A stretch of 64,000 nucleotides of DNA, from NCBI GenBank assembly GCA_963575745.1, contig CAUYUJ010009835.1:41001-105000 (forward strand), given 5' to 3'. Both the position numbers and the translations under genes were made by a program. Numbering within the stretch: position 1 is the first letter of the stretch; every line of letters begins with the position of its first letter. Below, one piece after another: positions 1 to 64,000 of this stretch. A model generated the notes under the pieces. The model made no database searches, was not told the origin of the DNA, and was given only the letters and a program-made list of their open reading frames with translations. Source of the DNA: Prorocentrum cordatum. Its lineage: Eukaryota; Sar; Dinophyceae; Prorocentrales; Prorocentraceae.

Positions 1-84
1 ACAGCGCCCCCGTTCTTTCCGTCCCCACTCGGGGCGTGCGCCAAAAGGGACGGGAGAGCAGGCAAGGGTCAGGAGACCAATTCT

Positions 85-330
85 TTGAGAGGGGGAGGAG
101 CTTCGGGGAGGGAGAGGACGGGGGCGAGAAGGGGGAGAGAGAGAGAGAGAGGGGGGAGAGGGAGGGAGGGAGGGAGGGAGAGGGAGAGGGAGGGGGCGGA
201 AGACGCGGGAAGGGGGGGGGGGAGAGGGTTGGGAAGATCGAGGGAGGAGGGGAGGGGTGGGGGAGAAGAGGAGAGGAAGAGCGCGAAGAGAGAGGGGGGA
301 GGGATGGGGGGGGAGGGGGATGCCCGCTCC
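85..330. repeat. Purine-rich (GA/GGGA) low-complexity tract
   Basis: About 245 bases are almost only G and A on the plus strand, with runs of GA, GGGA and GGGAGA. The open frames across it encode only Arg/Glu/Gly or Pro/Ser/Leu and are not genes. Confidence 0.9.
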
Positions 331-1433
331 CGACTGCTCCCGCGGTCCCGGCTGCCCCGCAGCGCGGGCGGAGCACCCCTCGTTCGCAACAGAGGAGTAG
401 CTGAACAAAAAAGCCGCTGCGGCGAGACGGGTGCAGCACCGCCAGAGTCAAACAGAGGCGCACGGGTGTGCAGGGGTACGGCGGGTTCACGTCGCGATGG
501 CGTCGGCAGTGGTGTCAGGCACCTCGTGGATCGTTCAACCTCGAACAGTCGCGGTTGCCAAATAAAGCAGGCACGGAATTACGACGATGCATCTTGCCAT
601 GAGAAGTCTAGGGGCGCATCCTTCGTCGAGTCTGCGTTTCGTAAGGTGCCCGAGGCCTCTGCGGACCCATAGGGAGATAGGAACCTCACGTGGAGCAACC
701 GTTGGCGAGCCGAATTCTTGTTTGGCGTGCCTAAAGTAGCGCGGATCGTTCGATATCGGCTTTGGGACATTGGCTCTCCAAGCGGTGGATCCGTCTAAGC
801 CCTGGCCTCCGAGCTGGTGACACCCCCTGGACCCCTGCAAGGCCTTCTGGCAGCACAGGCCACCGGACCTCGCGCCTCTTGCCGCCCAAAAAAGCGCGAC
901 GCCTCGCGCTGCTCTTCGCGGCCACCGCGCCTCGCCGTCCTTCAGGACCCCGGGGACGGGGTCTCCGATGAGCCAGGACGCTGGCGCACCCGAGAAACCT
1001 GCGGCCGTCGGGGACGCGCTGGCCCCGGGTCAGTGCCAGCGCGAGTCAAGCGGGCCTTGCAGGATCCTGCAGGTTCTGCGCGCTAGCCCGGGCCAATGCA
1101 CCACTGGCTCTGCAGGATCCTGCAAGATCTGGCGCTCTGGCTGACCACCAGTTGCACCGACCCCCGTCTCTTGAGCCCCGAAGCCGTGGGCCCAAGCACT
1201 CTCCGGTGGTCGGTCTTCTCACGCTGGGATCTTGCGGGGTCCCGGCCTGCAGTGTCCTCGTCTACGGGGGCGCTGGGTCCTGGACAGAGGGGCGGCTCCG
1301 CTGGAGTCCTGGCCGCGAGGCGCGAGGAGGCGGCGGTGTTCGCACCCCGTGCGGGTGGCCTCGACGCAAGGCAAGACGCAACGCCCTGGGTCGCCCATGC
1401 CGAAACCGAGGATGTGAAATCCGCCGACCCCCG
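331..1433. other. GC-rich stretch without a recognisable gene
   Basis: No reading frame here has protein-like composition. The only structure seen is the 14-base palindrome TGCAGGATCCTGCA, present twice about 53 bases apart, near 1060 and near 1113. Confidence 0.5.
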
Positions 1434-1640
1434 TGTGGGGCCACCAGGCTGTAGGCCGAAGTTGCTGCTCCTTGCGCCAATTGCAGTTTCAAGTCTCCAG
1501 TGTTACAATTCTGCTGTCTGCTGTCTGATTCCTGCTATAAATTGTTGAAGTCCGCGCGAGGGGGGGAGCCCAAAACCAGCAATTTACAACGCCCGGATCG
1601 CGTGCTCTGAATTCCCGGGGGGCCGTGGGGCATAAAAAAT
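1434..1640. repeat. Dispersed repeat family 1, copy A
   Basis: This stretch aligns along most of its length with 43780-43966. Shared blocks include GGGGCCA.CAGGCTG, GTTGCTGCTCC, TTGTTACAAT.CTGCT-type sequence and CCGCGCGAGGGGGG. In both places it is directly followed by a tandem repeat array, so the two loci probably descend from one mobile unit. Confidence 0.75.
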
Positions 1641-1850
1641 GCATGAGATTCGCGCCCCCGAGGCCATAATCCCTTGCAAATTAACCCATATTCGCGTCCT
1701 CGAGACCACAAACCCTAGTACATGGTACAATTGCTGTGTCCCCGGAGTAACAAACCTTAGTCAATTACTCCAGATTCGCGTCCCCGAAGCCATAAGCCTT
1801 CGCAGATTACGCCGTGTTCGCATTGCAGAGGCCACGAGTGCTCCAAGGCC
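1636..1850. repeat. Degenerate tandem repeat, about 60-70 bp units
   Basis: Diverged units share a core like ATTCGCGTCCCCGAAGCCAT and an AATTAC-type spacer. There are about three to four copies. No coding potential is seen. Confidence 0.55.
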
Positions 1851-1855
1851 CCGAA

Positions 1856-2376
1856 GATGGTTCCAAGACGGCCCAAGAGGGTAAAAGGAGGCCCCAAGAG
1901 CGCTCCAAGAGGCCTCCCGAGAGAGCCTCAAGAGGGCAAAATCGCAGATGTCACAACGGTTTTTGAAACATGTTGGCCTTCTCGCATTTTCGGCTTCCGA
2001 CGTTCCAAGACGGCTCAAGAAGCCCCCAAGACCGCCCCAAGACAGCCCAAGACGTCTCCAAGAGGGCCCCAAGACGGCCCAAGAGGGTTCCAAGATGGCC
2101 CAAGAAGCGCTCAACACGGCCCAAGAGGGCCCCTAGACGGCCCCAAGAGGGGCCCAAGCAGAGGACCACGAACCGAACATTCGACATCTGTGCCCCGAGA
2201 ATCCCCCAGGAGGCCCCAGGAGGCCCAAAGAGGCCGTGAAGAGGCCCCGAGAGGCGCCCAAGACGCGCCCCAGAGGCCTCCAAGAGGCCCAAGATACCCC
2301 ACGAGGCCCAACAGGCCCCAAAGAGGCGCCCAAACGGCCTCCCAAGAGGCCCCCGAGAGGCTCCCCACGACACCCC
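1856..2376. repeat. CCAAGA minisatellite cluster A with embedded core
   Basis: Irregular 10-13 base units such as GGCCCCAAGACGGCC and CCAAGAGGCCC repeat here. They are interrupted near 1958-2017 by a less repetitive core, TTTTTGAAACATGTTGGCC..., leading to TTTTCGGCTTCCGACGTTCC. Related clusters lie at 3993, 32345, 45895 (inverted), 50040 and 58615. The long open frames across it are repeat artefacts. Confidence 0.85.
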
Positions 2377-2395
2377 AACACACACACACACACAC

Positions 2396-2436
<41 letters not shown>

Positions 2437-2469
2437 AATATAGATGTATGTATGTATGTTGTATGTATG

Positions 2470-2509
<40 letters not shown>

Positions 2510-2565
2510 TATACACACAAACATACATACATATTTATATACATATTTATGTGTGTATGTATATA
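2377..2565. repeat. CA/TA/TATG microsatellite
   Basis: A (CA)n tract runs into (TA)n, then TATG units, then (TA)n again. It is strongly AT-rich within a GC-rich setting. Confidence 0.95.
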
Positions 2566-2772
2566 TCGGAGGTGAGGGGGTGAGATCGAAGTGCAACGGA
2601 GAGCCCCCCCACCGGGAAATCGATTTCGGTTTCGTGTTCGTGCGTGCCGTGCGTGCGGGCGAGGCGAAGCTGCGTGGGCGGGCGAGAGAAAGTCTCCTGT
2701 GGCTGAGGCGCGGCCGGACCAAATTACTCCCTTCCGGGCGGCCGGGGGCCCGCGGTGTCCCGCCGGTGTGTG

Positions 2773-2941
2773 CCGATGATGATATTGATGATGATGTTGG
2801 TGATGATGATGCTGCTGATGATGATGGTGTCCCGATGTTGTTGATGATGTTGATGATGATAATGAGCTGATGATGATGATGGTGTCCCGATGTTGTTGAG
2901 GATGTTGACGATGAAGATGATGGTGACCATGATGGTGTCCC

Positions 2942-2972
<31 letters not shown>

Positions 2973-3170
2973 TTGATGGTGATGATGACGATGGCTGTCC
3001 AGATGATGATGATGATTATGATGAGATGATGACTGCGTTGATGATGATGGCATGATGATGATGGCGTTGATGATGATGGCGATGCTGATGATGTGAAGAT
3101 GACAGTGTCCCGATGACGATGGAGATGGTGGTGTTGTTGCTGATGATGATGATGACGTTGAATGTTATAT
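2773..3170. repeat. (GAT)n trinucleotide repeat
   Basis: Imperfect GATGAT repeats are interrupted by the recurring phrase GGTGTCCCGATG, so the block has grown as a higher-order repeat. Confidence 0.9.
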
Positions 3171-3171
3171 C

Positions 3172-3336
3172 GATTGTGAGATCGATAGTGAGACCGAATG
3201 TGGGATCGATTGTGAGATCGATAATCAGATCAATTGTGAGACCGAGCGAATGAGATATAGAGATCGGTTGTGAGATCGATCGAGTGAAATCGATCGAGCG
3301 AGACCGATAGTGAGATGGATAGTGAGACCGATCGAG
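3172..3336. repeat. GAGATCGATAGT tandem repeat
   Basis: Units of about 10-12 bases built on TGTGAGATCGAT and AGTGAGACCGAT repeat some fourteen times with substitutions. Confidence 0.85.
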
Positions 3337-3534
3337 TGAGACGCTGCATCCTCCCCCCCCGAACCTCCTTATCACCCGAAGGGTGGTCGTATAGGTATAT
3401 ATATATATATATGAGTCCCCCGCAGCTGCGGAAAGAGAGAGTGTGCTTGGCGGCGCTCTTAGAAGCCACGACGCGCTCGCTGCTAGCGGGATTTGAACCG
3501 AAACCGCTTCGAACACACCGCCCCTCTTCGGTGA

Positions 3535-3676
3535 GCCCTCCAAGCGTGACAGTGTGGTCTCCCAGCGTGGCCTCCAAGCGTGGCCTCTCATCGTGGCATC
3601 CCAGCGTGGCCTCCCAGCGTGGCCCCCCGGTGTGGCCTCCCAGCGTGGCCTCCCAGCGTGGCCTCCTAGCGTGGCC
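3535..3676. repeat. 13-bp minisatellite (CCTCCCAGCGTGG)
   Basis: About ten units of CCTCCCAGCGTGG lie head to tail, with variants such as CCTCCAAGCGTGG and CCTCTCATCGTGG. Confidence 0.9.
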
Positions 3677-3763
3677 GCCGGAGAGACGACCCCAAGACGG
3701 ACGAAAGCGAGCAAGGACAGAGTAAGACCGCTCGGGCACCCTCTCTCTGACAAGATGCCTCAG

Positions 3764-3813
3764 ACCCACAACCCAGGCACAATGGCAGGATGGATCAAAG
3801 GCCACTGGAATCC
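3764..3813. repeat. Short dispersed motif, copy 1
   Basis: The phrase CCCACAACCCAGGCAC.ATGGC.GGATGG recurs at 49459-49503 and 61144-61190, and as a shorter piece near 60198. It looks like the conserved end of an interspersed element. Confidence 0.65.
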
Positions 3814-3992
3814 GCCGCCTCCTGTTGGCTTGCCACAGGGGTGCCTGGCGTGCTGGATCCTTTATGTTTTGGTTTTGGCTCTTTTCCAAAAGAACTCTCC
3901 CCTGGGGCTCTGGCCCAGCCCGCCGGCCACCCGGAAGGACCCAGAAGGGATCGCAAGACCCGGTTGCCAAGGTTTTTCCTGCTCCAGACGGT

Positions 3993-4620
3993 TCCAAGAT
4001 GGCCCAAGGTGGCCTCCAAGGTGCTCCCAAGGCGGCCAAGATGGCCTCCAAGACGGCCTAGAAAGCCCCAATATGCATCCAAGACGGCTCAAGATGCAAC
4101 GACGACGGCCTAAGGTAGTCTCAAGATGGCTCGAGACGGCCCAAGAGGCCTCCAAGACGGGCCAAGACGCTTCCAAGAGGACCCCTAGGAAGGCCCGAAG
4201 AGGCAAAAAACATGGATGTTCCTTAGGTTTTTGAAGGATTTTGGCATTTGCGCCTTTTCGGCCCTTCGAAGGCCCAAGAGGCCCCCGAGATCGTCCCAAG
4301 ACCGCCCAAGAGGCCTACAAGATGGCCCAATGACGGCCCAAGACGCCCCAAAGAGGGCCCCAAGACGGCCCGAATGGCCGCCAAGACACGCAAGATGGTC
4401 TCCAAGACGGCCCTCAGGCGCCCCTAAGAAGGGCCCCAACACGGCTCAGAGAGGCACCCAAGACGGCTTACGACGGCGTCAGACGGGCCAGGAACGCCCT
4501 GAGACGGCCCAAGGGGCCCCCAAGAAGCCCCCACAGGCCCAAGGAGGCCCCCAACAGGCCTCCAAGAGGCCCCCAGGAAGCTCCCACGAGGCCCCAAAAG
4601 TGTCCCAAGAGGTTCCCAAG
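3993..4620. repeat. CCAAGA minisatellite cluster B with embedded core
   Basis: The units are of the same type as in cluster A. A core at about 4218-4276 (TTAGGTTTTTGAAGGATTTT... TTTTCGGCCCTTCG) matches the cluster A core in position and order. The cluster runs straight into a CCT tract. Confidence 0.85.
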
Positions 4621-4621
4621 A

Positions 4622-4925
4622 GACCTCCTCCTCCTCCTCCTCCTCCTCCTCCTCCTCCTCGTCCACCTCCACCTCCACCTCCACCTCAACCTCCTCCTCC
4701 TCCTGCTCCTCCTCCTCCTCCTTCCCCTCCTCCTCCTGCTCCTCCTCCTCCCTCGTCTCCTCCTCCTCCTTCCTCCTCCTCCTCCTCCTCCTCCTCTTCC
4801 TCCTCCTCCTCCTCCTCCTCCTCCCATCATCCTAATCCTCATCCTCATCCTCATCCTCCTCCTCCTCCTCCTCCTAATCATCGTCATCTTCCCTCTCCTG
4901 CTCCTCCTCCTCCTCCTCCTCCTCG
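4622..4925. repeat. (CCT)n tract
   Basis: Roughly 300 bases of CCT with CAT and CCA variants. It encodes poly-Pro, poly-Ser or poly-Leu in any frame. Confidence 0.95.
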
Positions 4926-5231
4926 TGCTCCCCCACGCGTTCCCCGAAGGCTTTCCAAACCATTATCGGGGAACAACTGGCCCGATAGCTTGGCCGAGCT
5001 CTAGCCCAGCTGTCGGCCACATAGGCGCTTCCAAAAGAGCAGGGGGCGGCGGTGAATCGCCGTATTCGTCTTCGATAACGCCAACGTCTCAATATGCGCT
5101 GATGATTCCGATCCGCCCCCGCATGATGTTCCCAGATGTACCAAGGCAGCGCCGAGACGCACCGACACGACTCTGATACATATATATATATATATGTAAA
5201 TATGTATATATATGTAGATATTATATATATG

Positions 5232-5283
5232 TCCCCTTCTGAAAGAGAGGGGGCCGGCGGCAGAGGGCGAAGCCCTCACGGAT
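5232..5283. repeat. Short dispersed repeat family 2, copy A
   Basis: It nearly matches 44780-44830, sharing GAGAGGGGGC.GGCGGCAG and GGGCGAAGCCC.TACGGAT-like sequence. Family 3 begins ten bases further on. Confidence 0.75.
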
Positions 5284-5292
5284 AAATAGGTT

Positions 5293-5531
5293 GGAGGTCG
5301 CTGGGGGTGGGGCAGCGTTGTTTACAGGGCCGGATCCAATTACGCTCGTCCGGCGCCCTTGATCCGTCAATAGCAATCATTCCGACCCCAATTCGCAAGA
5401 GGCTCGAATCTTAGGTTTGCTCTTGCCGACGATCAGGCTGCTTAGGTTTGCACTCACCCTGCGAGCTTGACCCCCTCCTCCGTCGCCCCAGAAGCATAGA
5501 TCGCGCTCGCTGCCCCTCAGTGATATTCAAG
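5293..5531. repeat. Dispersed repeat family 3, copy A (239 bp)
   Basis: It aligns end to end with 15050-15291. Both start GGAGGTCGCTGGGGG and end TGCCCCTCAG..A.ATTCAAG, and share GATCCGTCAA.AGCAATCATT in the middle. The two copies differ at perhaps one base in five and have few gaps. There is no open frame in common, so a non-coding mobile repeat is likely. Confidence 0.85.
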
Positions 5532-5905
5532 ATATAGGCGCCACCATCCCAACCTCCGTGGGGTCACAGACGCAGAGAGGTCGAGCCATCGTGGCGACGC
5601 GGAGGGGGGATACCTGCACAGCGAGAGAAGGCGCCACGAGCACACCCCACCCGCCCACACTGACGAGCCATTGTGGCGACATGGTGGCGGGGGTCATGTT
5701 TCGCGCCTGGAGGGGCAACGCTGCAGCGGCTACAGGCCACAACACGGAGCCGAGCAGACGGGATGCCAGTGCAGCCCTGCGTCCTGACCACCGAGTCTGT
5801 CTGCAGGCCACGAGCACGTTGTCCTGGTCGAAGTGGAGAGGGAAGAGGTGGAGGAGACTTTCTCGTGGCGGCATGCCGGGGCGCGCGCTGTCCATGCCAC
5901 CCGGC

Positions 5906-7693
5906 CTACGCTATGATCGGCTGCGGCGGCTCCGAGTCCGCGCCCGCGCACTCGCCTACGGATCTGGACTGGCGGGTGGGCTCGCACTCCGAGCACCAGA
6001 AGGTGTAGTTCCGTGGAGTCGGCCGCCCGCCTGCGTTCCCGCACGTGGCCGAAAGCTCGCACAAGGTCGACAAGATACTGTGGCAGCTCATGGCACTGCC
6101 GTCGCAATCGATTTTCAGCACGGTGCCCACCTGCGAGTCGACCTTGGGGACCGGGTCGCCGTCGGGCACGACGTTGACGCCCGAGTGGCGCAGCCTGGAC
6201 AACCCGGGCGGGCTCCAGAAGATCCGCTCGGTGGCGTAGAGCCCCGGGGCGGAGAACGTCACGGCCGTGACGTTCTCGAGCGCACCCACCAGCTGCGCGA
6301 AGCCGCCGCCCAGGGAGTGGCCGACGACATAGAGGGCGCCCTCGCCGCCCTCCCCCCGCACCCGCCTCTTCAGCTCCCGCACGTACTCCACCAGGGGCAC
6401 CGGCTGGCGGCCCGCCCCCATGTGGCTCCGGTCCCGGTCGCCCCCGAGGGGCTCGAGCCAGGCGGCGAGGCCGGTCACGGCCTCGAGGATGCGGGACATG
6501 GAGTCTGGGACGTGGGGCCCCACGAGGTCGGCCAGCTGCAGGGAGACGGCGGGCAGCCAGATGTTGAGGTCCTGGAGGACGTCGTACAGGGTCTTGGTGC
6601 CCCTCACGGCGACGACGTGCGTCCTGCCCTTCGTCAGGTGCATGAAGCTGACGCCCTTGAAGTCCTTCTGCTCCGTCTGGTTGACGGTCCAGCCAGGCAG
6701 GATCCGCTCAAGCTCCTCTTCCGTCTCGGACTGATTCTTGTAGGCGATCCGAGACATGTGTGCGAAGTCAACCAAGCTGAGCCGGTTGTCGTTGCAGCGT
6801 GTCGACACGATGTCATCGGGAGCCATAGGCCAGGACAGGCCGCAGAACGCATAGCCCGTGCTGACAGCCTCGGGGAGCAGAGGGAACTTGAACTCCCTGC
6901 CGGCGCGCCCGACAGGCCTCCCTGGGAGGGTCTTGCCTGGCACCGCCGCGACCGCGCAGAGCGTGGCGCTGGCGATGCCGACCAGCAGCACGAAGAACAG
7001 GGCCATCAGGAAGCGGTGGGCCTGGTGCCCGCGCTCCCTCCACGCGCCCATCTGCGTCACCAAGATGAGGCAGGCCGTGCGCAGCACGCCGACCCGGCCC
7101 TGCAGGTGCCCCATGGCGGCCAGGGCCAAGACGGCGAGGCCCAGCAGGTTCAGGAGCATGACCTTCCAGAGGTCGTCCGTTCTGTAGTAGGCGACGGAGC
7201 CCACGACAACGGCCCAGATCCCCACGAGAGAGGCAACGATCCTGATCAGCACGGTCGTCCCAATCGCGAATGCGCCCAGGGAGAGCGCAACGATGACCGC
7301 CGACTTCCAGAGTATCCTGGTGGGCAGCACTCCGCAGTGTATGAGGAAGCAAAGGGACCAGTGGCTGGAGGCGGCACCAAAGGGCCGGCCGAAGGAGAAG
7401 GACGCCTGGTCATCATGCTCGCTGCCAGACCGGCCGGAGTCCCCCAGTATGCTCACCGTCAAGCTGTGACACCAGCCCCCGAGACGGTAGCGCAGCAAGA
7501 ACGAGGCCCAGAGCGCAAACGCCAGCCAAAGCGCGAACAGGAACGCCGCCGTGCGCCCCTGCTCCCTCCGACAGCACAGAATGCCGGTGGCCACTACAGC
7601 GACCGCGAGGTACCCGAGAAGCAGCCGGCCGCACCGAGCTTCACCCGAGAAGCAGTTCCGCGCGCAGACGCAGATGTTTCGGAGGAGGGCCAA
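5906..7693 (-). CDS. Membrane-anchored class 3 lipase, 3' exon
   Basis: This frame of 595 codons encodes a serine lipase of the fungal-lipase-like (class 3) family, which cleaves acyl esters in glycerolipids. The first 300 residues are strongly hydrophobic, with about seven likely membrane helices (near residues 24-43, 47-70, 120-140, 145-185 as two, 195-220 and 250-275). The catalytic domain covers about 330-560: GHSLGGG holds the nucleophile Ser460, PDGDPVP supplies Asp513, and CHSILS supplies His538. A membrane part before a class 3 lipase resembles diacylglycerol lipases, though those usually have four helices. The frame has no ATG at its start. It opens just after CCTTAG at 7694-7695, which can be a splice acceptor, so at least one 5' exon is missing. 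It ends at TAG (5906-5908). Codons are GC-rich at position three. Confidence 0.85.
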   Translation of the reverse strand: MALLRNICVCARNCFSGEARCGRLLLGYLAVAVVATGILCCRREQGRTAAFLFALWLAFALWASFLLRYRLGGWCHSLTVSILGDSGRSGSEHDDQASFSFGRPFGAASSHWSLCFLIHCGVLPTRILWKSAVIVALSLGAFAIGTTVLIRIVASLVGIWAVVVGSVAYYRTDDLWKVMLLNLLGLAVLALAAMGHLQGRVGVLRTACLILVTQMGAWRERGHQAHRFLMALFFVLLVGIASATLCAVAAVPGKTLPGRPVGRAGREFKFPLLPEAVSTGYAFCGLSWPMAPDDIVSTRCNDNRLSLVDFAHMSRIAYKNQSETEEELERILPGWTVNQTEQKDFKGVSFMHLTKGRTHVVAVRGTKTLYDVLQDLNIWLPAVSLQLADLVGPHVPDSMSRILEAVTGLAAWLEPLGGDRDRSHMGAGRQPVPLVEYVRELKRRVRGEGGEGALYVVGHSLGGGFAQLVGALENVTAVTFSAPGLYATERIFWSPPGLSRLRHSGVNVVPDGDPVPKVDSQVGTVLKIDCDGSAMSCHSILSTLCELSATCGNAGGRPTPRNYTFWCSECEPTRQSRSVGECAGADSEPPQPIIA

Positions 7694-7865
7694 CTAAGGC
7701 AACGGCGGCTCGCCCGCCAGGCCCGCCTCCGCTCAACATCGGGGGCGGCCACGAGGGGGGCGTCCAAGAGGGGGGGGCGCAAATCATGGCCGGCGGCATG
7801 CGCGCGGCCCAAGGGGGGGGCCAGGGCTGCAATGAAAGAAGTAGAGGCGCCATGAAATCTGGGAA

Positions 7866-7891
7866 GATATCATGGCCCACGCCATGATATC
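7866..7891. repeat. Perfect hairpin, 11-bp arms
   Basis: GATATCATGGC and GCCATGATATC face each other around a four-base loop, directly before a (CA)n tract. It lies just 5' of the lipase exon on the minus strand. Confidence 0.8.
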
Positions 7892-8154
7892 CACACACAC
7901 ACACACACCCTACTCATCACCCCCCTCTTAAGATGCCGCCCCCGCTCAACACTGACCCCCAGACCCCCTCCCGGGGCCCGACCTGACTCGTCCTCCGAGG
8001 CGGGCCCAGCCGCGGCGACGGGAGGCCTCAGGGAGGCCCGGAAGAGACAAGAGACGCCAGCCCCGAGATCCGACGCTGGGAGGGCAAAACTCTGCGAGGC
8101 AGGGATCTATACCCATGTCCACCGCCTGGGAACCGACGTCCTGGTGCCCCAGCG

Positions 8155-8206
8155 GGCGGTGGATATGGACATATTTTGGCCCCCCAATATGTCTATCTCC
8201 ACCGCC
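8155..8206. repeat. Fold-back, 21-bp arms with two mismatches
   Basis: Arms at 8155-8175 and 8186-8206 begin and end with GGCGGTGGA/CCACCGCC. Further copies of the CACCGCC ends at about 8117 and 8235 suggest a larger nested fold-back element. Confidence 0.75.
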
Positions 8207-8432
8207 TGCCGAGCTCCCCGAAAATTGATCCTCCAGGCGGTGGTCACGCATAAATTCTGGCCTCGGAAAAAACTCCCACTCCCGGGTTCGACGTCGTGAA
8301 GGCAAACAGGGGCGGAAGATCCGACGCCGTGAGACATTGCAGCGCCCAGGCCGCACGGGAACCTTCCACCCGCGCCGCTTGCTGTCGGTTCCGGAGCCCG
8401 GCGGGAGGCCGCCCAGGAGGGACGGACATCGC

Positions 8433-8586
8433 CTGCTCGAAGGCTGCCTGTTGCCTCGACGGGCCCTCCTCCGAGATGTTGAGCTCGTCCTCGCGGCCGG
8501 GCGGCCTGCGGGCCGCCGCGAGCGCCTGCTCGGGGCACGCGCCAAGCACCTCCCGCGCTTGCCCCAGGAAGTAGAGCCGGTCGGAC
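8433..8586 (-). CDS. Probable internal exon of an unidentified gene
   Basis: The frame has strongly protein-like composition and mostly G/C third positions. It contains RLYFLGQAREVLGACPEQAL followed by an acidic and Gln-rich part with NISEEGPSRQQAAFEQA. A splice acceptor (CTCAGCAG|G) lies at 8587 and a possible GC donor (CAG|GC) at 8432. Lying between the multi-pass protein (10.2-11.6 kb) and the lipase exon (5.9-7.7 kb) on the same strand, it may link them. The family is not recognised and the ends are uncertain. Confidence 0.5.
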
Positions 8587-8885
8587 CTGCTGAGGGTTCA
8601 CGGGCGGGGCTCTGAGGGACGGGGCCCTATCGGGCATCGGGCCGGGCGAGAGGGGGGGAGAGCAAAGGAGGGGGGGGTGAGAATCAGCTCGCGTAGCTGA
8701 TTTTCCCGGCGCCTCCCGGCGCCAGAGGCGACGATGTATCGAGGAATGGGCCCCTCGGTGGGGCCGAAACCAGCTGCACGCAGCAAAGTTCGTAACCCCC
8801 CCTCTCCCAATCCCCCCCTCTCGTCTGGCCTGAAGGTAGACGAGGGATCTCAATCCGAACCTTAGGGGGCCCCATCCCTCAGGGC

Positions 8886-8996
8886 CCCACACGAGCGACG
8901 AAAATGCAGGGGCCTTACGCGAGCAGACATACCGACCTCGCGCGGTGACCAGCGCAAGCCACCAGCGCGGCACGCTACACTGGAAGCGAGGGCGCA
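8886..8996. repeat. Dispersed repeat family 4, copy A
   Basis: It aligns with 12077-12187. Shared phrases are GAGCGACGA, CTTACGCGAG, TACCGACCT.., CGCGGCACGC.ACA and GAAGCGAGGGCGC. It is non-coding. Confidence 0.75.
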
Positions 8997-9245
8997 CATG
9001 CGCCAGCTTACGTAGGCAGCTTGCGCGCGAGGGGCGGCGTGGCTGATCCCGCTCTTCTTTCGGCGACTCCGATTGGTGTGGCTTGCAAAGGCTGTGGTCT
9101 GCAGCACGCATCCTGGGCGGCGGCCGAGGACAACAACAGAGCTCTCCGCCGGGCCCCGAGGCGGCCCGACGAGGGCCACGTGGTGCCCCCCCAAGCCCAA
9201 GCGGCGCCGATTGTACACCACTCCCCGGCCCTAACCTTTGCTGTC

Positions 9246-9448
9246 GCCTAAGTTGCCCCGATACGCAACACGCAACACGTAGCGTATCGATACGGAGCTC
9301 AACACGTAGGCTGAAAACGTAGGTCCGACGCGATACATTCGCCAAAACGTGGCCCAATACGTGGAGCCAACACGCAACGTATTGACACGGACGTCTTGAA
9401 CACGGGACGTATTGCGTTTCAAAACAAGCGTATCGAGGCAACTAAGGC
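9246..9448. mobile_element. MITE-like element with 21-bp TIRs and 8-bp direct repeats
   Basis: Terminal inverted repeats at 9246-9266 and 9428-9448 match at 19 of 21 positions (GCCTAAGTTGCC... and ...GGCAACTAAGGC). The direct repeat GCTGTCGC stands at 9240-9247 and 9447-9454, overlapping the last two bases of each TIR, as expected of a target-site duplication. The inside is rich in ACGTA/CGTATTG-like phrases and has no gene, so the element is non-autonomous. An 8-bp duplication would suit hAT-type transposases, but that is inference. Confidence 0.75.
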
Positions 9449-9636
9449 TGTCGCTGGTCCGCTCATACTTGCATCGCCGAGGCCTGTTCTGCATCGCGCG
9501 CGGGGACGGCGCCGCGAGGCTGCCTCGCCGCGAGGCCGGCGGGCTGGTGCCGGGGCTGCCGGTCGAGCCCGACGGGCCCCGCGGGCGCAGCTGGAGGCTC
9601 GCCTCGCCCTGGCGCGGCGATGCTCAGGGGAGGAAC

Positions 9637-10211
9637 GGAGACCACCGCCACCGAGCACCGATCACCGAGGGGGAGGAGGAGGAGGAGGAGGAGGAGGAGG
9701 AGGAGGAGGAGGAGGAGGCGGAGGAGGGAGGAGGAGGAGGAGGAGGAGGAGGAGGAGGAGGAGGAGGAGGAGGAGGAGGAGGAGGAGGAGGAGGAGGGGA
9801 GGAGGGGTAGGGAGGGGGAGTCGAGATGGGATCTGCTCCTCCCGCGCCGACCTCCTGCCCCCTCCCTCGCCCCCCCCCCCCCTTGCCCGCTGCCCTGCAG
9901 GGAGAGGCGGCTGTCCCGCGGCCCCGCCCTGCAGGGAGGGGGGAGGGGGGGGGGAGGGAGGAGGGAGGAGGGAGGGAGGGAGGAGGGAGGAGGGAGGGAG
10001 GAGAGGAGGAGGAGGAGGAGGAGGAGGAGGAGGAGGAGGAGGAGGAGGAAGGAGGAGCTGTGAGCAAAAATAGCAGAACCCACCGGCGTGCCGCCGACCC
10101 ATGGGCGGTGGCACGCCCGAGCGTCGTCCAGTGCTGGGTGACGACGCTCGGGCGTGCCGCCGCCCAGGAGTCGGCCCCCCCCCCGGTGGGTTCTCGGTGG
10201 CGGCGGTCTCC
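9637..10211. repeat. Nested fold-back around (AGG)n tracts
   Basis: Outer arms (9637-9655 and 10193-10211) match at 18 of 19 positions. A second pair is perfect (10075-10086 and 10183-10194, AGAACCCACCGG). An inner pair of 26 bases (10103-10128 and 10140-10165) has one mismatch around an 11-base loop. (AGG)n tracts fill 9663-9800 and 9940-10050. It follows the coding part of the multi-pass membrane protein on the minus strand and is probably intronic. Confidence 0.8.
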
Positions 10212-11618
10212 GGTTCTCTTCTGGGATGCGGGCGAGGAGCCGCGGAGGGACTGCGAGATGGGCGGCCGATCGACGGAGCTGCCCAGCATCCTGGCCCAGC
10301 ACCTGGCCCAGCATCCCCGCTGGTGGAAGAGCAGGTTGCCCAGCACCAGCGCCTTAAAGAAGTAGTCCATGGCCGTGGACCAGCAGAAGTAGAACACCGT
10401 GTGGGCACAGGCGACCAGCACCGCGGCGTCGACGAAGCGGCCCGCGGGGCCGCCATCGTCGGCGCCGAGGGTGCCGGCGGAGCCGAAGAGGGCCCAGAGC
10501 ACCGGCAGTACGTCCAGGGTAAGGTAGATGCAGCACTGCCACAGCACGTCCACCACCGCCCGCATGAGACCCCCGCAGTGCTCCCCGCGGAAGGCCGCGG
10601 GGCGGGCCGTGACCCGGAAGACGAGGGTGGCCGGAGGGTCCAGCTCCAGCTCCAGAATGTGGTCCCTGTGCTCCTTGTCGGCCATGCTCCCCTCGAGCAG
10701 CAGCTTGGAGCCCCGGGAGAGGAGCAGCTCGGAGCCGCGGCAGGCGCCTCTCTTCAGGGAGATGTCGTCCATCAGGGTGCCGTCATCGGCGACCGCGCGG
10801 TGGATCTTCTGTCTCTCGGCATCGCTGTTCACAGAGACGTGGTTGGTGCGCAGGGGCGGGAAGCTGCCCGGCCCCGCACCCTCGCAGCACAGAGTTCGGC
10901 GGTAGTCGATGAACATGTCGTCCTTGAGGCAGTCCTTGATCAACCACACCGCGCGCAGGGCGCAGCTCACGAACATCAGGCAATAGAGGAGGGTGTTCGC
11001 GAACGTGGCCAGCACGATCGCCCAGTGATCGACCTTCAGCAGTGGCACCTCTTGGCCCTGGCGTCGCTTCTCCATCTCCTGCGTCAGCTGCAGGAAGAGG
11101 CTCAGGAAGGTGGAGGCGGCCATGCCCACGATGATCGGGATGGCCATGACGAAGGCCCACGCGTGGTAGACCTTCAGGATGCGCACGAACCACGAGGCCC
11201 GAAGGTCCCGCACGGTGTGGAGGCTCCTCGCCTCCTCGGCGCTGCCCGCGGAGGATTGCGAGGTGGCCCTGTCCCACCCGAAGGCCGCTGCCGCTGCTGC
11301 GGCGCCGGGATCCGTGTCCAGGCTGGTCCTTGATGGGCCAATGTCCCACCACCACTGCCATTGGTAGGACGGGGGCGAAAGGAGGAGGGGGAGGACCTCC
11401 TTCTCCCCCTCCCCCTCCCCCTCCCCCTCCCCCTCCCCCTCCCCCTCCCCCTCCCCCTCCCCCTCCCCCTCCCCCTCCCCCTCCTCATGGCAGTGGTGGT
11501 GGAAGACCGGCCCATCCGTCCTGGCGCTGGTGCCGACCCTGCCCCTGCTCGCGCCCTCCTGGAGCAGCGCGCGCCGCAGCAGCTCCAGCGGGTTCGACAC
11601 TCTCGGCCTCGAGAACAT
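10212..11618 (-). CDS. Multi-pass membrane protein, two 5' exons
   Basis: This frame starts at a true ATG (11616-11618). Exon 1 (11521-11618) encodes MFSRPRVSNPLELLRRALLQ and about twelve more residues. Exon 2 starts at 11328 after a 192-base intron that leaves the frame unchanged. Exon 2 has four clear hydrophobic segments: the stretches containing AWAFVMAIPIIVGMAAS, WAIVLATFANTLLYCLMFV, VLWQCCIYLTLDVLPVLWAL and AAVLVACAHTVFYFCW. Between the second and third lies a hydrophilic region of about 130 residues. After GNLLFHQR the sequence loses protein character, so the 3' end of this exon, probably between 10212 and 10330, is not fixed. No family is recognised. Codons are GC-rich at position three. 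The lipase lies downstream on the same strand and could be part of the same gene. Confidence 0.7.
11329..11520 (-). mobile_element. Introner: fold-back element serving as an intron
   Basis: Thirty-base inverted repeats at 11332-11361 and 11487-11516 (first arm GATGGGCCAATGTCCCACC..., a few mismatches) enclose a (CCCCCT)n tract at about 11400-11484. Immediately outside each arm, read on the minus strand, stands AGGAC: CCAG|GAC at the 5' edge and CAAG|GAC at the 3' edge. Splicing at these two sites gives a GA-AG intron of 192 bases and keeps the reading frame (phase 2 on both sides). Direct repeats supplying both splice sites, with inverted repeats inside, is the structure known for introners. 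The intron is a multiple of three without stops, so it hides in the open frame. Confidence 0.75.
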
Positions 11619-11718
11619 CTCGCTCGGGAACCGGGAGCGGCCCGGCGTGTGCGGCGAGGCGGACGATCGGCGGCGAGCCCGGGGGGGAAACGAGAAGGGG
11701 CGGTGAGAAAGGGGCGAA

Positions 11719-11816
11719 CCTTCTCAAAAGGCTGGGAAGTCCCCGGGCCTTCCGAGGAGTTTTCGAAGCCCTCCCCGAAGATGCAGAAAGCTTCTGCCCG
11801 AAGGCTTCTGAGAGGT
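11719..11816. mobile_element. Small TIR element (CCTTCTCA ends), copy A
   Basis: The ends CCTTCTCAAAAG and CTTCTGAGAGG are near-inverted copies. The whole stretch aligns, in reverse orientation, with 41005-41094, whose ends are perfect. Internal phrases such as AAGTCCCCGGGCCTTCCGAG recur in the other copy. Confidence 0.6.
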
Positions 11817-12076
11817 CCCACCGTCTTCTCGAAAGGCCCTCTACTTCTCACTTCCCCCCCTCGCTCGCCGCCGAGACGACACCGACGCGCGTCCGCACCC
11901 CGGCCACGCCGGCGAGCCCCCCGCCCCCGGCGCCTGCCAGCGCGCCTCCCCAACCACGCCGGCCTCGCCCGAAGGCGAGGCGCCCGCGCCGAAGCTGAAG
12001 ACCGGGAGGCCCTGAGATCCGACGCTGTGAAATAATTACTGCAGCGTCGCTCACAGTCACCACAGGAGCCCCGGAC

Positions 12077-12187
12077 CCCACCTGAGCGACGATCAGAAGC
12101 GGATCTTACGCGAGATGACGTACCGACCTTACGCGGTGGCTGAAGCGAGCCGCCCGCGCGGCACGCCACATTTGAAGCGAGGGCGCT
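12077..12187. repeat. Dispersed repeat family 4, copy B
   Basis: This is the partner of 8886-8996. Just beyond, 12286-12335 is an imperfect inverted copy of about 13185-13250 around GCCCGAAACGGGGCGG. Confidence 0.7.
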
Positions 12188-13006
12188 TACGCGCGACCCT
12201 ATGCGGGCAGAGTACGCGCAGATGGGGCGCAGACGACCCCGTTTTTCTTTGTCGCTCACCTGCTTTCCTCGCCGCTCTTCGAGCCGGGCCGATCTGTGAG
12301 GGCCCCGGGGCCCGAAACGGGGCGGAGACGCCCGGCGCGAGCAACCGAAGCAGCAGCGACCAGAAGAGAACCACCCTCGCAAGCAGCACCCCGACGAGTG
12401 CAGCGGTGCAGTAAGCGCGCCCGAGGCGGGAGTCGAAGAGGGCAGAGCTGCTACTGCCCAGGGAGTTGGTTGGCAGACGCCAATTCTGGGAGTCGGGGGG
12501 GCCTCTCCTCCCCTGATCTGACCCGGACATCCGCCGATCTGTTTTTCCAATCCGCGGCTCCAGAGGTCCCTACCCCTTCCCCAGGGGTGTCTTTTCGTCT
12601 GGGAGTCGTTGGTGATGGCCCCCCGGGCCCGATGACGGGCCCCGGAGGCCGCAGTCCAGGAAAAAGCGCCGGCCGGATCTCTGGGGAGGGCGGGGGGCGC
12701 CTGCGCGGGCCCGCTGCCCGCGGAGCCCACGGAGCCGGCGGAGCCCGCGGAGCCCGCGGAGTCGCGCCGCGGGCCGGGGAGGGCGGCGCCCTCGCCCGCC
12801 GCGGGCGGCGGCTCCACCTCGGGGCCCGCGGGGCCGGCGGCGCCCGCGGCGCCGGCGCTCCCCGTGGAGCGGCGGCCCCGCCTCGGCGGGGCCGGCCTCG
12901 GCGCGGCCTGCGGCGGCGACGCCCACGGCGACGACGACGCCCACGGCGACAACGACGCCCACGACGCCCACAACGACGGCGCCCACGACGATGCCCACGA
13001 CGACGT

Positions 13007-13106
<100 letters not shown>

Positions 13107-13155
13107 CACGGCGGTCCCAGAGCTCGGTGGCCATGTCGCGCTGGGCGCGCGCGGC
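13107..13155 (-). CDS. Possible small exon, weak
   Basis: On the minus strand GAGAG|GCC at 13156 is followed by codons with nearly all G/C third positions reading ARAQRDMATELWDRRG. The AG|GC acceptor agrees with those of the TPR gene and the piece could be one of its later exons. No homology supports this and the donor is not seen. Confidence 0.2.
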
Positions 13156-13504
13156 CTCTCCCCTCAGACCCGGGCGTTGCAGCTTGCCTCGCGACGGGCG
13201 TTCCCGCCCCGTTTCGGGCGTCGGGGCCATCACGAATCGAGCCGGCTCGAGACGTGACGCAGAAAGATGGGGTCCGGGGCTGCGGCGGTGATTCTCTGCG
13301 CTGCGGAATCCTTTCGGCAACGTCAGGCAGGTCTGAGGGCCCACGGGAGGCGGGGAAAAACGTGGGCCCTGGCGGGCCCCGCGGCGGGCGCGGGCCCGAG
13401 CCCGAGTGGCCAGGCGTACGGAGGAGCAGCAGGGCAGAGCACGGCGCGGCACGAGGCCCCTCCGGGGTTGTGGCCGTCGCGATGGCGCCGCGCGCGTTCG
13501 CCTT

Positions 13505-14010
13505 ACGAGTGCGCAAGAAGTTTCAAGGATGGAGGGCGGGGCGTTTTCGAAATGTGGTGCTCGCCTTAGCGCCGCGCACATTCGTTCAAACAGTTCGCTA
13601 GAAGTTCAAGGATGGAGGGTGGGTCGTTTTCGAAATGTGGTTATCGCATTAGTGCCGCGTACATTCGTCGTAACAGTTTGCGCGAGTTTGACACATTCTG
13701 ACGGTTGACTTCCAAAAAACGCGGCAGTCACGCTGATTCGGGGTGTTGAAATCCCAGACATGGCAGTCTGGCACGATTCAGGATCGCCAGGACGCAATGG
13801 TAGCGTTGATTCGCGGCTTTGGAGTCCCAGAAATGGTGCTCTGGCATGGTTGAAGATTTTCAGACGCTTGTCTTCCAACGGGGCACACCTCGCAGTGAAA
13901 ATAGTTCCTTCTGGGGACCTGTGAAGAGAGACCTAGAGGGAGGGAACATGACAGCATCATTGATGAGTCTTGGGTTTAAGCTGGCTCTCGTCCTCCCCCT
14001 CCTCCTGCTG
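13505..14010. repeat. Composite element C, copy 1
   Basis: The order is: two 80-85 base units with core AAGGATGGAGGG.GG.CGTTTT and GCGCACATTCGT; a second repeat with GTTGATTCGCGG and GGCACGATTCAGGATCGCCAG; then a tail (GAAGAGAGACCTAGAGGGAGG ... GATGAGTCTTGGGTTTA) that opens into CCT-rich sequence. The same order is present at 27340-28205 and 39478-39985. Confidence 0.8.
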
Positions 14011-15049
14011 ATCCTGCTCCTCCGCCTTCCCCGCCCCTCCGTTCCCCTGCCCCCCACCACTCACTGGCCCTCATCCTCGCGCTCCCCCTCCACGTCATCT
14101 TCTGGATCCTCCCCCCTCACCCTTACTACGTAAGAGCTTGAGATGTGGGAGGAAGGAGGTTGATGAGGACGAGGACAGTGATAAGGATCAAGTAGAATGA
14201 GGGTGAGGAAGGATCTGCATGAGGCAGCAAATATTTCTCACAGACGTGATCATTCTCCGTGCCTAGCTGCGCCGGGTTCCAATGAGGCCGCCGAACCAGA
14301 AATTGATTGACAGTAAGCGTGCATCAAGAGATGGCATTGGGTGAGTGGGAAAGCGGCATCAGGTGTCAAAGCGGACCAAGCACATGTGCCACGTAAGGAA
14401 AGTAGGAGGCGACAACAAAAAAGCTGGGCGAGAAGACCCGAGAAGAGGAGGCGCAGAGAAGAGGGAGGAAGATGCGCAAGAACACATCTGCAACGGATGT
14501 GCGTTGGCGACGACAAAAAAGTAATTTACCCGGACAGTGGAACCAGAACTGCGGCGCTGGCCGGGGGGGAGGGACAACGACAAATAATGAAAAGCACCTG
14601 TCTGGAACACGCAGGCAAGACGCATTCACCGATGTCCGATGTGGCAGCGAAGCCATGCGCGCTGACTCACGGAGAAAACCGTGGCCATGCATGGTGCGTG
14701 CTTCGCCTTATCCCGTTGTTGGGAGCCTAATTGCCAGACGCAGTCAATCCCTCACCGCATGCGCCTCGCTAACCAACGCCCTCCACACGTCACGAGCACC
14801 GCATACTGACCGCGCGCCACCACTAGAATAATAGCCGACATGGCATAAATATAAACGTTTCACGGTCGGTACAGTCCCTTCGGTCGGCACTCGACCCCCC
14901 TTGCCCAGCGAGCCTAGCGCGCGCTCTGGGGGCGGCGCTGGATGCACCTTTCGAGGGGTCCATCGCCCACTCGAGAAATCAGCGTGAACCGTCGCAACTT
15001 TCTGCTTATGCCGTCTTCCTTCTTCGAGCCTCACAAACGTTGTTCTTTT
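14011..15049. other. Unassigned stretch
   Basis: A short CT-rich part (to about 14120) is followed by more balanced sequence with no frame of convincing composition and no repeat seen elsewhere in the window. Confidence 0.4.
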
Positions 15050-15291
15050 GGAGGTCGCTGGGGGGTGGGGGGCATCGTTGTTTCCAAGGCCAGATCCCAT
15101 CACACTCCACCGGCGCGCTGGATCCGTCAACAGCAATCATTCAGACCCCGATTCGCACGAGGATCGGATCTCAGGCTTGCTCTTACCGACGATGAGGCTG
15201 CTCAGATGTGCTCTGAATCTACAAGCATCACCCCCTCCTCCGTGGCACCGGAAACACAGATCGCGCCCGCTGCCCCTCAGCGAGATTCAAG
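15050..15291. repeat. Dispersed repeat family 3, copy B (242 bp)
   Basis: This is the partner of 5293-5531, in the same orientation. Here the sequence before it (TCACAAACGTTGTTCTTTT) is unrelated to the flank of copy A, so the left boundary is sharp. Confidence 0.85.
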
Positions 15292-15529
15292 TTTCTTCTA
15301 CGCCAAGCAGAAACAAATACTGCCCATGCAGATCAGCGATCCCTCGTGATCGGTCGGCCGGCACTCGCCAGCCTTCCCAACGCGCGAACACACGATGGAT
15401 CGCCGCGCGCAGGACGTGCTTGCTACCACTGCCCGCGCTCTCAAATCAGAAGAAGACCCCCAATGGCCCAGGCGTCCCCGGGCCATACGGGGGCCTGGCC
15501 CTAGACCAGAAACCAAAACCAAAACCGGA

Positions 15530-15725
15530 CCAGGACGAGGAATGAGGATACCACGGCCCGCCGCGGAACCCGGGACCCGGGACAAGAACGAGGAATGAGG
15601 ATACCAGGACGAGGAATGAGGATACCACGGGACGAGGAATGAGGATACCCTGGGCCAGACCCGGGAACCGGACCAGGACGAGGCATGAGGATACCACGGC
15701 CCACCGCGGAACCCGGGACCAGAAC
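15530..15725. repeat. GGAATGAGGATACCACGG tandem repeat
   Basis: Five phrases of GAGGAATGAGGATACC, one with a GCATGAGG variant, alternate with GGGACGAG or a longer GGCCC.CCGCGGAACCCGGGAC unit. Confidence 0.85.
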
Positions 15726-15894
15726 CCCGAGGTCCAGGGCCCCCTCCCGCTGTGACGGGTGTGGGGCCCCACTGTGGTGCCTCTGGGCCAGGGGAAGGGT
15801 TTGTGAGAGAAGGGTTGACCCAAGGGCCGACCCCCTCCCGAGTATCCGTCGATCTGACGCACCTTGCGAGCCGCAAGGGGGCAGCGGTACTTAA

Positions 15895-16215
15895 AAAGAG
15901 GAGGAGCAGGAGGAGGAGGAAGAAGGAGGAAGGAGGAGGAGGAAGGGGGGAGGAGGCAGGAGGAGGAGGAGAAAGGAGGAGGAGGAGGAGGAGGAGGGGG
16001 GAGGAGGAAGGAGGAGGGGACATGAGGAGGATTGAGCGGAGAGGAGTAGGAGGAAGGAGGAGGAGGAGGAGGAGGAGGAGGAGGGAGGAGGAGAATTGAG
16101 GAGGAGGAGGAGGAGGAGGAGGAGGAGGAGGAGGACGAGGAGGAGGAGGAGGACGAGGAGGAGGAGGAGGAGGAAGAGCAGGAGGGAGTAACGGGAGGAG
16201 GAAGGAGGAGGAAGG
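15895..16215. repeat. (AGG)n tract
   Basis: About 320 bases of AGG with AAGG and GGGG interruptions. The open frames over it encode only Arg, Glu or Gly, or Ser, Pro or Leu. Confidence 0.95.
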
Positions 16216-17059
16216 AGGGATGATTCAGAAGGGGAGGAGGCAGGAGGACGCGAGAGGAGGGACGGAGGGCGGCCGCCAGGGCCCCGCCCAGGGCCCGGGC
16301 GAGCGGCGGCGGCTGGCGCCGCTGTGCTGGGCGAGCGGCGGCGCCCGCCGCCAGGTGTGCGGCAAGGCTCGTGGCCAAGCCGTACGGTCGACCCGCCGAT
16401 CATAAAGACGCACGAGAGGGACGGACCCCACGTGGAATGGCCGCACGATAACAAGGATGGACCCCAACGATAAGACGGACCCCCCAGACGGACCCCACGA
16501 GGACCCCCCAACGATCATGTGAACCCCATGTGGGAGGGCTCCAGAAGGATGTACACCGACGATAATGAGGACGCACGAGAAGGGCCTTGGAAGCCCATGC
16601 GGACACTTTGCGAGCGGGGCGCGGCCACCGGAGAAGCGGCCAAGGATGGGCCGAAGGGGAAGGACGCAAGGGTGACCTTGGAGAGAGTTGCTCATCCTTA
16701 CTACGCGGGTTGACTGTAAACTTCAATGCCCTGGGCTTCGATGTGAAAGCTCGGAGGGTTCCTGGGCCCTGCAGTCAAAACTGACAGTGAGGATGCGCGA
16801 AAAGGACGCGAGCCCCTCGAGCGCCCGTGTCGAGGTTCTTAGAACGGGGCTGGCAATCGAGAGTGGTTAGGGGTGGACCGAAGAGAAGATGACCGAAGAG
16901 GCGCGGATGCGAGGGTGTCCTTGGGAAGTCGACTCGATCATCCGTACTACCAGTGTTGACTGTAACCTCAATTGACGGCTTACCGCCAGCACCTGGCTTG
17001 GGAGTCGCGCGCGCGCCAAAAACTCGCCGGCACGGGCGCGCGGCTCCCCTCCGGGCAGC

Positions 17060-17084
17060 CTCGCAGTCCCGGAGGATGTTCCGC
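17060..17084 (-). CDS. Possible 25-nt micro-exon of the TPR gene, weak
   Basis: CCGAG|GC at 17085 and GCGAG|GC at 17059 bracket 25 bases reading RNILRDCE in phase 2, all codons ending in G or C. AG|GC boundaries match the TPR gene. Joining to that gene would need exon 25873-25929 to end at 25880, where another AG|GC occurs, or an unseen exon in between. Chance cannot be excluded. Confidence 0.25.
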
Positions 17085-17164
17085 CTCGGCGCGCGAGCCC
17101 GCGCGGCGGCCGCCCCCCCACCGCCAGGCCAGTCGCGGGCCGTTCTGGAACGTCTGCGCGGTCG

Positions 17165-17345
17165 GAGGAGGAGGAGGAGAAGGAGGAGGAGGAGGAGGAC
17201 GAGGAGGAGGAGGAGGAGGACGAGGAGGAGGAGGAGGGCGAGGAGGAGGAGGACGAGGAGGAGGAGGAGGAGGAGGACGAGGAGGAGGAGGAGGAGGAGG
17301 AGGACGAGGAGGAGGAGGAGGAGGAGGAGGAGGAGGAGGAGGAGG
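17165..17345. repeat. (AGG)n tract
   Basis: AGG repeats with regular GACGAGG interruptions. Confidence 0.95.
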
Positions 17346-17904
17346 ATTGTCATGGATGGAGGAGGAGGAGGAGGACCGTTGTCATGGATGTACCCTTCGG
17401 CCGTGGGTCGGGCTCACACACCTCAGCCCCTAGGGGAGCGGGGTCTGGCCGATGCTGCGAGAAGCCTGCCAAGCGGCCTAAAGCGGGGGGCGGAGGACAG
17501 CAATGATATTCAGGTGCTTAGTGAGGAACACCGGTCGGCGCTCCACCTCTATATCGCCTTCTCTGTCCACTGCCCCCTCCTCACCCTATGCCCTCTGGTG
17601 ATCTGGTCAAATCCGGGCTCCTACAGGGTGACAACCCAAGTCGGGGAAGCGAACTTGCCTCCGCAGTGGTCCGCACACATACTGAGTCTGTTGCCGTGCG
17701 CTGGCCAAAGGTTCCCCTCAGGGGAGCAATCGGACCCTTAATGAGTCCGCGCGCCTCCCTGCCGCTGAATTTGAGCTCCAGGTACGGCCAAACCAGCCTC
17801 AGTGCACTGGTAAGCTGCCCAACTCACCGGTGTTCTCTCCAGGCACGGCCGAGAGCCACCCGTGGGGAAAGCCCGACATCATGACGGGCGAGACGCGAGC
17901 ACGA

Positions 17905-18030
17905 CAGCGCGACTCATGAGGGGTACAGTACCCAGCGTGAGGGGTCAACGCATGAGAGGTGCAATCCCCAGCGTGAAGGGTCAACGCACGAGGTAAGGGG
18001 GACCAACTCCCCAGCATGAGGGGTCACCTT
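17905..18030. repeat. CCCAGCGTGAGGGGTCAACG tandem repeat
   Basis: Three to four diverged units of about 35-45 bases lie head to tail, e.g. CCCAGCGTGAGGGGTCAACG and CCCAGCATGAGGGGTCACC. Confidence 0.7.
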
Positions 18031-18533
18031 TCTGTACCGCTTTGGCGTGGCTGGGGAATGGCGTTTGCACCAGCCCCACAAGGACGAATTGGCTGCCCAG
18101 GTTAGCGGTGGTAGCACGCGGGGAGGGCTGCCAATGCATGGCAAAGCATGCCTGACCTGATCTCAAGTCGCTGTAGTCATCGTTACAGACTCGTCGCCAG
18201 CGTCACCGTCACTGCTGCCGCCTTTCGGCTGCCGTCTCCCGTCGCTCGCAGCTGGGAGGGATCACTTTTGAGAAAACTGCAGTAACGCAGAAATGATCAA
18301 AAGTGATACCTCCTGGTTTTCAGCCGAAGAGAGCGGGAGGGCCGCTCGCTCGGCAGGAGGCCGTGCCTCCCTGCTCTCCGTCCTCCGTCCTTTTCACTCC
18401 TCCACTCCGTCGAGGAGGACAACCCCGCCGCGCCCCAGCGGGAGCCCAGGGGGGACCGAACGAGCCCCAGATGTCGAGCTCACATGCCTAATGCAGACAT
18501 CGGGAGGCGGGGCCTTGATACCCGAAAACAGGC

Positions 18534-18581
18534 CCGCGCCAAAACAGTCACCCAAGGCCCTTGGTGACTGTTTTGGCGCGG
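18534..18581. repeat. Perfect 19-bp inverted repeat, 10-base loop
   Basis: CCGCGCCAAAACAGTCACC (18534-18552) is exactly complementary to 18563-18581. The loop CAAGGCCCTT is itself nearly self-complementary. No flanking direct repeat was found. Confidence 0.9.
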
Positions 18582-19006
18582 CGGCTTTTGGCCGCATCGA
18601 TAGCGTATGTTGTATCAGCATAGCGTCTGTTGTAGCAACATGTAGCAGCAGCTAGCTTGAGTGTATTCGCGTGTAATAAACGGGCAATCTTGACACCCAA
18701 AGCGGGCGGACAAATCGTGCCCCCCCCTCCGGAGCACGAGGGCGGAAACCGTGACACCACCGGTCCTCGATGATACGAGACGGGTGCTACACGTATGCCT
18801 CCCCTGCTGCTGCGCGCTGCTACAATGCTGCGCGCTGACATGCAATATTTATGCCGCGGCTCGTGCACGACATGCACGCGCGTACACCACCATGCGCAGG
18901 ACCAAGAAGAGGCCCACCCCGAAGGGGGTGAGCCCTCACGACGACACAACACATCCTACCCACAGATCCCCCACCTTGGTCGGCTGCGCGCGGTGCTGCT
19001 AGCGAG

Positions 19007-19079
19007 CTGATCCAGTCGAATCAGCGGGCCGGGGCCTAACTGCGAACTTGCTGAGCAGTGGTCCGTAGCCCCCGACCCT
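19007..19079. repeat. Dispersed hairpin repeat family 5, copy A
   Basis: It is nearly identical to 20789-20859. Both read GATCCAGTCGAATCAGCGGG, then GAACTTGCTG.GCAGTGG, then TCCGTAGCCCCCGACCCT. A (CAA)n tract follows here and precedes the other copy. Confidence 0.85.
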
Positions 19080-19330
19080 AACAATTACAACAACAACAAC
19101 AACAACAACAACAATCACTTTACCCGAACGCTCAGTGTTCTCACCAGTGCCAGGGTTTTCATGCGACGCCAGCCAATACCCCCACTTTGTGGGGGGGCAG
19201 TGCAAGCTCTACCAAATATCCACACGACTCTTCGCCACCACCCACACCCAGCTTCCCGCCCTATGACGTTCGGACACTTCACTTCGTGGCCTGCGGACGA
19301 CCGTGGCTACTACACTGGCGTGGAGTACAC

Positions 19331-19411
19331 ACCCACAGAAGTTGTTAAGCCTACGTTCGTACACCCACAGAAGTTGTTAAGCCTTGTTAACCCACAGAAG
19401 TTGTTAAGCCT
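19331..19411. repeat. ACCCACAGAAGTTGTTAAGCC, three copies
   Basis: The phrase CCCACAGAAGTTGTTAAGCC occurs three times, at about 19332, 19364 and 19391. Confidence 0.85.
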
Positions 19412-19547
19412 TCCACAGAACATCTGTTGCATATGATGCATATGGTACATGATACACATGATACACATGATACGTACTCACAAGATAGTTGATCACATCT
19501 TTAGGGCAAATTCCTGAGGGATGTGGGAATACACAAGAGAGAGAGGA

Positions 19548-19762
19548 TATGGTTGTCCCGATGGTTGTCTCGATGGTTGTCCCGATGGTTGTCCTGATGG
19601 TTGTGGTTGTCCCGATCGTTGTCCCGATGATTGTCCCGATGGTTGTCCTGATGGTTGTGCTTGTCCCGATCGTTGTCCCGATGACTGTCCCGATGATTGC
19701 CCCGATGGTTGTCCCGATGGTTGTTCCGATGGTTGTCCCGATGGTTGTCCCGATGGTTGTGA
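19548..19762. repeat. 12-bp minisatellite (GATGGTTGTCCC)
   Basis: About 18 units of GATGGTTGTCCC occur with GATCGTTGTCCC and GATGATTGTCCC variants. The period is a multiple of three, so the array is open in several frames (DGCP, MVVP), but the flanks have no coding character. Confidence 0.9.
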
Positions 19763-20788
19763 GCGATGCCGGATCCTCACGCCCCCCGCCGGAGGAGGAG
19801 GAGGAGGAGGAGCAGGACAAGGAGGAAAGGAGAGAAGAGAGAGGAGGGGCGGGAACGGCGCTTGCACGCCCACCCACCGTCTTTTCCCCGCCGCGGCTCT
19901 AAAGAGACGAGTTCGTGTGCTCGTCATCTTCTGGCATACGCCCGTCCCTGATGGCACGGATGGGGCGCAATGCTGCCAGCTGGGCTCCTGGCAGAAATAC
20001 ATCAGGGGCCAAGTGTCCAAGCATGGTGCCGATACGCCTCCTCACGGATACATCGCCCGTGCGTGCGAGGGGCGCCAATACCGCCAGGACGCCCTGGACA
20101 TGCGCCGGCATACGCAGATCCACCTGGTAATCCATGACATTGCCATACTGGGACTGCCAACAGGTGCTAAAATTCTTAAGAAGCCCAATGGTTTTTGGAG
20201 ATTTCGGCGTGCGCGCGCGAAGAAAAAACGAATGTGTCCCGCATGGTATTATTTGACAGGGATGATGGCCCTGGCAGGTGCGCAACCGTTGTCGCAGAAG
20301 TTCGAAAAAGTTGCTCGCAAAAGCCCGTTTGACAGAAATGTTTAAAAAGTGTTGGGTTTCCTACGAATCCGCAAGAGCGCGCGGGATGAGATTTTGACAA
20401 TTTTTTGTTGAAAAACCATTGGTTTTTTGATGTTTTAATGTTAAAATCGCTGCGAACACTAAGGTTTTGGAAGGATTTCGTCTTGCGCGCGCGAATGTCC
20501 ACTTTACCTTATTTTTTGCAAGGGATTCTTGAAATTTGATTATATTAGAACAAGAAATGTCATTTTCTATTGTTTTTTGCAAGGGAAAGCGGATTACAAC
20601 AAAACAACCGGATCCTGTACACACCCTCTTTTCTGAGGCTTCCTCACGAAAATGATGAAAATGTAGCTGCGGCCTAGGCGGCGCAGGGGGGGCGCGCACC
20701 AGGGGGCCCAACAATAATTATTCTTTAGAATAAATAATGTTCAACAACAACAACAACAAAAAATTGCAGCGAGCAGGATTTGAGAAAA

Positions 20789-20859
20789 TGATCCAGTCGA
20801 ATCAGCGGGCCGGGGGCTACTACGAACTTGCTGCGCAGTGGTCCGTAGCCCCCGACCCT
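20789..20859. repeat. Dispersed hairpin repeat family 5, copy B
   Basis: The 9-base stem GGGGGCTAC (20812-20820) / GTAGCCCCC (20845-20853) is perfect in this copy, and a (CAA)n tract lies about 30 bases before it. Confidence 0.85.
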
Positions 20860-21029
20860 GTTGCCCCCCCCCCCCGTGGCCACACAAAAGACCACGTTTG
20901 CTGGTGTCGCCCCAGCTGCCTAACCCCTGGGGCGTTGAAAAGGTGCTCTTCGGGCGTGCGCCGTGCGGCGCACGCCCTTACCAGCGCCCCATGCGTCCTT
21001 TCCAACACCCGCCCCAGGGGCTGCGGCAG

Positions 21030-21660
21030 CCTTCGGCATGGGGAGGAGGAGGAGGAGGAAGGGAGGAGGAGGAGGAGGAAGAGGAGGAGGAGGAGGGGAG
21101 CCCCCTCGAGGGCGGACGGGAGAGGAGGAGGCGAAGAGGGCGCGCCATGCCTGCCCGAGGGGCCGCACAGAGGCCCCTGCCCCGACGTGCGCCCGCGCCG
21201 ATGCAGGTGTCACAGCGGGCGCCCGAGGTGCCAAGACGAGAAGGGAGGGCGAGCGGGAGGAGGAGGATGAGGAGGAGGAGGAGGAGGAGGAGGAGGAGGA
21301 AAAGAGAGGGCGAGCGGGAGGTGGAGGAGGAGGAGGAGGAAGGGGGGGAGGAGGAGGAGGAGGAGGAGGAGGAGGAGGAGGAGGAGGAGAGGAGGAGGAG
21401 GAGGGAGGAGGAGGAGGAGAGGAGGAGGAGGAGGAGGAGGAGGAGAAGGGAGGGCGAGCGGGAGGAGGAGGAGGAGGAGGAGGAGGAGGAGGAGGTTGGA
21501 GCGTCTTGGGATGATGATGATGATGATGATGAGGAGGAGGAGGAGGAGGAGGAGGAGGAGGAAGAGAGGAGGATAACGACGACGACGACGACGACGACGG
21601 CGACGGCGAGGACGCGAGGACGACGACGACGATGACTTCGACGGTTACGACGACGGCGGC
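21030..21660. repeat. (AGG)n, (GAT)n and (GAC)n block
   Basis: AGG repeats (21036-21500, interrupted at about 21100-21240) pass into GAT (21510-21532), AGG again, and GAC/CGA (21570-21650). Confidence 0.9.
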
Positions 21661-23085
21661 GACCACAAAGTGGGGAGGAGGGATGATGAATAACGAAGGG
21701 AGCAGCGAAAGGAGGGTAGTGAGGAGAAGGAGGACACGACGATGATGGCAACAGGGAAGGAAGGAGGAGGACGATGACGACGAGAACAAGGAGGAACCCC
21801 TTGGATCCACTCCAAGCCCCCAAGAATTTCCGAAACCTCCCTACTATTCCTCATCTCCCCCTTCCCAGAGCATAAGGGAGAAGGAGTAAAACGACGACGA
21901 CGGCGACGGCGACGACGAAAAGAGGAACTGGTCTGAGTACGACGAGGACGACGACAACGACGACAACGACAACAACGAGCACGACCTACACTGCGACGGC
22001 ACGACGACAGCCGAGGAACATGACTGCCACGTCGACAACGACGACCGAGGACAATGGCGACCGCGACGTTGACGGCGACGACGGCGAGCAGGTCTGGGGG
22101 TCCCCAGAGGGACCCAGCGGCCTGCCTGTCGGGACACCACTGGGCCACGTCCTGCGGGACGGCTGCTGACGTCGTCCTGATCGTTGTCGTTGTCGTCGTC
22201 GCCCCTCCTCTTTTCCAGCTCCTGCTCCTCAACTCCACTCCTCCTCCTCCCTCTTCCAACTCCACCTCCCCTCTCCTCGTTGACAAATCGCTCACCGCTG
22301 TCATGACCACCCTCGACAAGCAGATGCAGACTTGCGGTCCTCTTTGGGTAGCTCATTATCCACCGAGGCCGTTTTCATACAACAAGTTTGTTTAGGCATC
22401 CTCATCAAGACGAAACTGACATCAGTTCTCGTGCCACTCGCTGGTGTGTGTGCGAGCACGAAGGATGGGCGAATGTTGTCTTTGGGCCACAACATGGCAA
22501 GAACGGGTTTGATCATCACTAACCCTGCTGAGCGATGTCCCACAATTTCGAAACCTAGAAGGCAAATATTGGAAGCCAGCAGAACTCGCATAACTTGTCC
22601 TCGATTGAGTGCCCTTGCAAGATACAAGATCGAGAACATTGAAGCGAACACCTCGCCTGTAGACAAGATCTAATTGAGGAAAGGACAAGCGGTGCAAGAG
22701 TAAGCAAGCTACTGGAAAGCGAACGGGGATGGAGTCTCAGAGACGGGCGGACGGGGGGTGAGAAGGGGAGGGACAGATACGACCGACCACCTCGACACCA
22801 CCACCATCACCGCCCGGGTTCGGAAGCTCGGAGTCCAGGGAGTCCACCCAGGTGACCAGTAACTCCCTGGATAATGCTTGTCCCACTTACTTGAATTACT
22901 CCCTCGCCGTGCTGAGCTGGTCGGAAATGTCGCCCCAGCCCCAGGCCTCGCAGCCGCCGGCCTCGACGGTCGCGCCGCTGCCGCTGGCCGCGCAGCCGTC
23001 GAAGACATGGCCGGAGACACCTCGACGACCTGAACCTCGAGCGCCTGGATCTGGTGGCTTGTCTCGAGGGCCTCCTTTTTCCTGG

Positions 23086-23428
23086 GCACTCTCGATGCCA
23101 GTGCCCCTTGATACTGCAGATGCTGCGACGCGTCGCCTTCATCGGCTGCTTCGGGGTGACCTCGACCTCTTCGGCCCGTTCCATCACCTCGTCACTTGGG
23201 ACAAGCCCTGGTGGGCGGGTCGCCGTGGCCCTCGGCCTTCCCGCGAAAGTACCCGCGGTTTTTGAGAGCGGCCCTCTTGAGATACTTGTTTTGCTGCCGC
23301 GTACATTTGTGATTGGCCTCCATCGTCGCGAGGGTCTCGTCCACCTGCTCCTCGTCCAGGTCCAGGTCGTCCAGCTCGGCAAGAAGAGCCTCGACGTCCT
23401 CCCCTTGGTCCTCGCCGTCGTCGGCAGA

Positions 23429-23463
<35 letters not shown>

Positions 23464-23485
23464 GGTCGTCGTCGTCATCGTCGTG

Positions 23486-23518
<33 letters not shown>

Positions 23519-24788
23519 CCGGTAGGTGTCATCATCCTCGCCCGAAGAGGGTAGCACTTCACCGTGGGACCGACCAGGAGGAGAGGAGGAGCAGGGAAAA
23601 TGCTGCGCGCCCGCGGCCAGCGCACTAGACGGAGGACCTCCGACGGCCGCCGCGAGCGAAGTCGATCGCCCAGGAAACAACCTCTCGGACCCCCCCGCAT
23701 CCACGTCGAAGAGCCCAAGTCACGTTGTCGTCGTCGAACGGACCCTTCCGTAGGGTCCATCAATTCTGCATGCCCTAGGCACTGAGGCTGGCGCCTTCTT
23801 AGAGCTGCAACCCATTCAGCTTCGTGGACATCCAGAGGTCGTTTCTTTGTGCTTCCATGAGCTGCGCATCCCTCCTGATGACGAACTGGGTGAGGGATTC
23901 TTTCGGCTCGCGGGCGGCCTCGAAGAAGGCCCAGCCGCACCTGCGCAGATCATCACACTCGCGCTCACCAGTGATCGTGTCCATGAGGCCGAGGACGATG
24001 TCTAATCAATCATATCTCGAGGCGACTGATACTCGGGAATCTCAAACCCTCAAAAAAACTGGAAGCCCCAGCCGAAGAGCTTCAGGAATTTCTGCGCCGT
24101 CGCCAGGTGGGCACGTCAGTGTTCGGGTTTCACCTGCGAAGCGCCCTCTTCCACTGCCTGTAACAGTTCCAGCTGGGCCTGGACGGCGGGTCGCTGAACT
24201 GGCCCTTGCCGCCCCAACCGCCGCCGCCTCCTGCTGAGCAGCCGCTCTGCCATCCCGCAAAGCCTCCTCAGCCATAGCCGCCGCTCTGCCAGTGGTCAGT
24301 CCAGGAGTCGCGGCTGGTCCGGCTGGCTCCGCTCGATGGCTCTGGCCGGTCGTCCCAGGAGCATGCTTCCAGGGATCGGAACGCCTCTAGCCATCGTCGC
24401 ACTTGTCGTCGCCCTTGCCCTCGTTGGTTCCGTCAGGCGCCTTGGGCGTACAATCTCCCAGGACGGGTTCGGTCAACGTGGAGCTCCTCGATTGCACCAG
24501 CGTGTCCCTCACGATGTCTGCAATCAGTCCCCTGGTGACCGCGGCCCCGTCCGAGCCGGGTGGCGGTTCGGCGCCCTGGGCGCCCTGGGCCTTCTGGGCG
24601 CCTTGCTGTATGACTGCCATGGCGGCTCTCCTCCCATCTTCTGCGCCGTCTGTCGGCATGCCACGTGCCATGGATACCCAAACAACCCAAGCTGGCTGGG
24701 CGAGGCATCCGCAGGAGGCACGCGAGCACTGGCCGAGCAGACCGGCTGGCAGCCCGCTGCTCCAGCGCCCGTGGCCCTCCGACGACAC
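23086..24788 (-). pseudogene. Decayed copia-type retrotransposon gag
   Basis: On the minus strand one frame runs from 24788 to about 23700 interrupted only by stop codons, six by my reading. It includes the Gag-like piece at 23984-23799 with GERECDDLRRCGWAFFEAAR and ESLTQFVIRRDAQL. After stops, EGASLSA and GMQN continue the pattern. A frameshift near 23700 moves the frame to an acidic linker (poly-Asp from (GTC)n) and then QQNKYLKRAALKNRGYF. A second shift leads to a zinc knuckle at 23086-23127, CSIKGHWHREC, where the first Cys is Arg (CGC). No protease, integrase or reverse transcriptase was recognised downstream, so this is a dead 5' fragment. The family assignment rests on the order of these motifs. 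Confidence 0.7.
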
Positions 24789-25872
24789 CCTGCTCTGCTA
24801 CCAACTTTGCGAGCACGGTGGATGGGCGAGTGCTTTGCCTCGAGCCACAATAGGACCAAACGGTGTCACACCTGCCAAACCTGAGCAGCAACATCTGAAA
24901 GCCAGCAACAGGTGGGTGATCCCTGGTAACAAGTTGTTGGTGCGATCGACAGTGCTGCGGCTGAGACAGCTCGGCTGCCCGTCAACATTCGTTAACGGGT
25001 CCTCCTCCATGAGAGGACAGCGCAGCTTGTCAGACTTCGATCGGTTGCTACGACCGACGTTGAGTGCGCCGACTGCTGATGCGGCGATTGGCCCTGGTTA
25101 AAAAAAAACGTCATCCTCCATCGTTCGTCCTTCTTCTGCTGCCGCATTCTCCCTCCTCTCTGCCTCCCTCTGCCTGGATGACGCTGACAGCAGGTGCTCC
25201 AGCTGCGGGGGTCGGCCTCGACAGGCAAGACCACCGCCTGCCTTCAGAGCAAGCGCATCCAGCCTGTTCGTTCGTTGTGACCATGTCATCGTGTGAAACC
25301 CCTCCTTAGCACGTCTACAGATTGCGGGGGGCTACGTGGACCACGCTCATGGCATGCAGTATCATTCCTAGCCCAAACTCTGGCACGCGGATGTGATGCC
25401 GCAAAGCAGCGTGCCATGCGAATGCACCGACCCGTGTCATCATCATGAGCCCAGGATGAGTGTTGTATACGCCGTCCTGGCTTGGCCAGGGAGGCATACA
25501 CACCGACCATGGGCATAGCATGGGCCCCACCAGGGCAGGTGCATGTGCACACCTTTCTTCGCCCGAGAGAAGGGAAGACGAAGCCCAGAGGGCCTCTGGG
25601 GGCCAGGTGGGGACCCCGAAAGGGCTAAAGTGGCCGCCGAAGACCTCACCTCGCGATGGTCTCACGACGCGAGGCGCTCTGGGGAAGGAAGCGGGAGCGG
25701 GAGGGGGGGGGGGCAGGAGAAGCGGCCTCCTGGGGGAAGGAGGTGGAGAGGACGAGGGAGAGGGTGGGGGAGAAAAGGTGAGGGGGGGAGAGGGAGGGCG
25801 AGGGGGAGCAGGGGGGAGAAGGGGCGGGGGGGAAAGAGGAGGGTCGCGGAGCGGGACGGCGCGCGGCAGGTC

Positions 25873-25929
25873 CTCCAGCCTCCTCAGCGACTCCTCCGCC
25901 TCCCTCAGCCTCCCGAGCCCCTTCTCGGC
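25873..25929 (-). CDS. TPR gene, exon (57 nt)
   Basis: It encodes AEKGLGRLREAEESLRRLE, the remainder of the third TPR (G.LGR..EAEE.L..LE). The acceptor is CCCCAG|GCC. The 3' end is uncertain: GAG|GACC at 25872 would end in phase zero, and an AG|GC site at 25879-25880 would end the exon seven bases earlier. Confidence 0.65.
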
Positions 25930-28900
25930 CTGGGGCCGCGCGCGCCCGCGCCCCCCCCGGCAGCGGCGCGCGCGCGCGCCCGCACGCGCTCGGGCGGCCA
26001 GAGGCCTCCCAAAGTTGGAGGCTCTGGACATGGGCGCCAACACTAACACAGGGGGGTTGCCTCCACTGGGGAAGGATGATCCTAGATTTCGGTGTCGGTG
26101 GTAATTTCGTCGGCCGCCTAGGAGGCCAGGACATGACCATCATCGCCGAGCTCGGGAAACTCTTCCCTCGGTAGAGGGACACCGCCGACATTGGTGTTGG
26201 TGTCAGCCTCTAAGCCTCCGACGAAGTGCGAGGAGATGGGGTCGGAAGATCGCGCTGCATCGATGCATCGCCAATGCGGCGCGATCCTCCGACCGCATCC
26301 ACGCAGACCCCCTTTGGGAGACCTGGAGTGGTGGCGGCCCGCAGGGACGAGTGCGGGCCCCGCGCCTGTGCTCGCCTCCAGGGCCAGACCTCTGGCTGTC
26401 GGCATCCGAAGGCCGCTCTCGGGCCCTGCGGCTGTCAACGTCGGGCCCGGGAAGAGAAAGTGCCCTCAGGAAAGGGGTCGAGACATCTGTGGCCTCCAGA
26501 TCGAATAAAACGATCCATCGGCACTGGGGGGTGGAGGCGGTCTAGCTGGGCGAGTGCGGACCCCACTTCTCCGCCCCCCTCCAGAACTGAGCAGGCTCTG
26601 GGTATTGTTGGCGCGCCTCTTTGTGAGGATGATATCCTCCTCCCCTTCCCTCTCCCCCCCTCCTTCTCCCAGGTGATTATCCCCCCCCCTCCTCCCTCAC
26701 CCCTATGGCTTATCCTGCTTCCACACCCTCTACTACCTCCTTTATCCCATCTCATCCTTATCCATATTCCTTCGCTCTTCCGGATCCCCCTGCCCCCTCC
26801 TCACCTCATTAATCGTCCTCAGCAGCATCACCATCAGCACAATGTACCTGTTCAGACGCAACATCAGCAACCTCATCAGCATTATCACCATCACCTTCGC
26901 CAACTTCACCAACAACAGCACCAGAAGGATCACCACCAACATCACCACCATCATCATAATCAATCATCATCAACATCATCAGCATCATCAACAGCAAAAT
27001 CATCACCCCGTCCTCATCATCCTCGCCGTAATCATCAGCAGCACCATCACCGTCACCAGCATCATCACCATCAACATCAGCACCATCGTCGCCATCAGCA
27101 ACAACATCATCAGCATCATCATCAGCATCATCACCATCATCACCATCATCAGCATCGCCCTCATATCTGTTGCCCCTTCTGCTCCTCCTCCTCCTCCTCC
27201 TCCTCCTTCCTTCCTTTTCCTTATACATTACTTCTCAGTGGCGCACCCCGACGCCGGTCGAAAGGGCGGGCCCGGCGTTTCGCCTGAGACTTTCTCACAA
27301 ACTTATGATCATGAAACTTACAACTTGACAGCAGCTTCACAGATGGAGAGCGGGTCGCTTCCAAAACGTGGCTCCACCCTCAGCGCCCCGCACATTCGCT
27401 TTGAGACATTCGCAACAAATCCACGGATTGAGAGCGGGTGCTTTTCACAATTTGGTTTGCGCTTTGGCGCTGCGCACAATCGTTTGGAACATTTGCACGG
27501 GGTTCACAGATTGAGGGCGGCTCGTTCTCAAAATCTGTTTCTCGCCTTAGCGCTGCGCACAGTCGTCTTTGCAAATTGACAAAAGCTTCGCGGATGGAGG
27601 GCGACTCGTTTTCAAAATGTGGTTCTCGACTGAGCGGTCCGCATATTCCTTAAAGAGAGAACAGGTGTAAGCCTTTCACGGATTGAAGGCGGCTCGTTTT
27701 CAAACTGTGGTTGTGGCCTTGCCGCCGCGTGCATTCAGGTTCAAACTTAGCCCAAGTTGCATTGATGCTCTTGGCTAATGTACCAACAACGGTGTTTTTG
27801 ACCGGTTCAAAACTGTCGGGGCGCAACAGTTACGCTGATTCACGGCGTTGCAGTCCCCAAAACGGCGTCCCGGCACGATTCGGAATCGCCAAGACGCAGA
27901 GCCGATCTAAGCCACAAAATCGTCGCTGAAAAACGTGAGGCCCTCCGTCGGCCAACACACGCACACACAAACATCCAAGGATCCCCCCCCCCAGGGTGCA
28001 CCATAACATCCACCAAACCCGACAAGCGCGAGGGTACTCCCGAACCGACCTCGATCTATAGCTCGGTCCGACTGTACCAGTCAGGTCAACAGTGCCAAGC
28101 CCTCAATGGAAATGACCGTTTGTAGGGACCTACGAAGAGGGAGCTTGGAGGGATGGTGTATCCCCACATCGTTGATGGATCTTGGGTGTACACTGGTCCT
28201 CCTCCTCCTGCTCCTCCTCTTCTTCCTCCTCTGCCTATTCAACCACCTCCTTCTCCTTTTTCCTCCTCCTCCTCCTCCTCCTTGTTCCTCCTCTTCCGTA
28301 GGGCGACTCAGCGCGTCCCCAGGTCCGCGCGTGGAAGCCGCGCGCGCGTAATAGCGCACCGCGGGCGGTCGGCGCGCGAGTCCCCCGGATCTTTGGAAGG
28401 CCCAGATTCCGTTTCAGAGGGGTGAAAAGGGAGACCGCCACGTCATTCCTACATCCCGAGGCTGGTCAAAGAGGAGGCGAAAGGGAAAGGTGAGCGGCGG
28501 GGCCGCTCCGATGATCATGACGCGTATACCGGCGGCGCATCTTTTCGGTAACGCTGTACTCGGGATACTCGTCGGCATCCTAGAATCGAACTGCGGGTGT
28601 TACGGCGCACCAGTAATATAACACTGTAGCGCTACAGGAATCAGGCGTCGTAGCCTGTCGGCATCCCCTGCGCTCCACGGAGTGCCGCGCGCTGGAGCAG
28701 GCAAGTAGTGTCATCCAGCCAGCGGACAGTGGCGGACGTCTCATCGAGTCATGGTACGTTTTGCCGAGCCTGCCTCGTGCTGCATCGCCGATGGCAATCG
28801 GTTTCTTGACGCACCTGGGCTTCGAGCTGCGGCTCGGTTGGGCTGCCTCGAGTAGGAGCGGACATCCAGGTTGTCATGCATCTTCTCGATGGCCCCCAAA

Positions 28901-31900
28901 GCTGTGCCCGCGGCCCTCGTAGCCCACTTGTTGCCCACACGGTTCAGCAGGTGGCACTCGTAGTTGATCTCGTGGCCCTCCAAGCTTGCTTGTGGCCCAT
29001 GCACTTCAGCTCGTCGTCCAGGTACCTATGTGGAAAGAATTCGTAATTCTCCTTGTGGCCCGCGCAGCTCAGGTTGCGGCCCTCGCAGGTCCAGCAGGTG
29101 CCCCCCCGTAGCTGGGTTGGTGGCTCTTGGAATTATGTTCGTGGTCCTTGCAGTTCCGCTCGTCGTCCGAGTAGCTACGCGAGAACCTCTCGTAGCTTCG
29201 CCTGTGGCCCGCGCATCTATGTCTGGGGTCCCCGTCGCTCAGCAGGTGGCCATCGTAGCTAAGCCGGTGGCTCTCGAAGTTCTGCACGTGGCCCTTGCAG
29301 TTCAGCTCAGCTCGTCGTCCAAGTAGCTCTGCGGGAGGCTCTCGCACTTCTGCTCGTGGCCTCTGGTTTTGGCCATCGTAGCTGCGCAGGTGGCCCTCGC
29401 AGCTGAGCTGGTGGCTCTCGAAGTTCTGCTCGCGGCCCTTGCAGTTCGGCTCGTCGTCCAGGCTATGCGGGGGCTCTTGTAGTTTCGTGGGTCAGGCTGT
29501 GGCCTTCGTGGCTCAGCAGGTGATCCTCGTTGCTGAGCTGGTGGCTCCCGAAGGTCTGCTCGCGGCCCTTGCAGGTCAGCTCGTCGTACAGGTAGCTCTG
29601 CAGGAGGCTCTCGTAGGTTTGCTTGTGGCCCGCGCACCTGCGACTATGGCTTCGCAGCTCGGCAGGTGGACCTCGTAGCTCGGGAGGTGATCCTCAAAGC
29701 TGCTCTGCCTGCGGCCCCAATGGCTCAGCGCGTGGCCCTCGCAGTCCAGCCTGTGGCCCGAGCAGCTCTGCAGCTGCAGGTGGCCCTCGCAGCTCACTTG
29801 GTGGCCTGTACTTTTGCGTCGCCATCTTTCTTATAGCCTTGCTCATCGTGGTCCTCCTCCGTCTGCCTTCTTGTTTTTTTTTTCTCCTCGTCTGCCACCT
29901 CGTGCTCCTCGTGGTCCAAATCGGAATTGCCGACTGCCAGATGGTGTCGTTCTGCTCTCAAGTTGCCTGGCGGCGGCCCTCGAAGTTGGTGGCTCTTGTA
30001 GCTCTGCTGGTGGCCCTAGAACTCTGCTCGTGGTCCTCGCAGCTTTCCGTTTTGCCGTTGCAGCTCTGCTGGTGGCCCTCGAAGCCCAACCCGTGGCTCT
30101 AGAAGCACTAGTTCTTGCTGTCGTAGCTCAACTGGCGGCCTTCGGAGCTGAACAGGTTGGCTTCCGTAGAGCATCTGCAGTGGCGAATCAACCTCGTAGT
30201 AGTATGCGCCCAAGTTGTGGCAGCTTTCCTGGCCAGACTGGTCGCAGTGGTCGTGGTCGCGGTTGTTGCAAGCGCGGCACGAAAAATCGCGCAGGTCTCG
30301 GGCGGAGGTACCTTTACTGGCGCAGGAGGCTTTGAAGCTGTAGTCGGGGCCCCCTATTTTCTGCCAGTGCTTAGGGTTTCGCCTCACTGCCCACCGCCGT
30401 CGTAGGATCGATCGTCTTTTGTAGCGCACTTGGTGTCGTACTTGTTGTAGGCGGCAATCGTGCATATCATGATGTCTTTCAAAGGTTTGATGAGAGCCCG
30501 TGTCTTGCACAGCACCCCATCCGCTTGAGAGCTGCCGCTGCTCTCAGTCCCGGCGAAGCGTTCGCTGGTAGGCATCCACATATCGTGGGATGAACTTGTA
30601 GCACTGGTGGTTCGCGAAGCTAGGCCTGCAGATCTTGAGGTTCAGCCTGTAGATCTTGAGGTTCAGCCTGCGGATCTTGGGGTTCAGCCTGTAGGTCCCA
30701 GTCTTGTGCACGGCGTACGGGCGCAGCCCCCCGTTGCGGCGGCGCGCTGAAGCTGCCCCCCCCCCCCAAGGGTCCCAGCGCGCGGCGTTGGGGCCCGGGG
30801 CCAGGAAAGCCTCCTCCTCCACTCCTCCTCCTCCTCCTCCTCTTTCTCCTCCTCCTCCTCCTCCTCCTCCTCCTCTTCCTCCTCCTCCTCCTCCTCCTCC
30901 TCCTCCTCCTCCTCCTCCTCCTCCTCCTCCTCCTCCTCCTCCTCCCCCTCTCTGACGATCGACCGCCGAACATCCGCAGATGTGACGTTAGATGTGACGT
31001 TTGACCATACTTTCGACATGGCGACGAAAAGCCTCCCAGAGGCCCCAGAAGGGAAAACAAAACGTCATGAACCTCAAACCACGATCCTACTCCATCCATC
31101 CTCCTCCATCTACCCCTGACGTCGTGATTTTGTCACAATGTGGACCCCGAGAGAAAAGCACCATTTTCCCCCATGGCGAAACACCACCTCCCCAACCCCC
31201 CGACGGGCAGCCAACCCAGACCCATGAGCCCCCCACACCTCACATCATCCCTTTCAAAACAGAATACAAAATACACTGTGCTTCCGAATCTGGAGTATGC
31301 GCGGGCGCCGCGCGACCACTTGTTTTTTGGCATGGGCGGTGGGGGTGCCGGCATATTACCTGTTTTGTGCCATGCCAGCACCACCCCACTATCCCTTACA
31401 AAAAACCATGCGCAGCACACGTTGCAGCAACATTTAGGGTCATGTTCGGGGCGCCCGCGAGCACTCTGCAGTGTTTTTGATAGGGGCGGCGGGGGTGCCG
31501 GCAGATGGTCTGCTGCGCGCAGGGCCACCATCCTTGTCGGCAAACAACGCAAACTGCCGCTCGATGCGCGGGCACCGGGCACCCCGCGATCACGTTGCAG
31601 TGGGTTTTGACAGGGACGGCGGGGTGATGGAACGTTGCCTGCTGTGCGCAGGCCAGCCAGGCATCATGATGGCCACTCCGCCGCGATTGCTCCTTGGTGT
31701 GTGACAAGTATGGCGGAGTCCGATGTGCGTGGGCGCACCCGGCACACTCTGCGCGTGCCCCGAGCGTGGCGCACCTGACGCGTCTGGAGCATGAGGCACA
31801 CATGGCGCACGTGGAGCACGTGGCACATCTGGCGCACCAGGCGTGCCTGGCACGCTTGGGCCTCAGGGGCGCCTGGCGCGCCTGGTGCGCGTGGCGCACC

Positions 31901-34900
31901 GCGCCCCAGCGTCGCGCACCTTGAGTCTGGATTGGTTCCCAGTAGCTGCCCATCCGAAGACGATCGCTGAATATGCTGAGACTCGGGTACTACTCATGTG
32001 TTGGGAGGGCGGGTGAGAGTGAGCCAATCAGTTTGCGTCTGGGAGAGGTGTCTTGACCCCTCTCCTGCGTCTGGACAGGGCGGGTGCTATGTGTCAGAGG
32101 GTTCCTTTGGGCCCAACATGGCTTCAAAAATGGGCGCAAGATGGGCCGAAGTGGACTACCGTGGCTCCCTACACGTCTCTGGGAGCATGTACGATGCCTC
32201 CAAGACTACTCCAAAGAGCTGCGAAGCCTCCCAAGGATGCCCCCAAAATATGCACCCGATCAATACGCTCAAATCCTGCATAACCTTAGGTTCTCATTCC
32301 ACAATTTGAAGTTCCTCGCATTTTCGCTTATGATAGGCTTCTGTGGCCTCAGGATGACCCCAAGATCGCCCGAAAGAGCCCCAAGAGAGAGGCCCAGCAG
32401 AGCCCCCACGAGGACCCCGAGGGCCTCCAAAACGCAAAGAGCTTCCCAAGAGGATCCCTAGAGGCGAGTTGCTGGCTCCGACGAGGCGCAGCTACTCGAC
32501 TCCGTCGACTCTGCCCAAGATGGCCTCAAGGGGACCCCCAGTGCCCCCAAGAGGGCACCAAGAGAACCTCGCGAGAGACCAGCTTGCCTCCCAGAACGCT
32601 CGAAGAGAGCGTCAAGATGGCAATCAGAAGCGAAAGCATTCATGGTCCACTCCTGTCTGTTTCGCGCCTCTCCGCCGTTGCGGAAGACTGAGGGGTCAAT
32701 CATGGAGGCATCAGGCACGGGATCTGTCGACCCCAATCTCCGACTTCGTTGGGCTTCCAAGCGGAGCGAACATTTGGGGCCCAATTCGGAGATATGCGAT
32801 AGGGAGGCGTCCGTCCTCAACAGGGAAGCGTTTGAATAGCCACCTGTGGGTGCATTCCCGCGTCTCCCCTCCTGTTCTGAGCGGCCTGACTTTTAGCGGA
32901 AAACTCGGGGGCTGGGGGCGAGAAATCGCCTGCGAGCATCCAGGGCGCCCCTTCAGGAGGCCCTTCAGCGTCCGCGGTGGACAAACCTGCCTTTAGTAAA
33001 CCTCCATTTAGTGAAAGCGGCCTAGGACCGAAACCGACGGACCTGGACCCGCAAAAATGACGGCCGCGACGCCCTCTCGCGAACCGAAAACGGCCAATCT
33101 GCTAACCGACGCGTCAGGGTAGGAGGTCGGTCAACCTCCGACAGCAAGGTGAAGAAGACACGGGCGGGGTGCAAGCACGTGACAGGGCGGCTGCCCCACC
33201 CCCCTCCTTGTTCGCCGATGGCATCCAGGATGGCCCAAAGAGCGTCGACACCACACTGTGCCCTTCAGCTTCTACACAAATATAGGGGGGCTTGAAAGTA
33301 ATGCGGCGACTGTCTCCTCCCCCCCGCTGAGGCTGCGCTCTCCCCCCTTCCTCCCCCTCATTGTTAATTCAAGCTCCGCGCGGCCCGCTTAGCTTCGACC
33401 GGAAGAGGTGCGCTCTCGACCCGCGAACCAAAAACTGTCTCCTCCCTCCCCGTCTGTTTGTGCCACTGCATGCCCCCGTACTTCCTTGGTCCAGGCTGCA
33501 CTCATGGGGGTCACTACTGAATGGGCCAGTGGGGATCCGCGAAGCGGCTAGAATGTCCCCCACGCCCCCACGAAAAAAACGTCGTGCCTCGTTCACGGCG
33601 CGAGGGGTCTGGCTTTCGCGCCATGACTCGGCCCTCCAGCGGCAGCTCGGGACTATTACCACTCTCGGCAAGGCGCAGATCCTGCAAACCATCCCGAGAC
33701 GAGAGAAAGCTTCAACAACTGCAGAAGAAAGCAGAAAACGTCCAGGACGGAAACCACAAGGAGGGCGTCTGGGAGCCCGCCGTCCGCTCCCCACCCGCCA
33801 GCGCGGCGACAGAGCCGGTGGGCGCCTGCACCTTTCGGTACCAGGCCTTGTGGTCCTCGTCGTCGATCTTGAGCGCCGCCTCGGCCGCCTCGGTCGGCGA
33901 AACGAGTCGTCGTCGTTGTTGTCGTCGTTGCCGTCGTCGTCGTCGTCGCTGGCGGCGGCGGTGGCGGCAGCGTCGACGACATCGCAGTCGTCCCCCTCCT
34001 CCCTCCTCCTCCCTCCTCCCCCCTCCATCCTCCATCGAAGAAAGAGGCTCGAACGAAGAAGGGGAAGAAACAAGGACTCGTGTCTTTTTTGTTTCAAATC
34101 TGGTCGATATCGTGGAGTTCAGCATGCAACCTCGCAGAAGCCCCTACCGACCGCCTGCCTCGCTGGCATCGGGACTCTGAGTGGCGTAGCCGTCTGCTCG
34201 CAACATCATATTGAAGCATACCCTGCCCTCGTTCAAGATCCACTGCTCAAGAAACAAACCGCGAGAAGGGGGTGGAGGAGGAGGAAGAAGAGGAGGAGCA
34301 GGAGGAAGCGGGGAGGCGAGGGGAGGAGGAGGACGACGACGAAGAAAACGACGGCGAGTAACGACAGCGGCGGCGGCGGCGACGACGAAAGTCGACGACA
34401 ACGACAACGACGACAACGACGACGAGGACGAGGACGAGGACGACATTGACGACGATGACGACGGCGGCGACGGCGACGGCGACGGCGGCGGCGAAGACCA
34501 GCGGTGGGTGCACAGGGGCGGGAGGGGTCCGCCGCCTCGAGAGCCGTTTGGAAGAGCTCCAGCCTCAGGGCCGCCTGCGCCTCGGTCGTGCGCTCCTCCT
34601 TCTTCTCCTCCTCCTCCTCTTCCTCCTCCTCCTCCTTGTCCTCCGCCTTGTCTTCCTCCTTCTCCTCCTCCTCCTCCTCCTCCTCGTCATCCTTCTCCTC
34701 CTCCTCTTCCTCCTCCTTGTCCTCCTGGGTCATGCATTCCTCCTCCCCCTCCCCCTCCCCCTCTCCTCCTCCTCCTCCTCCTCCTCCTCCACCTCCTCCT
34801 CCCCGCATTATCCTTCGCTTCTCTCTTCGCCTCCGCCGTTCATACTCCGCACGGATGTCCTTTTCCTTCTCCTCCTCCTCCTCCTCCTCCTCCTGCTCCT

Positions 34901-34951
34901 CCTCCTTATCATCATCATCAGCATCATCATCATCATCATCATCACCACCAC

Positions 34952-35026
<75 letters not shown>

Positions 35027-37405
35027 CATCAGAATCAACATAAACAGCATCATCAGCATCAGGATCATACTCACCATCATGATCAGCATGATCATCATCA
35101 TCATCATGATCATCAGCATCATCATCATCATCATCATCATTAGCAGCATCATCATAATCACCGCCACCACCAACAACAACACTTACTACCACCACCACCA
35201 TCAAGTGATCAGCATGATCATCATCATCATCATCCTCAGCAGCAGAATGATCATCACCACCACCACCATCCTCACTAGCAGCATCATGATGATCATCATC
35301 AGCAGCATCATCAGAATCATCACCATCGTCATACTCATATTCATCATCACCATCACGATCAATATCACCATCAGCATCAACATCAGCATCATCTGCATCA
35401 CCATCATCACCATCACAATCAGCATCACCATCAGCATCAACATCAGCATCATCAGCGTCACCATCAGCATATTCATCTTCAGCATCACCATCATCATCAT
35501 CACCATCAGCATCATCAGCAGCATCAGCATCGTCCACGTCGTCATCGCCATCACCAGCGACACCTGCATCACCAACCACCATCATCGTCAGCAGCAACCG
35601 CATCAACACCATCCCATCACCATCACGTCATCCCCATCCTGCCCATCCTCATCTTCCGTCATTCCTCTACATCGCTCCCCTCCTCTTCCTGCTCCTTCTC
35701 CTCCTGATCATCATCACCGTCCTCATCATCATCATCATCATCATCATCATCAGCATCATCATCATCATCATCGTCATCATCATCAGCCGCATCACCATCA
35801 TCGCCATCATCATCAGCATCATTATCATCATCAGCATCACCATCACAATCATCAGAAGCAACATCATCAGCGTCACCATCAGCATCAGCAACATCATCAT
35901 CAGCAGCATCATCGGCATCACCATCGCCGCCAGATCAGCATCAGTAGCAGCAACATCATCATCACCATCACCATCATCATCACCATCAACATACCATGCA
36001 TAATCGTCATCATCCTCAACAACAGCATCATCATAACCGTCATCGGCATCACCATCATCATCGTCATCATCATCATCAACATCATCATCAGTATAATCAG
36101 AATCCGTCTCCCTCCGCCGCCGCGGCGGGCGAGCGCGGGCGGAGGCCCGCCTTGTTCTTAAGGCACGCGAGCTGCTCGTCCTGCGGGCGGGCAGCCGCGA
36201 CAGGCCAGGCTGGGACGGCATCCTCCTCCTCCCGCCCTCCCTCCTCCTCCTCTTCCTCCTCCTCCTCCTCATTCTCCTCCGTCTCCTCCTCCTCCTCCTC
36301 CACATAGTTCTCCTCCTGCTCCCTGCACCGTGCTCCATCTTCCCTCCTCCCTCCTCCCTCTCCCCCCTCCCTGCTCCCTCCTCCCTCCTCCCTCCTGCCT
36401 CCTACCTCCTCCCGCATTCCCCCTCATCCTCTCTCATTCCTCCTCCCTCCTCCCTGCTCCCATCTCCCTCCTCCCTGCTCCATCCCTCCTTTTCCCCCTC
36501 CTCCCTCCCCCCTCTGCTCTCCTCCCTCCTCCTCCCTCCTCCCTTATCCCTCCCTCCTCCTCCTCCTCCTCCTCCGCCCTCCCCTCCTGCTCCTCCCCCT
36601 CCTCGTCTTCCTCCTCTTGCCCCCGGCTCCCTGCTCCCTGCTCCCCTGCTCCCCTCCTCCCTCCCCCTCCCTCCCCCCCTCCCCCCTCCCCCCTCCCCCC
36701 CCTCCCTCCCCTCCCTCCCTCCCTCCCTCCCTCCCTCCCTCCCTCCCTCCCTCCCTCCCTCCCTCCCTCCCTCCCTCCCTCCCTCCCTCCCTCCTCCTCC
36801 CTCTCCTCCTCCTCTCTCCTCCTCCCCTCCTCTCCTCCTCCTCCTCCTCCTCCTCCTCCTCCTCGTCCTCCCCGTCCTCCTCGTCCTTCTCCTCCTCCTC
36901 CTCCTCCTCCTCCTCCTCCTCCTCCTCCTCCTCCTCCTCCTCCTCCTCCTCCTCCTCCTCCTCCTATTTCTCCTCCTCTTAGTTATCCTCCTCTTATTTC
37001 TCCTCCTCTTCTTCCTCCTCCTCCTCCTGCTCCTCCTCCTCCTCCTCCTCCTCCTGACCCGCCTCCTCCTCATCCTCCTCTTCCTCCTCCTCCTTCTCCA
37101 CCTACCTTCTCCTCTCTCCTCCTCATCCATCCCTCCTCCTCACCTCTGCCTCCACATCCTCTTCCTGCTCTCCCTCCCCCACCTCCACATCCACCCCCAC
37201 CTCACCTTCTTCATCATCACCATCTCCACCAGCATGCATAGATATCATCATCACCATCCCTCACCATGCCTCTTCCTCCTTCTCATCCTCCTCCTCCTCA
37301 TCTTTTTCTGATTCCTCACCCTTTCTCCTCGGCCTCCCCCTGCTAACCCCGCTCCTCGTTCTCCGCCCTCTTCCTCCTCCTCCTCCTCCTCCTCCTCCTC
37401 CTCCT

Positions 37406-37436
<31 letters not shown>

Positions 37437-40400
37437 TCCCCCCTCCTCCTCCTCCTCCTCCTCCTCCTCCTCCTCCCTCCTCCTCCTCCTCCTCCTCCTC
37501 CTCCTCCTCCTCCTCCTCCTCCTCCTCCTCCCCCTCCCCCTCCCCCTCCCCTCCCCCTCCTCCTTCTCCTCCTCCTCCTCCATCATCCCTCGACCTTATG
37601 GATAACTCATCCCTGTCGCACCCCGAGACGGGTCGGTAGGGCGGGCTGTGCGTTTCGCCTGAGACTTCCGCACCATGTATTATCCTGGAGCTTGAACTTT
37701 GCAAAACTTCACGAATGGAGGGCGGGTCGTATTCAAAATGTGGTTCTTGCCCGCGCCGCGCACACATTCGTCTTCAATTAGCCTGGCGAAAGACTCAACC
37801 ATATGCAGTTGTGAGTGCCGTCGTTGTTAGTATCGCCTTCGGCGGATCTCCTTATCGGGCCAGAAACCGCGTGAAGGGTGTGCCAAAATGGGGGGGGGCC
37901 GCCATGCGGGCGCTGCCACTGGGGCCTTCGGTACAGCCCCCTTTATGGGGCCACAAAACGCGTGAGGGGTGTGCCGAATTGGGGTGGCGCCGCCATGCGG
38001 GCGCTGCCACTGAGGCCTTCGGTGAAGCTCCCTATGGGGCCACGAAACGTGAGGGGTGTGCCAAAATAGGGCGGCGCCGCCATGCGAACTGGACCTTAGA
38101 CGGACCTCCATATGGGGCCACGAAACGTGTGTGGGGTATGCGAAACTGGGGCGGCGCCGCCATGCGGACTGCGCCACTGGGACCTTAGGTGGAGCTCCCT
38201 ATGGGGCCACGAATCGCGCGTGTGCCAAAATGGGGCGCCGCCGCCATGCGAACTGCACCATTGGGACCTTAGGTGAAGCCCCCTTATGGAGCCAAGAAGC
38301 GTGTGAGGGGTATACCGAAATGGGGCGGCGCCGCCATGCGAACTGCGCCACTGGGACCGTAGGTGGAGCTCCTTCTGGTGCCACGAAGCGTGTGAGGGAT
38401 GTGCCAAAACGGGCCGGCGCCGCCATGCGGACTGCACCACTGGGACCTTAGATAAAACCTCCCTGTGCGGCCACGAAGCGTGTGAGGGGTGTGCCGAATT
38501 GGGGTGGCGCCGCCATGCGAACTGCGCCGCTGGGACCTTTAGGTGGAACTCCCTATGGGGCCACGCAACGTGTGAGGCGTGTGCCAAAATGGGGCGGCGC
38601 CGCCGTGCGAACTGCGCCACTGGGACATCAGATGGACCTCCCTATGGGGGCCACGCAGCGTGTGAGGTGTGTGCCGAATTGGGGCGTGCCAAAATGAGGC
38701 GGCGCCGCCATGCGAACTGCGCCACTGGGACCTTAGGTGGAGCTTCCTATGGGGCCACAAAACGTGTGAGGTGTGTGCCAAAAAACGGGGCGGCGCCGCC
38801 ATGCGAACTGCACCAGCGGGGCCTTAGGTGGAGCTCCCTGTGGGGGCACGAGAGATGTGAGGTGTGTACCGAAATTGGGCGGCGCCATCATGCGAACTGC
38901 GCCACTGGGACCTTAGGTGGAGCTCCCTATGGGGCCACGAAACGTGTGAGGTGTGTGCCAAAATGGGGCGGCGCCGCCATGGGAACTGCGCAAATGCCAT
39001 CTAATGTCCCATTTGAAATGGGACATTAGATGAAGCTCCCTATGGGGCCACGAAGCGGGTGAGCGATGTGTCCGGAATTGGGGCGGCGCCGCCATGCAAA
39101 CTGCACCACTGAGACCTTAGGTGGAGCTCCCTATGGGGCCACGAAGCGTGTGAGGTGTGCCAAAATAGGGCGGCGCCGCCATGCGAACTGCGTCACTAGG
39201 ACATCAGATGGATCTCCCTATGGGGCCACGAAGCGTATGAGGTGTGTGCCGAAGCTGATGGCGATGATGGTGGCGATGATGAGGACGATGATGGTGGTGA
39301 TGAGGATGGTGAGAATGACGATGATGATGACGACGACGATGATGCTGCTGATGCTGATGATGATGGTAATGATGGGAGGAGGGAGGAGGAGGCGGAGAAG
39401 AGAAGAGAGCAACGCGAGGACCGTCTCTTCAAAACGAGGACCCAACACCACAGGAGGATTGGGACAAATGCAAAAAAACTGATGGAGAGCGGCCCGTTTT
39501 CAACATGTGGCTCTCGCCTCAACGCCGCACACATGTGTCTTAAACAATGCAAGAGATGTACGGATGGAAGGCGACCGGTTTTGAACATATGGCTCTCCCC
39601 TTAGCACTGCGCAGATTCGTTCTAAATGTTCGCAAGAGTTGCACGGATGGAAAGCGGTTCCTTTTAATCATGTGGTTCTCGCCTCAGCGCCGCGCACATT
39701 CCTTTTCAGAGTTTATAACAGTTTCGAAGATTCGCATGGCTGGCGTCCTCTAGAATGTGTGTTGGCACGGTTTAGGATTGTCAGGGCGTGACAGTGCCGT
39801 TGATTTGCGGTGTCGACGTTCCAATTTAGGATCGTCAGGTCGCAACAATAACTTTCATTCGCGGCGTTGAAATCGCAGGAGCTGTGCCCTGGCACAGTTG
39901 TCTTCCAACCGGGCTCTCCCATGAAAAGCGAGATTGGAAGGAGGGCGTATTGCAACATCGTGGAGGAGTCTTGGGCTTATACTGGTCCTCCTCCTTCCTC
40001 CTCCTCCTCCTCCTTCCTCCTTCCTCCTCCTCCTCCTCCTCCTCCTCCTCCTCTTCCTCCTCTCCTCCTCCTCCTCCTCCTCCTCCTCTCCTCCTCCTCC
40101 TCCTCCTCCTCCTCCTCCTCCTCCTCCTCCTCCTCCTCTCCTCCTCCTCCTCCTCCTCCTCCTCCTCCTCCTCCTCCTCCTCCTCCTCCTCCTCCTCCTC
40201 CTCCTCCTCCTCCTCCTCCTCCTCCTCCTCCTCCTCCTCCTCCTCCTCCTCCTCCTCCTCCTCCTCCTCCTCCTCCTCTCCTCCTCCTCCTCCTCCTCCT
40301 CCTCCCTCCTCCCCTCCTCCTCCTCCTCCCTCCTCCTCCTCCTCCTCCTCCTCCTCCTATCCCTCCTCCTCCTCCTCCTCCTCCTCCTCCTCCTCTCCTC

Positions 40401-43400
40401 CTCCTCCTCCTCCTCCTCCTCCTCTTATTTCTCCTCCTCATCATGCCCCCACTCCTCTCCTTCCCCCCCCCGTGCTCCCCTTGCTCCTTGCTCCCCGCTC
40501 CGCGCCCGCTCCCCGCATGCCCCCCTGCCGCTCCGCCCACCCCTCCTCTGCCTCCTCCTTCGCGCCCCCCCCCACGACCCCCTCCTCCTCTCCTCCTCCT
40601 CCTCCTCCTGCTCCTCCTCCTCCTCTCCTCCTCCTCTCCTCCTCCTCCTCCTCCTCCTCCTCCTCCTCCTCCTCCTCCTCCTCCTCCTCCTCCTCCCCTC
40701 CTCCTCCTCCTCCTCCTCCTCCTCCTCCTCCTCCTCCTCCTCCCCTCCCCCTCCCCCTCCCCCTCCCCTCCCCTCCCCCTCCCCTCCCCCCTCCCCCTCC
40801 CCCTCCCCTCCTCCTCCTCCTCCTCCTCCTCCATCATATGCAGTTGTGAGTTCCCTCGTGGCGACCGGTCCCCTCCGTCGTGCCGTCGCCTCGTCGTCGC
40901 CGCTCGTCCCCGAGGACTGGGGCCCCGCGTGCTCGGCTCGATCCTCCGTGCCGCCCTCGGCTCGGCCGATCGTGTCCGCGGCTCGGCACGGTCGAGAAGG
41001 ATAAGGCCTTCTCAGAAGCCCTCGCGCCTTCTCCGGGGAAGGCTCAGAAAACTTCTCAGAAAGCCGGGGGACTTCCGAGCCTTCTGAGAAGGCCCGCCCC
41101 TGCTCGCGTCCCCCCCTCGCTCGCCGCCCGACCAGGGCGGCGCCATCGACCGAGCGGGGCCGCGGACAGCAACCCTCGAGGCGCGGGGCTGTGCGTATGA
41201 TGTGCAAGAGTGGACTTAAGGCACGTCCCGCCCTGTCGGCCCCTGCTAGTGCCTATGAGTGTCCCTACTAGCGCCTCTTAGCACCTTTTGGCGCTTAGTG
41301 TCTACTAGCCCCTACGTTCTAGCGACCACCCACCAGCAGGAAGAAAGGCTACTGCCCGGGGAAAACAACAGCTCTATGCTTACAGTGACCCTCACGCACA
41401 GCACACCTGAGCGGAGGGGGGCCCGGCGCGTGGCCGCCACCCGGCCTGCAGCCACTTGCGCTCGTTCCGCAGGTGCGCCTCCACCCGCCACTTGCGCAGC
41501 TCCTCTCCGCGCCGAGCGGCGGGCAGCGGGCGGGGCGAGTCCAAGACTACGACGGGCGTCTTCTGGCAACGTGGATTTTGGGCCTCTGAGGCCGTTCTGG
41601 GGCCCCGAGGCCGTGAGAAAGCGAGCCGCGGCGCAAGGCCAGTCCCGGGATAGGGTCGAGAGCTCCAGGGTCGCACGCCTGCAGCTTGAGGAACCCACGA
41701 ACCTGGCAAGGAAACTATTACGTAGGATACAGTGGAGGCCCGACCACAAGAAGACTTCCACAAGAAAACAAACCCTGAGACCCGAGGACATCCATTAACC
41801 CTGTAGCGTGGGAAACGTCACGCCTTCTACAGCAAAACCATCGAGACCCAAGAAACCCAGGGCACCCTGGAGGCAAGCAGGGTGTTTTGGCATGGGCCTC
41901 CACTGTAATCTGCTGACAAGCTTCTCTGGGGACGCCTCCATCTGTGAGGATGTCTCAGACGAGAGCCAAGCTCTTGAAGGACCATCGAAGTCGGGAGCTC
42001 ACTGAACATCTCATCGGATATCGAGGCGAAACGCCCTCCCCCCAAACACCATGTTGGAGATCGTGTGCCACGGAGAGGACACGCGTGACCAGCTCTTCCG
42101 TGAGCCTCCAAATTTGGGATTCGGAAGTGGGGGGGGGCGTCTGCGTCGTCGGAAGGGGCGTTTGCAGGACTCGCGTGACCGCATTTTTGTTGGGGGGCCT
42201 CCGCATTTGGGAATCGGAAGTGGGGGGGACGTCTGCGTCGTGGGAAGGGGCGTTTGCGTTGTCGTCGCTCGTCGGCAGGCGAGACGCCCGCCCCCTCCCA
42301 CCATGTTCGATGTCCGTCGCAGGATCTCCAACGTCTGAGTTGTCTGAGAACGTCTCAGGCGAAAGCTTCACTTTTGAAAACCAGTGTCGCTCCAACAAAC
42401 CCGCCAACATCCCCATTGCGTGAGGATGTTTCAAGCGAAACGCCCCTCCCCTCCCCCCCCAAACACACACACACACACACTTTTGCGCCGGCGGCTGGGC
42501 AGAGGGTGACTGCTCCGGCGATCGGGCATCAGGGGGCGCACTGGATGCAAATTCAGGCCGCGATGCACAAGGGAAGAGGAGGAGGCCCCGGCGCGACGGG
42601 AAGAGGGGAAGCCGGGCCCGCTTCAGACACACACACACACACCATGTCCGATACGTGACGCCCGACCATTAAAGTCTCATTTGTCTGAGGATGTCTCAGG
42701 CGCAAGCTTCACTTATGAGAACCAACGCCGCTCCAACAAATCCCCCAGCATCCCAATTGTGTGAGGATGTCTCAGGCGACACGCCCCCCCACACCACGTT
42801 GGATATCCGACGCCCGATCTCCAACATCGCATTTGTTTCTTCTGAGGATGCCTCAGGCGAAAACCTCACTTTGAGAACCAACGTCGCTGCAACAACTCCT
42901 TTCACATTTTTTGTGTGAGGAGGTCTCAGTGGAAACGCCCCTGGCGACACCATGTTGGATACCCGACGCCCGATCTCAGCATCTAAACTTTATGAGGATG
43001 CCTCACAAGAAACCACATTTTGAAGGACCGGCGTCGCTCGCAACATGCCCATTGCGTGCGAATGTCTCAGCGGCAACTCTTCCTCACCCTGCTCGTCACC
43101 CCTCTGGTCTAAAACCAAAGGCCCGATGACAAAGAGAACCCTGGGAACAAACCCACGGGGAAGAGCACAGCGTCGGAGCTCTGGGCGTGGAGGCAGTCGG
43201 AGGACGCCAACTGTCCACACGCACCGGCCCTGGTGATGCCCGTACCAGGCCCCCGGGACCGCTGGACACGCCCCTTTGGCTTGGCTGGGGAGGCACACTC
43301 CCACAGGGTGCGATGACCGATGCGGCCAGCCGAAGTTGCGTACACGTGCAGGAGAAAGGCGGCGCCATGGGAGACAGCCTTCTGGAGGTCGGACAGGAGT

Positions 43401-46400
43401 GCGGTATAAAAGGGTGTTGTGCCAGTGCTAAGAACGGCGATGGTATCTACAGTATCCGCGAGCGTGCTATCCCGATTTCAACAACCTTAGCTTTGCGCCG
43501 ACCGCCCCAAACAACGTCAGAATGTCTGATCACAAATTTCGCTAACGACCGCAGTGCTATGTGAACGGCAACACAAACAAAAATTCCAGGGCGCCCGATC
43601 ACCAAACACACACTTTCGGATATTCCGAATCGCGCAGAGCGTGATTCCGTAATTTCCGTCCCGCCAGAAACGATATTCTGTAAATTTTAAAATCAGAAAT
43701 AATACTGTTCCGATTCAAGACATAGTTCCGGAAACTTCGAAACGACGTTCCAGACATTCCAGAATCCGCCGGCCCGCTTGCGGGGCCATCAGGCTGCGAG
43801 GATTAAGGTTGCTGCTCCCTGCACAAGTTCCAGCTTCCAGTTTCCATTGTTACAATACTGCTTTCTGCTTCCTACTGTACTTTGTTACTGTCCGCGCGAG
43901 GGGGGGGAGCCGAAAACCGTCCTGGTCAGCACCCCCCGGAGGGGTTCTCAGAATTCCTGCGGGGGGTAAAAATTAACACCCCTCACGCAGATCGGCGGGG
44001 TCAGGGTCCAAAAACATATGGGATTTGCCACATATCTGAAATTCGGTGGCACCCCTCACGCAGATCGGCGGGGTCAGAGTCCAAAAACATATGGAATTAG
44101 CCACATTTCTGAAATTCGGTGGCACCCCTCACGCAGGTCGGCGGGGTCAGGGTCCAAAAACACAAAGGATGCGCTGCATTTTTAGAAAATGTCCTCACAC
44201 CCCTCACGCAGATCGGGGGGGTCAGGGTCCAGAAACATTCGGGATTTGCAACATGTTTTAAATTCGGTGGCACCCCTCACGCAGATCGGCGAGGTCAGGG
44301 TCCAAAAACACCAGAGATTTACCACATTTGTAAAATTTCCAAGCACCCCTCACGCAGATCGGCGGAGTCAGGGTCCAATTCGGTGGCACCCCTCACGCAG
44401 ATCGGCGAGGTCAGGGTCCAAAAACATATGGGATTTGCCACATATCTGAAATTCGGTGGCACCCCTCATGCAGATCGGCGGGGTCAGGGTCCAAAAACAC
44501 AAAGGATTTGCCACATTTCTGAAATTCGGTGGCACCCCTCACGCAGATTGGCGGGGTCAGGGTCCAAAAACATATGGGATTTGCCACATTTCTGAAATTC
44601 GGTGGCACCCCTCATGCAGATCCGTAGGGTCAGGGTCCAAAAACACAAAGGATTTTTCAGCATTTTTGAAATTCGGTGGCACCCCTCACGCAGATCGGCA
44701 GGGTCAGGGTTGAAAAACAAATAAGTCCCGACACTGCTTCACGGCAAAGCCAAAGCCTCATGACTTCGCTCTTCCATGGCCCATTCTCCGAGAGAGGGGG
44801 CTGGCGGCAGGGGGCGAAGCCCTTACGGATCACATAAATGATTCCAGGAAATTCCGAAACTTCTGGGTTCGCGTGCCTGGCGACAGGGGAATGGAGCTTT
44901 CTGTCGACGTTCTGATTGGGCGGCGGTCGTTCGGAAAAACTAGAATTATGAATGATGCCTTTGTTGAAGCGACCGTCGCAACAACAAGGCTAGTGAAATC
45001 AGGATGCAGCGCGCTTGCTGCGATGGTAGATCACATCGCCATTTCAACACTGGCACCGCACTCCTGTATACCACACTTGTTTCAGACTTCCGGGAATCAA
45101 AATAAACAGGCACGTGTTTTCATCTGGCGCCGAAATGAAAACAACAAACGGATCCCGAACTACGGGAACTACAGAAACGGGTTACGCTCGACGTAAAGGC
45201 ACCGCCTTGCGTGGGAGCGTCAGCCAAGCTGAAGGCCCCAGCTGGAGATCATTCGTTTATCCGACGGGGCTAACGCGTATCACGGGGGAGGGGTCGGCGG
45301 ACGGGGGGGGTAATGGTAACGACAGCCGCGGCGTGCAGACCCCAAGGCGCACCCGCAACACTGGCGCAACAATCGCCCGTGTGCACCACAGTCCCTGTTT
45401 ACACTACAACGCTTGAGTGCCTGTGTACACCACATTCCCGACGAGGTCCAAACTCGGGAAGATCGCGGTGGGCATGAACGAATCAAATACACATATACGT
45501 TGTTTGTGGTTATTGATTTTGTGTCCCAGGATACGGTCCACCCTGGGTATTGGGCCCGCAGCGCCTGCGCTCAGCTACAACATTACGCTTGCGCAACCAC
45601 AGCAGCCGTGTGCACAACGCTCCTGGCGACTGCGCCCACTTGCGCACACCAAAAAGCCAACGTACACCCCAAAGTCCCGACGTTGAATACGTGAGGTATG
45701 TGTGATTATTGAATCGCTTCGCTCATTCCGCCGGCCCGTGATATGGCATCGCTGGTTTTTGTCTGTGTGTTCGTTGCCCATGTTGCGCTCTTGGGGGCGG
45801 GTGTCGTTCGGACGCGTTGCGTGGGGAGTTTTGATGGTGAAGCAGTTCCCTGGGGGTCGTCTCTCGATGGGGCGAAATAGAGTCGTCGTCAAGATGCTTC
45901 TTTGGGGGGCCTCTTGGGGTCTGTTGAGAGGCCGTTCGGGGGCGCCTGGGAGACATGTTTGAAGCCTTCTGGGGCTTCTTTTGGGCCTCCTGGGAGTCTC
46001 CTGGGGCCTCTTGGCGACATCTTGGGGCCTCTTGGAGGCCTCTTGGGGCCTCTTTGGGACCTCCTGGGCGCCTTCTGGGACGGAGGGCTCCATTTTTGAG
46101 TTCTCGGTATCCCTCCTGAGTCCCTCTTGGGCCCGTCTTGGGGCCTCTTGGTCCGTCTTGGGCGGCACTTGGGCCGTCTTGAGGGCTCTCTTGGGTCGTT
46201 TCGGCGCCGTCTTGGGAGCTTCGTGGGCCGTCTTGGAGCGGTCTTGGGGGCCTCTTGGGCCGTCTTGGAGCGTCCGGAAGCCGAAAAAGCCAGAACACAA
46301 AAAACATCGAAAAAACCAATGAAAATCAACGATTTTGGCCTCTTGGGGCTCTCTTCGGAGGCCTCTTGGAAGGCTCTTGGGGCGTCTTGGAGGCCTCTTG

Positions 46401-49400
46401 GGCTGTCTTGGGGGCCTTTTGGGCCGTCTTGGGGTCATCTTCGGCGTCTTCGAGCGCTCTTTGGGCGTCTCGGGGGCCTCTTGGGCAGTCTTGGGGGCCT
46501 CTTGGGGCACTCTGAGCGCGCTCTGGGGAGCCTGAGAGGCCGCACCCAGAAGGAAAACCATCTCTGAGTAGACTTGGTCGGGCGGCGGTCGGGCGGCGGT
46601 CGGGCGGCGGTCGGGCGTTGGTCGGGGTACTTTTCGCCGGGGGACCCCCAGGGGCCGCCCCGCGCGCGCGAACTAGAAATACTGTTAATACTGTTAACCA
46701 GTTACCGGAGATCTTAGCACGCCCTGGCCCGTTGGGCCGGCGAATTGATGTTCCTGGCCTGCAACACGGTCCGCCCTTTAATTTGGGCCCGCCGTGCCTT
46801 CGTGTACCAGAACGCTGGTGTACAACACAATGGTTGCGCCACCACAGCAGCCGTGCGCACCACAGCCCCTAGCGCCTGCGTTCACCACAGTGCTTGTCTA
46901 CACGCATGTGTACACTACAAGGGTTGTATACATCTCCAAGGTCCCGACGGGAAGCACCAACTCCAGAAAGTCGTAGCGGACCCACAAACGTATTCAATTC
47001 AAAATGTAAGTCGTTCGTGATTATTCCTGTTCCTGGCCAGGAATACACTCAACTCTACCGCAGTGCTTTCATGTACCACAGGGTTGTATACATCTCCAAG
47101 GTCCCGACGGGAAGCACCAACTCCAGAAAGTCGTAGCGGACCCACAAACGTATTCAATTCAAAATGTAAGTCGTTCGTGATTATTCCTGTTCCTGGCCAG
47201 GAATACACTCAACTCTACCGCAGTGCTTTCATGTACCACAGCGCAGGCGTACAACACGATGACTGCGCAAGCACAGCAGCCGTATGCGCCTCTTGCTCTT
47301 CCTCCTCCTCCTCCTCCTGCTCCTCCTCCAGCTCCTCCTCCTCCTCCTCCTCCTCGTCCTCCTCCTCCTCCTCCTCATCCCCCCTCTTCCTCACATTTCA
47401 ACAGATGGATCTAAGAGTCCTGTTCCTGTTCGGATCCGAAGGAGCTGCATGGGGGTCCCTACAAGGTCGTATGGAAATAGCAGGGATTCACGCATGTGAC
47501 CAGCTTCAAGGCGTTTCCAGTGAAGGGGGGGGTGTCTGGGGAGGTAACACGCTATGGTATGGTCGAACGTAGCTGAACGCCGAGCAGCAAAAGTCACACA
47601 CACACACACGCACACCTCTTTCTCCGACGGCCGAGGTGTGGATAGTTGTCGTACCCTGAGGGGGGGAAGGTGGGCTCGTCTCCTGGGCCCTCGTCTGCTC
47701 TATGAACCAACCGGTGGCAGCAAGGAGACGGGCGAGGACGGGCGAGAATGTGCGAAGCACACACTGCAACAAGCTGTCAGCAACAGGCGAACCCATGCAC
47801 GAGCCCCTTTTGTATTTTATCTTTGTGGGGAGGGAGAAGATGTGAGAGGACATGTTGGCACCGCGGGGAGAGCACGGTGCAACGAGAAAGCGGTCGCACT
47901 TGAAAGCCGTCTTCTTCCTCACCCAGGAGGGGGGGAGGATAGCCCCATGCACGGACCTGTGGCTTAGGAGGTCGGGCACAGAACTGTAGTTCGGGCCCTC
48001 TCAGGACCTTCTGGGAAGCACGCCCAACAGGCTCTGGAAATACCGGAACACTGGCGCGGCCCTAACTAAGTAGGGGTGCTAACTTTGCTGAAGGCACGCG
48101 TTTGCAGCGACCTGCAACACAAGGCACTGCAATGCAAATCATATCACAGCAGAACATAACAGCTCCCTGCGTACTGCGTAGCATGTTGTCGCATAGCACC
48201 GCTCCCTCGCAATGCATAGTACAGCATGGGGTACCGTGGTACAACATTGTGTACCTTAGCATCTGATCGACATGCCTAACAGAACACTGCACACCCAAGA
48301 CAGCCTCCAGCGGTGAAGGTCGCAATGGCAACGTTTGAGACAATCCCTCCTCTGAATCCTGTGAAAACCCTGTCGTCGCTGCAACCCTGCAATTGAACGC
48401 AGCAGCAACAATCTCAGCCACCACATCTGCTGTAATACTTTGGTTCTGGTGCGTCTTGCCTAACAACGCATTCCCGGGGACGACGGCTTGAACATACATC
48501 CGAACGACTGCCGCTCCCACAATCAAGATCAGGCCATTCGTCTCCGACTCATGTTTGTTGTGGGTCTACGTGTGCTTGTCCCAGCGTGTATGTCTAAACT
48601 CTGGCTGAGCAGCAAACTTGCAGATCAACTATCCCCGACAACTCCTTGTCATACACGCACAAGTAAACGGGGGGAATACGAAGAGTGGGAGGATGAGGGG
48701 GAACGGGAGGAGCAGAGGTGCACTGATGCGTGCAATATCGCTTCACGCATCACGCGCAGATCGCTCGTCAAAGACAAATGGATACATAACCACCCGCCCC
48801 CCGAGTCCTCGTCGCCGCGCGAGTAGTCAAACAGAGCCTCCTGACAGAAGCAATTGCGTGTCACTTCCATTGCCACTCAACCCCGCACAGTGGCCCACAT
48901 GTCCATCCCCATCCCTATCCCCGTCTAAACAGCGCTGTTCACAAAGGCAACTGCGAACACGTGCGATCCACTCCCCCTCCTCATACTCAAGCTCGTTCTT
49001 ATCCGTCGTCTCGTCCTACTCGCCGTCTTCCTGCAGAACTCAAAGCTACGCAAAGCAGGGCATGCAATTACGTAAACACTGCTTATAAATCCTGCATGTG
49101 CTGGGCCAGCCATGATCACTCTCTCTAAGCAAGAAGGCAATGCCAAGCTGGGGGGGGAACTACATGGCTTGTACCCACATAAGTAGTGCTATGACTCGTC
49201 GTCCTCCTCCTTACCCTTCTCATCCTCATCATTATCTTCCTTATCCATCTGCCACCGTGCCTCTGGGCACGGAGTAGAGGTGTCCTCAGGTCCTTTCCCT
49301 AGTCCTATAAGCCTCAATACTCACTCATGAGGAGTCTTCAAAGGGCCCAGAGCCCAAATTGCCAAATCTCTCGGGGTGTGACGCGGCTTTGCGCAGCTTG

Positions 49401-51247
49401 TGACTTGACTTTTCGGTGCCAGGAGGGCCCCAAGGAGGACCAAGCCTAGAGGCCTATGGCCCACAACCCAGACACGGTGGCGGGATGGGCCGAAGGCCAT
49501 TCGATATTCTTCCTCCGCCCTCTCGTGCTCATTCGGCTCTATCATCCCTTCTGTGTCCTCATCCTCCTCCGCCGCCCTCTTTTTTCCACTCATCCTTCTG
49601 CGTACTCGTCCTTCATATTTCTCCATCGTCGCCCGTTCCATCCGATTTCCCCCTTCTGGTCCACCTTATCCTTACGATATTCCTGCTTGTATTTCTGTCT
49701 TCGTTTGAGGAGGAAGAAGTCAAAAGGGAAATAATGCGATCTCGCGACAAACGTCTTACGCAACAGCGAGAAACACGGAATCCGCCGACCCCCGCTTGCT
49801 CGGGGTGAAAAGGCGTGTGAGGCATTTGGCTGTCCCCCTCCCCCCTTCCCCCTCCCAAGGGGTCCAAACTCGCAGTAGAGAGGGGGGGAGAGCCGGACGG
49901 TGGGGGGGGAGGGGACCGGGAACTCCTCAACGCCCCCCCCGGGGCCTCTGGAGCCTCCACATCTACACTCCGTGGCTCCCAAGCTGCCAAGATGTCACCT
50001 AAGCTGGCTAAAGCTGGGCCCCAACATGTCGAGGAGTTTTCAAAGACGACCAAGATTGCCTCAAGACCTCAAGACTGCCCCAAGAGGGCTCCAAGACGAA
50101 CCCCGAGAGCATGAGTTGTCCAAATTCTTTCGAGGAGGACGTAGCTTCTTAGAGCGTCCAACACGGCTCAAGAGGCCCCAAAGATCGCTCCACGACGGCC
50201 CACGGAGCCCCCAAGAGGGCCCCAAGACTGCCGAAGAGGGTGCCAAGACGGCCCAAGAGGCGCCCAAGATGGCCCAAGAGGGCCCTTAACAGGGCCCCAC
50301 GAGGGCCCCACGAGGGGCAACTCGAACTAGCACTCCGAGCCCTCCGCCCCAGGGTGAACCCCGGGACCGCCAGCAGGCGCCCCCCAAAAAGTCCCAAGAT
50401 GCCCCAGGCGGCCCCAAAAACATGCCTAAACGAAGCCCCCTAGAGGGGCCCCACGAGGCCCCACAAATCTTCAACCGTGGACTTCTTCTCTCTTCTGGGG
50501 GTCGGCGGAATGGCACCATCCTCTCTAATAAACGAATCACAATATGTACCATGCTCGCTCCACGAGCCGTCGCCCTCCTCCTCCTCCTCCTCCTTCTCCT
50601 CCTTCTCCTCCTGCTTCTGCTCACTGCTCACTACCCCGCTCCCTCATTCATCATTATCCTCCTCCTCCTTCTCCTCCTCCTCCTCCTCCTCCTCCTCCTC
50701 CCCGTCGTCCTCCTCGTCGTCGTCATTATCATCAACACCATCAGCATCAGTATTATCATCATCATCATCATCATCATCATCCTCATCATCCTCATCATCA
50801 CCATCATCACCATTATTGTTATTGTCCTCCTCCTCATCCTCGCCCTCGTCCTCGTCCTCGTCGGTAGCCATCCTGTTCCTCGTCCGTATCCTCCTCCCTG
50901 GACTCCATCACCCCTTTCCTTTCGCCCGTATCGCCCTTATCAATCGTTGCTCTCTTCCTCCTCCTCCTCCTCCTCCTCCTTCCAGCTCTTTCGTCTTTGT
51001 CCTTATCACAGACCCCATTCCACCTCCTCTACATTACCAGCAACTTCGATATCCTCCCTCCGCTCCCTTCAATTCCCTCATCTGAGTCGTGGTCATCCTC
51101 CTCCTCCTCCTCCTCCCTCTCCTCCCTCTGCTTCCGTATCCAGCATGATTCATCCCTCGGCATCTGTCCTCATCTTTATCATCAACTTCAACACCACCAC
51201 CACCACCGCAACCACAACCACCCACCGCAACCACCAACCACCACCAC

Positions 51248-51312
<65 letters not shown>

Positions 51313-51520
51313 CCAGCGTCAGCATCAGTTTTATCATCATCACGCGTGCAACCATCATCAGCATCATCAGCATCATAATCATCATCATAATCAACATCAC
51401 CATCATCATCATCATCACCATCATCATCGTCATCATGATCGTCGTCGTCGCTACCATCATTATCATCACCACCACCACCGTCACCATCTCCATCACAATC
51501 ACCATGACACCATCACCACG

Positions 51521-51557
<37 letters not shown>

Positions 51558-52484
51558 GCCTCATCCTCATCATTATCTTCCTCGTCATCCGCCTCATCTT
51601 CATCATAATCATCATCATCGTCGTCGTTACCGTCGTCGTCATCGCCATCATCATCCCATGATCTCATCATACCGTTACCATCCCATCACCTCATCATCAT
51701 CATCAGCATCCGCATCATCACTGCCTAAGTATCCTCATCATTGTCATCAGCCTCATCCTGATCATCATCACCACCATCACCACCATTACCACCATCCCCA
51801 TTTTCCTTCTCCTCCTTCTCCTCCTCCCTGTCCTCCCCCGCACTTATCCGACTACTTCAAACCTCTCCTCCGCGCCCTCCGCCTCACCCTGCTCCCACCC
51901 ATCGTCTGCTCACCACTTCTCCCCATCCACACTCCCACCCCTCCTTTCCCTCCTCCTCCTCCCTACTCCCCCGCGTCCTCCTCCCTCCTCTTCCGCTACC
52001 CAGCCCCTCATCACTCCTCCTCCTTCCTCCACCAACTCCATCACTGCACTTCTCCGCCTCCTCCCGCCTCCTCCTCGGAGACGAAAGCGGCTTCAAGACA
52101 ACACCGAATCGGCAAAGTCGGGGACCTCTGAGGTCCAGCGGTCCTGGAGGACGTCTTGGGCGCCGCGGCCGCCCCCGAGCGTTCCAGAGCGCTCTCAAGG
52201 CGCTCTGGAACCCCCTCGAGGGATCCATCCCTTTCCTGTCCGGGGCGACGATGGAGGGTGAATAGCCCAAGGGGCGACCGATGCGTGCAGCCAAGGGCGC
52301 CGCTGGCCCATGCCTTCGGCGAGGCTCCCTGGCGAACGCGTGTGCTGCCCGCACCCGGGCTCGTCGCCCCCTGTCGTCGCCTCCGACCCCGGGCCTGCCC
52401 GATCCTCCCGGCGTCCTCGTAGAGGCCCTCCCGGAACTTCGCGTTGCCCTCGAGCTTGCAGGCCTGCCCGAACTCGAGCACCTC
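25873..52484 (-). CDS. TPR protein gene split into tiny exons (whole span)
   Basis: Six exons on the minus strand (52416-52484, 41446-41502, 36151-36180, 34536-34580, 33826-33888, 25873-25929) carry 107 codons of a tetratricopeptide-repeat protein. TPRs are paired helices of 34 residues that bind other proteins, and related proteins are often chaperone partners. Exon 1 shown gives a TPR start (KLEGNAKF.EG.YE). The other five join in phase zero with no residue missing: KWLQ-DEQLACLKNK-AQAALRLELF.. ..TALE-AAEAALKIDD.. ..KVQ-AEKGLGRLREAEE. By hand count 103 of the 107 codons end in G or C. Four introns run from AG|GC to AG|G. About ten residues between the first and second exon, the true 5' end and the 3' end are missing. 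All else inside the span is intron. Confidence 0.75.
26640..27210. repeat. CT-rich and (CAT/CAC/CAG)n tract
   Basis: The tract begins pyrimidine-rich. From about 26820 it becomes CATCA/CACCA triplets and ends in CCT. The His/Ser/Ile-rich frames across it are not genes. Confidence 0.9.
27340..28205. repeat. Composite element C, copy 2
   Basis: Four to five 80-85 base units (GGATGGAGGGCGACTCGTTT, GCGCTGCGCACA) are followed by the second repeat with GCTGATTCACGGCGTTGCAG and GGCACGATTCGGAATCGCC, then the tail with GAGGGAGCTTGGAGGGATGG and TCTTGGGTGTACACTGGTCC, then CCT. About 200 bases near 27920-28110 are extra relative to the other copies. Confidence 0.8.
28960..30170. repeat. 21-bp minisatellite (GTGGCCCTCGCAGCTCAGCAG type)
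   Basis: Diverged units close to GTGGCCCTCGCAGCTCAG fill about 1.2 kb. Because 21 is a multiple of three, minus frames stay open and read like C.GH.L.YEGH repeats, but frame and stops change often. I regard it as non-coding. Confidence 0.7.
30820..30955. repeat. (CCT)n tract
   Basis: Nearly pure CCT for about 135 bases. Confidence 0.95.
31320..31690. repeat. Tandem repeat, three copies of about 130-152 bp
   Basis: The phrase TTTTTGGCATGGGCGGTGGGG (about 31324) returns as TTTTTGATAGGGGCGGCGGG (31476) and TTTTGACAGGGACGGCGGGG (31606), with CTGC.GTG.GCAGGCC-like sequence after each. From 31740 to 31925 a TGGCGCACC-type minisatellite follows. Confidence 0.7.
32345..32600. repeat. CCAAGA cluster C (short, diverged)
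   Basis: Units such as CCCCAAGAGAGAGGCCCAG follow a core-like stretch at 32280-32335 (ACCTTAGGTTCTCATTCCAC, TCGCATTTTCGC), the same order as in clusters A and B. Confidence 0.65.
33826..33888 (-). CDS. TPR gene, exon (63 nt)
   Basis: It encodes AAEAALKIDD and then EDHKAWYRKVQ, the classical TPR boundary (AL.ID....KAWYR). The acceptor is ACCGAG|GCG and the donor GTGCAG|GCGCCC. Of the exons it is the one that most clearly marks the family. Confidence 0.75.
33889..34535 (-). other. TPR gene intron, 647 bp
   Basis: This intron runs GC to AG between two confidently placed exons. It holds GTC/CGA-like triplets and CCT-rich runs but no gene. It is the shortest intron found in this gene and the easiest to test by cDNA. 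Confidence 0.65.
34536..34580 (-). CDS. TPR gene, exon (45 nt)
   Basis: It encodes AQAALRLELFQTALE: the small-residue turn and helix B of the second TPR, with Ala and Phe where the family has them. The acceptor is ACCGAG|GCG and the donor CTCGAG|GCGGCG. It is embedded in CCT-rich sequence. Confidence 0.7.
34581..36150 (-). other. TPR gene intron, 1.57 kb, with (CCT)n and (CAT)n
   Basis: CCT-rich sequence at 34600-34900 is followed by about 1.2 kb of CAT/CAC/CAG triplets (34905-36090). Long Asp-rich, Ile-rich or His-rich open frames here come from the triplets and are not genes. Confidence 0.75.
36151..36180 (-). CDS. TPR gene, exon (30 nt)
   Basis: Only ten codons, DEQLACLKNK, form the start of helix A of the second TPR. 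The acceptor is a good pyrimidine-rich site ending CCCGCAG|GAC and the donor is AACAAG|GCGGGC. Confidence 0.65.
36230..37585. repeat. (CCT)n and (CCCT)n pyrimidine tract
   Basis: More than 1.3 kb is nearly only C and T. A pure CCCT block is at about 36700-36795. Short mixed islands occur at 37180-37330. Confidence 0.95.
37700..37790. repeat. Isolated unit of the 80-bp repeat of element C
   Basis: One unit, ACGAATGGAGGGCGGGTCGT ... GCGCACACATTCGTCTT, stands alone just before the 90-bp array. Confidence 0.7.
37898..39245. repeat. Satellite, about 90-bp period, about 15 units
   Basis: Units carry GGCGGCGCCGCCATGCGAAC, CTGGGACCTTAGGTGGAGCT and CCTATGGGGCCACGAAACGT. Spacing of the GCCGCCATG landmark is mostly 84-91 bases (80 to 115 overall). 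Thirty codons per unit keeps frames open on both strands for 100-170 residues, but units with other lengths break them, so this is not treated as a gene. Confidence 0.9.
38998..39032. repeat. Perfect palindrome, 17-bp arms, 1-base centre
   Basis: CATCTAATGTCCCATTT is followed by one G and its exact complement. It sits inside one satellite unit and lengthens the local spacing to 115 bases, so it entered after the array formed. Confidence 0.9.
39478..39985. repeat. Composite element C, copy 3
   Basis: Three 80-85 base units are followed by the second repeat (GGCACGGTTTAGGATTGTCAG, CATTCGCGGCGTTGAAATCG) and the tail with GAGTCTTGGGCTTATACTGG, leading into CCT, as in copies 1 and 2. Confidence 0.8.
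39985..40840. repeat. (CCT)n tracts
   Basis: CCT runs at 39985-40435 and 40570-40740 are separated by mixed pyrimidine sequence, then a CCCCCT block to 40810. Very long poly-Pro/Leu/Ser/Gly/Arg frames here are artefacts. Confidence 0.95.
41005..41094. mobile_element. Small TIR element (CCTTCTCAGAAG ends), copy B
   Basis: The 14-base ends GGCCTTCTCAGAAG (41005-41018) and CTTCTGAGAAGGCC (41081-41094) are perfect inverted repeats. The inside aligns in reverse with 11719-11816. It has no room for a gene and no clear flanking duplication. Confidence 0.7.
41446..41502 (-). CDS. TPR gene, exon (57 nt)
   Basis: It encodes ELRKWRVEAHLRNERKWLQ, a charged helix that precedes the second TPR. The acceptor is GGAGAG|GAG and the donor CTGCAG|GCCGGG. 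The exon ends in phase zero and joins to DEQLACLKNK without gap. Confidence 0.65.
41930..43090. repeat. Satellite built on GAGGATGTCTCAGGCGAAA
   Basis: The phrase recurs about eight times at 70-150 base intervals, alternating with CACCATGTTGGATA.CCGACGCCCGATCT and AACCA.CGTCGCT.CAACAA. Units are diverged and broken by insertions such as the (CA)n at 42465. Confidence 0.75.
43780..43966. repeat. Dispersed repeat family 1, copy B
   Basis: This is the partner of 1434-1640 and is directly followed by the 73-bp array. Confidence 0.75.
43977..44725. repeat. 73-bp satellite, eleven units
   Basis: Units start CACCCCTCACGCAGATCGGC at 43977, 44050, 44123, 44198, 44271, 44344, 44387, 44460, 44533, 44606 and 44680. 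Spacing is 73 with single exceptions of 75 and 74, and one unit is cut to 43. Units are 85-95 percent alike. A 73-base period shifts frame each unit, so it is not coding. Confidence 0.95.
44780..44830. repeat. Short dispersed repeat family 2, copy B
   Basis: This is the partner of 5232-5283. Here family 3 does not follow, so families 2 and 3 are separate elements. Confidence 0.7.
45895..46545. repeat. CCAAGA cluster D, inverted, with core
   Basis: It reads GGCCTCTTGGGGCC and GCCGTCTTGGG on the plus strand. The core at 46265-46340 (GTCCGGAAGCCGAAAAAGCC) is the complement of the cluster A core CGGCTTCCGACG. Confidence 0.85.
46921..47240. repeat. Perfect 160-bp tandem duplication
   Basis: Bases 46921-47080 and 47081-47240 are identical at every position by direct reading. 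Each copy starts GGGTTGTATACATCTCC and ends TTTCATGTACCACA. The sequence around it has older, diverged relatives of the ACAACAC..TG.TTGCGC.ACCACAGCAGCCG phrase. Confidence 0.95.
47290..47385. repeat. (CCT)n tract
   Basis: Short CCT/CTC run with a few CCTG interruptions. Confidence 0.9.
49459..49503. repeat. Short dispersed motif, copy 2
   Basis: GCCCACAACCCAGACACGG is followed by TGGCGGGATGGGCCGAAGGCCA. See 3764-3813 and 61144-61270. Confidence 0.65.
50040..50460. repeat. CCAAGA cluster E with core
   Basis: Units are of type CCCCAAGAGGGCC. A core at about 50100-50165 (TTGTCCAAATTCTTTCGAGG ... CTTCTTAGAGCGTCC) precedes AACACGGCTCAAGAGG. Confidence 0.8.
50575..51800. repeat. (CCT)n and (CAT)n tracts
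   Basis: CCT-rich blocks (50575-50710, 50955-51120) alternate with CAT/CAC blocks (50725-50820, 51180-51800). Confidence 0.9.
52181..52211. repeat. Perfect hairpin, 12-bp arms
   Basis: GTTCCAGAGCGC and GCGCTCTGGAAC enclose seven bases. It lies about 200 bases downstream of the most 5' TPR exon, inside the intron. Confidence 0.8.
52416..52484 (-). CDS. TPR gene, most 5' exon found (69 nt)
   Basis: It follows a pyrimidine-rich stretch and CCGGAG|GAG. It encodes EVLEFGQACKLEGNAKF and then REGLYE, which matches the first helix pair of a TPR (charged, EGN..F..G.YE). All 23 codons end in G or C. The donor is probably GAG|GACGCC (GA type), although a few more codons, DA..., could belong. The real start codon lies further upstream and was not found. 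Confidence 0.65.
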
Positions 52485-53089
52485 CTCCGGCGGGCGGCGG
52501 CGGCCGGCCCGAGGCCGAGGGGGGGGGATGGGATGGGGATGGAGGCCGCCCACCCTGCCATCGCTCGGACGTCCGCTCCCCGTGGTTCCTTGTGTTTTGT
52601 TCCGCAAGATGAACTAGGACGCTCCTCGATGGTCCCCGGCGAGAAAGCATGCACACGTCCGAGCGATGCCAGGTCAGATGGGGTCCGGGTAGATGGTGCG
52701 GGCAGGACAACTATTTCCACTCACCAGAGGAGCAACGAGTTGCATATACAAAACATGAACTTTCGGCGGTCCGCGCGGATTTCTTGGATCTGCGCTGAGC
52801 CCCATCCCTGGCGCGCAGAGCGCGCCAAGGACGGCGCCAGATGTGCCGCTAGGGGCCCCAGCGCAGATAGAAGAAACCCGCACCGAGCGCCAACAGTTCA
52901 TGTTGATGCCTTTAAACTGACGGCCTACAGACCACCTAAACCTAACCCGAAGACCCAAATTTCGGTTTGGGGGGGGTACGGGTTCCACAAGTGTTTTCTT
53001 TCAGCGTTCCCCGACGACGCCCCCATTGGGAATGGAGGGCGAATTGGGGCCTTCGGGTTGGGTTGGGGTGGTTTGGTGGGTGGTAGTGA

Positions 53090-55138
53090 GGTAGTTGGCA
53101 CGGGCCGAGTGGTGGCAGCCGAGTGGTGGCAGCAGCGGCCACGGTGACAGGCCGCCTTCTGTACCGCCCGAGTGATGATGCACCGCTTGGGGTGCTAAGT
53201 GAAAAGCAGGTTGGATCGGATCTTCTACCGAGGTGGGCGGTCCAGCGTGCACCACCAGAGTGGACAGCGCCCGAGGATTTGTTAGCCTGGGCTATTCAGA
53301 GGGGATGGACGAATGTGACATCATCACCTACACGCACGGGACGACGCACTTGGTTCTTCAGAGGAGATCTTGCTGCAGCGTGCTCGCAGAATGACAAAGC
53401 ATACAATTTCAGCAGTGGGGTTATTGTGACACCAGCGAAGCCTCCGCAACGGAAAGATCGTGAACGACCGCAAGGAGTCAAAGCTCAGAGTGTGTGGGGA
53501 GTGGCGCCGCCAAAGGTCTCGTTCACCACGCACGAAGAGGACAAGCCAGATGACGAGGCACCTCCAAACCCGCCTGCAGCTCCACCTCCTGCTGCTGCTG
53601 AAGGGGCCGAAGGTGACCAGCCCAATCGTCGACCAGCCGAAGCAGACCCTGCTAGGGCTCGAGCGGCCAAGCAGGCAAGAACAGCAGCTCCAGACCCGCC
53701 GTGGAAGGAGCACTGTGATGTACAAGACAATGGAGGCCAAGGTGATTGTGCTTATATTGCTGTGGGCCTTGGACTCCACGAACTCAAGCCTGGACACAAG
53801 CCCGTCCCTGCCAATGAGCTGGTACCTGGAGGACGTGTCCAGCAATCTTTGCGCCTCCTGGTAGCGGGAGAAGTAAAGAAGAACAAGCAGAAGTATGGAG
53901 CTACTGATGCAGATATTCTAAGAATTGGAACGTGTGGCAAGATGGCTGATTCTCTCACAATCAAGTGTACTTCTATTGCCGCAAAGGTTGATATTCGGAT
54001 TTGGAAATTCAACCCAGATACCACTGGGGGTAGGTGGACCCTGTACACCAGCCCCAAGAAGTACAGCAGAGTGGTATGGGTCATGTTGAAAGATCAGCAT
54101 TACCAACTGCTACGCCCCAAGGCGTCGCTCACAAAAGAAGTTGCCCAGCAATGGTGTGAAGCGGCCCTATCGTACCCAGATGCCTTCACTGGAGGAGGCA
54201 AGAGTGTGGCAGCATCCAGCAGCCACAAAGACGACGCCTTTGACGAGGATGATGCGAGGAGTTTCTTTGGTATCTCAGCTGCCTCTACTACGTCAGAGGT
54301 CAAGAGGGCGAGGTCTTTCTTAGGCGTCACGCCAAAGTCACGACACAAGTCCAGAGCAAGTGCATCAGCGGCAGGTCCTGCTGAAGCTGTTCCTGATGAA
54401 GCTGCGGATCTCGAACCATGCACGCCGGTGGATGTCTCACGGTCAGCACACCTGAAGTGTCCAAGTTGTGGTTGGCTCCCTACGCGTGAGCAAGCTTGTG
54501 AAAGAGCTCAGGAGGCAAGGGTCCACTGGCGATATTGTGTCGGGACCACACCCCCTGGGAAGACGAAGGAGGCTCAAGGAGAAGCAAATCGTCAGTTTGC
54601 TATACCTGGGCGCAATCGTGCTGTTCGGCAGCGAGCTTGGTTACGCTACTGCGAGTGGTATGACAAGCTCGACGCGGATTTCAAGCCGAACGTTTGCCAT
54701 GTGGTGGAGGCAAGTGCGACCACCAGACAGACAAAGAAGCAGACTGATACTTACTATTCGTGCACGAGATGTGGAGTACAGAGAACGATTGCCAAGCTAA
54801 AGCTTGAACCTTGTGCAAAGCGGGTGGATCGTACTATGAAGGCCAACGACGTGAAGGAGCGACTTCATGGCAAGGATGTTTGGGCGAAACGCTACAGGCA
54901 GACGTTGGCCAACCGTCGGAAGTGGTACGAGAAGCCAGAGAACAAAGAGTACCTGAGGAAGTGGCAGCAGGACTACTTCAACAGGCCAGGGCAGCGCACC
55001 TTCGCGGCCTACAGGCGCAAGATGGCGGAGAGGAAGAAGGCGGCAAAGAAGCGGGAGGCGACACGTGCTCGAGGCTGGGCGCGCAGGCGACCAGCTGCTG
55101 CTGCAGTGCTACGCCGACCTGCTGCCGCTGCAGAGTGA
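53090..55138 (+). CDS. OTU-type cysteine protease with zinc clusters (element ORF1)
   Basis: The frame is open from 53090 to TGA at 55136-55138. No ATG is near the start, so an upstream exon or a lost start is likely. Numbering from 53123: an N-terminal domain (about 20-105, LLAWAIQRGWTN..TWFFRGDL), a Pro/Ala linker (about 125-195), then an ovarian-tumour (OTU) core with DNGGQGDCAY (Asp202, Cys209) and DQHYQLL (His326), the usual Asp/Cys and His positions and spacing. OTU enzymes remove ubiquitin or similar tags from proteins. A C2HC cluster follows (Cys446, Cys449, His468, Cys472), then a CxxC pair (Cys547, Cys550) and a very basic helical tail of about 90 residues. Many third positions are A or T, unlike the host exons. 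It is probably a mobile-element protein; a captured host gene is the alternative. Confidence 0.75.
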   Translation, partial: GSWHGPSGGSRVVAAAATVTGRLLYRPSDDAPLGVLSEKQVGSDLLPRWAVQRAPPEWTAPEDLLAWAIQRGWTNVTSSPTRTGRRTWFFRGDLAAACSQNDKAYNFSSGVIVTPAKPPQRKDRERPQGVKAQSVWGVAPPKVSFTTHEEDKPDDEAPPNPPAAPPPAAAEGAEGDQPNRRPAEADPARARAAKQARTAAPDPPWKEHCDVQDNGGQGDCAYIAVGLGLHELKPGHKPVPANELVPGGRVQQSLRLLVAGEVKKNKQKYGATDADILRIGTCGKMADSLTIKCTSIAAKVDIRIWKFNPDTTGGRWTLYTSPKKYSRVVWVMLKDQHYQLLRPKASLTKEVAQQWCEAALSYPDAFTGGGKSVAASSSHKDDAFDEDDARSFFGISAASTTSEVKRARSFLGVTPKSRHKSRASASAAGPAEAVPDEAADLEPCTPVDVSRSAHLKCPSCGWLPTREQACERAQEARVHWRYCVGTTPPGKTKEAQGEANRQFAIPGRNRAVRQRAWLRYCEWYDKLDADFKPNVCHVVEASATTRQTKKQTDTYYSCTRCGVQRTIAKLKLEPCAKRVDRTMKANDVKERLHGKDVWAKRYRQTLANRRKWYEKPENKEYLRKWQQDYFNRPGQRTFAAYRRKMAERKKAAKKREATRARGWARRRPAAAAVLRRPAAAAE

Positions 55139-55179
55139 CAAATGTCCAAGGGGTCTACTGTGGCCCACGGTGGGCCCCA

Positions 55180-55770
55180 GGCTGCCAGCACAATTTGCAG
55201 CAGCACAATGTACTCCCACGAGCACCCGAAGTCCTTCGGAGTGCAAGGAAGCCACCATCAAGTTCCAGAGGAAAGTATTATGAGTTTGAGTGGTTGTCTC
55301 CCCTGTCACGGATGGGCGCTTGCGCCTCACTGGCCTTCTGCGGATGAGGAAGGCTGGGCAGTGGCAGGGGAGGTCCCACGTATCAAAGCGAGCTGGTGCA
55401 GCATCATGCACCCCTACGAGGGCCTGAAGTACGATGGGGTGCAGGGAAGGCCTCATCGAGTTTCTGTGGAAAGTTTCACGAGTACGAGTGGACTCCTCCC
55501 CTGTCATGGATGGGCGCTTGCGCCTAACTGGCCTTCCGTCGAAGACGAAGGCTGGGCAGTGGCAGGGGAGACTTCACATGCCAGCATCGGCGGCAGCAAC
55601 ACCACGTACCTCCACGAGTGCCTGCAGTTACCTGAGGTGCATGGAGGGTATCGCCAAGTTTCTGTGGAAAGTTTCACGTATTCAAGTGCAGTTTCTGTCG
55701 AATGTTTCACTCGAATTTCTGTGGAACGTTTCACGTGTTCAAGTGAGGAGACCATGGTATCTACCTCGAT
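55180..55770. repeat. Tandem repeat, about 198-bp period
   Basis: Two full units and a partial third share CCCCTGTCA.GGATGGGCGC, GGCTGGGCAGTGGCAGGGGAG and TTTCTGTGGAAAGTTTCACG. The last phrase is repeated several times at the 3' end. The array separates, and partly overlaps, the two element frames. Confidence 0.85.
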
Positions 55771-56834
55771 ACACATCCCTATCACCAATGTTATCCTGGA
55801 AGATAGCATGGCAGATGCCGTTGTCAATATTATTGCGCTCCAGGAGATACGTCAGCAGTCTACCTACCTACCCTGGAATGGACTACATGGACGGCCGCAG
55901 CTTGACAAATGCTACAAGTGCCATCGTGGATGAGGAGTTCCATTTCACGACCAAGCTTGATCAAAATGGTGGTTTCGCTGAGAACCAGATCAAACGTCAA
56001 GATTGGAGTCGAGATGATGACCCTCCGCGTGTCTTTGAACATCTGGGGTTAAAATGTCGGCCAGCTGATCCTGAGTATCCAATCCTTCCAAGGAAGGGAT
56101 GGCAACAAGTGTACCAGGCCCTCGAGACACTGAAGTCCAGTCCAGGAGTTTCAGATGTTCGATATTGCTTGGCTGTTTCGTATATACGACCGTTATGGTA
56201 TTGGGTTGCCCCTGTGGAAGCACCTCTTCCTGATGACGTACCTCAGCTACAGCTCAGGGTTATCATCAGAACGTCTACGAAGTGGTGGGGCCATGGCAGG
56301 TGGTGGGCTCAAAGAATACACCTTCTATTCAGATACGGTGCAGCGTTATTCGCCCTTCTAGTGACAGACGAATCTTGGGCGTGGTCGGAGGTTCTGGAGC
56401 ACTCACAGAGTGCACACGTGGCGACCTTTGGCCTCACGTATAGCAGATGTTCAGAGCAGCGGGGATTACTATTCGAGTTTGATCCCCGAGATGATTATCG
56501 TGTCCTGGATGCAGTTCGAGGCCTGGAAGACGCCAAGAAGAAGTTGTTCAGCATATTTCTTTCTGGCAGAAATGTATGGGTCGTATGCTCATACCATCAA
56601 GCAGCTCGTGGCACTGTTGCCACAACGAATGGCGTCCAGGCAAATTCCTGGACAAGTGTACCCAGAGTTACGTCAAAGACTGGTTGGATCGTGCTCGGCC
56701 AGGCTCAGACAGCTTTGATGCGAGCAAGAATGATGAAGGCAGCTTGTGAGTTGGGACTTCATATCCTTGCTGAAGTTCGTGCACAGCGACTACGCCATGC
56801 TGGCCCAGCTGCTGGTCCAGATGGTGGTGATTAG
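55434..56834 (+). CDS. Unrecognised protein, element ORF2 (466 codons)
   Basis: This frame starts at a true ATG (55434) and runs to TAG at 56832-56834. In DNA with about half G+C an open run this long is very unlikely by chance. The first 120 codons overlap the 198-bp repeat and contain three copies of a FLWKVSR-like phrase. From about codon 160 composition is protein-like: DEEFHFTTKLDQNGGFAENQ, PPRVFEHLGLKCRPADPEYP and a Trp-rich part with KWWGHGRWW. No domain is recognised. A competing frame between 56155 and 56718 also has plausible stretches (e.g. AWLFRIYDRYGIGLPLW) but is broken by stops. A frameshifted ancestor is possible. It lies 0.3 kb after ORF1 on the same strand with similar A/T-rich third positions. 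Confidence 0.45.
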   Translation: MGCREGLIEFLWKVSRVRVDSSPVMDGRLRLTGLPSKTKAGQWQGRLHMPASAAATPRTSTSACSYLRCMEGIAKFLWKVSRIQVQFLSNVSLEFLWNVSRVQVRRPWYLPRYTSLSPMLSWKIAWQMPLSILLRSRRYVSSLPTYPGMDYMDGRSLTNATSAIVDEEFHFTTKLDQNGGFAENQIKRQDWSRDDDPPRVFEHLGLKCRPADPEYPILPRKGWQQVYQALETLKSSPGVSDVRYCLAVSYIRPLWYWVAPVEAPLPDDVPQLQLRVIIRTSTKWWGHGRWWAQRIHLLFRYGAALFALLVTDESWAWSEVLEHSQSAHVATFGLTYSRCSEQRGLLFEFDPRDDYRVLDAVRGLEDAKKKLFSIFLSGRNVWVVCSYHQAARGTVATTNGVQANSWTSVPRVTSKTGWIVLGQAQTALMRARMMKAACELGLHILAEVRAQRLRHAGPAAGPDGGD

Positions 56835-57126
56835 TCATATTTCAATGGAGCTATTCCTTGGTTAGTTTGCTTCATTCACCATCATCATCATCAGCACGGG
56901 CAATATTATAACATCCATATTCATGGCGTCTTGGGTTTTGGAGTAAGGGATGCCGAAGACCCAGGACGCAGTGGACATGGACGAACATCTGGCCCCAATA
57001 AAAACTGGAGGGTTATCCATATCCGCTGCGACTTGGAATTGAAGGGAAGGGAGCCCGAAAACCTGAGACGCAGTGGATCCGTTCATGAATCTTGTCCGCA
57101 GATGGCATCGGAGGACCGCGCCGCAT

Positions 57127-57153
57127 CGCCGATGCATCTGCGATGCATCGGCG
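57127..57153. repeat. Perfect hairpin, 12-bp arms, 3-base loop
   Basis: CGCCGATGCATC, TGC, GATGCATCGGCG. A related GCATCGATGCATCGCC phrase flanked by GATCGCGC/GCGCGATC stands at about 26253-26295. Confidence 0.8.
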
Positions 57154-57279
57154 ACGTCGTGATGCAGAACACCGAATTCCGAATCGAGCCTTGTCGCCGA
57201 ACCAGCGACACGGCCGATCAACCGACCCCATCTACTCTGACCAAGCTTGGGCAGCATGAAGGGGAGGCGGGGGGTCGCT

Positions 57280-57750
57280 CGCCTCCTCCTCCGCCTCCCC
57301 CGCCCCCGCCTGGTCCTCGTCCTCCTCCTCCTCCTCCTCCTCCTCCTCCTCCTCCTTGTCCTCCTCCTCATCCTCATCATTATCCCTGTCTTTCTCCTTG
57401 TCCTCCTCCTCCTTGTCCTCCTCGTCCTCCTCCTCCCTCCTCCTCCTTCTCCTCCTCCTCCTCTCTCCCTCGCTCCCTCCCTCCTCTCTCCTCCCTCCCT
57501 CCCTCCTCCTCCTCATCTTCCTCCTCCTCCTCAGCCTCCTCCTTCTCCTCCCTCCCTCCCCCCTCCCTCCCTTCTCCTCCTCCTCCTCCTCCTCCCTCCT
57601 CCTCCTCCTCCTCCTCCGCCTCCTCCTCGTCCTCCTCCATATCCTTTTCTCTCTCCTCCTCCTCCTCCTCCTCTCCTCTCCTCCTCCTCCTCCTCCTCCT
57701 CCTCCTCCTCCTCCTCCTCCTCCTCCTCCTCCTCCTCCTCCCCCCTCCCC
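57280..57750. repeat. (CCT)n tract
   Basis: About 470 bases of CCT with CCCT and CTCCTCAT interruptions. Confidence 0.95.
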
Positions 57751-58493
57751 CATTCAACCCCTGCCCCTGAGATCCGACAGCCGAGCCCATGGATCCTAGA
57801 ATCGAAGCAAAGATCCAGCTCCAGCCGGAATGGCAACGAAATATGACAGCCGTTCGGCTCGAGGGGCGTTCGCGGATCGATCCGGCCCGAGGCGTCCCGC
57901 ACAGATATGATTTCGAGGGCCCCCAATTGTGATTTTTGTTGCGACGTCCGTGTTCCCGTTCGCTGCCGCGCTCTCCTGCCCGCGGCGGGTTGGTGTCGTC
58001 ACGACTTCGGCGTTGGTCGCTACCCCCGCGTGGATCGCTCAACCTGGAGCGAGCGGCGCTTTGCAAAGCGGCGGATTGTTCAGTGTCGATTGATCCTGGG
58101 CCGCTGTCGGCGTTGAACCTTGAAGGCCCGCGGCGGGGTCGCTGCCGCGTCGACACGACACAAACCTGCCTCAATGAATTGTGTCCAGGCCCCCGTTCGC
58201 TGCCGCTTGCCCTGCACGCCGCCGCCTGCGTTCGCGCCCCTGCTCTGCCCCTCATGACTGCCGGGGTTGTGCGCATGCGGAGATCCTGCCGCCACGCAGC
58301 ACCCGACGGCTCGTGGACGAGAAGACCGATCTGCTTTGAAAGCGTGCATGTTTGTCCTCAGACCTGAGTTCGAGGAGGAGCAGCCGACATGCTTGGTCAC
58401 TTTGGAGACATGATGTTTGCGTCAAGTCACACGTGGCTTCGGGGCTACTCTGGATACATATTTGCAATATCAGGGCGCTTGTGTCCCTTTGAG

Positions 58494-58570
58494 ATAGAAT
58501 CCAGATGGGATGCACGCGCAGAAATGCGCGACTCCGAGAGCCCAGAGGACGCCAACGCTGACAGTTCCAG
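58494..58570. repeat. Dispersed repeat family 6, copy A
   Basis: ATAGAATCCAGA.GGG.TG.ACGCGC, GCGACTCCGAGAGCCCAGAG and GACGCCAACGCTGAC align with 61193-61270. Confidence 0.8.
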
Positions 58571-58614
58571 CCAAATTCACAGATGTCCTTTAGGTTGCCA
58601 ATTGTTTTCAAGGC

Positions 58615-58915
58615 AGGCCAAGAGGCACCATGACCGCTCCAAGACGGCCCAAGAAGCTTAAGGTGGCCCCCCAGAACGCCCAAGACGGCCGCAAGGGCGC
58701 ACAAGACAGCCCAAGAGACCCACCAAGAGGGGCCCAAGCGGAGGAACAAGAACCGACAATTCGAGCCTTCCGCTCGAAGAAGCCCCCAGGAAGCTCCAAG
58801 AGGCCCCCAAGAAGCACTCAAGAGGCTCCCTAGAGGCCCAGGAGAAGCCCCAAGAGGCCCCGAAAGGGCTCTCAAGAGGCTCCAAAACGGCCTCCTAGAG
58901 GCACCCGAGAAGCTC
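58615..58915. repeat. CCAAGA cluster F with core
   Basis: Units of CCCAAGAGG type are interrupted at about 58735-58790 by AGCGGAGGAACAAGAACCGA and CAATTCGAGCCTTCCGCTCG. The matching place in cluster A (about 2155-2200) has AGCAGAGGACCACGAACCGA. Confidence 0.8.
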
Positions 58916-59513
58916 CCTACGAAATCCCACCAGCCCTCTGGGCGTAGGTGGTCTAACGATGTCTTTCTTTCCTCTTCCAAAACCCCTCTTCCCCTTCAGG
59001 GAGGGGTTTACCCCTCCCCCTGCCCCCTCACCTGGACTTTTTTGGGGGGGAGGGTCGCGGGTCGTTGGAGGGCCCTTTTGCGGCCCCTGGGAGGGCCAAT
59101 TGTTGACACCCCTCACGAGGATCGTGGCCCCCGAGGGGGGGACCTCGATCGGGAGCTTCCCTCCTTTGACCGATAGCCTCGAAGATGGCCCCATGGGCAG
59201 GGCCTCTGAATGGGCTGGTGGGGATACTTTTTCGGTCGCGGCCGCGAGCGAAGAGCGCAGGCGGCGAAAGCAATAGTCCGGGGCTGCGAACATGGCTAAT
59301 TAGCTACAAGACGCCAAGACGCGCCTCAAGCCGGCCGGCCCACTCACCAAGCCGCGGCGGGGCTGCGTGGGAGGCTGACAGCTGGGGGCATCCAGAGAAG
59401 CTCGTGCACGTGCAGCCTGACAAAATGTCGAGAAATTTGGTGCATGCCGTGAGGCATAACCCACAAAGACGAGGTGGACGTTCACAAGGGCCGACGTGTC
59501 CATCATGCTATAT

Positions 59514-59590
59514 GGGCGCTCAGGCGAGGAAACCGAAGGGCGAGTCGCCAGTGGGGCGCCAGGCCCGGGCCGTCCCAACGGCGTGTGCGG
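59514..59590. repeat. Direct repeat pair, 350 bp apart
   Basis: About 77 bases return at 59863-59940. The part from GGGCGAGTCGCCAGTGGGGC to TGTGCGG differs at one base. A GGTGGGGATACTTTTT phrase near 59218 and 59943 belongs to the same older duplication. Confidence 0.8.
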
Positions 59591-60484
59591 GCTAGGGGGG
59601 CCGAGCGGCCGAGGGGCGTCGCCAACCTGCCTGAAGAGGGGGGATGGGCCCAGGGTGCTGTTGCGACTGCAGAAGGCTGAACCACTCCAGCGCGACCACA
59701 GTACCCAAGGAGGCCATCATCCAGTGCCCGAGGGAGGCCCGGACGTCAGTGGGCCAACCCCTCCAGCAACGGCACGGGGCCGACGCCAGAAGGACGGTAG
59801 GAAGAGCCCGGCAGGCGTGGTGAGCACCGCCAGCGAGGCAGGGGGATCCAGGGAGGGGCAGGGTGGGCGCTCAGGCGCGGAAGCGATGGGCGAGTCGCCA
59901 GTGGGGCGCCAGGCCCGGGCCGTCCCAACGGCATGTGCGGCTGGTGGGGATACTTTTTTGGTTCGCGGCTCCAAGGCGAGGGACAGGGAGCGGGCACAAT
60001 GTCCGGGGCGCGGTACGATGTAAATTGGCGCGAGATTGCCGCAGACTCCAGCGGACAACACACGCAGTGGCGCATGCACATGCCAGGGACAAAAGGCCCC
60101 TCAATGAGACGCAATACAGCGTCGGCTGGTGACCGGCCCCGTAGCTGGTGGGGATACGCGAAACGTGAAGAATACAAGCGAACATCCAAAAGCAGTCTGA
60201 CCCATGACCCAGGCACGATGCATTTAGAGTCGGTTTAGCACGCTTATTGCGCCATCGGTTCTCACGTTTGGCATACCTCCTGTGATGTCAGTTCTCCGAG
60301 GCCTCCCCACGAGGCTCCCAAGACTGTTGTCGGTCCCTCTCTCCCCTACCGTTCCCGCGAGGGCGAGAGGTCAGCTCGTCGATGCGTGGAGGACGGATCC
60401 CATGCCTCTCCTCCGCGGAAATGGCCGCAGGAATGAATCAGCGCAAGACGCGGAATCCTTCCCCAAGGGACCCAATACACGATT

Positions 60485-60513
60485 GCACGACGACGACGAC
60501 GACCACGACGACC

Positions 60514-60570
<57 letters not shown>

Positions 60571-60590
60571 GCGGCGGCGGTCGCGACGGC
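60485..60590. repeat. (GAC)n to (GGC)n tract
   Basis: CGACGA repeats pass into a GGC run. Confidence 0.95.
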
Positions 60591-61143
60591 AGCGACGGTT
60601 GCTGGAAAGCATCTGCCTTCGCGTCGATCTGTGCTCTAGACTCTAGACCATGTGCGCTCACCGAACTCATTAGCTTTCGCCTCGGCAAGAGCACCTTCCA
60701 CGCAACTTTGGCGGGCCGGGCGGGGCGCGGGGAAGCGGATGGGGGAAACGCAGTTGCTACTCGTGAGCTTATTGTATCCTTCGATGTCCGACGACGTCGA
60801 CGATGGAGGACTGCCCTGGGCGTCGATTTTCATCACAACTCCAGCTCCGCCGGCCCTCGAGCTCCAGACGAACTCGGCGTGGACGGGCCACCCGCTGGCC
60901 CCATCGTCTTCATCCTCCTCCTCCTTGCGTTCGCAGTGTAATCCCCATTCTCAATTCATCATCATCTGGACAATCATCATCACAATCGGACCCGCTACGC
61001 TCAGCGTGCACGCCGTCACAGCCATCGTCTCGGCCATCCTCCTCCTCATCGCACGAGCTCAGGTTCTGTAGCGCAGGTCAGGTGGTTGATGCAAGATGCC
61101 GGTCTGACGCCCCAAAACAGAAGGGAATCTCTCGCAAGCATCT

Positions 61144-61270
61144 GGCCCACGACCCAAGCACGGTGGCGGGATGGGGCCGCAGGCCACTAAATATAGAATC
61201 CAGACGGGCTGTACGCGCCCGGAATGTGCGACTCCGGGAGCCCAGAGGACGCCAGCGCTGACGTTTCCAG
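61144..61270. repeat. Short motif (copy 3) joined to family 6 (copy B)
   Basis: GGCCCACGACCCAAGCACGG starts the unit and ATAGAATCCAGACGGGC... follows directly. At 58.5 kb family 6 occurs without the motif, and at 3.8 and 49.5 kb the motif occurs without family 6. Confidence 0.7.
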
Positions 61271-62153
61271 GCCGGGCGTGGCCAAAGGCGTCCCTTGCCC
61301 GAAGTGTCCCCAGGATCTCCTGGAGGCCCCCACGGCCAGCTCTGGAGCACCCCTCGAAAGGCCTGGAAAACAACAGGTCCCCCAAAATGGCACGAACAGG
61401 TGAATGCACCTTGCGCCAGGGCCACACAGACAATTCCACGGACTTGAGGCTTCAGGAACTTTAGTGTTCTTCAAAAGCGATGGGGGCAATGTTTCGGTGC
61501 TGTTTTCCAGTTGTCGCTCTTGACTCGACCAAGCGTTTGAATCACGACCCCCAGAAAATGGGCGTCAGGCAGGGGGGATTGTGATACATCCCATATGGCT
61601 CACATCTGAAGCCGTATGAATTGCGCTACCGAGGACCCCCCACAGACTTAATATAGGCCCTGCGTTGCTATTTCATGCTGCACCATGCTTGTTCGAACTT
61701 GCCATAGGAACATCCCTGACAATTGTGTAGTGGTGCCATGCTATACGAAAGATATCCACACTTGCAACGCAACTTTGCGATAACACCCTCCCTCCCGTCA
61801 TCGTTATTTTTTCCCGTTGGCTCCCCCCTCGTTCGCACTACGTTTGTTTCACGCTCGCGTGGCTAGATTCACGTTCGCTGCAACCCGAGACAGCCCCAGA
61901 CCCATGTCGGCTCCTGAGAGAGCATCCCCATCATCTGTTCGGTGCCTGGCGGAGTCGCCACCGCTGTTCTGGAGCCTAGCACCTCAATCATCTGTTCGGT
62001 GCCCGGCGGAGTCGCCACCACTGTTCCGGAGCTTAAGAATTGAATTTGTGTTTCGTTCATCACATTCAAGACTTCCATGGCTTCGACGAGGATGGCCGCC
62101 AGCCCCCCTCTGGCGTCGAGAAAATGCCACGCCTGCCAGGCTGTGCGACCGTG

Positions 62154-62157
<4 letters not shown>
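61271..62157. other. Unassigned stretch
   Basis: No protein-like frame is seen. Only a local duplication around CATCTGTTCGGTGCC.GGCGGAG (61933 and 61989) is visible. Confidence 0.4.

Positions 62158-62222
<65 letters not shown>
62158..62222. repeat. (TA)n(GA)n microsatellite
   Basis: About 38 bases of TA are followed by about 26 of GA at the left edge of the satellite. Confidence 0.95.
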
Positions 62223-62227
<5 letters not shown>

Positions 62228-63680
62228 CGCTCAGGCACCACCCCCTGCGCACCCCCTATGGTGTCGACAAGCCGCCACGCCTGCCACACTCTGCGAGTGC
62301 CGCGTGTAGAGACCGCGCTCCGGGACCACCCCATGGGCACCAGCTTCTGCTGTCGAGGAAGTGTCACGTTTGTCTGGCTTTGCCAAATTGCCGCGTACAG
62401 AGACCGCGCTCAGGGATCCCCCCCCTGCGCACCCCTCTGGTGTCGAGACAGTGCCACTGCTGCTAGGCTTTGCGACACTGGCGCGTATATAGAGACCACG
62501 CTCAGGGACCACCCACTGCGCACCCCGTTCTGGAGCCGAGGAAATGCAACGCCTGCTAGGGTTTGCGACAGTGCCGCGCACAGGGACAGCGCTCAGGGAC
62601 CCCCCCTGCTCACCCACTCTGGTGTCGAGAAAAGGTCATGCCTGCTAGGATGTTCGACATTGTCGCGTACAGAGACCGCGCTCGGGGACACCTCCCTGCA
62701 CACTCCCTCAGGTGTAGAGACAACGCCACGCCTGCCAAGCTTTACGACATTGCCGCGTCGAGAGGCCGCGCTCACGGACAACCCGCCGCGCACCCCCTCT
62801 GGTGCCGAGGAAGTGCAACGCCTGCCACGCCGTGCGGCCCTGGCACGCATAACGCACCGACACCCTGCGCGCCCCCTGCGGCATGGACAGTATGCCGCGC
62901 ACGCCACGCCCGGCGACCACTGCCAGGCGTCGAGGCAATGCCTCGCCTGCACCGCCCCGCGACCCTGTGAGGGACAGGGACCGCGCTCGGGGACCCCCCG
63001 CCGCGCACGCCCTGCGGTGTCGTGAAAACGCCACGCCTGCCACGCCCCTCGATCCTATGACGGACAGAAACCGGATCAGGGACCACCCCCTGCGCACCCG
63101 CCTCTGGTGCCGAGAAAGTGCCACGCCTTCCACGCCTCGCGACACTGTGACGGATAATGACCAGCTCAGGGACCAACCCCCTGTGCACCCACTGCGGGGT
63201 CGAGAAACTGCCATGCCTGCCACGCCCCGCGACCATGTGACGGATAGAGACCTCGCTCAGTGACAAACCCCCTGCGCACCCCCTGCGCACTCGCGAAAAT
63301 GCCTCATGTGCCACGCCCCTCGACCCTGTGACTGATCATGACCAACTCAAACACCACCCCCTGTGCACACCCTGCCGTGACGAGGAAGTGCCACGCCTGC
63401 CACGCCCCGCGACCCTGTGACGGATAATGGCCAGCTCAGGTACAACGTCCTGCGCACCCCTTGCGGTATCGAGAACGTACCGCTCCTGCCACGCTGCTGC
63501 ACCCTGTGACGGATAGCGACTGCGCTCAGGGACCACGCCTTGCGCACTCTCTGCAGTCTGCAGGGTGGAGAAAGTGCCACACCTGCCACGTCCCGCGACC
63601 CTGTGACGGATGGAGACCGCGTTCAGGGACAACACCCTGCACACTTCCTACGGCGTCGAAAATGCCACGCCTGTCACGTT
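62221..63680. repeat. Satellite, about 90-bp period, about 16 units
   Basis: Landmark GAGACCGCGCTCAGGGAC recurs at 62221, 62309, 62400, 62492, 62583, 62672 and 62761 and then, more diverged, to about 63608. Units also carry CCCCCTGCGCACCCC, GTGTCGAGAAAGTGCCACGC and CTGCCACGCCCCGCGACCCTG. Units left of 62850 and right of it form two subfamilies (TAGAGACCGCG and GTGACGGATA types). Confidence 0.9.
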
Positions 63681-63704
63681 GTACGAGCCCAGCTGTATAC
63701 TAGC

Positions 63705-63956
63705 GTTGCATGGTGTGTGTGTGTGTGGGTGTGTGTGGTGAGTGCGTGTGGGTGTGTGGGTGGATGGGTGTGTGTGTGTGTTTGTGTGCGTGCGTGCGTG
63801 TGCATGTGCATGTGCATGTGCATGTGCATGTGCATGTGCGTGTGCGTGTGCGTGTGCGTGTGCGTGTGCGTGTGCGAAAGCGTGTGCGTGTGCGTGTGTG
63901 TGTGCGTGTGCGTTTTGGGGTTGCGTGTGCGTGTGCGTGTGCGTGTGCGTGTGCGT

Positions 63957-64000
<44 letters not shown>
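63705..64000. repeat. (TG)n / (GTGTGC)n microsatellite, cut by window end
   Basis: TG repeats, CATGTG hexamers, GTGCGT hexamers and pure TG follow each other up to the last base. Confidence 0.95.

Follow-up and report, generated by a model that had tools for sequence, protein, structure and literature searches.

A probable TPR co-chaperone-like gene stretch split into eleven tiny exons over 59 kb in the dinoflagellate Prorocentrum cordatum

Kilobase introns are on record for dinoflagellate genes, the mean intron measuring 4709 bp in Prorocentrum cordatum (PMC10666404), a bloom-forming species, and 3468 or 3732 bp in Amphidinium gibbosum (PMC7557087). Published donors are 51% GC, 24% GA and 25% GT, and 80% of acceptors are AGG. 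Closest to the sequence described here at the protein level is a dinoflagellate TPR/'Protein C10' family (e.g., Pyrodinium bahamense A0A7S0FW38, Polarella glacialis, and Symbiodinium natans 'pph-5'), whose architecture consists of an N-terminal helical region, three TPRs and a C10-like C-terminus. We analysed a stretch of 64,000 nt from a contig of P. cordatum (hereafter the window), in which a sequence-only reading had proposed a dinoflagellate TPR gene made of tiny exons and kilobase introns. We consider it likely that the locus is a stretch of a TPR co-chaperone-like gene, its TPR part interrupted by ten introns, so that eleven exons are spread over 59 kb.

The 11 exons, of 25-69 nt each (mean 43 nt), lie on the minus strand and are spread over 59.3 kb, with introns ranging from 0.65 to 16.5 kb and a coding share of 0.80%. 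Nine are inside the window and two further upstream, beyond its edge (a slash marks a splice border):

52416..52484, minus strand: exon E1, 69 nt, EVLEFGQACKLEGNAKFREGLYE, the first TPR, 74 bits against the family profile; acceptor ggag/GAG, donor GAG/gacg
48808..48840, minus strand: exon E2, 33 nt, EALFDYSRGDE, completing the first TPR, 26 bits; borders tcag/GAG and GAG/gact; overlooked by the earlier reading
41446..41502, minus strand: exon E3, 57 nt, ELRKWRVEAHLRNERKWLQ, 40 bits
36151..36180, minus strand: exon E4, 30 nt, DEQLACLKNK, 32 bits
34536..34580, minus strand: exon E5, 45 nt, AQAALRLELFQTALE, 50 bits
33826..33888, minus strand: exon E6, 63 nt, AAEAALKIDDEDHKAWYRKVQ, 80 bits
25873..25929, minus strand: exon E7, 57 nt, AEKGLGRLREAEESLRRLE, 44 bits
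22126..22151, minus strand: exon E8, 26 nt, DVAQWCPD and the opening two bases of an Arg codon shared with E9, 32 bits; likewise overlooked
17060..17084, minus strand: exon E9, 25 nt, the rest of the Arg codon plus RNILRDCE, 31 bits; likewise overlooked
17085..52415, minus strand: intron-bearing stretch from E1 down to E9 (eight introns), in which triplet repeats and satellites occur

From E1 to E9 these introns measure 3575, 7305, 5265, 1570, 647, 7896, 3721 and 5041 nt. The donor of E8 forms a phase-2 junction (CAG/gcag), and an alignment with the low-complexity mask placed the end of this exon four bases further on; E9 is missing from the alignment path when the mask is on, and its 3' border is uncertain by a few codons (extended to RNILRDCEAAR it scores 33 bits). 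The six minus-strand pieces of the sequence-only reading (69, 57, 30, 45, 63 and 57 nt) stand where it had placed them, 103 of their 107 codons end in G or C as it had counted, the last five join in one frame into 84 residues, and the third to sixth introns above agree with its kilobase values. It had underestimated the splitting, which comes to nine exons in the window and at least eleven overall, and its figure of well below one percent coding for its own span has to be corrected to 1.2% (321 nt), or 1.3% with the missed E2.

When the minus strand of the window was aligned, with splicing, to positions 141-310 of the relatives' profile (its TPR part), the score was 296 bits, compared with 24 bits for the plus strand, 23 for the reversed profile, 25 for the reversed sequence, and a mean of 23.5 (maximum 31.0) for 44 column-permuted profiles. 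The preference for AG/G and the lack of stops in the exons are partly built into the scoring by which the exons were placed. Low-complexity, GC-rich DNA might mimic a TPR protein by chance, as the window is 60% GC with many triplet repeats and third-position composition alone fails to separate the two: the nine window exons have a GC3 of 128/135 = 0.948, whereas 5000 random 405-nt stretches of the window have a mean of 0.60 and a 99.9th percentile of 0.963, so that G/C third positions are by themselves weak evidence. However, with no control above 31 bits, the score of 296 refutes such mimicry for the gene as a whole, and we regard it as extremely improbable. A match to profile positions 107-125 at 33695-33751 scored 34 bits, slightly more than any permuted profile (31), but it resembles a coil and lies on the plus strand, and was taken as chance. 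As chance thus reaches 34 bits, E2 and an upstream exon outside the window (27 nt, 27 bits) rest on their order, phase and borders; E2 is in order and in phase with both junctions gapless, its 26 bits being within reach of chance across 225 kb. The outermost candidate exons of one spliced alignment were Glu-rich or scored below 10 bits and were discarded.

The nine joined exons align with the protein of Pyrodinium bahamense along 138 residues at 76% identity and with zero gaps (the composite compared departs from the final model in a single residue where E8 meets E9 and in four past E9). Among the 66 relatives used, out of 86 proteins returned, nine of the ten junctions are without gaps in all 66 and the remaining one in 62. 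Dinoflagellate proteins do match across the junctions, and the idea of tiny TPR exons between kilobase introns survived this comparison, since relatives continue across the junctions. The three-TPR core is present in family order, and of 53 near-invariant residues the locus retains 49 (relatives: median 98%, lowest 89%). We regard the exons, their order, their phase and their conservation as demonstrated. The terminal branch of the locus in the tree is 0.38, twice the median. The composite reached the cut-off of none of the Pfam TPR models (best TPR_1, 27.2 vs 27.8 bits), whereas relative P0010 passes the Pfam TPR gathering score, and we therefore file it by its relatives rather than by Pfam. 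At E 0.01, 43 of the 46 relatives have a match to the C10 model (PF14974), the three best checked falling below its cut-off. A literature search found nothing joining 'Protein C10', tetratricopeptide and dinoflagellate.

Outside the TPR part, both strands were searched by profile scan and by spliced alignment across 225 kb of the contig, in which three stretches read N and were given stop-bearing filler in two of the spliced alignments. The readable part gave no convincing exon, either for family residues 1-141 (up to 108 kb upstream) or for residues ~304-491 (downstream to the contig end). We attribute to chance or low complexity what did score there: Glu-rich minus-strand stretches (up to 32 bits), a chain of three weak pieces (12-14 bits each) upstream of 117 kb, and plus-strand matches with low scores. 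A further 59 kb scanned at the far contig end gave at most 28 bits, of low complexity. Downstream lies a separate frame on the same strand, 9.4 kb from E9:

5909..7693, minus strand: neighbour lipase frame, separate from the TPR gene, stop-free, 595 residues, first Met at residue 179

It carries a class 3 lipase domain (PF01764, 26.5 bits vs a cut-off of 22). With both terminal parts missing on the readable contig and the lipase frame leaving scant room for 190 residues, the locus could be a truncated relic or partial duplicate without terminal exons, or an untranscribed fragment, the working copy being elsewhere. The genome does have two paralogues. Among the 86 returned proteins, none is more than 76% identical to the locus over a long stretch (P0005 reaches 80%, over 50 residues only), hence no transcript or gene model of it is among them. 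However, eleven exons in order and phase, ten usable junctions and the near-invariant residues kept speak against this, and the ends of the gene may be separated from the rest by introns longer than those here, fall into the stretches that read N, or be carried by a different scaffold; we give decay or duplication about one chance in four at the locus. Alternatively, the exons might be real and spliced into a larger or different protein, e.g., one ending in the lipase, which is the next same-strand frame downstream where the family C-terminus is missing, and which, as its first 178 residues lack a Met, could be the continuation of an exon further upstream. We think such a joint very unlikely.

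Intron borders agree with the published donor and acceptor shares. The ten donors are GC in six cases, GA in four and GT in none, nine being preceded by AG, all ten acceptors are AG/G, and every intron follows the dinoflagellate spliceosomal rule (GT/GC/GA donor, AG/G acceptor). Direct repeats of 4-9 nt stand in register at the ends of all ten introns (mean 5.4 for true pairs vs 4.1 for mispaired ends, permutation p 0.006), in a small sample of ten in which 60 of 90 mispaired ends also share at least 4 nt and some reach 8 nt. Intron ends also resemble the upstream exon end (p 0.007). A tandem-duplication origin, in which the intron start resembles the next exon, was non-significant (p 0.07), as was complementary-repeat pairing between the two intron ends (p 0.36). 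Introners are typically shorter than the introns of this locus. Short direct repeats at the intron ends may be a likeness to these elements, some of which have target site duplications of 3-9 bp according to PMC9860276. The introner criterion asks for inverted repeats of 8-20 nt and direct repeats of 3-5 nt within 30 bases of each end; in the inverted repeats the locus differs, those of at least 8 bases within 30 nt of both ends being found in 0 of 10 introns.

The two paralogues bear on the age of the introns. One has three exons (C2971) and the other a single frame (C4714), and one of them carries its TPR part in a single exon. The splitting might thus be ancestral and the intron-poor relatives retrocopies, dinoflagellate retroposition being reported, to judge by a title cited in PMC10666404. 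Yet P0001 stays in a single open frame across six of the split junctions and P0002 across four, and the introns of P0005 and P0018 lie elsewhere, according to a visual estimate of the points at which their frames diverge from the family. No spliced-leader relict was found at up to 5 mismatches in 9.0 and 9.5 kb around the two paralogues. We hold old introns to be the less probable history, at somewhat under one chance in three.

For a gene stretch of this kind, a single pre-mRNA of at least 59 kb would be spliced at AG/G(C/A) donors and AG/G acceptors under the relaxed dinoflagellate rule, yielding a continuous TPR domain that, by analogy with FKBP52 and Cyp40, might bind the EEVD tail of Hsp90/Hsp70. 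More tentatively, introns may have been gained in the lineage at AG/G sites, some duplicating bases at both ends, and later expanded by simple repeats and satellites. We offer as speculation, with the odds against it, that some genes in P. cordatum, and possibly in further dinoflagellates with giant genomes, form an ultra-split class missed by gene finders (less than 1% coding, with exons of 25-70 nt); if so, such genes would partly explain the low recovery of conserved genes in the P. cordatum genome, and intron gain would have run nearly to the limit of spliceosomal exon definition. The locus is a base-level case of a heavily fragmented dinoflagellate gene with frame and conserved residues kept and a few-intron paralogue in the same genome. 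For exon definition as well as for gene finders, its exons of 25 and 26 nt are difficult, set as they are between GC/GA-donor introns of 3.7-5 kb. If transcribed, it would be a test case for exon finding by the dinoflagellate spliceosome and would caution against taking the gene sets of such genomes to be complete.

With the TPR/'Protein C10' family the locus shares 158 residues in the same order, gapless junctions and ~75-76% identity to the nearest member, and differs in being split into exons of 25-69 nt and in the failure of the readable contig to show ~141 residues of the N-terminus and ~190 of the C-terminus. The likeness to the Hsp90 co-chaperones FKBP52, FKBP51, Cyp40 and PP5 lies in the TPR sequence, with a predicted fold for a relative only (best matches of its model: FKBP52, FKBP51 and Cyp40). 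Residues K, N, N, K and R, presumably the carboxylate-clamp positions, are present in E1, E4 and E6. In contrast, FKBP, cyclophilin and phosphatase domains are absent from the Pfam matches of 46 relatives, and the family ends in a C10-like C-terminus. A literature search yielded no listed paper on dinoflagellate microexons. Long-intron dinoflagellate genes share the GC/GA donors, AG/G acceptors and kilobase introns (PMC10666404, PMC7557087), and since such introns and donors are published for P. cordatum, the kind is known and the exon size is the unusual part: the mean exon is 43 nt here vs a published 240 bp, and the average P. cordatum gene is ~11% coding (2798/24,462 bp; PMC10666404) vs 0.8% at this locus.

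All six minus-strand pieces that the sequence-only reading had assigned to one shattered TPR gene were recovered by an intron-tolerant alignment of the DNA to a family profile, for which 53 of the 86 proteins found were used, and their coordinates, codon and third-base counts and intron lengths agreed on recount. Further exons were found in the window (positions 41001-105000 of contig C9835, from an assembly of 4.13 Gb and 21,875 contigs) and, upstream, on the flanking contig (window-equivalent coordinates):

48808-48840, minus strand: exon E2, 33 nt, recovered by the profile alignment
22126-22151, minus strand: exon E8, 26 nt, joined to E9 by a split Arg codon
17060-17084, minus strand: exon E9, 25 nt, found without the low-complexity mask and lost from the profile alignment once it was applied
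68963-68989: upstream exon, 27 nt, peptide APIDVHTLQ, segment 27 bits
76347-76388: upstream exon, peptide EIASSEEKKRELIP, segment 33 bits

Profile scores reach 22 bits on the opposite strand of the region holding the two upstream exons. Since a laxer profile scan of all 225 kb of contig gave chance matches of up to 34 bits, the 27-nt exon is the less certain of the two. Altogether, eleven exons amount to 474 nt over 59,329 bp, i.e., 0.80% coding, with a mean intron of 5.9 kb.

Pfam places TPRs in the joined peptides with E-values of ca. 1e-5 to 3e-6, narrowly missing its curated cut-offs, and their PDB relatives include SPAG1, FKBP4, Cyp40, and PP5. A search with an 87-residue joined peptide returned 6 of 28 candidates (best, 72% identity over 98% of the query). 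In two wider searches, using chimeras of these first relatives, 16 and 71 candidates passed the thresholds, out of 464 and 7997 scored; in the latter search, scoring was restricted to candidates with the most shared words. Lengths of ca. 48-884 residues were permitted in all three. Full-length proteins among them (e.g., Protein C10 of Pyrodinium bahamense, pph-5 of Symbiodinium natans, and an unnamed Prorocentrum cordatum product) combine a helical N-terminal region with three TPRs and a C-terminus resembling C10. One relative, P0019, is 76% identical, without gaps, over 138 residues of the first nine-exon window composite (139 residues). Its predicted structure (46 sequences, mean pLDDT 85, pTM 0.46) has TPR helices at ca. 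161-286 and best matches the folds of FKBP52, FKBP51, and Cyp40, some of them solved with an Hsp90 peptide. Given these matches, and the presence in the window protein of the carboxylate-clamp residues described for Hsp90 co-chaperones, binding of Hsp90/Hsp70 tails is the likeliest predicted function.

The exons keep order and phase, and near-invariant residues are retained at 49 of 53 positions, which argues for a gene that is probably working rather than a relic. Decay is the less probable reading, although profile scans and spliced alignment over the readable part of 225 kb of contig found neither end of the family protein, none of the 86 returned proteins is more than 76% identical over a long stretch, and another frame lies on the same strand 9.4 kb downstream:

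5909-7693, minus strand: stop-free frame of 595 residues with a class 3 lipase domain

This frame is probably a gene or large exon; GHSLGG and hydrophobic stretches are visible by eye, GC3 is 0.90 and the first Met is residue 179.

Paralogues of the presumably working window gene occur elsewhere in the assembly:

L014 (contig C2971), 3136-5746: three exons encoding P0070; TPR part shares 58% identity with that of the window copy
L015 (contig C4714): distant paralogue, one uninterrupted frame of 783 residues, extended at the N-terminus, 30-33% identical to three relatives

P0070, labelled Prorocentrum cordatum, is identical to the C2971 product at residues 1-87, and from there to the last intron the two agree on visual comparison; the middle exon (ca. 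1.2 kb) holds the entire TPR part. In a quick tree built from the TPR parts of the window copy and 66 relatives (29 of 64 inner forks open), the window copy falls close to P0041 and P0027 (terminal branch 0.38) and the C2971 copy elsewhere (branch 0.68).

All ten acceptors are AG|G and the donors GC (six) or GA (four), never GT, figures that depend partly on the method, as alignment scoring favoured AG|G; borders set beforehand by the sequence-only reading for its six pieces give the same exon lengths. Introns occupy 9 of the 29 AG|G sites of the joined coding sequence, the tenth following CCG, and as 23 of these sites are phase 0, so are most introns (nine, against one in phase 2). In-register repeats are longer at true than at mispaired intron ends (5.4 vs 4.1, p 0.006, n = 10 introns), as target-site duplication would give; two introns, with 8 and 9 nt, stand out. 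Inverted repeats as in the published definition of introners were found in 0 of the 10 introns. The introns contain long triplet arrays and satellites (46 repeat rows, some overlapping):

33889-34535: 647-nt intron, complementary triplet repeats at both ends (local score 80), 9-nt in-register border repeat
34593-37581: triplet-repeat region, ca. 3 kb, mostly CTC, ATC, and TCC arrays
37836-39253: satellite within the E3-E4 intron, unit ca. 89/180 bp, roughly 12 copies
46920-47241: tandem pair, two copies of a 160-bp unit, 100% matches

The end complementarity of the 647-nt intron (at most 33 in the other nine true pairs) is explained by shared triplets, since mispaired ends reach 79. The 30-nt exon E4 sits in a short gap between two arrays of the triplet region. 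The tandem pair either arose by recent duplication or is an artefact of assembly.

In genome mode, 57.9% of conserved genes are recovered for P. cordatum, whereas the five further dinoflagellates of the same table, free-living or symbiotic and mostly with far shorter introns, give 48.5-66.7%; the authors also regard their reference set as short of dinoflagellate data (PMC10666404). This speaks against taking the low figure as a sign of missed split genes, and makes it more doubtful that P. cordatum, and perhaps other giant dinoflagellate genomes, hold a class of ultra-split genes missed by gene finders. The window's GC (60%) fits that of the published genome (4.15 Gb, 22,724 scaffolds, 59.7% GC), which together with the P0070 match points to P. 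cordatum or a very close strain as the source. Published means for this species are 4709 bp for introns, 240 bp for exons and 9.8 introns per gene (PMC10666404). Mean introns of A. gibbosum are put at 3468 bp (PMC7557087) or, alternatively, 3732 bp (PMC10666404), and a review cites a 26-kb intron in Crypthecodinium cohnii (PMC11453091). Long introns and odd donors are thus already known in dinoflagellates; a gene none of whose known exons exceeds 69 nt seems extreme, at least beside the published mean of 240 bp.
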